DNA of 64,000 nucleotides from Brachionus manjavacas (Eukaryota; Rotifera; Eurotatoria; Ploima; Brachionidae): assembly GCA_019054805.1 (NCBI GenBank), contig JAHQIY010000022.1, positions 248,001-312,000 of the forward strand, read 5' to 3'. Each line of letters opens with the position of its first letter. Position 1 is the stretch's first letter. A model generated the notes under the pieces. The model ran no database searches. It was given only the letters and a program-made list of their open reading frames with translations, and was not told where the DNA came from. The translations under genes were made by a program, and so were the position numbers. Of this stretch, positions 1 through 64,000 are shown one piece after another.

Positions 1-944
1 GTTTATTAGTTACTTCAATTTTGAGAGCACTGTCCGTTCAATTTCTCAAGACAAGATAAATTACACTCTATCTTGATTGTATCTACAAGCGAAATTTTCG
101 GCCATTTTGCATTTGACAAAAAAATTCAATTTTTGTCCATTAACATAGGTAAAAGAAAGGTAAAGTTTTTGATTGACATCGTTTCGCATAGTTGACCTTT
201 GCATAACCTTAACTACAAAACTAGGTCTAGAGTCTATTAATTTTATTCAAAGTTTATGCTTGACTTAATTTTAAGGTTAAAAAAATACGACACAGGTAAC
301 AAGCGAACACGAAACAGGTAAATAATTGGATGAAGCATAGAAACGAAAGCGGGGTCAATTCGAGATCATCGAATCGAAACCAAATATCTCCATAATCGAA
401 ACAAAAATGGAATGTGAACTTTAGATTGTTCATTTTGTTTCGTTTTCTATTTTGTTACTATATAGTTTTGTTGTTGTTCTCGTTATTCAAGCAACGACCA
501 AAACGAATCGTTTTGTTTTTTTTGTGTACGAATAAGGTATCAGTAAACATACTATAAATAGTTGAATTCTTTTTTGTCATTTGTTAATTTTCCAATTTTC
601 AAAAACGTCACAAAATTCAAAATCATCAATTCAGCAATTTCAAAGTTCAATGCCAATGCAGTATAACTATCAGTGTGAATGTATTCAGGTCAATTAGAAA
701 ATAAAATTTATTGACTAGAGCATTCACGCTTATGGATTATATTCAATCATCAAGTCATCCTAATAAGCTTTTCTTCACACTCCTATTATTTACAAAATTT
801 TATTTTATTTTAAATAGCATTTTAGATCTAATAACTTATTAATAAAAATAATTGAATATTTCTTCAAATTGTTTCATTTTATCACAAAAATCTCATTTTA
901 GTCGATTAGACAATAGCAATACTTTCAATAAGGCTGGTATTGTT
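1..944. other. Intergenic DNA without recognisable gene
   Basis: AT-rich sequence with stops in all frames. The only local structure I noticed is a 17-bp perfect palindrome, CAAAACGA/TCGTTTTG around one base, near 497-514, in a stretch rich in AACGAAA/TTTCGTT words (340-515). Confidence 0.5.
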
Positions 945-1275
945 ATTTTTTTATTTATTTTTTTTCTGTACCGAGCTAGAGCTCCTTCAGAATTAACCAA
1001 ATAAATGCAGCAAATGAGTTAAAAGAAAAGAAAGTTTAAAAACAAATATATTGAAGTGGATTGTTACATGTGACACATATTTACATGGTTGGAGCTTCAT
1101 GAAAAAAAGAGGAAGCAGAAAGGTAGCAATTAAACAATGGAGTATTCAATATATCTTGATTCGGAACCTTTTTTGTATTCCTCCACCAGTCTTACAACTA
1201 ATGGAATAGAATGACTCAGTCCTGCCCCAACATATCTCTCACTCAGCTCTAAAAGCCGTTTCGAGACTGTAATTT
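945..1275 (-). mobile_element. LINE 3' end (C-terminal ORF2 piece, 3' UTR and tail)
   Basis: Read on the minus strand, 1,260 down to about 1,120 stays open and encodes a basic/leucine-rich segment (KRLLELSERYVGAGLSHSIP followed by LVVRLVEEYKKG) like the extreme C-terminus of non-LTR retrotransposon ORF2 proteins, ending in a stop. About 110 bases later comes the tail CTGAAGGAGCTCTAGCTC, then GGTACAG and an A-rich AATAAATAAA run. The same tail occurs at 17.8, 33.9, 45.7 and 62.2 kb, which defines one LINE family. The 5' part is missing, as usual for incomplete reverse transcription. Family assignment (Jockey/CR1-like) is inferred from the C-terminal style only. Confidence 0.6.
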
Positions 1276-1774
1276 AAGTAATTTAAGTTTATTAATAGCT
1301 TCATGATGGAGGGGTATCAATTTTTAACTTAAGGATAGATCTGACTTTCTGAAATGTATTCAAGCAAGGAAAATTGACCCGGTTAGGGTTAGGTTATGTT
1401 TTGGTTAAGACCCCATTTTTAAATCTTGATAATATTTAGCCCTTTATTTCAGCTTAAACGCTAAAGTACAATTTAAAAGACAAAATGTGTCTAGCTAATG
1501 ATGACAAGTTAAAGTATAATAGAGATAAATTTGACAAGTAAAAAATTCAATCAAACTTAAAATTAATGTTTAATAAGTAACGCTTACTGAGCGAAAAATG
1601 TGTAGCGGTGTGCGTCATTTTATCCATTGGTTGTCAAGCTGGCTGAATGTAAAGCAGATTTTGATTCAAGATATATCGAACACACGGACCCTAGTGTGAC
1701 TGCTATCTAACTATTTCTTATGTTTTTACCTAAACTGATCATTAATTAAACATTTGGCACCTTTCATTACTAAT

Positions 1775-2329
1775 ATAAAGTTTGGGCGATGCAAAACTTC
1801 CACACTATCTCCCTATATGGATTTCGGCCTCATTTTTTGATTCTACGTATATGAGAACTTCAAAAATTTTCAAATTTTTTTTTTCAAAAAATGGACTCTT
1901 TTTGAGCGATTATAAAAATTTTTAAACTATAAATAAAAAAAGTTTAATCATCATTTTGTTCAGTTTCAGAATTTGTATAAAAATATATAGGTTAAGGGGT
2001 TTGCAAAAAATAGATCCCGAAAGAGTTAAAAAATGTCAAAATTTTTCCGATTTTTTCCGAAAATATTTTTTTTTCAAGATAACCAGCTCAGAATACAGAG
2101 CATTTAATTCTCTATCAGAAAATGTCTCCATCGAGTAGATTCGATTGATCAAATTCTGAGATAAAAAAGCTTAAATAAGATATACTTTATATAAGGCTGT
2201 AAAGATTCAGACCCCCTAGCCAAAAAAAAAATTGGAAAAACCTTAGTTTTCATATACGTAGAATCCAAAAATGAGGTCGAAATCCATATCTGGAGATAGT
2301 GTGGAAGTTTTGCATCGCGCGAACTTTAT
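1775..2329. mobile_element. Fold-back/MITE element with about 80-bp inverted termini
   Basis: The left arm (1,775-1,860; core GCGATGCAAAACTTCCACAC) is the reverse complement of the right arm (2,245-2,329) with few mismatches. The arms share ATAAAGTT at the tip and TTTTTGATTCTACGTATATGA further in. The 380-bp interior is AT-rich and non-coding; a 60-codon open stretch inside it lacks coding character. Size and structure fit a non-autonomous DNA transposon. I could not fix a target-site duplication. Confidence 0.75.
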
Positions 2330-4810
2330 CCTTTGTATATTTCAATTGTCTTTAATATTAGATTTTAATTTATTTTTTATTTTTTCTGAAATTAATAAAT
2401 AATAATTCTCTCATCTTTTTTCATTTTTTGAGAGACGATTTCATTCAAATTCTCAAAGTTGTTCATCAAATCATCCATTTTAAGAAATAAAAATTCTTTT
2501 TTTATTAAATTAGTCAAATTAAGCTACGTCATTATGAAACATGGCAAATTTAAATCTTGTCTGCATAAAGCTTGTCATGATTAACAAGTCAAAATAAACA
2601 CCATTCAATAAAGAGAAATACCTGCAATTTATGTTAATTAAAAAATAATTCATTTCGCAGTTGAAAAAAAGCACTCACATAGCTAAAAATCTATTGGAAT
2701 GTAAGTTTAGGTGTTTAAATAAAATCACTTTGTACATAATCGACATTCTCGATTAGATTTGGTATTTTTTTGAAGTTTTTAGAAAAATATACTTCATTTT
2801 TTTTATTTAGTTTTTTTTGTTGCCCTAGGATTAAATTTGCTTAGCCTTCGTTTTAACCCTCTCGGCACTTAAATATGAGAGTTAAAATTCAGTTCATAAT
2901 AAATAATTAGCAATCCGCAAAATTTATTAATAGAAATAAAATGAAAAAAAAACATATTAAATTGAGCATTTTTTTTTCAAAGAGACACTTTAATTTTGTC
3001 TGATTTAAAGCTTTTTTTAGAAAAATTTTCTTGAAACATGCATATATAAAAATATATAATGCATGTTTAATTTTTTAGTGAACAATTATATAAATATAAT
3101 GAAAATGAAAAAATAAATCTACAAATTAAAAAAATATTCAAACAATTTTGACTATTAAAGGATTAATAATAAAAAGATAAGAATAAAAAATAAAAAAAAT
3201 AAGTGAATGAAAATTAAACAGTATTACTGTTATGTAAAAAAAACAAATAAATTTAAGGTAAAAAATATACATCTTAACTATTATCTAAATTTGGAAAATC
3301 TGGTCATTTTTCATTTCAATTTCTCTTTTCATGCCATTTCAACTAATTGTAATTCTAATATTTAATTTTTGTATGAATCAGCTTTATCTTCTAACATATA
3401 AAAAGAAAATTATACTGAAATCAAAGCTTTACATGCGAGTAACGAGAAATGAGTCTTTAAAAAAATAAATTAAAAAGAATTAATTAAAAATGTAATAAAT
3501 CTAAGTTTCTTTTATTAAATCATTAAAAAATGTTTTCTAGTTATTTTTTGCAGATTGAATATATATTCTTGTATAAATAAAAAAGCTATAATTAAAAAGC
3601 TTTGAGCAAGGCATCAATTTATTAGAGTTTTTCAAACAATAGAAGAAATTACATTAAAAACAAATTTTTACAAGAAAAAACTTAGAGCTACTTTAAACTC
3701 TATAGATGGAATTGTTGACTCAATATAACAGAGTTTGCATAACTATTACTAAATAAATAAGAATTATTAAAATATTCAGTAATTAAATAATTAATATTCC
3801 TATTTAATTCAGATTTTCCTGAAAACCTAAAGTTAAAGTTATGCAAACAGTTAAAAGAAAATTTTAAGGAAAATCTTAATTAATCTCATTAAGATTGATC
3901 CATTACTTGACTTAATTTCTTTAAAAAAAATTTATCTAAAAAATGTTATATATTTAATTTTTATTTCGCTTATTGAAAATTTTTATTTCTATAATTGAAC
4001 ATTTTTAACTTTTACTTCTCCTTATGGAGGCAAATTTAATTCAATAAATAAATTAAAAAAAAAACCAAATGCACCAATTCTTGTTGGGGACAATTAAGTG
4101 CAGACAACTTTATATATCAAAAAATTTGAACAGCAAAAAAAAGAAAAAAAAGTACGAAATATAGAAATGTAATTTATAAAAGACATCATATTTTATTTTC
4201 AGAAAAAAAGTGATTTTTTTTGAATCAAAATATTCTAAAATAAATTCTGAAAGCATTTCCAATCTTGTGATTGTAAACAAAATCAAGAAACGAGCCGATA
4301 CGCAAAACTAATCTTAGTGTGCCAAAAGACAGGGTCCAAAAAAACACTGAATAAAATACTTAACAAGAAGAATTCCTTTTATTTTTATTTATTTAATTAA
4401 AATACCAAAAAAATATTTCAAAATAGATTCTAATAATTTGTTCACTTTCACTTTCTGTAATTCCTTTTTTGTCTTTCATGAATACTTCAAAATCGGGCTA
4501 GCCATCGGATTTTTATTCCTGTCAAGATCTTTCTTCACTTTGTAATGAGATCATCTCTTCTTATTGCCATGTCCGAGAAACCTTCCAAGCTTCATTTTAC
4601 TAAAAATTTAATTTTAAAGTGAAAAAAGTCTCTTTTATTTCAAACAAAAAAATGGAATCTTAATCCCAATAGACTAGGAAATTTTTATTAATTTTAGTCG
4701 GATCATTTTTAGACTATTTCTTTCCTTGCCTTAATCCATTTTCAGAAAATTGTTTCAAAAGAATACCATAGTACATGATATAATAACTCTGGGGGACTAA
4801 GTCACTCGTA
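2330..4810. other. Intergenic AT-rich DNA
   Basis: No convincing gene. A short hairpin lies at 3,038-3,067 (AACATGCATATATA, a 3-base centre, then the complement). The segment at 3,140-3,275 (TAAATTTAAGGTAAAAAATATAC and preceding text) resembles one half of the fold-back element at 8.34 kb, so part of this stretch is probably old MITE material. Confidence 0.4.
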
Positions 4811-5925
4811 ACTCAAGAGACCACGGTCTGACTATTGAAAAGAGTGGGTTTCGTGAGTATTGGTAGACCATGGCATCCTATCTAAAAACATTAACTAGAC
4901 CAGATCCATCGGCTCAGAATAAGTTTCTAGATCAGGTCCATAAACAAAAAATTACATTTTAAAAAATATATTTTACTAATATTATTGACAAAATTTTTGG
5001 AAAATTCGATTTAATTATTATTGTCTTTTAAATATTCTACTTTTCATGTTACAGACTTTTATGGAACGAATGCAGCATTTAAACAAAGTTTATGTCAAAA
5101 ATTTTTACAAGCAAAAACTTAGAGTGTTAAAAAAAATAATTATAGTGGATTTTCTTCTTCATTCTCAAAAATATCACGGTCATCAATCAAAATTTCATCA
5201 AGAATTTCCAAATCTCCGAGATATTCATTTAAAACAAAGTCTTCATGAAACATCAAAGTTACCAATTAGGTCTATTAGATTACAAAATCTTATCAGTTTC
5301 TCTTATTTCTGTAATTTTCCTTTTATTGCGTAGTGTGCTGATAAGGTCTTTATCAAAATCCCTCCAAATTTATCAAATTCACATAACCGAGAGATCTAAG
5401 ATTGCCAGTAGCAGTTTCTGAATGCTCTCCATTAAAATATCGATAATTCCAATATTGTTTTATTTTCAATTTTAGTGATTTAAACCTGCAGACATCGACT
5501 GGTTGTAACAAATTGGTCAGCCTTGGTGGTATTGACTTTATTTTAACATTTTTTTAGTTAATTTCTCTGGTGATTCTTCAATCTCCTCTCACTCTCGAAT
5601 CCACTCTCTCAGCATCTAACTTGTAATGCTAAAGGCTTTTGCTGTTTTTCCTATACTTTTAAGCTGATCAAATTTTTTAATTAAATTAAGCTTAAAAGAT
5701 AAACGATATGACTTTTTTAATATTTTTGAAAGAATGAAAGTAATTGCAAAAAAAATCTAATTCAAATTAAAAATGATTTTATAATCTTTTAAAAAAATAA
5801 GGAATGGAGAATTTTTTTTATTTTTTTTCAAAACCGGGACTATAAATCTTTTTAGTTTGTAGACAATGAATAACTAATACTTATGAAACCCACCCTTTTC
5901 AAAAGTAAGACCTGGTCTCTTGAGT
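4811..5925 (-). mobile_element. Decayed pogo/CENP-B-like DNA transposon with inverted ends
   Basis: Inverted arms of about 50 bp bound the element: left 4,811-4,862 (ACTCAAGAGACC...GTGGGTTT), right 5,876-5,925. Between them, the minus strand at 5,717-5,565 encodes KSYRLSFKLNLIKKFDQLKS, then GKTAKAFSI..., MLREWIRE and EEIEESPEKLTKK. This is the layout of a CENP-B/pogo-type N-terminal helix-turn-helix (basic residues, F-K-L, helix, G-x-x-A-x-A-F, then W-I-R-E). Two in-frame stops interrupt this segment and no DDE catalytic region is recognisable, so the copy is dead. Superfamily is inferred from the HTH alone. Confidence 0.55.
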
Positions 5926-5964
5926 CAATCCAAATTTATCGATACATGGTCTCTTAAATCATAT

Positions 5965-6825
5965 TTACAAAATAAATTTTATTTTCTAGCTTTTTTTACT
6001 GTTCCATGCTTCTTTGAATGTTGATCCTTTTGGAATAAATTTAACAAGCCAAGCTTTTTAAAAAAATTTATGTCTAACTTTTGATTTCATTTAAAGCATA
6101 TTATTTTACTTTTGATATTAAGTATTTCAAAAAATTTTGACAGTTGAAAAATGTAAGAAATATATAAATAATCTTAAATATGTAAAAAATATTAAAAAAT
6201 TTTATTATTATATTTTTTTAATAAAACATTTCTAGGTTGTTGAGATTGTAAGTGAAAGAAATGGTGACTGGTCAGATCATTAAATTCTGATTGTATATCT
6301 TTTTTTTATAGAGCTCTTTATAAATGAATTTTGATAATTTTTGTGTATAAGAAATTAATTCAACATTTTCGTACTTAATATCTTCAAATAATTGACAAAT
6401 AAATATTAATTTTCATAATTTGTTTAGAAAAAAAATTGAATGAAATAATAAAAAATCCTTTTTTCCTTTTCTGTTGAATTTTTACCATTTTTTACCTTTT
6501 TTTACAAGAATTTACCGAAATTTACGTCAATTTTTGTCAAAAAAATTTTTTTTGTTTTCCTTTTTCAAAAATTCAAAAAAAAAAATTTTTTTGAAAAATT
6601 TGTTTTCCTTTTTCAATAATCGAAAAGAACCCTTTTAATTTAAATCGGTTTTTTTCGAGAAATTTAAGAAATTTTTTTTTCACTGAATTTTACAGTAATT
6701 GTCGGTATTTGACGAAAAATTCCCTTTTTTAGATTACCATAATTTACGGTAAATATGGTAAAATATCGTGAATTTACCATAATTTACGTAAAATATGGTG
6801 AATTCAAGGTATCGTAGCAGCACTG
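5965..6825. mobile_element. TTTACC-family element, copy 1 (left arm missing)
   Basis: About 860 bp matching the interior and right arm of the full-looking copy at 60,382-61,694 (shared landmarks: TTCTTTGAATGTTGATCCTTTTGG, GAAAGAAATGGTGACTGGTCAG, then the ACG/ACC-rich arm). It ends in GAATTCAAGGTATCGTAGCAG then CACTG, followed by TA. The left arm found in the 60-kb copy is absent, so this copy is truncated at about 5,965. No coding potential. Confidence 0.75.
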
Positions 6826-6827
6826 TA

Positions 6828-7184
6828 TGATGCTCCCTTAAGCCTTATACATCATGAGACCCTTAATAAACTTAAACTTACAGTAAGAAATGATAAAAAG
6901 AACAGAAATTTTTTTTTTTTTTCATAATTTTGAAAAAAAATTGAAGGAAAATAAAAATTAATTTTTTTTAAAAAAAGTGCCAAATTATTTCAATTTTTTG
7001 GACATTTTTTTTTTACATAAATTGACGTAAAATGTTCGAAATTCACCAAATTTCACGTAAAATCTAGTAAATTTACGTTTTTTTACGTAAATTAGCGTAA
7101 ATTACTAAAAACGGAACACCACTGTAAATTAAAAGCTAGTGGAATCAAAAATTTTGTAAAAAAAATTTATTAATTAATATAATA
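6828..7184. mobile_element. Possible further member of the TTTACC family
   Basis: Between two family copies, 7,010-7,130 carries dense ACGTAAA/TTTACG words and ends GGAACACCACTG followed by TA, the same CACTG-TA end style as the neighbours but with a different adjoining sequence. The other end is not clear. It may be a related but distinct element or a fragment. Confidence 0.35.
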
Positions 7185-7681
7185 CATTGCTGCTACGATA
7201 CCTTGAATTCACCATATTTTACGTGAATTATGGTAAATTCACGATATTTTACCATATTTACCGTAAATTATGGTAATCTAAACAAGGGTATTTTTCATAC
7301 TTAATATTTTCAGATGCTGATTTAATATTTTGTTTTAAAATATCATAATTTGTTTTAAAAAAAATTGAATGAAATAATATTTTTTTCTTGAATTTTTACC
7401 ATTTTTTACCTATTTTTACAAAAATTTACCGAAATTTACGTTAATTTTTGTCACAAAATTCAATCAAATTTTTTTTTTCCTTTTTCCATAATTCCAAAAA
7501 AAAATTTTTTTTTATGAAAAACGGTTTTTTTCGAGAAATTTTGGAAATTTTTTTTTCACTGAATTTTACAATGATTATCGGTATTTTACGATAATTATCG
7601 TTATTTTACGAAAAATACCCTTTTTTAGATTACCATAATTTACGGTAAATATGGTGAATTCAAGGTATCGTAACAGTACTG
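7185..7681. mobile_element. TTTACC-family element, copy 2 (short, both ends)
   Basis: A 497-bp copy with both ends: left CATTGCTGCTACGATACC, right its inverted counterpart ending CAGTACTG. TA flanks it on both sides, consistent with a TA target duplication as in Tc1/mariner-type elements. The arms contain repeated ATTTACC, GGTAAAT, TTTACG and ATTATCG words. It lacks the interior of the 60-kb copy and has no ORF, so it is non-autonomous. Confidence 0.75.
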
Positions 7682-7683
7682 TA

Positions 7684-8337
7684 TGTGACCAGTAAATTTT
7701 ACTACCTCACAGTTTTTTCTTTTTTTCTTTGAGTAAATTGCCATGTGGAAATTAATTTATATTCTGTTGAAAATGAATATTTAATACTTTTTAAAATGAA
7801 TTGCTAAATCGAAACTGAATAATGTTGCCAACATTTTTCACACAATTTGATCTGCAAAAAATCCGCATTTTTAACTTATGCAAATTTTCAGTGTCAAAAA
7901 ATTACAAGGATTTATCAATCCGCTTTCACAAAATGGCAAGTGCTCACCTATTTTTTTCAAATCCAAAAAAAACAAAATTTTTTTGTCCAAACTTAAAAAT
8001 CTAGAATACTTTAGTTTTTTCATATACTAAAAAATCAAATTTCAATTTTAATTCAATCTATTTAAATTTACGATGAATGTTCATGTTCAAATAGTCATCA
8101 TCATGTGAAATGGAAAAAGAAAAAAACTCAATCTAAAGTTATTTATTTAGAAAAAAAATCATTTGAAATAAATTTTGTTGAGATTAATTTATTTGCTCAA
8201 AGAAATTTTGTACAAAATTAAAAAACGGAAAAATTTTACTTAAAATCATCTAGAAGAAATTGATTGATGAAATTAATAATTAAGTATTTTTTCGTTAAAT
8301 CCTGTGAACTTTCCTTTAGAAGGAACAAAAAACTCTT
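7684..8337. other. Intergenic AT-rich DNA
   Basis: Nothing recognisable. A 60-codon open stretch at 7,822 has no family resemblance and a composition like its surroundings. Confidence 0.4.
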
Positions 8338-8768
8338 TATGGCAATATTTTTATTTCATGAATACATTTTTTACTTTAAATTTAAATGGTATTTTTTTTA
8401 GGTAAAAATTATATTTTTTTTTTGACATATCAAAATACTTTTAATCTTTTCATTCACTTAAATAATACCATTTTTTAGGATTTCTTAATTATTATTCATT
8501 TATTATTCAATTAATAATCAAAATACAAAGTTTGAATTTATTTTTTCCATGAAAAATTAATTATGAAAATTATGCTCACTTTGAATTTTGATTATTGAAA
8601 GGTTATTAATAAATGAATAATAATTAAATGATCCAAAAAAAATTAAAGTGAATTAAAAGATTGAAAATATTTTTGTAATGTCAAAAGAAAATATAATTTT
8701 ACTTAAAAAAAATACCATTTAAATTTAAGGTAAAAAATGTATTCATGAAATAAAAATCTTGCCTTATG
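8338..8768. mobile_element. Fold-back MITE (ATTTTTATTTCATGAATACA ends)
   Basis: An inverted repeat of about 430 bp. The left half (GGCAATATTTTTATTTCATG... ACCATTTTTTAGG... TTATTCATTTATTATTC) is mirrored by the right half (AATAAATGAATAATAAT ... TTAAGGTAAAAAATGTATTC). A single half of the same family sits upstream of myosin copy B (36.0 kb) and, inverted, upstream of copy C (55.5-55.7 kb). Non-coding. Confidence 0.7.
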
Positions 8769-9639
8769 ATTTCTTAGATTATACTTAGTTATTATAGAAA
8801 AGTTTTTGATTTAAATTTTTTTAGAACACAAGGTGAGGAATTTAAATTGAAAATTTATTGAACAAATTGGACATTACACGCTTCATAATTTTGTGTTGAA
8901 AGCAAACCATATTGAACTATAATCCAACATTTACTTTTTGTACTATCTGATTCATAAAATGTTCAAAAGTTTGACAAGTAAAAAAATTTTGTTCTAATTG
9001 ACCAAATTTAGACTTTTAGAAAATAAAGAAAATTTAAAGATATATCTTTTTCTTGGTTTTCTAAAAGAAAAAGGCCACCTGTTTTCTAATTCTTAAAAAT
9101 ATGTTCAAAAATTTATCTTAAACAGTAATAATAAAAAAGATTAAAACGAGTCCTTAATAAATTGTTTATATCTTATCGTTCTAAATTTTTTTGAGTTTTT
9201 CAATTTCAGTTTTTTTCTAAAAAAAAAGGCCTGCAAATTGACCAGATCTAGATGCCTGAAATTTTTATGAATAGAACTTTTTTGCGAAAAAAGAAAAGTA
9301 TCAAAATAAACCCAAACTTAAACTAATTTAAAGAAGGAATAAAATTTTCGGTTTTGAATATTTTTTTATTCTAAATTAGTTGAAAATTTCCAATTCTTTA
9401 ATATGTTTTAAATAGAGTTTAAATAGAAAATTCGATTAAAAATTAAGATAGATAAAGAAGTTTCAAATTTTGTTTCAAGCATCAAGACAAAAATTTAAAA
9501 ACTAGGTAAAAATCATGTTTCTTAGCAACATTTGAATTCTTTGGCTTTATTTCATATGTGAATATTTGAAAATTTCAATGCCAAAATACAGTTTACAATC
9601 TTCGCAAAAATATTTAGATTTGAGATAAAAGATAAGTCA
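8769..9639. other. Upstream region of the BAR-domain gene
   Basis: AT-rich, no repeats recognised and no open frame. It presumably holds the promoter of the following gene, but I see no clear TATA element close to its start codon. Confidence 0.35.
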
Positions 9640-10888
9640 ATGGCTAACATTAACCTAAGTGGTACTATTCACCAGTAAGCTTTCTTTTTTTGTTCCGAAG
9701 CATTGTTTAGGTGACTTTGTTTTGATAGTGAGTCACAATCAAAAATTTTGACGCAGAGAATCAACCTTTTGGAGACATGCATGGGAAATTTGTGTGAAAA
9801 TTTTGGTAAAATAGCACGCAAAAATGCTCGTCTAAGAGACACATCTGACCACTTGGTTAATGTCATTAATGAATATTCAGGAAAGGAGCAAATAAATTCG
9901 AGTTCAAAGAGGGGACTTGTAAACTACAGCAGTTATTTATCTGCTCTGGAAGATTATCGACATGCCATGGTAAACTAAATCAATAATAGAACCATTATAT
10001 AAAAATAAATTCTAAAGATTGAAAGAGTAGAGAAAAAGATAATTCAACCAATTAGCAAATACCAAGAGTACCTTAAATCGACTAAAGTAAGACAGCCAAA
10101 AGCCACATTCTAAGTTGAATTTAAAAAATAATATTCTCAGAAAGAAATCAAATCCACCATCAGAATCAGAGACGCGGAGAAGAAAAAGCAGCAAAAATTG
10201 AATCAGTTAATGCAAAGACAACCAGATGATGGAAGAAATATAGTAAGAAATCACCAAGAGAGCAAATTTACTTATTTAAAAATTGCTTCTTCAGGCTCAG
10301 GCTCAAGCGACTGCCGAAAATGCTGCGGAAAGGGTTGCAACTCAGGACAAAATCTTGGCTGATGTCATAGATAAATTGGAACAAAAAAAACTGAACGATA
10401 TGAAAAATATTCTAAAAGATTTTACTCACATCCAAATAATATTCCACGCCAAGGCCTTGGAAATGTTGACCACTTCATATAACTATTTGCTGGAAATAGA
10501 CACAGAGAGTGATTTAGAAGAGTTTAGGAACAATTTTACTCAGTCAACTATCAGCAATTTACAGTATAGTTCAACCAAGAGTTTAAATGAATCGAATAGA
10601 CAGAAAAATTCGATTGATGACTTGATTTCTGCCGGATCTATGCCAAGTACTCCAGGCAGATCCAGAAACAATTTAGACCAGAGTAGATCCAAATCTAATG
10701 AGCCCAAGCGAAACATGGCTTCTACATCTAATCTAAATCAGAAACAAAGGAACTCAAAAGCACACTCTTCAGCACCGAATTTAACTGAAAACAAAAAAAG
10801 GAACATGAGCAATTACGATGAAGAAGAAGATGAGGACTATGAAGATTATGATGTTAAAGATGTAACTGATGATTCGGATGCAGAGTAA
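9640..10888 (+). CDS. CIBAR1: CIBAR/FAM92-type BAR-domain protein (CBY1-interacting)
   Basis: Five exons joined by GT-AG introns of 48-54 bases: 9,640-9,674, 9,729-9,969, 10,018-10,086, 10,141-10,242, 10,295-10,888. They give 346 residues with phases that match at every junction. The start was chosen because the ATG at 9,640 opens a short exon with a good donor (CCA/GTAAGC), and the frame upstream of exon 2 is closed. The family pattern is clear: LCENFGKIARKNARLRD, then LVNVINEY, L..YRHAM, a basic KKII..PISKYQEYLK helix, then LEQKKLNDMKNILKDF and FHAKALEMLTTSY....IDTESDLEEF, which follow vertebrate FAM92A/CIBAR1 block by block. Residues 1-230 or so form the BAR module; the tail is Ser/Asn-rich and ends in an acidic YDEEEDEDYEDYD stretch. 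In vertebrates CIBAR proteins bend membranes and work with Chibby at the ciliary base; that role is inferred by homology. Longer than human (289 aa) because of the tail. Confidence 0.88.
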
Positions 10889-10935
10889 AATTAAATATTT
10901 TGAATTTTTAAGCACTTGTTTTTTTATTTACAGAT

Positions 10936-10947
10936 TTTAGAATAAAA
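10936..10947 (+). terminator. Putative poly(A) signal of the BAR-domain gene
   Basis: An AATAAAA motif about 55 bases after the stop codon, followed by T-rich sequence. Position and motif are typical; not proven. Confidence 0.45.
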
Positions 10948-11079
10948 TTTTTCAAAGCGAAATTTTTTTATTGTGTCATGTGCTAAGTAGTTTTTTGAAT
11001 TATTTCAGTTGTTTCTTTATTTTTTTAAAAGTTAAATCAAAAAAATTTGAATTTTATAAACAAAAACACAAGACAAATT

Positions 11080-12149
11080 CTATTCATCTTTAAATACCAG
11101 CTTCAACGACTTATCACTTAATTCTAAAATAAAATGATTAAAAAATTTTCTATCTAAAAATTCAATTTTACCTATTTTATCATCATTACTTAAAACATTT
11201 TCATCCAAATCAATCTCTTGTTTATCTTCTAAAACAAAATTTAAAAATGAATAAAATATTTGAAAAAGCTTTCTTAGTAAGATACTGAAAAATAACTCAA
11301 AAAATGGTTATTTAAAGACTAAATATTCAAATATTTAATCTATTTTCTAATAATTATGATAATTTCAAATTTCCGTGCTATTTTTAAAAATTTTAAATCA
11401 ATCTCTTATTTTATTTTTGAAATAATTTTCAAATATTTTTTCATAACCCAAGTGTTTTTTTGAACAAAAAAATAATAATAAAAAAATTATTAACCATTAT
11501 TTGAAATTTAAAAAGAATAATTAAAAAAAAATGTTAAAAAATTCAAAATAGGATACCCTTATGTTGCTCAATTGACTTTCCGTTTTCCAATTCAGAATAA
11601 ATGTCATCTAGCACCATCAAGTCTTGGTTCAACACGAAGCAAAAATTTTGTATGCGTTCAATCGCGCTTTTTGTATATTCAATTGATTTGATAAATAATT
11701 GTAATTCTTTTTCAAGTGTTCGAAATGTGTAAAATAAATTGGTCGTGTGCACTAAAGCTATTTCTTTTACCTGCTTCTCAAAAATCTTGTCAACTCATTA
11801 CTCAATTTCTGTAAAAAAAATTATTCTATCCGATTTACTTGTGAATCATTTTCTATTCCTTTTGAGGTTTCTTGAATTTCTTTTATGGTCTGATCTTTCC
11901 TTTAACAAAAAGAATTCACGTTTTGGCCATGATTTTCTGCAAGATTTACTTTTTCACGTAGTTAATGCCCGAATTAGTCAACGAAGATTGAATTTGCCTC
12001 TGTGTCTTATGCAAAACATAGTTTTTATCAACTTCTAATTGATCTATTCTAAAATTGAATGCTTAAAATTCTATAGAATAAGTTCTTTAATACTTGTGAT
12101 TTAAATCAGTTTTGATTTCGGCTAGTTTCTTTTTGAATCTTGTTAGCAT
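11080..12149 (-). CDS. Coiled-coil protein of unknown family, five exons
   Basis: I assembled this from the sequence: exons 12,149-12,094, 12,048-11,950, 11,899-11,839, 11,776-11,557 and 11,228-11,080, all with GT-AG borders; four introns of 45, 50, 62 and 328 bases; total 585 nt, exactly 194 codons plus TAG. The product starts MLTRFKKKLAEIKTDLNHK, continues as a charged heptad-like helix (LEVDKNYVLHKTQRQIQSSL, TIKEIQETSKGIE, LFYTFRTLEKELQLFIKSIE, IQNFCFVLNQDLMVLDDIY) and ends in an acidic then hydrophobic tail (EIDLDENVL, FLDRKFFNHFILELSDKSLK). No signal peptide or membrane span. The size and short-helix design recall BLOC-1/BORC subunits, perhaps dysbindin-like, but I cannot name it. The gene lies 3' to 3' with the BAR-domain gene, about 190 bases apart. 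Confidence 0.6.
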
Positions 12150-12361
12150 TGTTAAATGCAAATAATTTTAAAAGATATAATTTTTTCAGGAGATAGAAAA
12201 ATGAAAATTAAAAACTTCTATCTTTGTCATTTTTTTTGTTGATAAGAATTTATTTTTAAAAACGAATTTCAAATTCATTTTTATCATCATTTAGAATTTT
12301 GAACCCTATTGTAAACCATTTAGAAATAATTAGTGAAGAGTTTATTGAATTATATCAGTCA

Positions 12362-12840
12362 TCAAGGTGTTACACAATCAAACCTTTCGCTAAGAAATTC
12401 ATTACATTCATTTATGCTTTCAAGCTGTAGGTCTAAGTCAATACATGCTGATTTTTCAAATAAGGTTTTGAATATTTTAGAATTAACAAATATCGAGTAA
12501 TTATTTCAATAAGGTTGTTTGCATTTATTAGATCAAACAATATCATCATCTATTTGTTATTGAACTTTAGAGAAAATAGTTTAGGATAAAATCATTTAAT
12601 ATCATTCAACTTTTTTTGTTAGTTAAGTTAAAGCGAAAAGGAAAAAAAAACAATTAATAAAATTTTATTCTATTAAACAATCAAAAAACCCTTTTGTTTT
12701 TAAGTTTTGCTCATTTTCTTCATTAGTCTGATATTTATGTTTGGTTCCCGGGAGTCGAAATGTTGATTATCTCATTTTTGGAAATAATTGGTTCAAAAGC
12801 CTTGGAAGAATGCATCCATTTAATAAAATAAAAATTAAAA
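12362..12840 (-). other. Open, coding-like segments of an unresolved minus-strand gene
   Basis: Two stretches read like exons on the minus strand. At 12,362-12,500 there is FKTLFEKSACIDLDLQLES then NECNEFLSERFDCVTP and a stop. At 12,640-12,770 a frame carries FRLPGTKHKYQTNEEN and KTKGFFDCLIE, and an overlapping frame starts MHSSKAFEPIISKNEIINI. I could not find donors and acceptors that join them, nor a known family. They could be exons of a small gene upstream of the coiled-coil gene, or chance. Confidence 0.25.
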
Positions 12841-13118
12841 TTAAAACTTTATTATTGTAACATTTCAATTAGAAAATTTTGAATTAATCTAGTTGCAACT
12901 GATAAACAATTTACCTGCCTTAATCATATAAAGCATAAAATAAATCTATTGGTATGAAATATTTTATTTAAAAAGATTTATTACATTGATGAGCATGGTA
13001 TTAAAAGCGATTATATAACTTATCAAATAGTTTTAAGCGCTCTTTATTTTTACGGCTTAACTTTTTATTTATTTTCCAAAATATTTCCTCGAAATTCTCT
13101 ATTAGATTTTAATTTGCA

Positions 13119-13925
13119 ATGTCGAAAGACTCATCATCAGATGCGCCTGTCTCAAGCAATGTTGGCCCAAATGATTCAAATGTGGTTACGTCTAAATGCA
13201 ATTATTGTAAAAATATGACAGTCAAGGTAGAAAGTCAGAGGGTGAGCATTTTTCCGAATTCAATTTTTAAAGTTTAATTTAAAAAAGATCTCAAGTGATT
13301 ATCATTCTTTAGAATTCTAGGAACCATTTTCAAAATTTTTTTTTGATAATTTCTCAAACAATGTTTGCTCTTGAGACAGACAGTTTTTTTTCGAGGATTA
13401 CTTGAGATTTAAAAGCAAACTTTTTATTAAGAATGTTGATGTGGAAAAAGGAGTTTTTAAAAAGAACGAAAACCGATTTTTGAAGAGCATTTTTAAAACG
13501 CCAGATGCACTAATACCTCAGGACAGAAAGGCAAATAGTTTTATTAAATTAATTATTGCTTAATTTTTAAATTTTTTCTCCAGAAATCACCAGTTGGAAC
13601 TGTAGATGCAAATGTCTTTACAATAAAAAAAAGTCTAGCAACTATTTTGTGTTTAATAATTATCATTATGTCGAATAGCATCCAAATAAAGCACGTTTTT
13701 AAGCATGGTAAAACTCTATTCTATCAGTTTTACTCTGTGCAAATAACACTGGGAACTACTTCTATTTTCATGTCATCAGTAATCGGAATCTTACTCCTCT
13801 ATTCAGCCAAATTAAATTTCAACGATGAATACAAGCAACGAAAGCTTGATTTTTTGAACAATTTATCAATGATTTTGCTGTTTGTTTTGTGCATTTTAAA
13901 TATTTTTATCATAGCAATGAATTAA
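13119..13925 (+). CDS. Ninjurin family membrane protein
   Basis: Three exons: 13,119-13,241, 13,396-13,530 and 13,584-13,925, giving 199 residues. The first intron is GT-AG. The second begins GC (AAG/GCAAAT) and ends CAG, so it is a probable GC-AG intron; no usable GT donor preserves the frame. The last exon carries the ninjurin core: an amphipathic helix region NVFTIKKSLATILCL...MSNSIQIKHVFKHG, then a membrane span (FYQFYSVQITLGTTSIFMSS onward), the hallmark KLDFLNNLS, and a second span ending NIFIIA, matching NINJ1/NINJ2 (KLDFLNNLAT...VNIFITAF). The N-terminal 85 residues are hydrophilic and not conserved, with a CNYC pair near residue 30; vertebrate members have about 140-150 residues. Known role: homophilic adhesion and, for NINJ1, oligomerisation that ruptures the plasma membrane in lytic death. 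Function here is inferred. Confidence 0.85.
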
Positions 13926-14099
13926 TTTTTTCTAATTTTAAAATGATTTTAAATAAAATTTATAAAAGCTAAAGAAGACAGCTTGGAAACTTGATAGGCC
14001 GTAAAATTAATTTTCTTCCCTATTAGAAAAAAAATAAAATAAATTAAAAACTGAAATAGAACACAAGATGAATAATAACTATCGAAATTTAACATATTT

Positions 14100-14490
14100 A
14101 TTTTATTTATTTCAATGAACGCCTTAAAGGCGATGTAAAAAAAAAGAAAAAGAAAAAAAAAAAATTTTATAAATAAGACAAAGTTTTAGTGTTTTAAAAA
14201 AAAAATTGAATAAAATATTTAATATAAATGATAATGTTTTTTAATTTCATTTTGTGCTCTCTTTTATATTCAATTTTTTTTTTTCTCAACTATGTGAGAA
14301 AATCCACCATCAAATCGACCCAGGAGAAACTCACTATCAAAAATGTAAATTTTCTCAGAATCTTACTCAAACCCTTATTTTTGTCTTATTTTTTTTTATT
14401 TTTTTTTTAATACTTATTTTAATATTTTAATTTTAATTTTAATTTTATTTTTACATCGCCTTAAAGGCGTTCATTGAACCAAAATAATAA
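14100..14490. mobile_element. MITE with TTTACATCGCCTTAAAGGCG ends
   Basis: Inverted ends: CAATGAACGCCTTAAAGGCG then ATGTAAAAA at 14,114-14,140, and the complement at 14,448-14,478. Each arm itself holds the palindrome CGCCTTTAAGGCG-like core (GCCTTAAAGGC). The interior contains AAATCCACCATCAAATCGAC, shared with a second copy at 24.1-24.4 kb in the other orientation. No coding content; a 60-codon open stretch here is T-rich filler. Confidence 0.7.
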
Positions 14491-15574
14491 TAATTAAAAT
14501 AATTCCTCAATTTTTAAAATTATACATAAAAGAATTAATTAACACAAAATTTAATGGGAATCCGCTTTTTTTAATTCATTGGAATTTTTCATCTTAAAAT
14601 TACTCCTTTTATTAAAAAATAAAAAAAAAAGATTTTTTTGCTTTAAATTTCTAGAAACATAAAGAGACGAAATATTTTTTTAAAAAGCAAGTATAATTAT
14701 TTTTTACGTTTTAAAATGTCAAGTTCATTAATCACTTATGAAAATTTATTTTATCACTTATACAGCCGTGACCACTGATTCTTTACCGATAAAAAAAAAT
14801 GAGTTTTTCTAAAACAAAAGAATATCTTCTAAATTGTGAAAAATATTTTAATTATTTCATTAAATACCGAAATTTCTTAGGTATTGTGAATTTGCATACA
14901 AAATTTCAATTCTTAGTAAAAAGTGGCTATTGTTCTACAGAATATTGAAAGGTGAAACAAACAGTGTTTCATTTAAAAGTTCAGTTTTGAAAAAAAATAA
15001 AGAAATATTTACCAATAAATTGATTATTTTTAATCAAATTTTATGTTAAATTAGAATTAAAATAAAAATTTTCACATATATATAACCACTAAATCTAAAT
15101 TTTTTAAGGTGCGGTGACAGAATTTTAACATTTAAATTAAACAAATTTTTGAATTACAAAAAAAATAAATAAATGAATCTTAAAATTTCTATATTTTATT
15201 TGATCATTTATATTTTTTAATAAAAATTATTTTTTTTCGGCCTTAGCCCTAGGTATAAATAAATAAATATCATGAAATTTTTTTTACAAAAATCTGTCGT
15301 AATTTTTCATTAACTATAAGAAATTGAGAAAATATTTAAAATTTTTAATAAACTGCAAATGAAAATTTATTTATCTTGCAGATTCATCTAAAATTTGTTC
15401 TTAAATAAGACTTAAATTTATCTAATTAAATAAATTTTATTTTTTTTTAAAATAATTTTCTAATAAAATGTTTTTTAATAAGTTTTCATTTGGCAAGTTT
15501 TTTTTTCTATTTTACATTTCCAAAAATAATTGCGTGATTATATTTCAAATTTTAACATGCTTAAGCATTGAGTT
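14491..15574. other. Intergenic AT-rich DNA
   Basis: No gene seen. At 15,238-15,275 a fragment reads CCTTAGCCCTAGGTATAAATAAATAAA, a degenerate match to the LINE tail seen at 33.9 kb. Confidence 0.35.
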
Positions 15575-15757
15575 TTGATGAAACAACGTAATTTAAAAAT
15601 TTCAAAAAAGTTAAATAGAAAAAAAAACTTGCCAGTTATTTTATTAATTTTCATTATTTTAAACATCGCCGGAATCATCATTATGAAACTAATAGACTTG
15701 CTCAAAGCGATAAATGGAAGAGGGAAGTTTAGAACATTGTCGCAGGAACAAAATTGA
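15575..15757 (+). CDS. Possible small single-span membrane protein
   Basis: A 60-codon frame starting MM, with a basic N-terminus (KISKKLNRKK), one hydrophobic stretch of about 21 residues (LPVILLIFIILNIAGIIIMK) and a polar tail (AINGRGKFRTLSQEQN). The layout (basic, span, polar) is that of a small type-III/II membrane protein, and the tail is less AT-driven than surrounding noise. No family recognised and no introns evident. It could be chance or the last exon of something larger. Confidence 0.3.
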   Translation: MMKQRNLKISKKLNRKKNLPVILLIFIILNIAGIIIMKLIDLLKAINGRGKFRTLSQEQN

Positions 15758-16019
15758 AAAATAATAATAAAATTTGTTTTTTAAGGAGCTTTAAAAATTT
15801 TCCACCACAAAACGAGTAAAATTTACCACAGATTAAAATAATATTCCACTAAATTATATAAATTTAACACTTTTTTTTTTCTTTCACAACTAATATATTT
15901 TATGCGTAACTAATTTAGTATATCATAACTAATATGATATAAAAATAGCTAATTAAAGAAAAATTTTGATATAGATTCAACTAATTAAATAAAAAAATAC
16001 AAAAAGAATTCAAGTAAAA

Positions 16020-16275
16020 TTAAGTAAAATTATTTTTCTGTTACATCTTTAAGGACAATAATAGCCTTTTTATTTTAAGCATTTTTGTACCACAATTTTC
16101 AGAAAGTATTTCGACAATATTGTTTGAAGTAGAAGGTAAAACCTCATTTATATAAATTGGTTGACTGATGACATTAACTATTTTTCTAGATTCATTACTA
16201 CTCAATTCATCAGATTCTTTGCCAGCTTCACCAAAGTTTACAGGATCAGTTGGTTGATGCTCCAGAGCTTATTCA
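16020..16275 (-). pseudogene. Transposon-protein-like open stretch
   Basis: On the minus strand a frame of about 75 codons runs EHQPTDPVNFGEAGKESDEL, then ..NVISQPIYINEVLPSTSNN and ILSENCGTKMLKIKR, ending in TAA. The spacer-plus-GTK-style motif recalls the FLYWCH/MULE N-terminal region, whose relatives occur at 35-36, 56 and 62 kb, but the match is weak. No start codon or donor assigned. Confidence 0.25.
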
Positions 16276-16574
16276 ATTTTTGATTGAGCGCCTCGTCTAC
16301 GTCCATTCCAATATTATCGAAATTCATTAACTTGATGCGATAACTACATCAAATTAATTTTTAGAGACATCTTTTATGAAGGTGTCATAGATAAAGTCGT
16401 TTACAGATTTAACTTTTGTTTTTACCTTTCATTGACGTAAAGGCATCAAGCTTAACACAACCAAGCTTGGTTAATTTCTTTTCACGAAACTAAATTATTT
16501 GTCAATTTTATTCCGATAGTTAATTTGTTAAATAAATAAATGTGTTTTTGTATAAAAAAATTTTTAATTTTGGT

Positions 16575-16652
16575 AAAATTGATTATCTCGAATATTTTAA
16601 TCGGAACATTGATTTCTTAAGGCGAATTCTATTCGGATTAACGAGAGTTGAC
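16575..16652. mobile_element. Solo terminal inverted repeat, pogo/Tigger type
   Basis: Read on the minus strand the end is CAGTCAACTCTCGTTAATCC then GAATAGAATTCG, with TA outside it. This is the usual style of pogo/Tigger termini (CAGT..AACCTCG.TTATCCGAA). I found no partner end nearby, so it is a relic or the other end lies in scrambled sequence. Confidence 0.45.
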
Positions 16653-16802
16653 TGTAATACCTTAATGACGAATTCTAATATAAATATTCAATATAAAAAA
16701 TACAGAAACTTATTTAACTGCAAACGTTTTAATGAATAACAAGGTTTTTCTCGTTGCTCCGCTGCCGAATTAATAAAAAAGAGACAATTTCTGATTATTA
16801 AA

Positions 16803-17220
16803 TTAATATGAGAGAGAAAACAAGGCGTGTTGTACTTTAATAAATTTATTTACTGCAATATTATGATAGTCAAAGTTATTTGGTATTTCTACTCTTAAAT
16901 ATTTAATTTTATTAACTTTGTCCAAGATATTTTTTCCAAGATAAAAAGTATTTTTAAATAATTGTGGACCAAACTCAATTATTGATGACTTTTTAGGGTT
17001 AAAGTTTATTTTCCATTTGTTTCCATATTTTGAAAAAATGTCTAAGAGCTCCTGAAGATGAAAGTCTACTGGGCTAAGTAATAGTATATCATCAATATAA
17101 ACAATGATACTTGTATTCATATTATTGTATAATGCGCCGATATTTTTTGATAGACATTCTTTTATTAGTTCATCAATAAAAGCATATATATTACCATATC
17201 TTCTACTTCTTTTATTTTAA
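16803..17220 (-). pseudogene. LINE reverse-transcriptase fragment
   Basis: The minus strand encodes NIYAFIDELIKECLSKNIG, then SIIVYIDDILLLSPVDFHLQ and ELLDIFSKYGNKWKINFNPK, KSSIIEFG and a LGKNILDKVNKIKYL...E block. The IDD catalytic pair, the KW.I.FNPKKS motif after it and the KYL.V segment are the palm and thumb region of non-LTR retrotransposon RTs. About 135 codons remain; the endonuclease, fingers and C-terminus are absent, so it is a truncated copy. The usual residue before DD in this class is A (YADD); here it is I. Confidence 0.75.
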
Positions 17221-17754
17221 CATTTCATTTCTTTGCTTTTTTTATAATATTATTGTTCAATCATTTAATATTTTCCTTATCAGAACTAATGTTTTAATTA
17301 ATCATATATTTAATTACATTTCAAATTTTTCCTACAAATAAAATAAATGAACTGTCTATTTAATGAAATGCTTTTGAATAAAATATAATTGCTACTAAAA
17401 GAAAAAAATTTTCGTCTAGAAAAAATAAAAGCTATTTTTTATTATATATAAAATTAAGACAATTTTAAAAAATTTAAAAACATTATATTTAAATATTTAA
17501 GTTAGTTATCGTTAGTATATGTATGAAGATTTTACTTTTTTTCACACATTTGGGTTTTAAATATTAAGATATATCGAATCCCATGAGTGTGATATTCAGG
17601 AAGAAGAACCTGTTCAAAAAAGGGCAAGTTTCGTTCAGAAAAGAACTCTTTGTTCAAATAACAGTGTAAAAAAATTAAAAATTTAATAAAGAAAGAAGAA
17701 AGAAAGGTTGTTTTTTATGTGATTTTCTTGATTAAATTGTGGTAGTCGAACTTT
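17221..17754. other. Intergenic AT-rich DNA
   Basis: I see nothing recognisable in this stretch. Confidence 0.4.
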
Positions 17755-17805
17755 TTGTTTTTTTTTCTGTACCGAGCTTGATCTTCTTCAGAATTAGAAA
17801 AAAAA
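17755..17805 (-). mobile_element. LINE 3' tail
   Basis: On the minus strand: TTCTGAAGAAGATCAAGCTC then GGTACAGAAAAAAAAACAAAAA. It is the tail of the family described at 945-1,275, with some divergence. The sequence 5' of it (up to about 18.2 kb) shows no clear ORF2, so the copy is almost only tail. Confidence 0.55.
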
Positions 17806-18675
17806 ATATAACTAAATTTTTCAAACTTAAATTGATATTTTGATGAAAAAAAATTGATCTGATCTCAATACTTGCTGAAGTGATAAGCAGTTCAAATACT
17901 TAAATTGTTGATCTCTGGAGGAAATGAAAGATCTTAGATATGAAGTGAAAATTGAAGCCAAATAAAATAAAATTAATTGATTGTTTGAAGTGGGAAAATG
18001 CTAAAAAATGCCAAATCTCTCAAATTACATGGGAAATTTTAATTGCAAACATTAAAAAGAATAGGTCCAAAGTGATCACTAAAAAACTAATCTATTTGTT
18101 TATCTTATTAAAGCATATTTACTCGGGCCTTATTTTCTATGTTTACTCGATTCGTCGTCTAGGGCATTCAGATCAGATTGAAATATTTTGTTTACTTAGA
18201 GATTTAGCTGTTTGTATAATGTATTAATTCTTGATGTAAATATGCAAGTAACATTCACAAGTATGCGAGCTATGTTCAAAGACTATGTATTAAAGCTAGA
18301 GCTGCTTGTCCGCGCGCCGGTCTTTAGGGCCAAACTGTACAAATAATCAAAGGATATTGGTACAGTTTAGCTTATTAATTTTTTTTCGTTTGCCGTCGAT
18401 AATGTTAAACCAATTTAATATATACGATCAAAATAAACAAAGAAAAATATTTTGTCATTACTTTTTTGCGTTTTTAACGAGCCAAAACTAGTTTATTTCG
18501 GACTTATGAGCTAAATTGCAATTTAGGAGTTGAAATTTTCTTTTCTTTTATTAATTAGCTTCAACAAAAGCGAAAGAAATGAAAATATTTCGACAGATAA
18601 ATATTTAGTTGGTCATTTTTAAAGTTTTGAAGTTCGATCAGATCTGTAGCTAGAATTAATTCATGGCAATTTTTT
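17806..18675. other. Intergenic DNA
   Basis: No gene supported. Open stretches of 60-90 codons at 17,952 and 18,306 show no motif or family likeness. Confidence 0.35.
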
Positions 18676-19197
18676 ATTTTTCCATTTTAGAATAAAATGA
18701 ATAAACACTAAAATCATTATTAAAAGAAATTTTTTTCAATTTTTTGAATTTTGAATAAGCAAAATTTTTTAAATTTGATTATATGAGGGAAAAATAAAAT
18801 CTTAATCTTGGTTTTGTTAATATTAGAATATTTTAATTAAAATTAGAATATCATTTAAAGCGTTCGTTTTAGGTTATATTTGGATACCTAAATGTGAATT
18901 GTAAATTTTTCCATTTTAAAATAAAATCAATAAACACTAAAATCTTCATTATTAGAAGAAAGAGTTTTTTGTTTTTATTTTTTTGACCAAATTGAGTAAA
19001 TGCTTAAAAGAAATTTTTTTTCAATATTTTAAATTTTGAATAACCAAAATTATTTAAATTTGATTCTTTTAACTCTTAATTATATGAGGGAAAAATAAAA
19101 TCTTAATTTTTCCCATTAATATTAGAATATTAGAATATCATTTAAGGCGTTCGTTTTAGACTTGATTTGGATACCTAAATGTGCATTGTAAATTTGT
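18676..19197. repeat. Two-copy tandem duplication, about 230-290 bp per copy
   Basis: Copy 1 (18,676-18,905) and copy 2 (18,906-19,197) share, in order, TTTTTCCATTTTA.AATAAAAT, AATAAACACTAAAATC, TTAAAAGAAATTTTTTTCAAT, ATATGAGGGAAAAATAAAATC, AATATCATTTAA.GCGTTCG and TTGGATACCTAAATGTG. Copy 2 carries an extra insertion of roughly 60 bp. Function unknown. Confidence 0.75.
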
Positions 19198-20500
19198 CTC
19201 TAAAGTTTTCAAATAAAGGTTCTGGAAGAATCAATTAAAGATCAATTGAAAAAAAAATATTTGTTTTTTGTTCAAATTAAAATAATAAACAATTATGTTA
19301 AGGTTAAAAAAATTAAAAAATAGATGGAGATAATTAAATTAAATCAAGAGATAATTTCAACTGTTCACTAATTAAGTTAAGAGCTATCTTCAGTAAATTT
19401 AGTGACAAAAAAACTCAGGATACATAAATATTTATTATTAGAGACAGTTAATTAATCAAATTAATCGAATAAATAGTATTATAAATAGAAAAAATAAAAA
19501 TATATTTTTTTATTAAGTGATCGTTAATAATACCCCAAAATAGATTATTTCATCATTTTTTTTAGGTTTTGTTCAATAAAGGTTTGATCATGTGATCATG
19601 ATCGATAAAAGGTATATTCTTTTTTTAAATTTTATTCTAGCTTTAGAGAAAATTAGGAGCTATAACTAATAGCCAAAAAAACGTCTCAATGACTTAATAT
19701 TTGGTACACTTTGAACAAAAGGCCAATCTTAGTCTTGAAAAAACAAACAAAAATTCAATGGTTTCTTAATCATGCTAGATTAAGAGATATAAAGCTCAAT
19801 GAGGTTTATGGTTGAGGACAATTTAATAAAATTAAACGTTTTCAATTTGAAAAAATTAAATCCTCTAAAAAACAATTATAAAAAACAATATTCTTGTCTA
19901 CAAAAACGGCTTATTAGGAAAAAAATAGACTAATCTACAAACAAACAACGAATTCGCTTCAAGTTCAAGGTATTAAATGATATATTTTTATAGAGTCCCT
20001 GTGTGCGCTTGTATTTGCCTCCAACCAAACAGATCCGTACTAAAATATCAACCACAATGAAAAGCAACATAGAAAAAAAATAAAATTATGGTTTTGTTTT
20101 TGTCCTATTGTTAGAATTGCATAAAATAGGCCTTCGTTCACATGGTCAATTACCACCCAGATTCTCTTAGTCTCTTAATCCCCAATCTTTGCCTATTAAT
20201 TAAACATATAAAAGTTTGAGAGAAGCTAATTTGCAAAATTATTTTATAATAATAGCAATAAGTAATTCATTTATTTGCGGGCGGTTTTTTGTTTACGTTC
20301 CGGATTCCTTCATTTGATTAAACACATCCTTTATTTGAAACAAAAAAAGAAGAAGAATAAAAACGATTAAAATTCTAGTTTTACTTTTAGATTTCGTTTA
20401 AAATGCTAAGCCACAAATTGTCTTAATTATTTAGCTCGATTTGAAACAAATGCGACAATTTTAAAAATTTGTGCTTACTTTTCATGAATGGCCATGGAAG
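19198..20500. other. Upstream region of the chitin-binding gene
   Basis: AT-rich and without ORF or recognised repeat. It probably includes the promoter of the gene that follows; no distinct core element could be chosen. Confidence 0.35.
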
Positions 20501-21854
20501 ATGATTAAATTAATTACCTATATAATTTTTTATACAATTGGTAATAAAATATTTTGTCTTTAAGATTTGTTTGATTTTTTTTTTAAATTCATTCCTTTAA
20601 GTTATTAAAATGGTTCATAGTTATTTTAAATGTACAAAGGACGGGTTTTTCCCCGACAAAACTGACTGTTGGGTGTATCATATATGCGATGGCGGAAGTC
20701 ATTCAGTGCGCGCTTGCGAGGAAGACTTATTTTTCAATCCCAAAACTGGTCTATGTGATTGGCCGATGAACGTCGATTGCAAGCAAATTAACACCAAATA
20801 TGTTCCAAAACTAACATCAACCAAATTAATGAATAGTCAAAAAAGTCCGAACAACATGATGACTTTTACCAATATGGGAATACCAGATCCGCTCACATCG
20901 GCATCCATTACAGACAACATATGCTCGTCAGAAGACTATGGCTATCTGCCTTTTCCTAATGATTGCAAAAAGTACATCTATTGCCAAGAAGGACAAGCGA
21001 AAATTTTTACTTGCCAAGGAGGACTTTTGTGGAAGCAATCAGAAGCTAATTGTGTTTGGCCTCTGGACTCAGACTGTCCTAGTCTAAAAAAACCAACGAC
21101 TGTGTCCAATGCTCATAATGGATTGATGTCTGGAGGGTACAACAGCTTAATGCCCAATAGTGCTCAGTCAATAGCAGCTCTTAAGGGATTGTACGGCTCC
21201 ATTGAATGCCCGCTCGATGTGACGGGATTTTTTCCCAACCCCTACGATTGCACGGCATACCATTTTTGCAATGGCGGCAAGGATCAGGTTATTTTGTGCG
21301 AGCCTGGATTGTATTATAGGCAGGATAAGCAAGTGTGTGACTGGCAGCAAAATTCCAAGTGTGCGCCAAAGTGTCCAGAAAACAAAGAAAAATACCGTTT
21401 TGCTGATCCCAAAAGTTGTTGCCGATACTATGAATGTATAAATGGACGCCTAGTTATCCAATTGTGTCAATATCCCCTGCTTTTTGATCCATACTCCAAG
21501 CAATGTCTGGACTATTCAAAAGTAAAATGTGGAATTAGAAAAGATTGCACCAGTCCGTGCAATTATTTTGCTAACGAAGACCCGAGTCTATGCGACATGG
21601 TTCCCAATTGTGTTAACAAACCTCAAGGAATATATTTAGACCAAAACCGGCCTAGTTGTCAGTACTTTTTCACATGTCGTGATAATCGAGTGTTCAATCA
21701 TTCGAGATGCCCAAACAATCTTAGATTTAACCAATTTGAAGGCCGCTGTATGCAGCCGAATTTGGTGATGTGTTCAGCAAAAACATACAAAAGCAATTAT
21801 TTGAACTTGATAGTGGTTGTTTTCTTATTTTTGAATCGACTTTATTCTAGTTAG
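20501..21854 (+). CDS. Secreted or surface protein with five CBM14 (peritrophin-A) domains
   Basis: Two exons, 20,501-20,540 and 20,602-21,854, give 430 residues. The short first exon was chosen because it supplies a signal peptide (MIKLITYIIFYTIVIKMVHS) that the long open frame lacks, with a G/GTAATA donor and TTTAAG acceptor in matching phase. Cys-rich chitin-binding type-2 units follow at about residues 24-75 (CTKDGFFPDKTDCWVYHICD...), 125-175, 218-270, 272-325 and 345-400. Each has the usual C-x-F/Y...C..Y..C..G......C...L.F....CDW....C spacing; the fourth and fifth are more divergent, and a small extra Cys cluster sits between them. The C-terminus is hydrophobic (NLIVVVFLFLNRLY), suggesting GPI anchoring or a tail anchor. 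Likely role: binding chitin in a cuticle, peritrophic layer, trophi or eggshell. Linkers between domains are Ser/Asn-rich. Confidence 0.85.
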
Positions 21855-22085
21855 ATGTATAATGAGAAAGCATGGTCAAATTGATAAATTATTAGAGTTT
21901 TTTTTCGAATATTCTTTTTTAAATTTTTTTATCAAGTCATAAATTTTTTTCTAATAATTAATATTAAAATACTTTATTCAATAAAGGAAGTTTTTTTTTT
22001 GTCAATAAATAATTGTTAGATGAAACTAATCAGATAATAAATAAGAAATTGCTTTTGATTATATTTTCCACAAAAATAAAGTCAT
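21855..22085. other. 3' flank of the chitin-binding gene
   Basis: T-rich sequence with AATAAA-like motifs near 21,980-22,010 (CAATAAAGG, CAATAAATAA), candidates for poly(A) signals of the gene upstream. Confidence 0.4.
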
Positions 22086-22089
22086 AAAT

Positions 22090-22775
22090 TAAATGCGACG
22101 TACACAACTGGTACAACTGGAGAGTATTACTTGTCTGTAATTCTTGTTCTCTAAAGATCCTGTAAAAAATTAATTTTTCTTCGATTGCTGTAAATTCCAA
22201 TAATTGCTGAGAATCAAATTAAAAAATTTTAAAATTATTTTTACGATTACTCTTGACTTACGATTGAAGACCTCAAAATTGGACTCGTCACTGAAAATAA
22301 CTCTGGACCAATTATTAACTGTCCAATTAAGTATCTGTTTACACCACTTATATCTTTTTTGTCTATCTTTTATGGTGAAAAGGGGTTTTCTGACCGCTGT
22401 ATGGGACTCTTAACTTTTTTTTTTGAGAAATCTCATTACAGTAGACTTACTTATCCTAACCCCTTGAGTCTTAGAATTAAAATCAGTGGCGAGTTATTGA
22501 TAGCTTGATGTAGGATCGTTTCTTATCTCGCTAAAAATGTAATTTTCATCCCTAAAAGTCAACTTCCGAGGTCTACCAGAACGGCTTCGATCAGACACAG
22601 TACCAGTCTCTTCATATCGTTTTTTAGTTGAAGAGACACATTTTGGAGACACACCTAACATGTTGGCTATCTCATTTTGCTTTTTATCTCCACTTTTTAG
22701 CAGACCCACGATCTGCCATTTTAGTGGGCTAGAGACGTTTTTTTTACCCATTTTTTGGTAATTTTTTGGCAAAAT
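22090..22775 (-). pseudogene. Tc1-type transposase, internally and 3' truncated
   Basis: On the minus strand 22,772-22,494 encodes the N-terminal double helix-turn-helix (SPLKWQIVGLLKSGDKKQNE, IANMLGVSPKCVSSTKKRYE, ETGTVSDRSRSGRPRKLT). The frame then shifts and continues with TDFNSKTQGVRISKSTVMRF and, further, RYKWCKQILNWTVNNWSRVI followed by FSDESNFEVFNRK. The SDES.FEVF block holds the second catalytic Asp of the DDE triad; the first DDE Asp region is mostly lost and the last acidic residue is not seen. At least two frame changes are present, so it is inactive. Confidence 0.8.
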
Positions 22776-22939
22776 TAAGATATTTTGGTAAAGTTATTTT
22801 GAAAGGACCTAAGTAGTTGGAGAGTATTTATATTAAGCAGTTTAAGAGCACAATTTAATCAAAATTAGAAGCTATTTAATAATTAATCATAAAGGTGTGA
22901 AAAAAGGTAGCAATGGTTGCTAAAACTTTAGGATTACCC

Positions 22940-23182
22940 GAATTTCTAAACTTTTGCACCGACTTTTATTTTTTAGAGGAAGTTTTTTCATTATAAATAT
23001 CTAAAAGTTAATTATATTTTTATTCCGAGTGTCATATATCAAATTGTAGAGAAAAAAAAATTCTACAAATAAATGCATTTATTTTTTTTCTTTTGCACTC
23101 AATTTTTTGTAAAATACAACAAATAAACAATTTAAGATAAATAAAATAACCAATTTCTAAACTTTTGCAACATTCTGTATAT
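22940..23182. mobile_element. Tc1/mariner-type terminal repeat region
   Basis: The right edge is TTTCTAAACTTTTGCAACATTC then TGTA; a second partial copy, GAATTTCTAAACTTTTGCACC, lies at 22,947-22,967. The stretch AAATAAACAATTTAAGATAAAT just inside the edge is also found at 63.6 kb next to the same end (TTTCTAAAATTTTTGCAAC). This may be the outer end of the element carrying the transposase at 22.1-22.8 kb. Confidence 0.5.
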
Positions 23183-23439
23183 GTTTAATAGTAAATTTTG
23201 ACAAAACGTAAATATCGAAATACTCTGTTCCATTAGTAAATCTCGAAAAAAGTATTCATTTAATCTTGTTATCAAATTTTACTAAGTAAGTTTTGATATT
23301 TCCTTATGCAACCGTAGATATCAACAAAAAAAACAAACTTGCTATGGTTTAAAACTAAATTAACTTTTCAGAAAATTTTGATAGAAATATTTCTAAATAA
23401 AATTACGTACAAATACAAGAACCAGTCGAAATATTCTTC

Positions 23440-23605
23440 AGAATATCTCTGGAATACGGGGCGAATGTTTAAACCTCTTTCATCATAAAAATAGGGGCAC
23501 CAGTTTCGACAGGGTAATAATTGCGGTGTAGATGATCAACTCGATGTAGTAGCCTCTGTGTCAGATCGAAGCCGTTGCTCAAAAAGGTACATGAAAAGGA
23601 GATGA
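23440..23605 (+). mobile_element. SINE body fragment
   Basis: Shares most of its length with the reverse complement of 34,216-34,385 (GCGAATGTTTAAACC, TTCATC.TAAAAATAGGG, TAATAATTGCG, GATGATCAACTCGATG.AGTA and AAAAAGGTACATGAAAAG). The tRNA-like head present in the 34-kb copy is missing. Divergence between the two is well above 10% by eye, so these are old independent insertions. Confidence 0.65.
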
Positions 23606-23679
23606 GCGCCTTCCCATTATCCACTAGGATAGAATAAGGACAATTAAGGATTGTTAAGATGTAATTGTACATCTCCATG

Positions 23680-24119
23680 TATTACAAATCGATGCGGTTG
23701 TAAGAAATCGAACCTCTTGCGTAATTCCAGATGTAATGGCTGAAATACAATTTGCTCCAAACAATAAACTTTTTATCAATATTTACGCTTTATTTTATTT
23801 ATTTTAGATTATTACTATATTTATCTTTTTAAGAAAAAACGCTGAATCGTAGAAAAAAGACGATAAAGAAATAATTAGAGAACCAATTTAAAATTCAGAA
23901 AAAATTCAATTAATTTAAAATTAAATAATTGTTTGAAAAAAATACAATGTTAAATATCTTCAACAAAAGAGAGAAATATAATTGGTATAAGCGACTCAAT
24001 AGAGGAATGCTTAAGAAAAATGGAAATTGGGACCTACAAAAAATACTTATAGAACTAACAAAAGCATTTTAACACTAAAAATCAAAACACACAAAGTCAA
24101 AATATAAAAACTTTTTACC
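23680..24119. other. Intergenic DNA
   Basis: No gene. A lone RNA polymerase III B-box-like string (minus strand GAGGTTCGATTTCTTAC, near 23,700-23,720) suggests another tRNA-derived remnant but has no convincing A box. Confidence 0.35.
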
Positions 24120-24378
24120 TAAATGAAAGTCTCCATCGCTGCAGTGTACTTCTAAGCTCCTTAGTCGATTTGATGGTGGATTTCCTCCCAAAATTAAAAA
24201 AAGGGGAAAAAAATTGAGTAATAAAGAAAACAAAATGAATATTAATTATTGAAATTAAAAAAATTAACATTTAAATTAAAAATTTTATTCAATTTTTTAA
24301 AAAACACTAAAACTTTTCCTTTTTTTTTTATTTTATTTTTTGATTTTTTTTGATTTTTTTTTACATCGCCTTAAATTT
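24120..24378. mobile_element. Second copy of the TTTACATCGCC MITE, partial
   Basis: Contains GTCGATTTGATGGTGGATTT (complement of the interior of the 14.1-kb element) and ends TTTTTTTTACATCGCCTTAA. The far end lacks the matching arm, so it is incomplete. Confidence 0.6.
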
Positions 24379-24699
24379 AAATCGAAAGACATCCGTTACG
24401 TAGCACTTTGCTAAGAATGTTAAATTCCGGATTGAAGTAAAACTCTACTTTTAGAATTTTAATTCGGAACTGTCACGAGCAAAATAATTTAATAAAAAAA
24501 TGTATTGAAAAATTGCTGTGAGAATGGTGGAATTTAAAATTTTTTTTGTCTGTAATAGAAAAAATTCTGGTTTAATTTTTAAGATTTCTTATGGTATACC
24601 CATGTTAAAACTTTTTTTATTAACAATTATATCAAATATTATATAAAAAAAGACAAATGAAAAATTCGTTTGAAAAAAAAATTAAAAAAAAATTTTTTC
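24379..24699. other. Unique DNA left of the myosin repeat unit
   Basis: AT-rich sequence with no counterpart upstream of myosin copies B or C. It ends in long A/T runs exactly where the duplicated unit starts. Confidence 0.4.
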
Positions 24700-25126
24700 G
24701 TTTTAAATTTTGCCAGTTAATTTGAAAAGACTTTAAAATTTAATAATTCTTTATTGGATTTCCTTGATATGTTAAAAACATGTTTTGCCAAAATTTAAAA
24801 TTTAAAATTTTAAAATTAACTTTTGGTTAAAAAAAAAAAAAAAATTATCAGTAGATTTTTTGTTGGCTGTTTATCTAGGTTTATAACAATTCCTTAAGAA
24901 GAAACAAAAATCTAAATCTTTTTGCTTTAAAAAAGTAATGAAAAAAATAAATAGAATAAATTTGTTTCAAAACGATTAGTAATTTAATACAGAATAAAAC
25001 AATTAAAACCCATTTAGTTAATTACTGATATACTGAGCTCTTTGGTGAATTTCATTCGAACAAATTCTATTTGCTGCTATCTAAATTCATATCTTAACAC
25101 TAATATTTCTTTTCGTGGCTCCAAGG

Positions 25127-25134
25127 TATAAATA
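25127..25134 (+). promoter_or_regulatory. TATA box, myosin copy A
   Basis: TATAAATA, 70 bases before the start codon, in GGTATAAATAGTTGCGC. It is preserved in all three copies. Confidence 0.7.
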
Positions 25135-25203
25135 GTTGCGCAGAAATAAATAGAATCGAACATCTTTTTGTGGTTAAACAAAAAAAAGGAAAAAAGTCTA
25201 ATT

Positions 25204-28200
25204 ATGCTTGGTAATTTGAATGATCCAGAGATTGTCGAATCTCTCAAATATCTACTTGTGCCACAAGCGGAAAAAATCAAGGCCCAGTCTCAGCCATTTG
25301 ATGGAAAAAAACTTTTGGATTGCTGACAAAAAAGAAGGATTTTTGGCATGTGAGGTTCAGAGCGAAAAAGGAGATCAAGTCAGTGTAAAGACTTCGAAAG
25401 GAGAAACAATTACAGTAAAAAAGATGACCTGCAGCAGATGAACCCGCCGAAGTTCGAAAAATGCGAAGATATGGCCGACTTGACTTATTTGAATGACGCT
25501 TCAATTTTACACAATTTAAGAACTCGTTACATGAGCTGGTTGATTTACACCTATTCTGGTCTATTTTGTGTGGTCATTAATCCATACAAGCGTTTGCCTG
25601 TGTACACCATGAAAATGGTTGATTTGTATCGTGGCAAGAAAAAGAACGAGGTTCCGCCACATTTGTATTCGATTGCTGACAATGCCTATGCTAGTATGTT
25701 AGTAGACAGAGAAAATCAATCTATGCTCATTACGTAAGTTAATTTTTAATAAAATCAATTTTTTGATAAATTATTTTGAAAAAATTTTTTGATAAATTTT
25801 TTTGATAAATTCTATTTCTTTGATCTACTTGGTTTAATTGTTTTTGTGACTAAACAAATAGAGGTGAATCCGGAGCTGGTAAAACTGAAAACACAAAAAA
25901 AGTCATTCAATACTTTGCTTTTGTTGCTTGCACTGGCTCAGCTGCTGCCAAAAAAGATGATGGCGTAAATTAGAAAAAAAAAATTTAAAAATCAAGATAA
26001 TTAATTTATTTATTTTCAAACAATTGAAGAAAAAAGAAGCCAATTTAGAAGATCAAATTGTGTCAGCAAATCCGGTATTAGAGGCTTATGGTAATGCCAA
26101 GACAACTCGTAACAACAATTCTTCGCGTTTCGTAAGTTTACAATTTTTCTTTTTTTTATTGTCTTTTGTAATTTAATTGATTTAAAAAAAAGGGTAAATT
26201 TATTCGTATTCATTTTGGTCCAACTGGCAAAATTGCTGGTGCTGATATTGAATCATATTTGCTTGAAAAGTCTAGAGTTACATTTCAACAACCTGCTGAA
26301 AGAAATTATCATATCTTCTATCAATTACTAGCCAAGGAGTATCCGAAGTATCATAGTAATAGAATTTATTTAAATCTAACAAAAAAAATCCAACAAATTT
26401 TTATACTAATTTAAAAAGGTGATTTATTGGTCGAGGCCGATCCATCAAAATACTTCTTTGTTGCTCAAGGTATGTTGACTATTGACAATGTGGATGATGC
26501 AGAAGAAATGAAAGCTACTGATGAGGCTTTCGATGTGTTGAACTTTAGTGCTCAAGAGAAACTAGACTTGTTCAAGGCCACTGGTGCTATAATGCATTGG
26601 GGTAATTCAAAATGGAAGCAAAGACCAAGAGAGGAACAAGCTGAAACTGACGGAACTGAAGAGTGTGAAAAAGTGGCCCATCTATTGGGCGTCGAATGCG
26701 CTGATTTGATCAAAGGCTTGTTAAAGCCGAGAATTAAGGTTGGTAATGAGTACGTGAACAAAGGTCAGAACAAAGATCAAGTAATCAACTCAATTGGTGC
26801 TTTGTCCAAATCTATCTACTCGCGTCTCTTTCAATGGCTAGTAGATAGAGTCAATGAAACTTTAGACGTAAAAACAAAGAGACAGTTTTTCATCGGTGTC
26901 CTAGATATTGCTGGCTTTGAGATTTTCGATTACAATGGCTTTGAACAATTGTGCATCAATTATACCAATGAAAGATTGCAGCAGTTTTTCAATCATCACA
27001 TGTTTGTTTTGGAACAGGAAGAGTACAAAAAAGAAGGCATTCAATGGGAAATGATCAACTTTGGAATGGACTTGCAAGCTTGTATTGATTTGATTGAAAA
27101 GCCTATGGGCTTATTGTCAATTCTTGAAGAGGAATGTATTGTGCCAAAGGCTACAGACAAGACCTTTCAGGAGAAATTGTATGCTCAACATTTGGGCAAG
27201 CACCCAAATTTCGGTAAACCAAAACCATCCAAAGGCAAAGCCGAAGCTCATTTTGATTTGCACCATTATGCCGGCACAGTATCCTATAGTGTTACTGGAT
27301 GGCTAGAAAAGAACAAAGATCCCATCAATGCTACTGTAGCCACATTGTTCAAGACAAGTAAGACTAATGCTGTTTTGGCTAAATTGTATAAAGAAATGGG
27401 ACAAGAGGAAGAAAAAGGAAAAGCCAAAAAAGGTGGCAGTATGCAATCGATCTCAGCAAGTCATAGAGAACAATTGAACAAGCTGATGAACACTTTGAAG
27501 CAAACTCATCCTCACTTTGTTCGTTGTATTATTCCAAATGAAGTTAAAACTGGTGGAATTTTGGACCCTCATTTAGTTATGCATCAATTGAAGTGTAATG
27601 GTGTGTTGGAAGGCATTCGTATTTGCCGAAAAGGCTTTCCAAACAGAATGATGTTTGCCGAGTTCAAGCAACGATATAGCATTTTGGCTCCAAATGCCGT
27701 TCCAAAAGGTTTCATTGATGCCATTAAGGCAACCGGTTTAATTTTAAAAGACATTGCACTCGGTGAAGACTTGTATCGACTTGGTAACACCAAAGTTTTC
27801 TTTAGAGCCGGTGTATTGGGTCACTTGGAAGAGCTTAGGGATGCGGCTATTTCTAAGATCATCTGTATGTTGCAAAATCATATCAGAATGTATAGCATGA
27901 AAAAGCAATATAAAGTAATGCTCGACCAACGATTAGCTCTCTCTGTTTTGCAACGAAATATAAAGGCTTATCTTTCATTGAGAAATTGGTCGTGGTGGAA
28001 ATTGTACACTAAAGTAAAGCCATTATTGTCTGTGGCGAGACAGGAGGATGAAATGAAAGCCAAAGAAGAAGAAATGATTCAACTTAAAGAAAATTTCGAA
28101 AAGAGGAAAAACTGAGAAAAGAATTAGAAGAAACAAATTTAAAGCTATTAAAAGAGAAAAACGAATTGTATACCCAATTGCAAGCAGAAAGAGACAATAA

Positions 28201-31200
28201 TGGAAATTCAGAAGAAAGGATTCAGAAATTGGTCTTGCAAAAATCCGACTTGGAAACTCAAATCAAGGAAATTGAAGAGAAATTATCACAACAAGAATCT
28301 AGTTCGAGTGATTTAAGTTCTAAAAAGAAAAAATTGGAACAAGAAATCAGTGATTTGAAGCGAGACGTTGATGAATTCAAGACCAAATTGAGTAAATCGG
28401 ATTCAGAAAATAAGTCAAAAGATAATCAAATACACAAATTGCAGGATGAAATGGCTCGTCAAGACGAAACTATTGCTAAATTGGGTCGCGAAAAAAAACG
28501 CCTAGAAGAGGCAAATGCCAAAACAGTTGAACAAGTGCAACAAGAAGAAGACAAAGTAAATCACTTGAATAAAGTAAAGAGCAAATTAGAGCAGACACTG
28601 GATGAAACTGAGGACAATTTAGAAAGAGAGAAAAAGGCTAGAGCCGACCTTGATAAAGCGAAAAGGAAATTAGAATCAGACTTGAAGAATGCTCAATCTC
28701 AAATTGAAGAAATCGACAGACTCAAAAAAGATTTAGAGGACAACTTAAGAAGAAAAGACACTGAAATTAATCAATTGAATTCGAAAGTAGAAGAAGAACA
28801 TGGCCACTCAACAAGTATGCAAAAGAAAATAAAAGAATTACAAAAACGTTTGGAAGAAGCTGAAGAAGAAATTGAAACCGAACGTCAGTCAAAAGCAAAA
28901 ACGGAAAAGCAAAGAGCCGACTTGTCAAGAGAACTGGAAGAGTTAAATGAACGCCTAGAAGAAGCTGGTGGTGCTAGAACTGCTCAAATAGATTTGAACA
29001 AAAAACGAGAAGCAGAGCTATTAAAGTTGAGACGTGATCTTGAGGAAGCTAATTTGCAGCATGAAGCAACTGCAGCTCAGTTGAGAAAGAAACATCAAGA
29101 TGCAGTCAATGAAATGGGTGAGCAAATCGATCAGTTACAAAAGGCTAAAAATAAGTAAACATTTGTATTCTAATATAAAAAATCTAAAGAGTCTACAAAC
29201 TCATTTCTTAAGATTGGAAAAAGACAAGCAACTTATTAAAACCGAAGTAGATGATGCAAAAGTTCAAACTGAACAAGCGAACAAGTCAAAAGTAAAAAAA
29301 TAAATTAAACTTATTTGGCATAATCCCCAATTAAATATCCATATTCTAGGCTAATGTTGAGAAATTAGTCAAACAACTCGAATTACAATTGCAAGAGCTT
29401 TCCTCCAAGTTAGATGAATCATCGCGTGCAAACAATGAATTAAACTCTCAAAAAGGACGTCTTCAGTCTGAAAATTCCAATTTGATTCAACAAATAGAAG
29501 ACTTAGAAAGTCAAATAAGTAGCTTTGGTAAAACTAAACAGCAACTTCAGTCTCAAATCGAAGAAGCAAAACGAAATGCAGAAGAAGAGTCACGCGCTAA
29601 GTCATCACTCACTCAGCAATTGCGAAATTTAAACACCGATTTGGATCAAGCTAAAGAACAATGCGAAGAAGAACGTGAGGCTAAAGCTGACCTACAAAAG
29701 CAATTATCTAATTTGAATGGTGATTTACAACAGTGGAGATCAAAATATGAAACTGAAGGTCTAGCTCGAGCTGAAGAACTCGAAGAAGCAAAGAGAAAGC
29801 TAGCTGCAAAATTAAATGAGGCTGAAGAACAAGTTGAACAGGCACTAGCAAAATGTAGTAGTCTAGAAAAGACAAAGCAAAAACTTCAATGCGAAGTTGA
29901 GGATTTAATGGTTGATGTTGAGCGTGCAAATTCAAACTCTTCTGCTATGGAAAAGAAACAAAAGCAATTTGACAAATTAATTGGTGAATGGAAACAGAAA
30001 TGCGAAGATATAACACAAGAACTTGATAGTTCACAAAAAGAGGCACGTCAATATTCGACTGAATTGTTCAAATTAAAGACACATTTTGATCAAAGCAGTG
30101 AAACGATTGAATCGTTAAAGCGTGAGAACAAAAATTTAGCTGATGAACTCAAAGACCTGATGTCTCAATTATCTGATGGTGGAAAATCAGTTCATGAATT
30201 AGAAAAGTCACGATAAAGAATTGAAGCTGAGAAAGATGAATTGCAAGCAGCTTTAGAAGAGCTTGAATCTTGTCTCGAGCAAGAAGAGGCTAAAGTATTA
30301 AGAGCTCAGTTAGAGTTGAGTCAAGTCAGACAAGAAATCGACCGTCGTTTACATGAAAAAGAGGAAGAGTTTGAAAATACAAGACGCAATCACCAGAGAG
30401 CATTGGAATCTATGCAGGCAAGTCTAGAGGCTGAAACCAAGGGAAAAGTTGAAGCTATAAGACAAAAAAAGAAATTAGAAACAGATATTAATGAATTGGA
30501 AATTTCATTAGATCATTCAAATAGAGCAAATGCGGACTTACAAAAAACAAATAAGAAATTGCAACAATCGATCACCGAAATGCAATCTCAAATTGATGAC
30601 GAAGTAAGAAAGCGTGAAGAAGCAAGGGAATGTGTTGCCCATGCCGAAAGACGGGTAATTCTCTTAGAAAGCGAACTTGAAGAAGTACGAAGCGCTTTAG
30701 ATCAAGCCGAAAAGGCCAGAAAAGCTGCCGAAAATGATTTACACGATGCTGCTGATAGAATCAGCGAATTAGATGCTTCAAAATCAAGCTTGGGAGCTTT
30801 AAAAGAAAATTGGAGAGCGATTTATCGTCTTTACAATCAGATCTAGATGAAGCTATAATTGAGCTGAAAAATTCAGAAGATAGAGTAAAAACAGCGACTT
30901 TAGACGCTTCTCGATTGGCTGAAGAATTGAGAGTAGAACAGGAACATGTTTCGAATGTAGAAAAATTGAGGAAGGCGTTAGAATTGCAAACAAGGGATTT
31001 GCAAATCAGACTTGATCAAGCTGAATCAAATGCTCTTAAAGGTGGAAAGCGAATAATCCAAAAATTGGAACAACGAGTAAAATTTGTCATTCTTCTTATT
31101 TTTTCGTTTTCAAGTTTTATTTAACTAAAAGATTCACGAATTGGAAGAGGAAATAGAAAATGAACAGCGTCGCCATCAAGAGACCTTGAAAGAAGTCAAA

Positions 31201-31599
31201 GAAGAATGACAGAAGATTGAAAGAGTTGGCTAATCAGTCAGAGGAAGATAGAAAAAATCAAGCTAGATTACAAGATCTAATTGATAAGTTGCAAAATAAA
31301 CTAAAAGTTTATAAGCGACAAATAGAGGAAGCGGAAGAATTAGCAGCAATTAATTTAGCTAAATTCAGAAAAGCTCAGCATGATTTGGAGGATGCAGAAG
31401 AAAGAGCCGGACAAGCTGAGAATATGTTGAATAAGCAGAGAGCTAAGAATCGCAACTCTGTTTCGCAAGCCAGAACAAACTCTCCACAAGTATGATAACA
31501 TTAAAGAAGAAAGATTGTGTAATTTTATTATTTTTTTAGAGAGAACAAACGAGAGCAGGAAGTTCCGCTCCTCAAAGAGCCCAATCTGTTAGAAAATAA
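25204..31599 (+). pseudogene. Muscle myosin heavy chain, copy A (frame broken as written)
   Basis: Nine exons: 25,204-25,733, 25,862-25,964, 26,030-26,131, 26,193-26,355, 26,419-29,154, 29,213-29,291, 29,350-31,076, 31,132-31,489, 31,540-31,599. Landmarks in intact numbering: SH3-like fold about 33-80; P-loop GESGAGKT at 179-186; switch I NNNSSRF at 240-246; switch [10 protein letters not shown] from 463; lysine-rich actin loop (GKAKKGG); reactive-thiol helices [15 protein letters not shown] from 693; IQ/lever about 780-845; then a heptad rod of about 1,100 residues. It is a class II filament-forming motor; no alternative exon clusters of the insect type are seen. Breaks relative to the other copies: short A-runs at 25,305, 25,417, 28,099 and 30,801; one extra base near 31,200; and TAA at 30,214 where B and C have AAA. 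In contrast to B and C, it keeps the correct frame at [11 protein letters not shown] (27,025). Confidence 0.9.
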
Positions 31600-31618
31600 G
31601 CAAACAAATTATTTTACC

Positions 31619-31624
31619 AATAAA
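31619..31624 (+). terminator. Poly(A) signal, myosin copy A
   Basis: AATAAA 20 bases after the stop codon; conserved at 43,463 and, inverted, at 48,008. Confidence 0.6.
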
Positions 31625-32334
31625 GCAGAGCCATCATATTTCTTTTATTAACCATTTTCTTTTCCTTAGAAATTAAATAAATTATTTGAAAACTTCATTT
31701 TATTTTTTTTATCAATGACCCATTTTAGAAGTAAAACATTACAAAATCAACTCATTAAATTAATAATTTTAATTTATAATTCAACATTTATTCAAAGATT
31801 AAATAACTCACCTCAAAAAGGAAAGAAAAAAAATTCAAATAATAATTAAATATATCTCTTTTTACTCTTATTTTTAAGTAAACATGTTTATTAGTTAATA
31901 ACAAATATCCCTAAAAATCCCTAAATATTCAATTAAAAAAAGTAAATTTTTAGAAAGTCTTTTGATACCCAAACAGAAGTCTCTGATTAAAACCATAATG
32001 ATAATAAGGATACTAAAAACTTTGAAAATGATCTTGAAGAAGAAAAGGAAACACAAAATTCACCTTAATAACAAATATGAATCATATGAATACTCAGGTT
32101 ACGATTTACCCTAAGAAAAAATAATCAACTTACATTGAAAAAAATTTAAAAAAAAAAAAAAACAATCAGATTTTTTTAAATCGATTAGATTTTTAAAATT
32201 TTTAAGAACAATTAATAACAATTTAAAACTTGTATTCCTATTTTATTAATTATATTATTTGATGGATAATTTTGAATTGAAATTTTTAAATTTTTTATTA
32301 AATCAAATTAAAATTAATAAAACGGTATCAGTAA

Positions 32335-32870
32335 AATTCGAGGTGTATAGTCTCAACGTCAAAAAACTTGACGTCATTTTTTTGACGTGAAATAAACTCG
32401 ACGTGTAAAATAAACTCGACATTTTTTCGTAAATAATCTTTTACAACTTCTCTAATTCTTTTATCAATCTTAACATAAACCGGTTAATGCTTGGGCACTC
32501 ATCCAGTAACTAATTGTAAATGATTGTATTAGATTGTATTAGTATTAGATTGTTCTAATTTAATATTATAAACTAACAATTCTATTCCTCGTTGAGAAAG
32601 ACAAATATTTAATTTTTCTAATGCGTTAGTAATTTCGTTTATCTAGAAAGAAAAATGAAAAAATTTTTTTCCAATTATTTTAGTCGAGTCTCGTCAAGTC
32701 AAGTCAAAATTGAAGTCAAGTTTTTTTAGTCAAATTTTTCCTCGTTAAGTAAATATGACGTCAAAATTTTATTGACCTAAAAAAATTTACTAGTCAAAAA
32801 TATGACGACAAATTTCTTGAGGTCAAAAATTCTCAAGTCGAAATAACACACATCCAAAGAAATCATTTAT
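32335..32870. mobile_element. Non-coding element dense in GACGTC/CAAGTC words
   Basis: About 535 bp with clusters near both edges of TTGACGTCA, AACGTCAA, CGTCAAGTCAAGTC, TATGACGTCA, TATGACGAC and TTGAGGTCAA. The left edge (GAGGTGTATAGTCTCAACG) and the complement of the right edge (GGATGTGTGTTATTTCGAC) resemble each other. Clustered direct and inverted subterminal motifs are typical of transposase-binding regions in some DNA transposons (hAT, MULE, CACTA). No ORF. Confidence 0.5.
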
Positions 32871-32920
32871 TTATATTTAAATTATTTTTTTAACATGTTT
32901 GAATAATTATTTAAACTTAT

Positions 32921-33925
32921 GGGTTCAAATGGAAGTCATTAGTCAACATAAAATCGTATATAATTCTCTCATCACATCGTTATTCGACAATTGCGTTGAC
33001 AAATACTCAATCGAACTAAAAATTGAAAACTAACTAATACCTCTCGAACCAAATGCAAATTTCCTCGGCATTAAACTCGACCCTTAACTAAAACATGCCG
33101 ATTATTTTCCTGACCCAGCCAAGAAAGCGACAGCCAAAAGCAACATTCTATGAAAAATTAAAGGGTTCAAATGGAAGTCATTAGTCAACATAAAATCGTA
33201 TATAATTCTCTCATCAGATCGTTATTCGACAATTGCTTTGTTATTCTTCAAACCGGGGCACAAAAAATCCTACAAGACCTTCATATTTTTCAAAACAAAA
33301 TTTTTCGAATCATCAAAATTTTCCCGATTAAAACAAGCATTGAAACTATACATAAGACTCTAGACATAGAAAAAATCGACGACAGAGCTAACGCACTATT
33401 TTTAAAATTTTTAAAATCGAAAAAAAACCTCGACTTAATTGTCAAAGAAATCTACGAATACTCGAACAAAACCACAAATCAAACAAAAAATAAGTTTCGC
33501 TTTAACATTAGACTCGCTTTAACATGTTCCTCAATTAAACTTTTTTGTTTCCTAAAAAGAGGGCTGAAAAGAGGGTCTACATCACTCGGAACCGTCCTGG
33601 AGTTAATCTCCAAAATTATTTTCTCAAAGAAAAGAAAAAAAAAACACGTGATTGTTCAGCTACGCATGTTGACAAAAATTTAAATAATTCATTTAATGAT
33701 TCAATCAATCAAGAAATCAATATATCCGAATAGATTAAAAACAACCATCTAAGTCATAGATTCATGTTTTCTTAAATTTCATTTTTTTTTTAACTTGTTT
33801 ATTTTATTTTGATTTTTTTTTATCTAATTTTATTTCCTTAAATTTTATTTTTTATTTTTATTTTGATTTTTTTAAAATTTATTCTGAAAGAGCCCTAGCT
33901 TGGTATAGAAAACAAATAAATAAAC
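32921..33925 (+). pseudogene. LINE ORF2 3' portion with tail, unit A
   Basis: Reads as the C-terminal part of a non-LTR retrotransposon ORF2: ANFLGIKLDP..LKHADYFPD, KKATAKSNIL, then KIVYNSLIRSLFDNCFVILQ, LQDLHIFQNKIFRIIKIFP and TIHKTLDIEKIDDRANALF. This is the FLGI...ATAKSNIL...YNSLIRS..DN...LQ.IQN..LRII pattern of Jockey/CR1-like elements. About 75 bp (GGGTTCAAATGGAAGTCATT onward) occurs at both 32,921 and 33,163, so the copy carries an internal duplication of about 240 bp. It ends CTGAAAGAGCCCTAGCTTGG then TATAGAAAACAAATAAATAAA. Stops and the missing 5' region make it dead. Confidence 0.75.
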
Positions 33926-34177
33926 GATTTAAGTAAGATGAGCGAAGAATTGCTTGGTGTTCTGATGAAAAAATTTACCAATGTGCTCAATATCTTAAAA
34001 TGGAAAATTAAATTTTCAAAAAATTGATAAATGATCAATCTATACTGAAAATTCATAATATTAATAGAGGGTTGGTTAATGTTCAAAAATATTGTCTTTT
34101 GTTGTCTTAGAATCTGATGGAACAACAAAAGCTATACAAATATTCCAGTTTTCAAGTGGATATGTCAAAAAAGCATA

Positions 34178-34464
34178 ATTGAATACAATATCTTTTTTTG
34201 AATTGAATACAATATCTTTTCATGTACCTTTTTGATCAACGGCTCCGATCTGACATCGATGCTACTGCATCGAGTTGATCATGTACGGCGCAATTATTAC
34301 CTAAATCCAGTAGAAACTAGTCTCCCTATTTTTAAGATGAAAGGGGTTTAAACATTCGCACCCTATTGCAAAGATATTTTGATGATTTTATCACCCTCAG
34401 CGGGTTTTTAACCCTCGATCCCTTGCTTGCATGACTAACACGCAAACCATTCGGCTATATGGGC
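34178..34464 (-). mobile_element. tRNA-derived SINE, unit A
   Basis: The head at 34,464-34,393 (minus) folds as a tRNA: acceptor GCCCATA against TGAGGGT, T-arm GAGGG-TTAAAAA-CCCGC and a seven-base anticodon loop GTCATGC (CAT anticodon), each with one mismatch or wobble. The body follows (GCGAATGTTTAAACCCC, TAGTTTCTACTGG, GATGATCAACTCGATG-type text), then a tail in which GATATTGTATTCAATT occurs twice. A shared but headless relative lies at 23.4 kb. Confidence 0.65.
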
Positions 34465-35199
34465 TTTCAAATGTATAAAAAAATCAGGAAATTCTCCTAA
34501 AAACTGAGAGGATTAAAAAAGTTAAGAATAATCTATATCTGTAAAAAATCTTAAACTAAAATAAGCCAAAACTCTTTGATAAATCCTGAAAATTTCTGAC
34601 AAAAAAAAAAAAACAAAAAATTATCCTATTAGTTTATTATCAAAGATCTGACAGGTTTTCAAAAATTTAATTTAAAAACCTAGAAAAAAATTTTATCTGC
34701 TTGAATTTTTTATTAATGCAGAATTTTTTTCTAAATATAAGGGCATGAAAAGCATCCTGTTTTTCATTAGAGAAGACGCATTATATTTGAAAAAAAATTT
34801 TAATAAGTTTGGAGGTCAAAGCGGCTATTCAAATATTGATCAGGAATATTAAAAATTTTTAATTTCTAAATTGGAAGCAATAAAATTCGTGAAAAATTTT
34901 AAAAAAGTGTTTTCAATTAAATATTATTTGTAATTTTTTTATTTTATTTTGACAATTTTTTTAAGAAAATTATATGAAAATCCAAAAAATAAAACAAAAA
35001 ATCTCAATAAATAAAGGCATGTAATAATAAATTATGCTATTAATATTAAAATAAAAAACAAAATTACTGAACTAAAGAACATATGTATTTTTTTATTTCT
35101 ATTACAATAAAAAAGTTATAAAATAAAAAAAGTATTACAATTTATATCAATTTAGAACAAAAATAATAAAACATAGACAAAAAATTCAATTCACTTAGT

Positions 35200-35345
35200 T
35201 TTTTGTTTGTTTGATCCAACTGGCCTACCGCGTTTTTTTTTAACTTGGGGCTGTGGAGTAACGATTAGGGTCTCTTCAAGACGAATTTTTTTTGATATTG
35301 GCTCTTGTCAATCGTTTTCGGCAAAAGTCATAGCTAGATGTCCTT
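35200..35345 (-). pseudogene. MULE transposase C-terminal fragment, unit A
   Basis: The minus strand encodes LESAQGHLAMTFAEND, a stop, QEPISKKIRLEETLIV, then TPQPQVKKKRGRPVGSNKQK and a stop. The KKRGRPVGSNK ending is an AT-hook-like tail common in MULE/SWIM-type transposase proteins. Only this tail is present. Confidence 0.5.
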
Positions 35346-35775
35346 GAGCTGATTCTAAGTTACGAAAACTACAGAAAGGAAGGTTTTTCTTTTCCTCTAG
35401 TTTTTTTCACTTGTTCAGGTTCAATGGACTCATCCTGGCTTAAGTTGTTTGAGATTTTTTCGATAAAAGAATTTTTTTCAATAGTGAATATTGTCTGGCT
35501 CAATAATTTCCTTTATGTATAACACCAATAAACTCATCTTGTCGGAATCAGCTTTAGAAGGTCTTAAATTAATATCAAAAATAATATTGAAATCAAAAGT
35601 CTTTTTAGATATATATTTGTTTCAATTAGATCAAATTAGCTATCAATTTAATTTAATTGTACTAACAAAAAAAAATTGACACTAACATCAGTATTTTTGT
35701 TATAGAAAATATTCTTTTTGTTTTTTTTTTAATTTTATACGCGATAAATAAATCATTTGAAAAAAAAAGAAAAAG

Positions 35776-36000
35776 ACCACAAGATTCAGTTTATCGGATT
35801 GTATTGAGATCGTCAATACAAAGATAAAAATTATAAATTCAAAGGTGAATATGAAATAAACATTGATACATTGAGCTGTAATTGTAAATTTTACATTAAA
35901 TGAGTGTTTAGTGCCCATTTTTTAGCATTGAAAGACCTTATAGGTGGTGATCATTTTCCAAACAAGCCGAACGGAGAACGTACTATTTTAGCTGACAGAT
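35776..36000 (+). pseudogene. MULE SWIM zinc-finger fragment upstream of myosin copy B
   Basis: The plus strand reads YKFKGEYEINIDTLSCNCKF, YIK, a stop, then VFSAHFLALKDLIGGDHFPN and GERTILADRWQD. This is a SWIM finger (C-x-C...C-x-H) with the third ligand changed to Ser (FSAH for FCAH). From YKFKG onward it matches the inverted copy at 55.74-55.90 kb; the left 60 bases differ. Not part of unit A. Confidence 0.6.
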
Positions 36001-36250
36001 GGCAAGATTTTTATTTCATGTACACATTTTTCTACCTTAACTTTCTTTGGTATTAATTTGAGTAAAAATTTTATTTTATTTTTTTTAATCATTATTCATT
36101 TATTGATAATCTTTAAATAAACAAAATAAAAAGTTATTAAAAATCAAAAATGTTTTTTTTCAAAAATTCAAAAAAATTTAAGTGATCGAAAAGATTAAAA
36201 TTCACTTTTCTTCATTTTCAAAATACATTTAAATACTATTTTATTCATAT
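36001..36250. mobile_element. Half of the 8.3-kb MITE family, upstream of copy B
   Basis: GGCAAGATTTTTATTTCATG then ACACATTTTTCTACC matches the left end of the element at 8,338; the mirrored half is absent. The inverted counterpart lies at 55,480-55,735. It directly abuts the SWIM fragment. Confidence 0.55.
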
Positions 36251-36968
36251 CATCTAATGGTCAAGCTCAAAACTTATCTAAAAAATTGACGATAAGTTAA
36301 GAACTTGATCATCAAAATTTGACAATAAACTTCAATTTATCCATTTAAAAAATGTTAAAAGTAATGAACGAAAGAAATTCTAATTATTCCATCAAGTAAG
36401 AAATTTGGTCAGCTAAAATCTATTTTGACAAAAAGACATAATTTAATAAATTTGATGCTAAAGTATATTTGGAATATGTGAACAAAATTTAATTTCCAAG
36501 TTTTGTATTTAAACTCTATTTAAAAAAAAAAAAAATTTGCGTTTTAATTTTTGCCAGTTAATTTGAAAAGACTTTAAAATTTAATAATTCTTTATTGGAT
36601 TTCCTTGATATGTTAAAAACATGTTTTGCCAAAATTTAAAATTTAAAATTTTAAAATTAACTTTTGGTTAAAAAAAAAAAAAAAAATTATCAGTAGATTT
36701 TTTGTTGGCTGTTTATCTAGGTTTATAACAATTCCTTAAGAAGAAACAAAAATCTAAATCTTTTTGCTTTAAAAAAGTAATGAAAAAAATAAATAGAATA
36801 AATTTGTTTCAAAACGATTAGTAATTTAATACAGAATAAAACAATTAAAACCCATTTAGTTAATTACTGATATACTGAGCTCTTTGGTGAATTTCATTCG
36901 AACAAATTCTATTTGCTGCTATCTAAATTCATATCTTAACACTAATATTTCTTTTCGTGGCTCCAAGG

Positions 36969-36976
36969 TATAAATA
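36969..36976 (+). promoter_or_regulatory. TATA box, myosin copy B
   Basis: TATAAATA in the same context and spacing as copy A (about 72 bases before ATG). Confidence 0.7.
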
Positions 36977-37047
36977 GTTGCGCAGAAATAAATAGAATCG
37001 AACATCTTTTTGTGGTTAAACAAAAAAAAAGGAAAAAAAGTCTAATT

Positions 37048-40000
37048 ATGCTTGGTAATTTGAATGATCCAGAGATTGTCGAATCTCTCAAATATCTACT
37101 TGTGCCACAAGCGGAAAAAATCAAGGCCCAGTCTCAGCCATTTGATGGAAAAAAAAACTTTTGGATTGCTGACAAAAAAGAAGGATTTTTGGCATGTGAG
37201 GTTCAGAGCGAAAAAGGAGATCAAGTCAGTGTAAAGACTTCGAAAGGAGAAACAATTACAGTAAAAAAAGATGACCTGCAGCAGATGAACCCGCCGAAGT
37301 TCGAAAAATGCGAAGATATGGCCGACTTGACTTATTTGAATGACGCTTCAATTTTACACAATTTAAGAACTCGTTACATGAGCTGGTTGATTTACACCTA
37401 TTCTGGTCTATTTTGTGTGGTCATTAATCCATACAAGCGTTTGCCTGTGTACACCATGAAAATGGTTGATTTGTATCGTGGCAAGAAAAAGAACGAGGTT
37501 CCGCCACATTTGTATTCGATTGCTGACAATGCCTATGCTAGTATGTTAGTAGACAGAGAAAATCAATCTATGCTCATTACGTAAGTTAATTTTTAATAAA
37601 ATCAATTTTTTTGATAAATTATTTTGAAAAAATTTTTTGATAAATTTTTTTGATAAATTCTATTTCTTTGATCTACTTGGTTTAATTGTTTTTGTGACTA
37701 AACAAATAGAGGTGAATCCGGAGCTGGTAAAACTGAAAACACAAAAAAAGTCATTCAATACTTTGCTTTTGTTGCTTGCACTGGCTCAGCTGCTGCCAAA
37801 AAAGATGATGGCGTAAATTAGAAAAAAAAAATTTAAAAATCAAGATAATTAATTTATTTATTTTCAAACAATTGAAGAAAAAAGAAGCCAATTTAGAAGA
37901 TCAAATTGTGTCAGCAAATCCGGTATTAGAGGCTTATGGTAATGCCAAGACAACTCGTAACAACAATTCTTCGCGTTTCGTAAGTTTACAATTTTTCTTT
38001 TTTTTATTGTCTTTTGTAATTTAATTGATTTAAAAAAAAGGGTAAATTTATTCGTATTCATTTTGGTCCAACTGGCAAAATTGCTGGTGCTGATATTGAA
38101 TCATATTTGCTTGAAAAGTCTAGAGTTACATTTCAACAACCTGCTGAAAGAAATTATCATATCTTCTATCAATTACTAGCCAAGGAGTATCCGAAGTATC
38201 ATAGTAATAGAATTTATTTAAATCTAACAAAAAAAATCCAACAAATTTTTATACTAATTTAAAAAGGTGATTTATTGGTCGAGGCCGATCCATCAAAATA
38301 CTTCTTTGTTGCTCAAGGTATGTTGACTATTGACAATGTGGATGATGCAGAAGAAATGAAAGCTACTGATGAGGCTTTCGATGTGTTGAACTTTAGTGCT
38401 CAAGAGAAACTAGACTTGTTCAAGGCCACTGGTGCTATAATGCATTGGGGTAATTCAAAATGGAAGCAAAGACCAAGAGAGGAACAAGCTGAAACTGACG
38501 GAACTGAAGAGTGTGAAAAAGTGGCCCATCTATTGGGCGTCGAATGCGCTGATTTGATCAAAGGCTTGTTAAAGCCGAGAATTAAGGTTGGTAATGAGTA
38601 CGTGAACAAAGGTCAGAACAAAGATCAAGTAATCAACTCAATTGGTGCTTTGTCCAAATCTATCTACTCGCGTCTCTTTCAATGGCTAGTAGATAGAGTC
38701 AATGAAACTTTAGACGTAAAAACAAAGAGACAGTTTTTCATCGGTGTCCTAGATATTGCTGGCTTTGAGATTTTCGATTACAATGGCTTTGAACAATTGT
38801 GCATCAATTATACCAATGAAAGATTGCAGCAGTTTTTCAATCATCACATGTTTGTTTTGGAACAGGAAGAGTACAAAAAGAAGGCATTCAATGGGAAATG
38901 ATCAACTTTGGAATGGACTTGCAAGCTTGTATTGATTTGATTGAAAAGCCTATGGGCTTATTGTCAATTCTTGAAGAGGAATGTATTGTGCCAAAGGCTA
39001 CAGACAAGACCTTTCAGGAGAAATTGTATGCTCAACATTTGGGCAAGCACCCAAATTTCGGTAAACCAAAACCATCCAAAGGCAAAGCCGAAGCTCATTT
39101 TGATTTGCACCATTATGCCGGCACAGTATCCTATAGTGTTACTGGATGGCTAGAAAAGAACAAAGATCCCATCAATGCTACTGTAGCCACATTGTTCAAG
39201 ACAAGTAAGACTAATGCTGTTTTGGCTAAATTGTATAAAGAAATGGGACAAGAGGAAGAAAAAGGAAAAGCCAAAAAAGGTGGCAGTATGCAATCGATCT
39301 CAGCAAGTCATAGAGAACAATTGAACAAGCTGATGAACACTTTGAAGCAAACTCATCCTCACTTTGTTCGTTGTATTATTCCAAATGAAGTTAAAACTGG
39401 TGGAATTTTGGACCCTCATTTAGTTATGCATCAATTGAAGTGTAATGGTGTGTTGGAAGGCATTCGTATTTGCCGAAAAGGCTTTCCAAACAGAATGATG
39501 TTTGCCGAGTTCAAGCAACGATATAGCATTTTGGCTCCAAATGCCGTTCCAAAAGGTTTCATTGATGCCATTAAGGCAACCGGTTTAATTTTAAAAGACA
39601 TTGCACTCGGTGAAGACTTGTATCGACTTGGTAACACCAAAGTTTTCTTTAGAGCCGGTGTATTGGGTCACTTGGAAGAGCTTAGGGATGCGGCTATTTC
39701 TAAGATCATCTGTATGTTGCAAAATCATATCAGAATGTATAGCATGAAAAAGCAATATAAAGTAATGCTCGACCAACGATTAGCTCTCTCTGTTTTGCAA
39801 CGAAATATAAAGGCTTATCTTTCATTGAGAAATTGGTCGTGGTGGAAATTGTACACTAAAGTAAAGCCATTATTGTCTGTGGCGAGACAGGAGGATGAAA
39901 TGAAAGCCAAAGAAGAAGAAATGATTCAACTTAAAGAAAATTTCGAAAAAGAGGAAAAACTGAGAAAAGAATTAGAAGAAACAAATTTAAAGCTATTAAA

Positions 40001-43000
40001 AGAGAAAAACGAATTGTATACCCAATTGCAAGCAGAAAGAGACAATAATGGAAATTCAGAAGAAAGGATTCAGAAATTGGTCTTGCAAAAATCCGACTTG
40101 GAAACTCAAATCAAGGAAATTGAAGAGAAATTATCACAACAAGAATCTAGTTCGAGTGATTTAAGTTCTAAAAAGAAAAATTGGAACAAGAAATCAGTGA
40201 TTTGAAGCGAGACGTTGATGAATTCAAGACCAAATTGAGTAAATCGGATTCAGAAAATAAGTCAAAAGATAATCAAATACACAAATTGCAGGATGAAATG
40301 GCTCGTCAAGACGAAACTATTGCTAAATTGGGTCGCGAAAAAACGCCTAGAAGAGGCAAATGCCAAAACAGTTGAACAAGTGCAACAAGAAGAAGACAAA
40401 GTAAATCACTTGAATAAAGTAAAGAGCAAATTAGAGCAGACACTGGATGAAACTGAGGACAATTTAGAAAGAGAGAAAAAGGCTAGAGCCGACCTTGATA
40501 AAGCGAAAAGGAAATTAGAATCAGACTTGAAGAATGCTCAATCTCAAATTGAAGAAATCGACAGACTCAAAAAAGATTTAGAGGACAACTTAAGAAGAAA
40601 AGACACTGAAATTAATCAATTGAATTCGAAAGTAGAAGAAGAACATGGCCACTCAACAAGTATGCAAAAGAAAATAAAAGAATTACAAAAACGTTTGGAA
40701 GAAGCTGAAGAAGAAATTGAAACCGAACGTCAGTCAAAAGCAAAAACGGAAAAGCAAAGAGCCGACTTGTCAAGAGAACTGGAAGAGTTAAATGAACGCC
40801 TAGAAGAAGCTGGTGGTGCTACAACTGCTCAAATAGATTTGAACAAAAAACGAGAAGCAGAGCTATTAAAGTTGAGACGTGATCTTGAGGAAGCTAATTT
40901 GCAGCATGAAGCAACTGCAGCTCAGTTGAGAAAGAAACATCAAGATGCAGTCAATGAAATGGGTGAGCAAATCGATCAGTTACAAAAGGCTAAAAATAAG
41001 TAAACATTTGTATTCTAATAAAAAAATCTAAAGAGTCTACAAACTCATTTCTTAAGATTGGAAAAAGACAAGCAACTTATTAAAACCGAAGTAGATGATG
41101 CAAAAGTTCAAACTGAACAAGCGAACAAGTCAAAAGTAAAAAAATAAATTAAACTTATTTGGCATAATCCCCAATTAAATATCCATATTCTAGGCTAATG
41201 TTGAGAAATTAGTCAAACAACTCGAATTACAATTGCAAGAGCTTTCCTCCAAGTTAGATGAATCATCGCGTGCAAACAATGAATTAAACTCTCAAAAAGG
41301 ACGTCTTCAGTCTGAAAATTCCAATTTGATTCAACAAATAGAAGACTTAGAAAGTCAAATAAGTAGCTTTGGTAAAACTAAACAGCAACTTCAGTCTCAA
41401 ATCGAAGAAGCAAAACGAAATGCAGAAGAAGAGTCACGCGCTAAGTCATCACTCACTCAGCAATTGCGAAATTTAAACACCGATTTGGATCAAGCTAAAG
41501 AACAATGCGAAGAAGAACGTGAGGCTAAAGCTGACCTACAAAAGCAATTATCTAATTTGAATGCTGATTTACAACAGTGGAGATCAAAATATGAAACTGA
41601 AGGTCTAGCTCGAGCTGAAGAACTCGAAGAAGCAAAGAGAAAGCTAGCTGCAAAATTAAATGAGGCTGAAGAACAAGTTGAACAGGCACTAGCAAAATGT
41701 AGTAGTCTAGAAAAGACAAAGCAAAAACTTCAATGCGAAGTTGAGGATTTAATGGTTGATGTTGAGCGTGCAAATTCAAACTCTTCTGCTATGGAAAAGA
41801 AACAAAAGCAATTTGACAAATTAATTGGTGAATGGAAACAGAAATGCGAAGATATAACACAAGAACTTGATAGTTCACAAAAAGAGGCACGTCAATATTC
41901 GACTGAATTGTTCAAATTAAAGACACATTTTGATCAAAGCAGTGAAACGATTGAATCGTTAAAGCGTGAGAACAAAAATTTAGCTGATGAACTCAAAGAC
42001 CTGATGTCTCAATTATCTGATGGTGGAAAATCAGTTCATGAATTAGAAAAGTCACGAAAAAGAATTGAAGCTGAGAAAGATGAATTGCAAGCAGCTTTAG
42101 AAGAGCTTGAATCTTGTCTCGAGCAAGAAGAGGCTAAAGTATTAAGAGCTCAGTTAGAGTTGAGTCAAGTCAGACAAGAAATCGACCGTCGTTTACATGA
42201 AAAAGAGGAAGAGTTTGAAAATACAAGACGCAATCACCAGAGAGCATTGGAATCTATGCAGGCAAGTCTAGAGGCTGAAACCAAGGGAAAAGTTGAAGCT
42301 ATAAGACAAAAAAAGAAATTAGAAACAGATATTAATGAATTGGAAATTTCATTAGATCATTCAAATAGAGCAAATGCGGACTTACAAAAAACAAATAAGA
42401 AATTGCAACAATCGATCACCGAAATGCAATCTCAAATTGATGACGAAGTAAGAAAGCGTGAAGAAGCAAGGGAATGTGTTGCCCATGCCGAAAGACGGGT
42501 AATTCTCTTAGAAAGCGAACTTGAAGAAGTACGAAGCGCTTTAGATCAAGCCGAAAAGGCCAGAAAAGCTGCCGAAAATGATTTACACGATGCTGCTGAT
42601 AGAATCAGCGAATTAGATGCTTCAAAATCAAGCTTGGGAGCTTTAAAAAGAAAATTGGAGAGCGATTTATCGTCTTTACAATCAGATCTAGATGAAGCTA
42701 TAATTGAGCTGAAAAATTCAGAAGATAGAGTAAAAACAGCGACTTTAGACGCTTCTCGATTGGCTGAAGAATTGAGAGTAGAACAGGAACATGTTTCGAA
42801 TGTAGAAAAATTGAGGAAGGCGTTAGAATTGCAAACAAGGGATTTGCAAATCAGACTTGATCAAGCTGAATCAAATGCTCTTAAAGGTGGAAAGCGAATA
42901 ATCCAAAAATTGGAACAACGAGTAAAATTTGTCATTCTTCTTATTTTTTCGTTTTCAAGTTTTATTTAACTAAAAGATTCACGAATTGGAAGAGGAAATA

Positions 43001-43443
43001 GAAAATGAACAGCGTCGCCATCAAGAGACCTTGAAAGAAGTCAAAAAGAATGACAGAAGATTGAAAGAGTTGGCTAATCAGTCAGAGGAAGATAGAAAAA
43101 ATCAAGCTAGATTACAAGATCTAATTGATAAGTTGCAAAATAAACTAAAAGTTTATAAGCGACAAATAGAGGAAGCGGAAGAATTAGCAGCAATTAATTT
43201 AGCTAAATTCAGAAAAGCTCAGCATGATTTGGAGGATGCAGAAGAAAGAGCCGGACAAGCTGAGAATATGTTGAATAAGCAGAGAGCTAAGAATCGCAAC
43301 TCTGTTTCGCAAGCCAGAACAAACTCTCCACAAGTATGATAACATTAAAGAAGAAAGATTGTGTAATTTTATTATTTTTTTAGAGAGAACAAACGAGAGC
43401 AGGAAGTTCCGCTCCTCAAAGAGCCCAATCTGTTAGAAAATAA
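37048..43443 (+). pseudogene. Muscle myosin heavy chain, copy B (frame broken as written)
   Basis: Exons: 37,048-37,580, 37,710-37,812, 37,878-37,979, 38,041-38,203, 38,267-40,999, 41,057-41,135, 41,194-42,921, 42,977-43,333, 43,384-43,443. All splice sites agree with copy A. The first exon and the whole 3' half (exons 6-9, most of the rod) are intact, so this copy contributes the best rod sequence. All breaks lie in exon 5: A-runs one short at 38,875 and 40,176 and two short at 40,338. The first changes EYKKEG to [10 protein letters not shown] and a stop; the third falls within REKKRLEE. Two substitutions are private to B: Arg to Thr at 40,821 and Gly to Ala at 41,564. The C-terminal non-helical tail is short (REQTRAGSSAPQRAQSVRK). 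Without the run-length changes the gene encodes about 1,953 residues. Confidence 0.9.
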
Positions 43444-43462
43444 GCAAACAAATTATTTTACC

Positions 43463-43468
43463 AATAAA
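43463..43468 (+). terminator. Poly(A) signal, myosin copy B
   Basis: AATAAA 20 bases past the stop codon, as in copy A. Confidence 0.6.
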
Positions 43469-44173
43469 GCAGAGCCATCATATTTCTTTTATTAACCATT
43501 TTCTTTTCCTTAGAAATTAAATAAATTATTTGAAAACTTCATTTTATTTTTTTATCAATGACCCATTTTAGAAGTAAAACATTACAAAATCAACTCATTA
43601 AATTAATAATTTTAATTTATAATTCAACATTTATTCAAAGATTAAATAACTCACCTCAAAAAGGAAAGAAAAAAAATTCAAATAATAATTAAATATATCT
43701 CTTTTTACTCTTATTTTTAAGTAAACATGTTTATTAGTTAATAACAAATATCCCTAAAAATCCCTAAATATTCAATTAAAAAAAGTAAATTTTTAGAAAG
43801 TCTTTTGATACCCAAACAGAAGTCTCTGATTAAAACCATAATGATAATAAGGATACTAAAAACTTTGAAAATGATCTTGAAGAAGAAAAGGAAACACAAA
43901 ATTCACCTTAATAACAAATATGAATCATATGAATACTCAGGTTACGATTTACCCTAAGAAAAAATAATCAACTTACATTGAAAAAAATTTAAAAAAAAAA
44001 AACAATCAGATTTTTTAAATCGATTAGATTTTTAAAATTTTTAAGAACAATTAATAACAATTTAAAACTTGTATTCCTATTTTATTAATTATATTATTTG
44101 ATGGATAATTTTGAATTGAAATTTTTAAATTTTTTATTAAATCAAATTAAAATTAATAAAACGGTATCAGTAA

Positions 44174-44709
44174 AATTCGAGGTGTATAGTCTCAACGTCA
44201 AAAAACTTGACGTCATTTTTTTGACGTGAAATAAACTCGACGTGTAAAATAAACTCGACATTTTTTCGTAAATAATCTTTTACAACTTCTCTAATTCTTT
44301 TATCAATCTTAACATAAACCGGTTAATGCTTGGGCACTCATCCAGTAACTAATTGTAAATGATTGTATTAGATTGTATTAGTATTAGATTGTTCTAATTT
44401 AATATTATAAACTAACAATTCTATTCCTCGTTGAGAAAGACAAATATTTAATTTTTCTAATGCGTTAGTAATTTCGTTTATCTAGAAAGAAAAATGAAAA
44501 AATTTTTTTCCAATTATTTTAGTCGAGTCTCGTCAAGTCAAGTCAAAATTGAAGTCAAGTTTTTTTTAGTCAAATTTTTCCTCGTTAAGTAAATATGACG
44601 TCAAAATTTTATTGACCTAAAAAAATTTACTAGTCAAAAATATGACGACAAATTTCTTGAGGTCAAAAATTCTCAAGTCGAAATAACACACATCCAAAGA
44701 AATCATTTA
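44174..44709. mobile_element. GACGTC/CAAGTC-rich element, unit B
   Basis: Counterpart of the element at 32.3-32.9 kb; the only difference I noticed is one T-run length. Located in the loop of the B/C palindrome. Confidence 0.5.
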
Positions 44710-44760
44710 TTTATATTTAAATTATTTTTTTAACATGTTTGAATAATTATTTAAACTTAT

Positions 44761-45762
44761 GGGTTCAAATGGAAGTCATTAGTCAACATAAAATCGTATA
44801 TAATTCTCTCATCACATCGTTATTCGACAATTGCGTTGACAAATACTCAATCGAACTAAAAATTGAAAACTAACTAATACCTCTCGAACCAAATGCAAAT
44901 TTCCTCGGCATTAAACTCGACCCTTAACTAAAACATGCCGATTATTTTCCTGACCCAGCCAAGAAAGCGACAGCCAAAAGCAACATTCTATGAAAAATTA
45001 AAGGGTTCAAATGGAAGTCATTAGTCAACATAAAATCGTATATAATTCTCTCATCAGATCGTTATTCGACAATTGCTTTGTTATTCTTCAAACCGGGGCA
45101 CAAAAAATCCTACAAGACCTTCATATTTTTCAAAACAAAATTTTTCGAATCATCAAAATTTTCCCGATTAAAACAAGCATTGAAACTATACATAAGACTC
45201 TAGACATAGAAAAAATCGACGACAGAGCTAACGCACTATTTTTAAAATTTTTAAAATCGAAAAAAAACCTCGACTTAATTGTCAAAGAAATCTACGAATA
45301 CTCGAACAAAACCACAAATCAAACAAAAAATAAGTTTCGCTTTAACATTAGACTCGCTTTAACATGTTCCTCAATTAAACTTTTTTGTTTCCTAAAAAGA
45401 GGGCTGAAAAGAGGGTCTACATCACTCGGAACCGTCCTGGAGTTAATCTCCAAAATTATTTTCTCAAAGAAAAGAAAAAAAAAACACGTGATTGTTCAGC
45501 TACGCATGTTGACAAAAATTTAAATAATTCATTTAATGATTCAATCAATCAAGAAATCAATATATCCGAATAGATTAAAAACAACCATCTAAGTCATAGA
45601 TTCATGTTTTCTTAAATTTCATTTTTTTTTTAACTTGTTTATTTTATTTTGATTTTTTTATCTAATTTTATTTCCTTAAATTTTATTTTTTATTTTTATT
45701 TTGATTTTTTAAAATTTATTCTGAAAGAGCCCTAGCTTGGTATAGAAAACAAATAAATAAAC
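44761..45762 (+). pseudogene. LINE ORF2 3' portion with tail, unit B
   Basis: Same copy as in unit A, including the internal duplication (44,761 and 45,003) and the open 170-codon C-terminal frame. It was therefore present before the unit was duplicated. Confidence 0.75.
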
Positions 45763-46015
45763 GATTTAAGTAAGATGAGCGAAGAATTGCTTGGTGTTCT
45801 GATGAAAAAATTTACCAATGTGCTCAATATCTTAAAATGGAAAATTAAATTTTCAAAAAATTGATAAATGATCAATCTATACTGAAAATTCATAATATTA
45901 ATAGAGGGTTGGTTAATGTTCAAAAATATTGTCTTTTGTTGTCTTAGAATCTGATGGAACAACAAAAGCTATACAAATATTCCAGTTTTCAAGTGGATAT
46001 GTCAAAAAAGCATAA

Positions 46016-46300
46016 TTGAATACAATATCTTTTTTGAATTGAATACAATATCTTTTCATGTACCTTTTTGATCAACGGCTCCGATCTGACATCGATGCTA
46101 CTGCATCGAGTTGATCATGTACGGCGCAATTATTACCTAAATCCAGTAGAAACTAGTCTCCCTATTTTTAAGATGAAAGGGGTTTAAACATTCGCACCCT
46201 ATTGCAAAGATATTTTGATGATTTTATCACCCTCAGCGGGTTTTTAACCCTCGATCCCTTGCTTGCATGACTAACACGCAAACCATTCGGCTATATGGGC
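46016..46300 (-). mobile_element. tRNA-derived SINE, unit B
   Basis: Counterpart of the SINE in unit A; tRNA-like head at 46,300-46,229. It differs by small T-run changes in the tail. Confidence 0.65.
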
Positions 46301-47034
46301 TTTCAAATGTATAAAAAAATCAGGAAATTCTCCTAAAAACTGAGAGGATTAAAAAAGTTAAGAATAATCTATATCTGTAAAAAATCTTAAACTAAAATAA
46401 GCCAAAACTCTTTGATAAATCCTGAAAATTTCTGACAAAAAAAAAAAAACAAAAAATTATCCTATTAGTTTATTATCAAAGATCTGACAGGTTTTCAAAA
46501 ATTTAATTTAAAAACCTAGAAAAAAATTTTATCTGCTTGAATTTTTTATTAATGCAGAATTTTTCTAAATATAAGGGCATGAAAAGCATCCTGTTTTTCA
46601 TTAGAGAAGACGCATTATATTTGAAAAAAAATTTTAATAAGTTTGGAGGTCAAAGCGGCTATTCAAATATTGATCAGGAATATTAAAAATTTTTAATTTC
46701 TAAATTGGAAGCAATAAAATTCGTGAAAAATTTTAAAAAAGTGTTTTCAATTAAATATTATTTGTAATTTTTTTATTTTATTTTGACAATTTTTTTAAGA
46801 AAATTATATGAAAATCCAAAAAATAAAACAAAAAATCTCAATAAATAAAGGCATGTAATAATAAATTATGCTATTAATATTAAAATAAAAAACAAAATTA
46901 CTGAACTAAAGAACATATGTATTTTTTTATTTCTATTACAATAAAAAAGTTATAAAATAAAAAAAGTATTACAATTTATATCAATTTAGAACAAAAATAA
47001 TAAAACATAGACAAAAAATTCAATTCACTTAGTT

Positions 47035-47180
47035 TTTTGTTTGTTTGATCCAACTGGCCTACCGCGTTTTTTTAACTTGGGGCTGTGGAGTAACGATTAG
47101 GGTCTCTTCAAGACGAATTTTTTTTGATATTGGCTCTTGTCAATCGTTTTCGGCAAAAGTCATAGCTAGATGTCCTTGAG
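47035..47180 (-). pseudogene. MULE transposase C-terminal fragment, unit B
   Basis: Counterpart of the fragment at 35.2 kb, with a shorter T-run inside the KKKRGRP coding stretch. Confidence 0.5.
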
Positions 47181-48007
47181 CTGATTCTAAGTTACGAAAA
47201 CTACAGAAAGGAAGGTTTTTCTTTTCCTCTAGTTTTTTTCACTTGTTCAGGTTCAATGGACTCATCCTGGCTTAAGTTGTTTGAGATTTTTTCGATAAAA
47301 GAATTTTTTTCAATAGTGAATATTGTCTGGCTCAATAATTTCCTTTATGTATAACACCAATAAACTCATCTTGTCGGAATCAGCTTTAGAAGGTCTTAAA
47401 TTAATATCAAAAATAATATTGAAATCAATTTAAAAATTTCAATTTTGAACATAAAATTATCCATTTTAAAAATCTTTTTTTTTTAAATTTTTTTCAATGT
47501 AAGTTGATTATTTTTTCTTAGGGTAAATCGTAACCTGAGTATTCATATGATTCATATTTGTTATTAAGGTGAATTTTGTGTTTCCTTTTCTTCTTCAAGA
47601 TCATTTTCAAAGTTTTTAGTATCCTTATTATCATTATGGTTTTAATCAGAGACTTCTGTTTGGGTATCAAAAGACTTTCTAAAAATTTACTTTTTTTAAT
47701 TGAATATTTAGGGATTTTTAGGGATATTTGTTATTAACTAATAAACATGTTTACTTAAAAATAAGAGTAAAAAGAGATATATTTAATTATTATTTGAATT
47801 TTTTTTCTTTCCTTTTTGAGGTGAGTTATTTAATCTTTGAATAAATGTTGAATTATAAATTAAAATTATTAATTTAATGAGTTGATTTTGTAATGTTTTA
47901 CTTCTAAAATGGGTCATTGATAAAAAAAATAAAATGAAGTTTTCAAATAATTTATTTAATTTCTAAGGAAAAGAAAATGGTTAATAAAAGAAATATGATG
48001 GCTCTGC

Positions 48008-48013
48008 TTTATT
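48008..48013 (-). terminator. Poly(A) signal, myosin copy C
   Basis: AATAAA on the minus strand, 20 bases after the stop codon. Confidence 0.6.
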
Positions 48014-48032
48014 GGTAAAATAATTTGTTTGC

Positions 48033-51000
48033 TTATTTTCTAACAGATTGGGCTCTTTGAGGAGCGGAACTTCCTGCTCTCGTTTGTTCTCTCTAAAAAA
48101 ATAATAAAATTACACAATCTTTCTTCTTTAATGTTATCATACTTGTGGAGAGTTTGTTCTGGCTTGCGAAACAGAGTTGCGATTCTTAGCTCTCTGCTTA
48201 TTCAACATATTCTCAGCTTGTCCGGCTCTTTCTTCTGCATCCTCCAAATCATGCTGAGCTTTTCTGAATTTAGCTAAATTAATTGCTGCTAATTCTTCCG
48301 CTTCCTCTATTTGTCGCTTATAAACTTTTAGTTTATTTTGCAACTTATCAATTAGATCTTGTAATCTAGCTTGATTTTTTCTATCTTCCTCTGACTGATT
48401 AGCCAACTCTTTCAATCTTCTGTCATTCTTTTTGACTTCTTTCAAGGTCTCTTGATGGCGACGCTGTTCATTTTCTATTTCCTCTTCCAATTCGTGAATC
48501 TTTTAGTTAAATAAAACTTGAAAACGAAAAAATAAGAAGAATGACAAATTTTACTCGTTGTTCCAATTTTTGGATTATTCGCTTTCCACCTTTAAGAGCA
48601 TTTGATTCAGCTTGATCAAGTCTGATTTGCAAATCCCTTGTTTGCAATTCTAACGCCTTCCTCAATTTTTCTACATTCGAAACATGTTCCTGTTCTACTC
48701 TCAATTCTTCAGCCAATCGAGAAGCGTCTAAAGTCGCTGTTTTTACTCTATCTTCTGAATTTTTCAGCTCAATTATAGCTTCATCTAGATCTGATTGTAA
48801 AGACGATAAATCGCTCTCCAATTTTCTTTTTAAAGCTCCCAAGCTTGATTTTGAAGCATCTAATTCGCTGATTCTATCAGCAGCATCGTGTAAATCATTT
48901 TCGGCAGCTTTTCTGGCCTTTTCGGCTTGATCTAAAGCGCTTCGTACTTCTTCAAGTTCGCTTTCTAAGAGAATTACCCGTCTTTCGGCATGGGCAACAC
49001 ATTCCCTTGCTTCTTCACGCTTTCTTACTTCGTCATCAATTTGAGATTGCATTTCGGTGATCGATTGTTGCAATTTCTTATTTGTTTTTTGTAAGTCCGC
49101 ATTTGCTCTATTTGAATGATCTAATGAAATTTCCAATTCATTAATATCTGTTTCTAATTTCTTTTTTTGTCTTATAGCTTCAACTTTTCCCTTGGTTTCA
49201 GCCTCTAGACTTGCCTGCATAGATTCCAATGCTCTCTGGTGATTGCGTCTTGTATTTTCAAACTCTTCCTCTTTTTCATGTAAACGACGGTCGATTTCTT
49301 GTCTGACTTGACTCAACTCTAACTGAGCTCTTAATACTTTAGCCTCTTCTTGCTCGAGACAAGATTCAAGCTCTTCTAAAGCTGCTTGCAATTCATCTTT
49401 CTCAGCTTCAATTCTTTTTCGTGACTTTTCTAATTCATGAACTGATTTTCCACCATCAGATAATTGAGACATCAGGTCTTTGAGTTCATCAGCTAAATTT
49501 TTGTTCTCACGCTTTAACGATTCAATCGTTTCACTGCTTTGATCAAAATGTGTCTTTAATTTGAACAATTCAGTCGAATATTGACGTGCCTCTTTTTGTG
49601 AACTATCAAGTTCTTGTGTTATATCTTCGCATTTCTGTTTCCATTCACCAATTAATTTGTCAAATTGCTTTTGTTTCTTTTCCATAGCAGAAGAGTTTGA
49701 ATTTGCACGCTCAACATCAACCATTAAATCCTCAACTTCGCATTGAAGTTTTTGCTTTGTCTTTTCTAGACTACTACATTTTGCTAGTGCCTGTTCAACT
49801 TGTTCTTCAGCCTCATTTAATTTTGCAGCTAGCTTTCTCTTTGCTTCTTCGAGTTCTTCAGCTCGAGCTAGACCTTCAGTTTCATATTTTGATCTCCACT
49901 GTTGTAAATCACCATTCAAATTAGATAATTGCTTTTGTAGGTCAGCTTTAGCCTCACGTTCTTCTTCGCATTGTTCTTTAGCTTGATCCAAATCGGTGTT
50001 TAAATTTCGCAATTGCTGAGTGAGTGATGACTTAGCGCGTGACTCTTCTTCTGCATTTCGTTTTGCTTCTTCGATTTGAGACTGAAGTTGCTGTTTAGTT
50101 TTACCAAAGCTACTTATTTGACTTTCTAAGTCTTCTATTTGTTGAATCAAATTGGAATTTTCAGACTGAAGACGTCCTTTTTGAGAGTTTAATTCATTGT
50201 TTGCACGCGATGATTCATCTAACTTGGAGGAAAGCTCTTGCAATTGTAATTCGAGTTGTTTGACTAATTTCTCAACATTAGCCTAGAATATGGATATTTA
50301 ATTGGGGATTATGCCAAATAAGTTTAATTTATTTTTTTACTTTTGACTTGTTCGCTTGTTCAGTTTGAACTTTTGCATCATCTACTTCGGTTTTAATAAG
50401 TTGCTTGTCTTTTTCCAATCTTAAGAAATGAGTTTGTAGACTCTTTAGATTTTTTTATTAGAATACAAATGTTTACTTATTTTTAGCCTTTTGTAACTGA
50501 TCGATTTGCTCACCCATTTCATTGACTGCATCTTGATGTTTCTTTCTCAACTGAGCTGCAGTTGCTTCATGCTGCAAATTAGCTTCCTCAAGATCACGTC
50601 TCAACTTTAATAGCTCTGCTTCTCGTTTTTTGTTCAAATCTATTTGAGCAGTTCTAGCACCACCAGCTTCTTCTAGGCGTTCATTTAACTCTTCCAGTTC
50701 TCTTGACAAGTCGGCTCTTTGCTTTTCCGTTTTTGCTTTTGACTGACGTTCGGTTTCAATTTCTTCTTCAGCTTCTTCCAAACGTTTTTGTAATTCTTTT
50801 ATTTTCTTTTGCATACTTGTTGAGTGGCCATGTTCTTCTTCTACTTTCGAATTCAATTGATTAATTTCAGTGTCTTTTCTTCTTAAGTTGTCCTCTAAAT
50901 CTTTTTTGAGTCTGTCGATTTCTTCAATTTGAGATTGAGCATTCTTCAAGTCTGATTCTAATTTCCTTTTCGCTTTATCAAGGTCGGCTCTAGCCTTTTT

Positions 51001-54000
51001 CTCTCTTTCTAAATTGTCCTCAGTTTCATCCAGTGTCTGCTCTAATTTGCTCTTTACTTTATTCAAGTGATTTACTTTGTCTTCTTCTTGTTGCACTTGT
51101 TCAACTGTTTTGGCATTTGCCTCTTCTAGGCGTTTTTTTCGCGACCCAATTTAGCAATAGTTTCGTCTTGACGAGCCATTTCATCCTGCAATTTGTGTAT
51201 TTGATTATCTTTTGACTTATTTTCTGAATCCGATTTACTCAATTTGGTCTTGAATTCATCAACGTCTCGCTTCAAATCACTGATTTCTTGTTCCAATTTT
51301 TTCTTTTTAGAACTTAAATCACTCGAACTAGATTCTTGTTGTGATAATTTCTCTTCAATTTCCTTGATTTGAGTTTCCAAGTCGGATTTTTGCAAGACCA
51401 ATTTCTGAATCCTTTCTTCTGAATTTCCATTATTGTCTCTTTCTGCTTGCAATTGGGTATACAATTCGTTTTTCTCTTTTAATAGCTTTAAATTTGTTTC
51501 TTCTAATTCTTTTCTCAGTTTTTCCTCTTTTTCGAAATTTTCTTTAAGTTGAATCATTTCTTCTTCTTTGGCTTTCATTTCATCCTCCTGTCTCGCCACA
51601 GACAATAATGGCTTTACTTTAGTGTACAATTTCCACCACGACCAATTTCTCAATGAAAGATAAGCCTTTATATTTCGTTGCAAAACAGAGAGAGCTAATC
51701 GTTGGTCGAGCATTACTTTATATTGCTTTTTCATGCTATACATTCTGATATGATTTTGCAACATACAGATGATCTTAGAAATAGCCGCATCCCTAAGCTC
51801 TTCCAAGTGACCCAATACACCGGCTCTAAAGAAAACTTTGGTGTTACCAAGTCGATACAAGTCTTCACCGAGTGCAATGTCTTTTAAAATTAAACCGGTT
51901 GCCTTAATGGCATCAATGAAACCTTTTGGAACGGCATTTGGAGCCAAAATGCTATATCGTTGCTTGAACTCGGCAAACATCATTCTGTTTGGAAAGCCTT
52001 TTCGGCAAATACGAATGCCTTCCAACACACCATTACACTTCAATTGATGCATAACTAAATGAGGGTCCAAAATTCCACCAGTTTTAACTTCATTTGGAAT
52101 AATACAACGAACAAAGTGAGGATGAGTTTGCTTCAAAGTGTTCATCAGCTTGTTCAATTGTTCTCTATGACTTGCTGAGATCGATTGCATACTGCCACCT
52201 TTTTTGGCTTTTCCTTTTTCTTCCTCTTGTCCCATTTCTTTATACAATTTAGCCAAAACAGCATTAGTCTTACTTGTCTTGAACAATGTGGCTACAGTAG
52301 CATTGATGGGATCTTTGTTCTTTTCTAGCCATCCAGTAACACTATAGGATACTGTGCCGGCATAATGGTGCAAATCAAAATGAGCTTCGGCTTTGCCTTT
52401 GGATGGTTTTGGTTTACCGAAATTTGGGTGCTTGCCCAAATGTTGAGCATACAATTTCTCCTGAAAGGTCTTGTCTGTAGCCTTTGGCACAATACATTCC
52501 TCTTCAAGAATTGACAATAAGCCCATAGGCTTTTCAATCAAATCAATACAAGCTTGCAAGTCCATTCCAAAGTTGATCATTTCCCATTGAATGCCTTCTT
52601 TTTGTACTCTTCCTGTTCCAAAACAAACATGTGATGATTGAAAAACTGCTGCAATCTTTCATTGGTATAATTGATGCACAATTGTTCAAAGCCATTGTAA
52701 TCGAAAATCTCAAAGCCAGCAATATCTAGGACACCGATGAAAAACTGTCTCTTTGTTTTTACGTCTAAAGTTTCATTGACTCTATCTACTAGCCATTGAA
52801 AGAGACGCGAGTAGATAGATTTGGACAAAGCACCAATTGAGTTGATTACTTGATCTTTGTTCTGACCTTTGTTCACGTACTCATTACCAACCTTAATTCT
52901 CGGCTTTAACAAGCCTTTGATCAAATCAGCGCATTCGACGCCCAATAGATGGGCCACTTTTTCACACTCTTCAGTTCCGTCAGTTTCAGCTTGTTCCTCT
53001 CTTGGTCTTTGCTTCCATTTTGAATTACCCCAATGCATTATAGCACCAGTGGCCTTGAACAAGTCTAGTTTCTCTTGAGCACTAAAGTTCAACACATCGA
53101 AAGCCTCATCAGTAGCTTTCATTTCTTCTGCATCATCCACATTGTCAATAGTCAACATACCTTGAGCAACAAAGAAGTATTTTGATGGATCGGCCTCGAC
53201 CAATAAATCACCTTTTTAAATTAGTATAAAAATTTGTTGGATTTTTTTTGTTAGATTTAAATAAATTCTATTACTATGATACTTCGGATACTCCTTGGCT
53301 AGTAATTGATAGAAGATATGATAATTTCTTTCAGCAGGTTGTTGAAATGTAACTCTAGACTTTTCAAGCAAATATGATTCAATATCAGCACCAGCAATTT
53401 TGCCAGTTGGACCAAAATGAATACGAATAAATTTACCCTTTTTTTTAAATCAATTAAATTACAAAAGACAATAAAAAAAAGAAAAATTGTAAACTTACGA
53501 AACGCGAAGAATTGTTGTTACGAGTTGTCTTGGCATTACCATAAGCCTCTAATACCGGATTTGCTGACACAATTTGATCTTCTAAATTGGCTTCTTTTTT
53601 CTTCAATTGTTTGAAAATAAATAAATTAATTATCTTGATTTTTAAATTTTTTTTTCTAATTTACGCCATCATCTTTTTTGGCAGCAGCTGAGCCAGTGCA
53701 AGCAACAAAAGCAAAGTATTGAATGACTTTTTTTGTGTTTTCAGTTTTACCAGCTCCGGATTCACCTCTATTTGTTTAGTCACAAAAACAATTAAACCAA
53801 GTAGATCAAAGAAATAGAATTTATCAAAAAAATTTATCAAAAAATTTTTTCAAAATAATTTATCAAAAAAATTGATTTTATTAAAAATTAACTTACGTAA
53901 TGAGCATAGATTGATTTTCTCTGTCTACTAACATACTAGCATAGGCATTGTCAGCAATCGAATACAAATGTGGCGGAACCTCGTTCTTTTTCTTGCCACG

Positions 54001-54425
54001 ATACAAATCAACCATTTTCATGGTGTACACAGGCAAACGCTTGTATGGATTAATGACCACACAAAATAGACCAGAATAGGTGTAAATCAACCAGCTCATG
54101 TAACGAGTTCTTAAATTGTGTAAAATTGAAGCGTCATTCAAATAAGTCAAGTCGGCCATATCTTCGCATTTTTCGAACTTCGGCGGGTTCATCTGCTGCA
54201 GGTCATCTTTTTTTACTGTAATTGTTTCTCCTTTCGAAGTCTTTACACTGACTTGATCTCCTTTTTCGCTCTGAACCTCACATGCCAAAAATCCTTCTTT
54301 TTGTCAGCAATCCAAAAGTTTTTTCCATCAAATGGCTGAGACTGGGCCTTGATTTTTTCCGCTTGTGGCACAAGTAGATATTTGAGAGATTCGACAATCT
54401 CTGGATCATTCAAATTACCAAGCAT
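48033..54425 (-). pseudogene. Muscle myosin heavy chain, copy C (inverted, frame broken as written)
   Basis: The same nine-exon layout on the minus strand; exon 1 is 54,425-53,897 and the last exon ends in the TAA at 48,035-48,033. Three breaks are visible: the A-run in DKKEGF one short (54,298-54,302), the run in EYKKEG one short (52,599-52,603, the same state as copy B) and the run in REKKRLEE one short (51,131-51,137). In addition the FDGK run is one whole codon shorter than in B. Where B differs from A by substitution (Thr/Arg, Ala/Gly), C agrees with A; where A has its TAA, C agrees with B. Rod exons 6-9 are fully open. Transcription would run towards copy B, tail to tail. Confidence 0.9.
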
Positions 54426-54495
54426 AATTAGACTTTTTTTCCTTTTTTTTGTTTAACCACAAAAAGATGTTCGATTCTATTTATTTCTGCGCAAC

Positions 54496-54503
54496 TATTT
54501 ATA
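54496..54503 (-). promoter_or_regulatory. TATA box, myosin copy C
   Basis: TATAAATA on the minus strand in the same context as copies A and B. Confidence 0.7.
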
Positions 54504-55212
54504 CCTTGGAGCCACGAAAAGAAATATTAGTGTTAAGATATGAATTTAGATAGCAGCAAATAGAATTTGTTCGAATGAAATTCACCAAAGAGCTCAGTAT
54601 ATCAGTAATTAACTAAATGGGTTTTAATTGTTTTATTCTGTATTAAATTACTAATCGTTTTGAAACAAATTTATTCTATTTATTTTTTTCATTACTTTTT
54701 TAAAGCAAAAAGATTTAGATTTTTGTTTCTTCTTAAGGAATTGTTATAAACCTAGATAAACAGCCAACAAAAAATCTACTGATAATTTTTTTTTTTTAAC
54801 CAAAAGTTAATTTTAAAATTTTAAATTTTAAATTTTGGCAAAACATGTTTTTAACATATCAAGGAAATCCAATAAAGAATTATTAAATTTTAAAGTCTTT
54901 TCAAATTAACTGGCAAAAATTAAAACGCAAATTTTTTTTTTTAAATAGAGTTTAAATACAAAACTTGGAAATTAAATTTTGTTCACATATTCCAAATATA
55001 CTTTAGCATCAAATTTATTAAATTATGTCTTTTTGTCAAAATAGATTTTAGCTGACCAAATTTCTTTCTTGATAGTATAATTAGAATTTCTTTCGTTCAT
55101 TACTATTAACATTTTTTAAATGGATAAATTGAAGTTTATTGTCAAATTTTGATGATCAAGTTCTTAACTTATCGTCAATTTTTTAGATAAGTTTTGAGCT
55201 TGACCATTAGAT

Positions 55213-55480
55213 GTTTAAGCTTTTTAATTAAAAAAATTAAATGCAAAGTTTCATTTTCACCAGTAGCATTATTAAAATATATCAAAGTCTTGTGCACTTT
55301 TCTGCATGCATAAATTTTTGTGCATAGATTTGCAGAAAATAAAAAATTGGGAATATTATTTCCCCACAATCAAAAGCTTTTTTCCCACAAATCAAAGTCT
55401 TTTCAACAAAATTTTTTTTAAAAAATATTTCAGCAAAAAATAAAATTTAACAAAAATTTCTTTTATTTTGAATAAAATAT
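55213..55480. other. Extra block present only upstream of copy C
   Basis: About 265 bases (TTTAAGCTTTTTAATT ... TTTCTTTTATTTTGAATA) interrupt otherwise collinear homology with 36,236-36,250. No inverted ends or ORF recognised. Either an insertion in C or a deletion in B. Confidence 0.55.
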
Positions 55481-55734
55481 GAATAAAATAGTATTTAAAT
55501 GTATTTTGAAAATGAAGAAAAGTGAATTTTAATCTTTTCGATCACTAAAATTTTTTGGATTTTTGAAAAAAAACATTTTTGATTTTTAAAAACTTTTTAT
55601 TTTGTTTATTTAAAGATTATCAATAAATGAATAATGATTAAAAAAAATAAAATAAAATTTTTACTCAAATTAATACCAAAGAAAGTTAAGGTAGAAAAAT
55701 GTGTACATGAAATAAAAATCTTGCCATCTGTCAG

Positions 55735-56080
55735 CTAAAATAGTACGTTCTCCGTTCGGCTTGTTTGGAAAATGATCACCACCTATAAGGTCTTTCAATG
55801 CTAAAAAATGGGCACTAAACACTCATTTAATGTAAAATTTACAATTACAGCTCAATGTATCAATGTTTATTTCATATTCACCTTTGAATTTATAACTATT
55901 ATCTGGTAAACATCTTGTAATATTCCCATTTAGCCAAGGATTTTTGAAAATTTAATCACTCTTTTTGCAGACCAAGCGTCAACTTTAAAATTTTCAAAAA
56001 TTACTAATTTATTAGCTATCCACTTGACATTTTTAATTTTCAAAATACATTTAAATTGTGTTGATAAGTCTTTGAAGTGT
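55735..56080 (-). pseudogene. MULE transposase SWIM-region fragment upstream of copy C
   Basis: Minus strand: VDAWSAKRVIKFSKILG, a frame change, NGNITRCLPDNSYKFKGEYE, INIDTLSCNCKFYIK, a stop, then the SAHFLALKD half. It extends further 5' than the piece near copy B, showing that B's flank is the truncated version. The SWIM third ligand is Ser here as well. Confidence 0.6.
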
Positions 56081-56865
56081 GTGGAAAAGATTTTTTATTT
56101 TTGGGAATAGGTAGACCCAAAAAAATTCTATTTAACATTGAATATTTACTTTGAATATATATTTCTAATAAAAAAATTTTAAATTAAAAAAATACTATTT
56201 ATTTTTCTTCGTATTGAATTATAGTTAATTTAATTATTTTATTTTTAAATAAAAAATATGTGAACAGTAATTGCTGGGCAAGGTCAGAATATTCGGCTTC
56301 AAGTGAAAAAGATTAGCAAAAAAATCATTTATGAGATTTTTTTAAATCAATTTAATAAATGCATTCAATATTTTTTTCAATTAAAATATATTGATTAGAT
56401 TTCCATCAGGTTGAAAATCTTTATTTAAATTAAAAATTTCCATAATGAAAAAATATGATAGTTTATAAAAGTTAATATCAAATAACAAATGAACAAAATA
56501 ATTAATCAGTATTTTGATTTTAATCTTCGAAAAAAATTAAAAATAAAATTATTCAAAATAAATTTCAATTTGATCTCAATTTTTTGATAAAGAAAGAAAA
56601 TTTTTACCCGTAAGAGTTTGAACAAAAAATCTAAAAAGTCATTTATTCTTTTGGCCTGGTTCGATTCCCATCAAATGCAAATTTTTTAATTCTAAATTTA
56701 TTTTTCAAACAAGATCTCTCTAATTTAGCACTCCTTTATTAAAGCCAATAAAATTTTAATTTTTAAAACTTTAGCTTCCTAGCTAAATCATCACTAGAGA
56801 CGTAACAGTCTTTTGTTCATAATCTTTCTCTCAATAGCTAATTCAATTTAGCTTTTTCTCTTAAA
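56081..56865. other. Upstream region of the coiled-coil gene
   Basis: AT-rich; no gene. A lone B-box-like GGTTCGATTCCC at 56,658 has no A box in range. The final 90 bases are less AT-biased (CATCACTAGAGACGTAACAG) and probably include the 5' UTR. Confidence 0.4.
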
Positions 56866-58335
56866 ATGGCGGATAAATTGGCTATAAAAGTATCTTTACA
56901 TGAAAGTATGGACTACATCAAAAATGAGAATTCCTCGGCTAATGTTAAGTTTCAAGAGCACTTAGCCAACATAGAGAGTAAATTAGCCGAGTACAACATA
57001 GATTTGGAAAATGAGAGACAAGAACATGAGGAAAATGTGAAGAAATTCCGCGCTGAACTGACGAACAAGCAGGGTGAAGTGGACGCACTAAGGGCGAGAA
57101 TTAAAATTTTAGAAGATAGTGGCAGATCTAAGTTTAGCTCATTTGACGGTCTAGAAAATTGTTTCAATAGCTTAGGTGATTTGTTCGAAAAAGAAAGCTT
57201 GTTTGATTTAAGAAAAAAAATCTTCCTTTATGAAAAAGATATTCATGAACTAAAGACCAAAGTTTTTCAATCGGAAATAAGAAATAGAGGCCTACTCGAA
57301 GACCTCAATTTGTATAAAGATAAAGTAAAGACAATTGCATTGGAAAATAAGCAGATTAAGACTCAAAAAGATGAAATTTTGAAAAAATTAAATGAAATGT
57401 CTTCACCGAAAAGCCTGGACAGTACCTCTATAATTAATTGTGACAGTGATTTTGACAGGTCAGCAGCAAAAGGTATAAAAATTTTCAAGATTTATTTTTT
57501 TTAGTTTTCTTAATTATTTCTAGTCTTTAGTAGATCAATAAAAAAATTTTACGTAAAACCTTTTATTGAGTACAATCATCCTGATTTTAAAACAAATGAG
57601 CCAATTACGGGCAATATTAACATGCCTAATGAAATTTCAAAAATAATTTCGACTGAAAGTTTTTCGTCTATAGGCAACAATGACAAAACCATGAGGCTTT
57701 CGTTTGACCGATTCAAAACTATTTCTGAAAACGAATTCGAAAAGCAAGATCAAGAATCGTTTCATTCCGAATCAATTAAAAACTCGCACAAGCTAGACAT
57801 TTTACAAACAAGGAACGAAATGAATAAAATCCAGTGGGAAAACTCGCACAAACAGGCTTTGTTGGACGAAAAAACAGATTATATCAAGAAAATTGAAAAT
57901 AGCTACAACACTATGGCAAAAGAAAACCAAAGTTTGAGGCGAAATTTGTACAGCTCAATGCAGCTTTTGAATTCTAAAGTCAGAGAATGCGATGCCTTGA
58001 AAAGTGAATTATCTTTAAATAAGAAAAAAATACTCGAATGCGAAAGTATTTCAAAAGGTGACCTTTTTGATAAAATTAACAATATATTTTTCACCGCTAA
58101 TGTTAAGTTTCAAGAGCACTTAGCCAACATAGAGAGTAAATTAGCCGAGTACAACATAGATTTGGAAAATGAGAGACAAGAACATGAGGAAAATGTGAAA
58201 AAATTCCGCGCTGAACTGACGAACAAGCAGGGTGAAGTGGACGCACTAAGGGCGAGAATTAAAATTTTAGAAGATAGTGGCAGATCCAAGTTTAGCTGTG
58301 TTGAGGGCTTAAAAAAAAGACGTCTACAGTTTTGA
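56866..58335 (+). CDS. Coiled-coil protein of unknown function with a duplicated segment
   Basis: Two exons, 56,866-57,472 and 57,524-58,335, with a 51-base GT-AG intron and matching phase, giving 472 residues. The start MADKLAIKVS follows TCTTAAA at the first ATG of the open frame. Most of the chain is charged helix with heptad character: residues about 25-90, 105-180 and 300-410. A 67-residue block (ANVKFQEHLANIESKLAEYN, DLENERQEHEENVKKFRAEL, TNKQGEVDALRARIKILEDS) appears at residues 25-91 and again near the C-terminus, encoded by 202 bp that differ at only two positions I could find. The second copy begins abruptly after a hydrophobic INNIFFT stretch and is followed by only a dozen residues. 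No signal peptide, membrane span or known domain. A cytoskeletal or centrosomal scaffold is possible; I do not recognise the family. Confidence 0.65.
56938..57139 (+). repeat. Intragenic duplicated coding block, copy 1
   Basis: 202 bp starting GCTAATGTTAAGTTTCAAGA and ending AAGTTTAGCT, in the first exon of the coiled-coil gene. Confidence 0.9.
58096..58297 (+). repeat. Intragenic duplicated coding block, copy 2
   Basis: Same 202 bp in the second exon, same frame. The two differences seen (GTGAAG/GTGAAA and AGATCT/AGATCC) are both synonymous. Confidence 0.9.
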
Positions 58336-58869
58336 TGATTTGCTAAAAAAATTTTACAAATTTTTTTTTCTAATTCATTTTTCAAAATTTCAAGTTTCTA
58401 TTTATTTTGAGAAAAAATTCGAAATTTGCTCAAAAAACTATATGCATTTTTAGATAAAAAATAAATTCCATTGATTTCAATGAAGAACATTTATTTCATT
58501 AATAAATTTTAATCTTCCTTGTCGCAAACTTTTTTTTATCAGTTGTAGAAAAAAGTGTAGATATTATATTAACTTTTTTCCAGTTTGAAATAAACAGTCA
58601 GCTAAAAAAAATATTTTTTTTTAATATATAGAAACACTCCAGACTAAATATTTTCTTGATTATTTGAAATTTTATTTTGAAAAGTCTTATTCTAATGAAT
58701 TAATCCATTGTAAAGAATATTTTTATGCTTAATATGGCAAAAATTATGGATTTAAATTAAAAAAATCGCAAAAATATGTGTTCTCGTCATATTTTTGTAA
58801 AAAAAGATTTTTCCGCTTTCATTTAGTTTATTTTTTTTTAAGGTGAAATTGCATATTTTTTGGTAATTA
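58336..58869. other. 3' flank, AT-rich
   Basis: No gene. AATAAA-type motifs at 58,456-58,466 could serve as the poly(A) signal of the coiled-coil gene. Confidence 0.35.
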
Positions 58870-59610
58870 TTAGTAATAGTAATCACTGCAACTTAGAGAA
58901 AGTCCAAGCAAATCTCTAGTAAGCTATAGATCGTATCATTGTGATCCAAGCGTCAATCTTTAAAGCTGCACTTACAATTTCGTTTGGCAACTTATTCCAA
59001 ACACCAACAACTCTGTTTGTAAAATAATTATACCTCTGACTTCAATTTGCTACACTTTCTCATACCAAATTTTTGGAGTTTCTTCTAAGATAATCTTTTA
59101 CTTTCAGGCCTGGTGTTTAAGCTGTAGTTAAAACCTTTTCTGAAATTCACAATCTCCATTTTGTTCACTAGCTTGAACATTAGATCTCCACGTATCCTTC
59201 TTTTTTTTAAACTTGGTAATTTCAGTCTAAATAGCCGTTGTGGTTACTCCAAATCTGCAAGCTCAGGTACTAACTGAGTCGCCCTACGCTACTCTTTTTC
59301 GATCCCGTTTATATCTTTTTCTTAATAAGGACACCTTTAGCTGATGGCATATTCCAAATGATGGCAAATGAACAGTATAGTAACCCTAACCCATTTTAAG
59401 TCGCTTTGGATATAAATACCTAAGCCGCTTTCGCAAACAGAGTTGCTTAGCGGTTTTGAATCGATAGTGTAATCGATTCTTGGGTACATGTTGTCAATTA
59501 GGATCAATATTCAGTAAAGTAGATCAGTCTCTTGACCATCTACATATGTTGTCTAAATCCAATTGTAGACCAAGGATCGAGCTGAAATTCTTGATAACCG
59601 ATATAATTTT
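58870..59610 (-). pseudogene. CR1/L2-like LINE, ORF2 C-terminal part
   Basis: Minus strand, several frames: QLDLDNICRWSRD, IDYTIDSKPLSNSVCESGLG, IYIQSDLKW, IWNMPSAKGVLIKKKDING, IEKE.RRATQLVPELADLEY, RLFRLKLPSLKKRRIRGDLM, FKLVNKM and NRVVGVWNKLPNEIVSAALK. These are the successive conserved blocks of the CR1/L2 C-terminal domain (QL..DLD.I..WS, LGI.I.SDLKW, LEK.QRRATKL, RRRRGDLI..FK, NRVV..WN.LP..VV). A deletion separates SDLKW from the next block and the frame changes repeatedly, so it is an old, dead copy. Confidence 0.75.
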
Positions 59611-59954
59611 TTACTAGTTATCTTACTACTTATTATTTTACTTAACATTATCTTAATTTAAGTTTTTAAACTATGAATTAAAACCTTAAAACAATCAAAA
59701 TTTCTAAATTTTATTCGGTAAAATATCAATAATAGGTGCTAACCTTAATGGTGAACTGTGATTTTCGTGAGCTACAGTTCCAAAAAAATTTTAGTTTATT
59801 GATATCAAAAAAAAATTTTCGAAACCAAAAGTTTATTTAATAAAATATAATTTAAAAAAATCAATCAATTAATCTTTCAATCAATAAGTATCTACTAATT
59901 AAAAATCTAATGTTTATATTTTTTATGACTTTTACTTTTACGAAGCCTTACCCC

Positions 59955-60163
59955 CAGTAAACTTCTGTTGAGTAAACTTTGACATGTACCATTTGTACAG
60001 CGCAATGAAAGCAAATCATTTCCTTGACTATTTCGTTTACGTTTATTAAACGTATGAAATTAGTTAAACGGTTTAACTAATTTCATTGTTGCTCCACAAT
60101 GGTCACATGAATGATACGAAATAATGCCTATGCGTTCAAATTTGTCACACAATTGAAAATTGT
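59955..60163 (-). pseudogene. Merlin/IS1595-like transposase N-terminal zinc-ribbon fragment
   Basis: Minus strand: MDNFQLCDKFERIGIISYHS, CDHCGATMKLVKPFN, a stop, then SQGNDLLSLRCTNGTCQSLL, NRSLL. The C-x2-C ... C-x4-C zinc ribbon after an F..IGII segment and before a polar S-L-L stretch is the usual N-terminus of Merlin and ISXO2-like transposases. The catalytic core is not present. The assignment rests on the ribbon pattern and is tentative. Confidence 0.45.
60055..60087. repeat. Perfect 33-bp palindrome
   Basis: ATGAAATTAGTTAAAC, one G, then the exact reverse complement. It lies inside the Merlin-like fragment where the coding pattern breaks. Confidence 0.85.
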
Positions 60164-60381
60164 CCATTTATTTTATATTTTGTAATAATTTAAAAATTTT
60201 GAAAAAAAAAGAATTTTTTGTTCAAAAACTGATGACTAATTTTTTCAGTTCAAAAAAAAATTAGCTCACAAAAAAAAGTTCACAAATTTTTGGTGATCTC
60301 AGATCAACATTTAGGGTAGCACCCAATAATAGTTTATTTTAGAATCAACAAAAAGATTCAATTTAAAATTTTTTTATCATA

Positions 60382-61694
60382 CAGTGCTGCTACGATACCT
60401 TGAATTCACCATATTTTACGTAAATTATGGTAAATTCACGATATTTTACCATATTTACCGTAAAATATGGTAATCTAAAAAAGGGTATTTTTCGTAAAAT
60501 AACGATAATTATCGTAAAATACCGATAATTACTGTAAAATTCAGTGAAAAAAAAAATTTCCAAAATTTCTCGAAAAAAAACCGATTTTCATGAAAAAAAA
60601 TTTTTTTTAAATTTTTGAAAAAGGAAAACAAAAAAAATTTTTTTGACAAAAATTGACGTAAATTTCGGTAAATTCTTGTAAAAAAAGGTAAAAAATGGTA
60701 AAAATTCAACAGAAAAGGAAAAATGGATTTTTTATTATTTCATTCAATTTTTTTTCTAAACAAATTAAAATATATAATGTTCAAATATTAATTTTTTATT
60801 GAAAATTAATATTCAAACATTATTTACAAAATAAATTTTATTTTCTTGCTTTTTTTTGCTTTTAAGCTGTCTTGTCCCAAGCTTCTTTGAATGTTGATCC
60901 TTTTGGTATAAATTTTACAAGCCCAGCTTTTTAAAAAAATTTATGTCTAACTTTTGATTTCATTTAAAGCATATTATTTTACTTTTGTTATTAAGCATTT
61001 TAAAAAACTTTGACAGTTGAAAAATGTAAGAAATATATAAATCATCTTAAATATGTAAAAAATATTAAAAAATTTTATTATTTTAATTTAATTAATAATA
61101 AAACATTTATTTAATAAAACATTTCTAGGTTGTTGAGATTGTAAGTGAAAGAAATGGTGACTGGTCAGATAATTAAATTCTGATTGTATATCTTTTTTTT
61201 ATAGAGCTCTTTATAAATGATTTTTGATAATTTTTGTATATAAGAATATAATTTAACATCTTCGTACTTAATATTTTCAAATACTGATTTGGAAAAACAA
61301 ATAATTGACAAATAAATATTAATTTTCATAATTTGTTTAGAAAAAAAATTGAATGAAATAATAAAAAATCCATTTTTCCTTTTCTGTTGAATTTTTACCA
61401 TTTTTTACCTTTTTTTACAAGAATTTACCGAAATTTACGTCAATTTTTGTCAAAAATTTTTTTTTTGTTTTCCTTTTTCAAAAATTCAAAAAAAAAATTT
61501 TATTCATGAAAATCGGTTTTTTTCGAGAAATTTTGGAATTTTTTTTTTTCACTGAATTTTACAGTAATTATCGGTATTTTACGAAAAATACTCTTTTTTA
61601 GATTACCATATTTTACGGTAAATATGGTAAAATATCGTGAATTTACCATAATTTACGTAAAATATGGTGAATTCAAGGTATCGTAGCAGCACTG
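60382..61694. mobile_element. TTTACC-family element, copy 3 (longest, both ends)
   Basis: 1,313 bp between TA dinucleotides. The ends CAGTGCTGCTACGATACC and GTAGCAGCACTG are inverted, and the arms are about 340 bp each and near-perfectly complementary. Within each arm short words alternate: TTTACCATA, GGTAAAT, TTTTACG, ACGATATTTTACC, TTATCGT. The 600-bp interior (GTTGATCCTTTTGG..., GAAATGGTGACTGGTCAG) has no ORF of transposase size. The whole element could fold into a long hairpin. TA flanks suggest a Tc1/mariner-type transposase acting in trans; superfamily is not proven. Confidence 0.75.
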
Positions 61695-61696
61695 TA

Positions 61697-62164
61697 ATTC
61701 AATCTTTACCCATATTTTATGTATGACCCAATTCTTCCTAATTTAGATAGATTCTAGTCTCTTAAATAATCTTCATTAATTAATCTTAGATTAATATTTC
61801 GGTAATTAACCCAAAAAACACGGCACGGCTAAAGGTAAATGTACGGCCATGAATACGGACTGGCAGTCATATTAAATATAAAAAAATTATTTTTTATTTC
61901 ATATTATTATTTATTAAATCTACAATGCCATAGTTTTTCGTTTGTAGATAATTGTCTTTTTTAGTAGATAATTTTATTTTTAAAAAATAGATAATTTAAT
62001 TAACAGATAAATGTTTTTCTCAACAGATATTTGTTTTTTAAATGTAAGATTTTGAAAACTTTGAATTCTAAAACCTAATGAACATTTATTATTGGTTTCT
62101 AATTAATTAATTGATTAACTAAAATTGATTCACCTAAAATTATATAAATTAAATTTGTAATTGA
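61697..62164. other. Intergenic AT-rich DNA
   Basis: No gene seen. AGATAATT/TAGATAATT words recur at 61,945-62,030. Confidence 0.4.
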
Positions 62165-62232
62165 TTTCTGAAGGAGCTTTAGCTCGGTACAGTTAACAAA
62201 TAAATAATTAAATAAATAATAAATAAATATAT
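62165..62232 (+). mobile_element. LINE 3' tail
   Basis: TTCTGAAGGAGCTTTAGCTC then GGTACAGTTAACAAATAAATA and an AAATAAATAAAT run. Same tail family as at 0.95, 17.8 and 33.9 kb; essentially only the tail is present. Confidence 0.65.
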
Positions 62233-62255
62233 ATTCCTCTAAAAACTCTAAAAAT

Positions 62256-62567
62256 ATGGATTTGACTGAATCATCTACATCAGTACTGAATATAAAAAAC
62301 CATTTGAATGATCGTTCCGATGAAATCGACAATGATGCTGAGTTACTTGAAGAAGTAGCTAGTAAACGTGGTAAAATCAAGGTTTATGACGAGTTTACTG
62401 TTTTTTCGAATTATCAAGAATTTGTAGAGTCGTTAGAACAAAGGCAGATTGACAATGTTAGGTGGGCTTCAAAAGACAAACGAAACACAAAAAGTGGACA
62501 AAAGCTATTTAACAAGTGTAAAAATAATGAAGAAGGTGCGAAATCAACAAAAAAAAGTCATAATTGA
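62256..62567 (+). CDS. N-terminal part of a MULE/FLYWCH-type protein
   Basis: An open frame of 103 codons. After an acidic lead (MDLTESSTSVLNIK..., DEIDNDAELLEEV) comes KIKVYDEFTVFSNYQEFVES, LEQRQIDNVRWASKDKRNTK and SGQKLFNKCKNN. This is the start of the WRKY-like/FLYWCH DNA-binding region (Y..F.S..EF...L.......W......TK.G...F..C) that precedes many MULE transposases. The frame ends before the second half of the domain. It may be a truncated transposon copy or a first exon; a donor is not obvious. Confidence 0.4.
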   Translation: MDLTESSTSVLNIKNHLNDRSDEIDNDAELLEEVASKRGKIKVYDEFTVFSNYQEFVESLEQRQIDNVRWASKDKRNTKSGQKLFNKCKNNEEGAKSTKKSHN

Positions 62568-62927
62568 TTTTATATCTTTTTTATATTAATTGTCTTTTTG
62601 CTAAAAATGATTATCTTTTCTAAACAACTTTTATCTATTTTTTTATCTATTTTTATTCAAATAAAATATCTACTAAAAAAAGAAAATTATCTACGACTAG
62701 AAAATATATCCAATCTACAATTGTAAAGATGTAATTTCAAGATTAAAAAAGAAGAAAATTTTAATAAATTTTACCTTGAAGTTATTTTTAGAAAAGTTAA
62801 TGAGAAAAACTCTTATAACTTTGTAATTTTCGTATATATATTAATTGTATTTTTAAATAATAAAATAACTAAAAAAAACTTGAATAAAATCTTAGAAAGA
62901 AAATTATATCTTAATTTACTTTCCGGA
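62568..62927. other. Intergenic AT-rich DNA
   Basis: Reads like the decayed continuation of the preceding element (stops in all frames); nothing else recognised. Confidence 0.35.
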
Positions 62928-63232
62928 ATAAGATATTGAAAAGTATCTTTTAGTTCAATTTTATAGGTGATTGAAAAGTCATCTATCAGGTTACTGAAAA
63001 GTATCCTATCATTAAAAAGTCCTATTGCTTCGTTCTTTGAGGCCCTAGGGACTAGGCGAAAGACTTGGTCATAAATTGACCAACTCAAGCACAGAGTAGT
63101 CTAGTTTTTCCGTATATTGAAAAGTATACAAAAAAGGCACTGAGAAGTGTCATAGGGACCCCTCTTTCGATCGTATATCAATCAAGCAAATCAATAATCG
63201 AAGATCGATTAAAAAACCACTCATCCGTGACG
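62928..63232. repeat. Cluster of short stem-loops, several with a TGAAAAG loop
   Basis: Successive small inverted repeats: AAGATA-TTGAAAAG-TATCTT, AGGTGA-TTGAAAAG-TCATCT, AGGTTA-CTGAAAAG-TATCCT, TTGGTC-ATAAATT-GACCAA, GTATA-TTGAAAAG-TATAC, GGCAC-TGAGAA-GTGTC and ATCCGT-G-ACGGAT. Arms differ while the loop text is kept. No gene was confidently assigned; a 91-codon minus-strand frame overlaps. Confidence 0.6.
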
Positions 63233-63489
63233 GATCATAAACTCACGCGAAGCATTACACAATTATGAAAAAAATAAAGGCTTATATTTTAGCGGATTTT
63301 TAAAATTTTCATAAATAATTGAAAAATATTTTTTTCAATTTTAAAAGCTTTTAACTTTTTTATTTTTTTTTCAAAATTTAAATTAACTAAAACTTTTTAA
63401 AATTTCAAAATTCAAAATTCTCATTGACTAATTTATTTTCTTTTTTAATTTTAAAAATCATTTATTTGATTTTTATTTGATCTTACTAC

Positions 63490-63650
63490 TATTACTCCTA
63501 CTATTTCATTTATCTTAAATTGTTTATGTTAATTTGACGAGAAATTCAGAGCAAAAAAAATAAAAACACAATTTTGTAGAATTTTTTTTTCCCTACAAAT
63601 TTTCGTCAAATTCAATAAATAAACAATTTAAGATAAATGAAATAGTAGTT
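63490..63650. repeat. Hairpin-forming inverted repeat
   Basis: CTATTTCATTTATCTTAAATTG..TTAATTTGACGAG is mirrored by CGTCAAATTCAATAAATAAACAATTTAAGATAAATGAAATAG. The right arm also occurs at 23.1 kb beside a mariner-like end. Confidence 0.65.
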
Positions 63651-64000
63651 TAATAATAAGTCAAATAAAGCTTTGGGAGTAAATACTTCTTTTATTTTTT
63701 TGAATGCATTAAACAAAATAATTAATTTCTAAAATTTTTGCAACCTACTGTATCTCTTAGTTTAGATTTATATTTTCTTAATTTTTCCTGGAAAAAACAT
63801 AAAATAAGACTTTTCTAATATTTTCAAAAAAAAATCAAAATAAAGTAAATAAGCTAAAATAAAATGTAAGGAAATTTAAACCTTAGATAATTATAAATTT
63901 GTCAGGATCCGCTAAGATCTGGTGGTTCGCGGTTATAACACAAATAATAAAGAAAATAATACAAATAATAATTCTAACAATAGCAATAATGATAATTTTA
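63651..64000. other. Mariner-like end and unclassified DNA
   Basis: TTTCTAAAATTTTTGCAACC then TACTGTA at 63,725-63,752 is a degenerate version of the terminal repeat at 23,155-23,182. Beyond it I see no gene; the last 60 bases are rich in AATAATA/AATAACA. Confidence 0.4.

Follow-up and report, generated by a model that had tools for sequence, protein, structure and literature searches.

Probable recent local amplification of a muscle-type myosin heavy chain gene, with homogenised copy bodies, in the rotifer Brachionus manjavacas

Three nearly indistinguishable muscle myosin genes, one of them inverted, lie side by side in an assembled rotifer genome, and it may be asked whether such copies are real and, if so, what keeps them alike. 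The question was raised by a 64-kb window of Brachionus manjavacas DNA (contig C22:248,001-312,000, the whole stretch analysed here and the reference for all positions below) taken from an assembly of 114.17 Mb in 61 contigs.

The repeat structure of the locus was delimited by self-BLAST. Copy A (24,684-35,596, plus strand), made up of a gene at 25,204-31,599 and 4.0 kb of 3' flank common to copy B, aligned in direct orientation with copy B (36,525-47,428, plus strand) over 10,923 columns at 99.67% identity, as the sequence-only reading of this stretch had proposed when it described direct repeats of about 10.9 kb including 4 kb of 3' flank. The 5' break of copy A, at 24,684, was located 520 bp upstream of the ATG. 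Copy C (47,475-55,213, minus strand) corresponded to an arm of B in inverted orientation, B 36,251-44,000 being paired with C 55,213-47,475 over 7,753 columns at 99.70%. Further out, an additional inverted piece paired 35,822-36,250 with the outer arm of C (55,904-55,477, minus strand) at 98.6%, and A was inverted relative to C across A 24,682-32,157 at 99.72%. The inverted arms thus measured 7.75 + 0.43 kb (about 8 kb in the previous estimate), and the intervening loop was slightly longer than the 3.3 kb given in the same estimate, with 3,474 bp (44,001-47,474, plus strand). This loop consisted of the 3' flank of B, with a truncated copy of a dispersed repeat (TE1) and a dispersed piece which we take to be a LINE fragment and for which no match was found by Pfam search. 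Copy B therefore repeats A in direct orientation and, within the inverted repeat, supplies the left arm and the loop. Near-identity among the adjoining copies included non-coding flank, and repeats of 7.5-10.9 kb at more than 99.6% identity are far outside chance, as judged without a formal chance test. No RNA family was detected in the window at gathering score.

The flanks were not shared by all copies. A 5' flank at 35,822-36,524 (plus strand), holding pieces of a second dispersed repeat (TE2) within its first 429 bp, was common to B and C only, and the 3' flank was common to A and B only. In addition, 263 bp of the 5' flank of C (55,214-55,476) were missing from that of B.

The distance from ATG to stop was 6.4 kb in each of the three genes. 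Gene A (25,204-31,599, plus strand) starts with the ATG at 25,204 and its last exon ends at 31,596, followed by the stop; the corresponding positions were 37,048 and 43,440 for gene B (37,048-43,443, plus strand), and 54,425 and 48,036 for gene C (48,033-54,425, minus strand). The myosin motor domain (PF00063, 4e-75) and the long coiled coil of the myosin tail (PF01576, 9e-29) were each recognised on one exon of B, and the P-loop GESGAGKT was found in the gene. A composite of A and B was open over 1,954 residues, for a gene of about 1,954 codons, and could be aligned with complete rotifer myosin heavy chains over 98-100% of its extent. Among the 120 matches listed, those bearing a name were myosin heavy chains labelled muscle, striated muscle or skeletal, the others being unnamed rotifer products. 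By sequence similarity, the gene is predicted to encode a sarcomeric-type (class II muscle) myosin heavy chain.

Among the matches listed, bdelloid rotifer myosins showed 66-71% identity and a partial myosin of Brachionus calyciflorus 85% over 72% of the query; a partial myosin of Brachionus plicatilis, among the closest named relatives listed, was identical at 647 of 658 aligned residues. These matches place the source of the gene among the monogonont rotifers, near B. plicatilis. In a tree of 21 rows, from which non-muscle myosin was left out, the six rows contributed by the present assembly all fell within one Brachionus clade (support 100/100). The gene of the window was paired to the B. 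plicatilis fragment with support 100/99, and a myosin gene on C7 to an unnamed record (95/94). This pairing implies that the gene lineage predates the split from B. plicatilis. A, B and C were far closer to one another than to the sole B. plicatilis fragment, a single sequence, and their near-identity, whether reached by duplication or by conversion, is younger than that split.

How such near-identity was reached can be approached from the distribution of differences among the copies. Only three base substitutions were counted between ATG and stop (A positions 28,977, 29,720 and 30,214), which bears out the three reported earlier for the coding stretches then compared. Over longer alignments, A and B differed by 3 substitutions and 22 gaps in 10,858 bp, A and C by 1 substitution and 14 gaps in 7,427 bp, and B and C by 2 substitutions and 9 gaps in the 7,465 bp of the inner arm; the differences were mainly short indels, mostly located at A/T runs. 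The outer arm of B and C departed from this level, with 9 substitutions in 698 aligned bp against 2 in 7,465 bp (Fisher P 1e-8). Five of the nine fell in 428 bp and four in 270 bp, and when the comparison was confined to the latter, outside the transposon part, the contrast persisted (4/270 bp against 2/7,465 bp, P 2e-5). Likewise, the 3' edge of C lacked two stretches present in B, of about 26 and 64 bp. It is worth noting that the B/C arm was not uniform along its length, a feature that the earlier reading had missed.

The groupings of the copies were also in conflict. At body sites 28,977 and 29,720, A and C agreed against B, whose base at 28,977 was that of all seven other aligned paralogues, and the flanks joined B with C on the 5' side and A with B on the 3' side. 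Such conflict between flanks and bodies is characteristic of sequence exchange among copies, although part of it could be mimicked by mixed haplotypes. The differences between the edges of B and C could reflect two haplotypes, and the two body sites shared by A and C could be consensus errors.

A second locus provided an independent comparison. A search of the genome with two exons for muscle-type myosin genes yielded at least ten, three at the locus of the window, one on C7 and at least six within about 86 kb on C8. The latter included another triplet, made of three direct units of 8.93 kb. The second and third copies of this triplet differed by one mismatch in 7.4 kb, and the first displayed 0 substitutions from the other two over 5,869 bp, then 30 over about 1,550 bp (ten-sequence MAFFT alignment, P 5e-21; 27-28 mismatches by pairwise BLAST). 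At both loci the change from homogenised body to diverged edges was abrupt. Since the same combination of diverged edges and uniform body occurred at an independent locus, a biological origin is favoured over a one-off misassembly.

Taken in this light, the three origins proposed by the sequence-only reading (a very recent event, maintenance by gene conversion, or an assembly artefact) can be narrowed, as the edge divergence, the conflicting flanks and the C8 triplet favoured real amplification with homogenisation, while the artefact kept some weight. The three-copy arrangement is probably physically real, and a real, recent local amplification whose bodies were homogenised by conversion or unequal exchange is, in our judgement, the likely history of the locus. 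One observation counts against this reading: the 3' flank of A and B showed 0 substitutions in 3,428 bp.

The locus could alternatively be one gene, or its two haplotypes, assembled two or three times, with the inverted copy arising through a haplotype misjoin or a chimeric one and homopolymer consensus noise making the copies seem distinct. The predominance of indels in A/T runs among the body differences is what such a process would leave, and a difference between haplotypes could account both for the divergence at the edges of B and C and for the indel of 263 bp. Elsewhere in the assembly, too, neighbouring copies free of substitutions were seen. In a tubulin cluster on C4, presumably alpha-type from its first residues, direct copies showed 0 substitutions over 4.0 kb and inverted copies were 95-98% identical, and an actin pair on C48 showed 0 substitutions over 1.48 kb; these zero-substitution neighbours differed by indels only. 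The stretches alike were mostly of 1.5-2.1 kb, one tubulin pair being alike over the whole 4.0 kb compared. Such neighbours fit an amplification-prone genome, but local duplication by the assembly as well. Against this explanation, direct and inverted copies with different flank partners would require separate misjoins, the C8 triplet has a matching edge pattern, and the locus sits within a 1.17-Mb contig, away from its end. Moreover, 16 proteasome-family loci, counted from 27 match rows, were all without a neighbouring twin, so that false local doubling is not general in the assembly, a control which is uninformative on 10-kb repeats. On balance, an assembly artefact appears unlikely, though not to a degree that would make it negligible.

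Real but purely stepwise duplication, in which no conversion took place and the edge differences stem from separate events with different break points, would also account for bodies of which any two differ by only 1-3 substitutions, and break points did vary between copies. However, a single duplication event should leave a single level of divergence, and by substitutions the 5' flank of B and C was about 98.7% identical against about 99.97% for the adjoining body, which argues against this explanation. The two body states shared by A and C against B, set beside flanks that group otherwise, also weigh against it. Stepwise duplication alone is accordingly considered improbable, and the data suggest that conversion, rather than such duplication, explains the uniform bodies.

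The reading frames raised a further question. The description of three near-identical muscle myosin genes held for their number and orientation, but must be qualified, since frameshifts occur in every copy as assembled and none of the three is open. The full three-gene alignment revealed 11 frame-breaking indels in the coding sequence, five in gene A (25,304, 25,416, 28,098, 30,800 and 31,201), three in gene B (38,874, 40,175 and 40,337) and three in gene C (54,303, 52,604 and 51,140). Gene A also contained a premature stop at 30,214, made by substitution, and gene C an in-frame loss of 3 bases at 54,325. Neither the frame breaks nor the stop in A had been mentioned before. Ten of the 11 breaks were losses of one or two bases in short A runs, the remaining one being an extra G in gene A, and at each broken site the frame was intact in at least one of the three copies. 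Elsewhere in the assembly, the largest exon was open in all four diverged single myosin genes (916, 921, 925 and 945 codons), whereas the six near-identical muscle myosin copies found were all broken inside the exons corresponding to these open ones (6/6 against 0/4, P 0.005, in a post hoc test with non-independent copies). Polishing can fail where repeats are nearly identical, and the copies considered here may have been beyond its reach because of their length and likeness. From the contrast between near-identical copies and diverged paralogues, the frameshifts are read as consensus errors and not as marks of pseudogenes, and are most likely homopolymer errors left in the assembly. The open frames of the tubulin and actin copies, which are also near-identical but lie in short genes of about 380-460 codons, weaken the idea that such repeats always stay unpolished. 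Near-identical repeats of 7-11 kb may nevertheless keep consensus errors and so mimic pseudogenes in an assembly, which calls for caution.

Decay of A, B and C into pseudogenes after duplication would agree with three broken frames and with the state of copy A, which combines the substitution-made stop with the largest number of breaks. As the main reading it was set aside in view of the confinement of nearly all breaks to base losses in A runs, the lack of any site broken in all three copies and the open long exons of the diverged paralogues; the count of three substitutions from ATG to stop also speaks against decay, which we regard as very improbable. A simple fold-back (a missing-adapter or amplification chimera) was disfavoured by the edge substitutions between B and C, the 263-bp indel and the edge deletions, the assembly of one locus twice from one haplotype would not yield these B/C edge differences, and independent insertion of one and the same transposon beside B and C was disfavoured because the B and C pieces were 99% identical, other genomic pieces of this repeat (>100 bp) being about 78-89% identical to that of B, and because four of the nine edge substitutions fell in the 270 bp outside the transposon.

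Under the preferred reading of amplification with homogenisation, a recent segmental duplication would have produced one direct and one inverted copy of the myosin heavy chain gene, with break points in transposon-rich and A/T-rich flanks. Break points indeed fell within dispersed repeats or close to them: at its 3' end, A continues through TE1 (34,996-35,768, plus strand, limits approximate), inside which B is cut at 47,428, and the TE2 piece upstream of B is truncated at 35,822 in comparison with C. As B has both flanks, A being devoid of the 5' flank and C of most of the 3' flank, B would most simply be the parent copy. Duplication at such A/T-rich, repeat-rich sites may have proceeded via microhomology or unequal exchange, and gene conversion or unequal exchange would then keep the bodies near-identical while the edges of the array diverge. 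The likely effect would be on dosage, with more myosin transcript and the same protein.

Several known systems offer points of comparison. In sex-chromosome palindromes, arms are kept uniform by arm-to-arm gene conversion; as in the present locus, inverted arms are near-identical and flanks less so, but the rotifer arms bear a muscle gene and extend over only about 8 kb. Vertebrate sarcomeric myosin heavy chain genes form clusters, in which several muscle myosin genes adjoin and exchange sequence, a likeness to the row of genes on C8. The rotifer genes differ by an independent origin, their six rows lying within one Brachionus clade.

A close parallel is offered by the threespine stickleback, for which a preprint describes a copy-number expansion of MYH3C, and also mentions expansions and gene conversions in the sarcomeric myosin heavy chain family (PMC12776057). 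As is probable for the rotifer locus, a sarcomeric myosin heavy chain gene was amplified locally in this fish together with flanking regulatory DNA. According to this source, freshwater C3A and C3B proteins are identical, later exchange between copies gave mosaic copies, and the mechanisms put forward for the expansion are microhomology-mediated break-induced replication and non-allelic recombination (PMC12776057). As described there, the fish carry direct tandem copies of about 17.6 kb, established from long reads and read depth, and the break points lie in adjacent genes at 4-8 bp of microhomology (PMC12776057). In the rotifer, one copy is inverted, the break points lie in repeat-rich flanks and the evidence is drawn from the assembly sequence. 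Among the papers listed on rotifer myosin, Brachionus gene conversion and myosin clusters, no title or abstract opening described the present locus.

Local amplification of myosin is thus already known in stickleback, and the rotifer locus adds another case. It is tempting, though still doubtful, to extend this to contractile and cytoskeletal genes in general (myosin at two loci, tubulin, actin), which would have been repeatedly amplified in place, in both orientations, and homogenised by exchange. If this were true, it would represent a dosage solution for an animal of fixed cell number, whose few cells must make up strong muscles and cilia. If real, the myosin locus would be an invertebrate counterpart of the stickleback myosin copy-number expansion, and the amplification of muscle-gene dosage would become testable in an easily cultured animal.

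Elsewhere in the same B. manjavacas assembly, six or more myosin genes of the muscle type lie clustered on contig C8 (3,789,855-3,878,715). Three of these were near-identical tandem units of 8.93 kb each, and sequence comparison showed their boundary to be sharp and conversion-like. The myosin paralogue on contig C7 (3,994,148-4,001,936), a diverged single gene, carried an intron 3' of the TSWLIY codons, an intron that the copies of the window do not have.

Copies of other cytoskeletal genes were also observed in the assembly. The tubulin cluster of contig C4 (7,058,500-7,104,500) comprised direct copies, with no substitution across 4.0 kb, and inverted copies, which were 95-98% alike; one diverged copy had a shorter frame of 380 codons. 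On contig C48, two actin genes spaced 7.4 kb apart displayed no substitution over 1.48 kb.

In the window, the myosin array is adjoined by an open frame of 417 residues (20601-21851) with five matches to the chitin-binding Peritrophin-A domain. Self-comparison of the window also revealed a 202-bp direct repeat (56938-57139 and 58096-58297, 99% alike), the units of which sit within two adjacent open frames that gave no match in a Pfam search.

Dispersed repeats were likewise found beside the array. The one located 5' of copy A (22238-23181) looks young, because many genomic copies among the matches listed were 92-97% alike. Pieces of the other, TE2 (55336-56147), which also occur in the 5' flank common to copies B and C, match on both strands, suggesting a palindromic or fold-back element.
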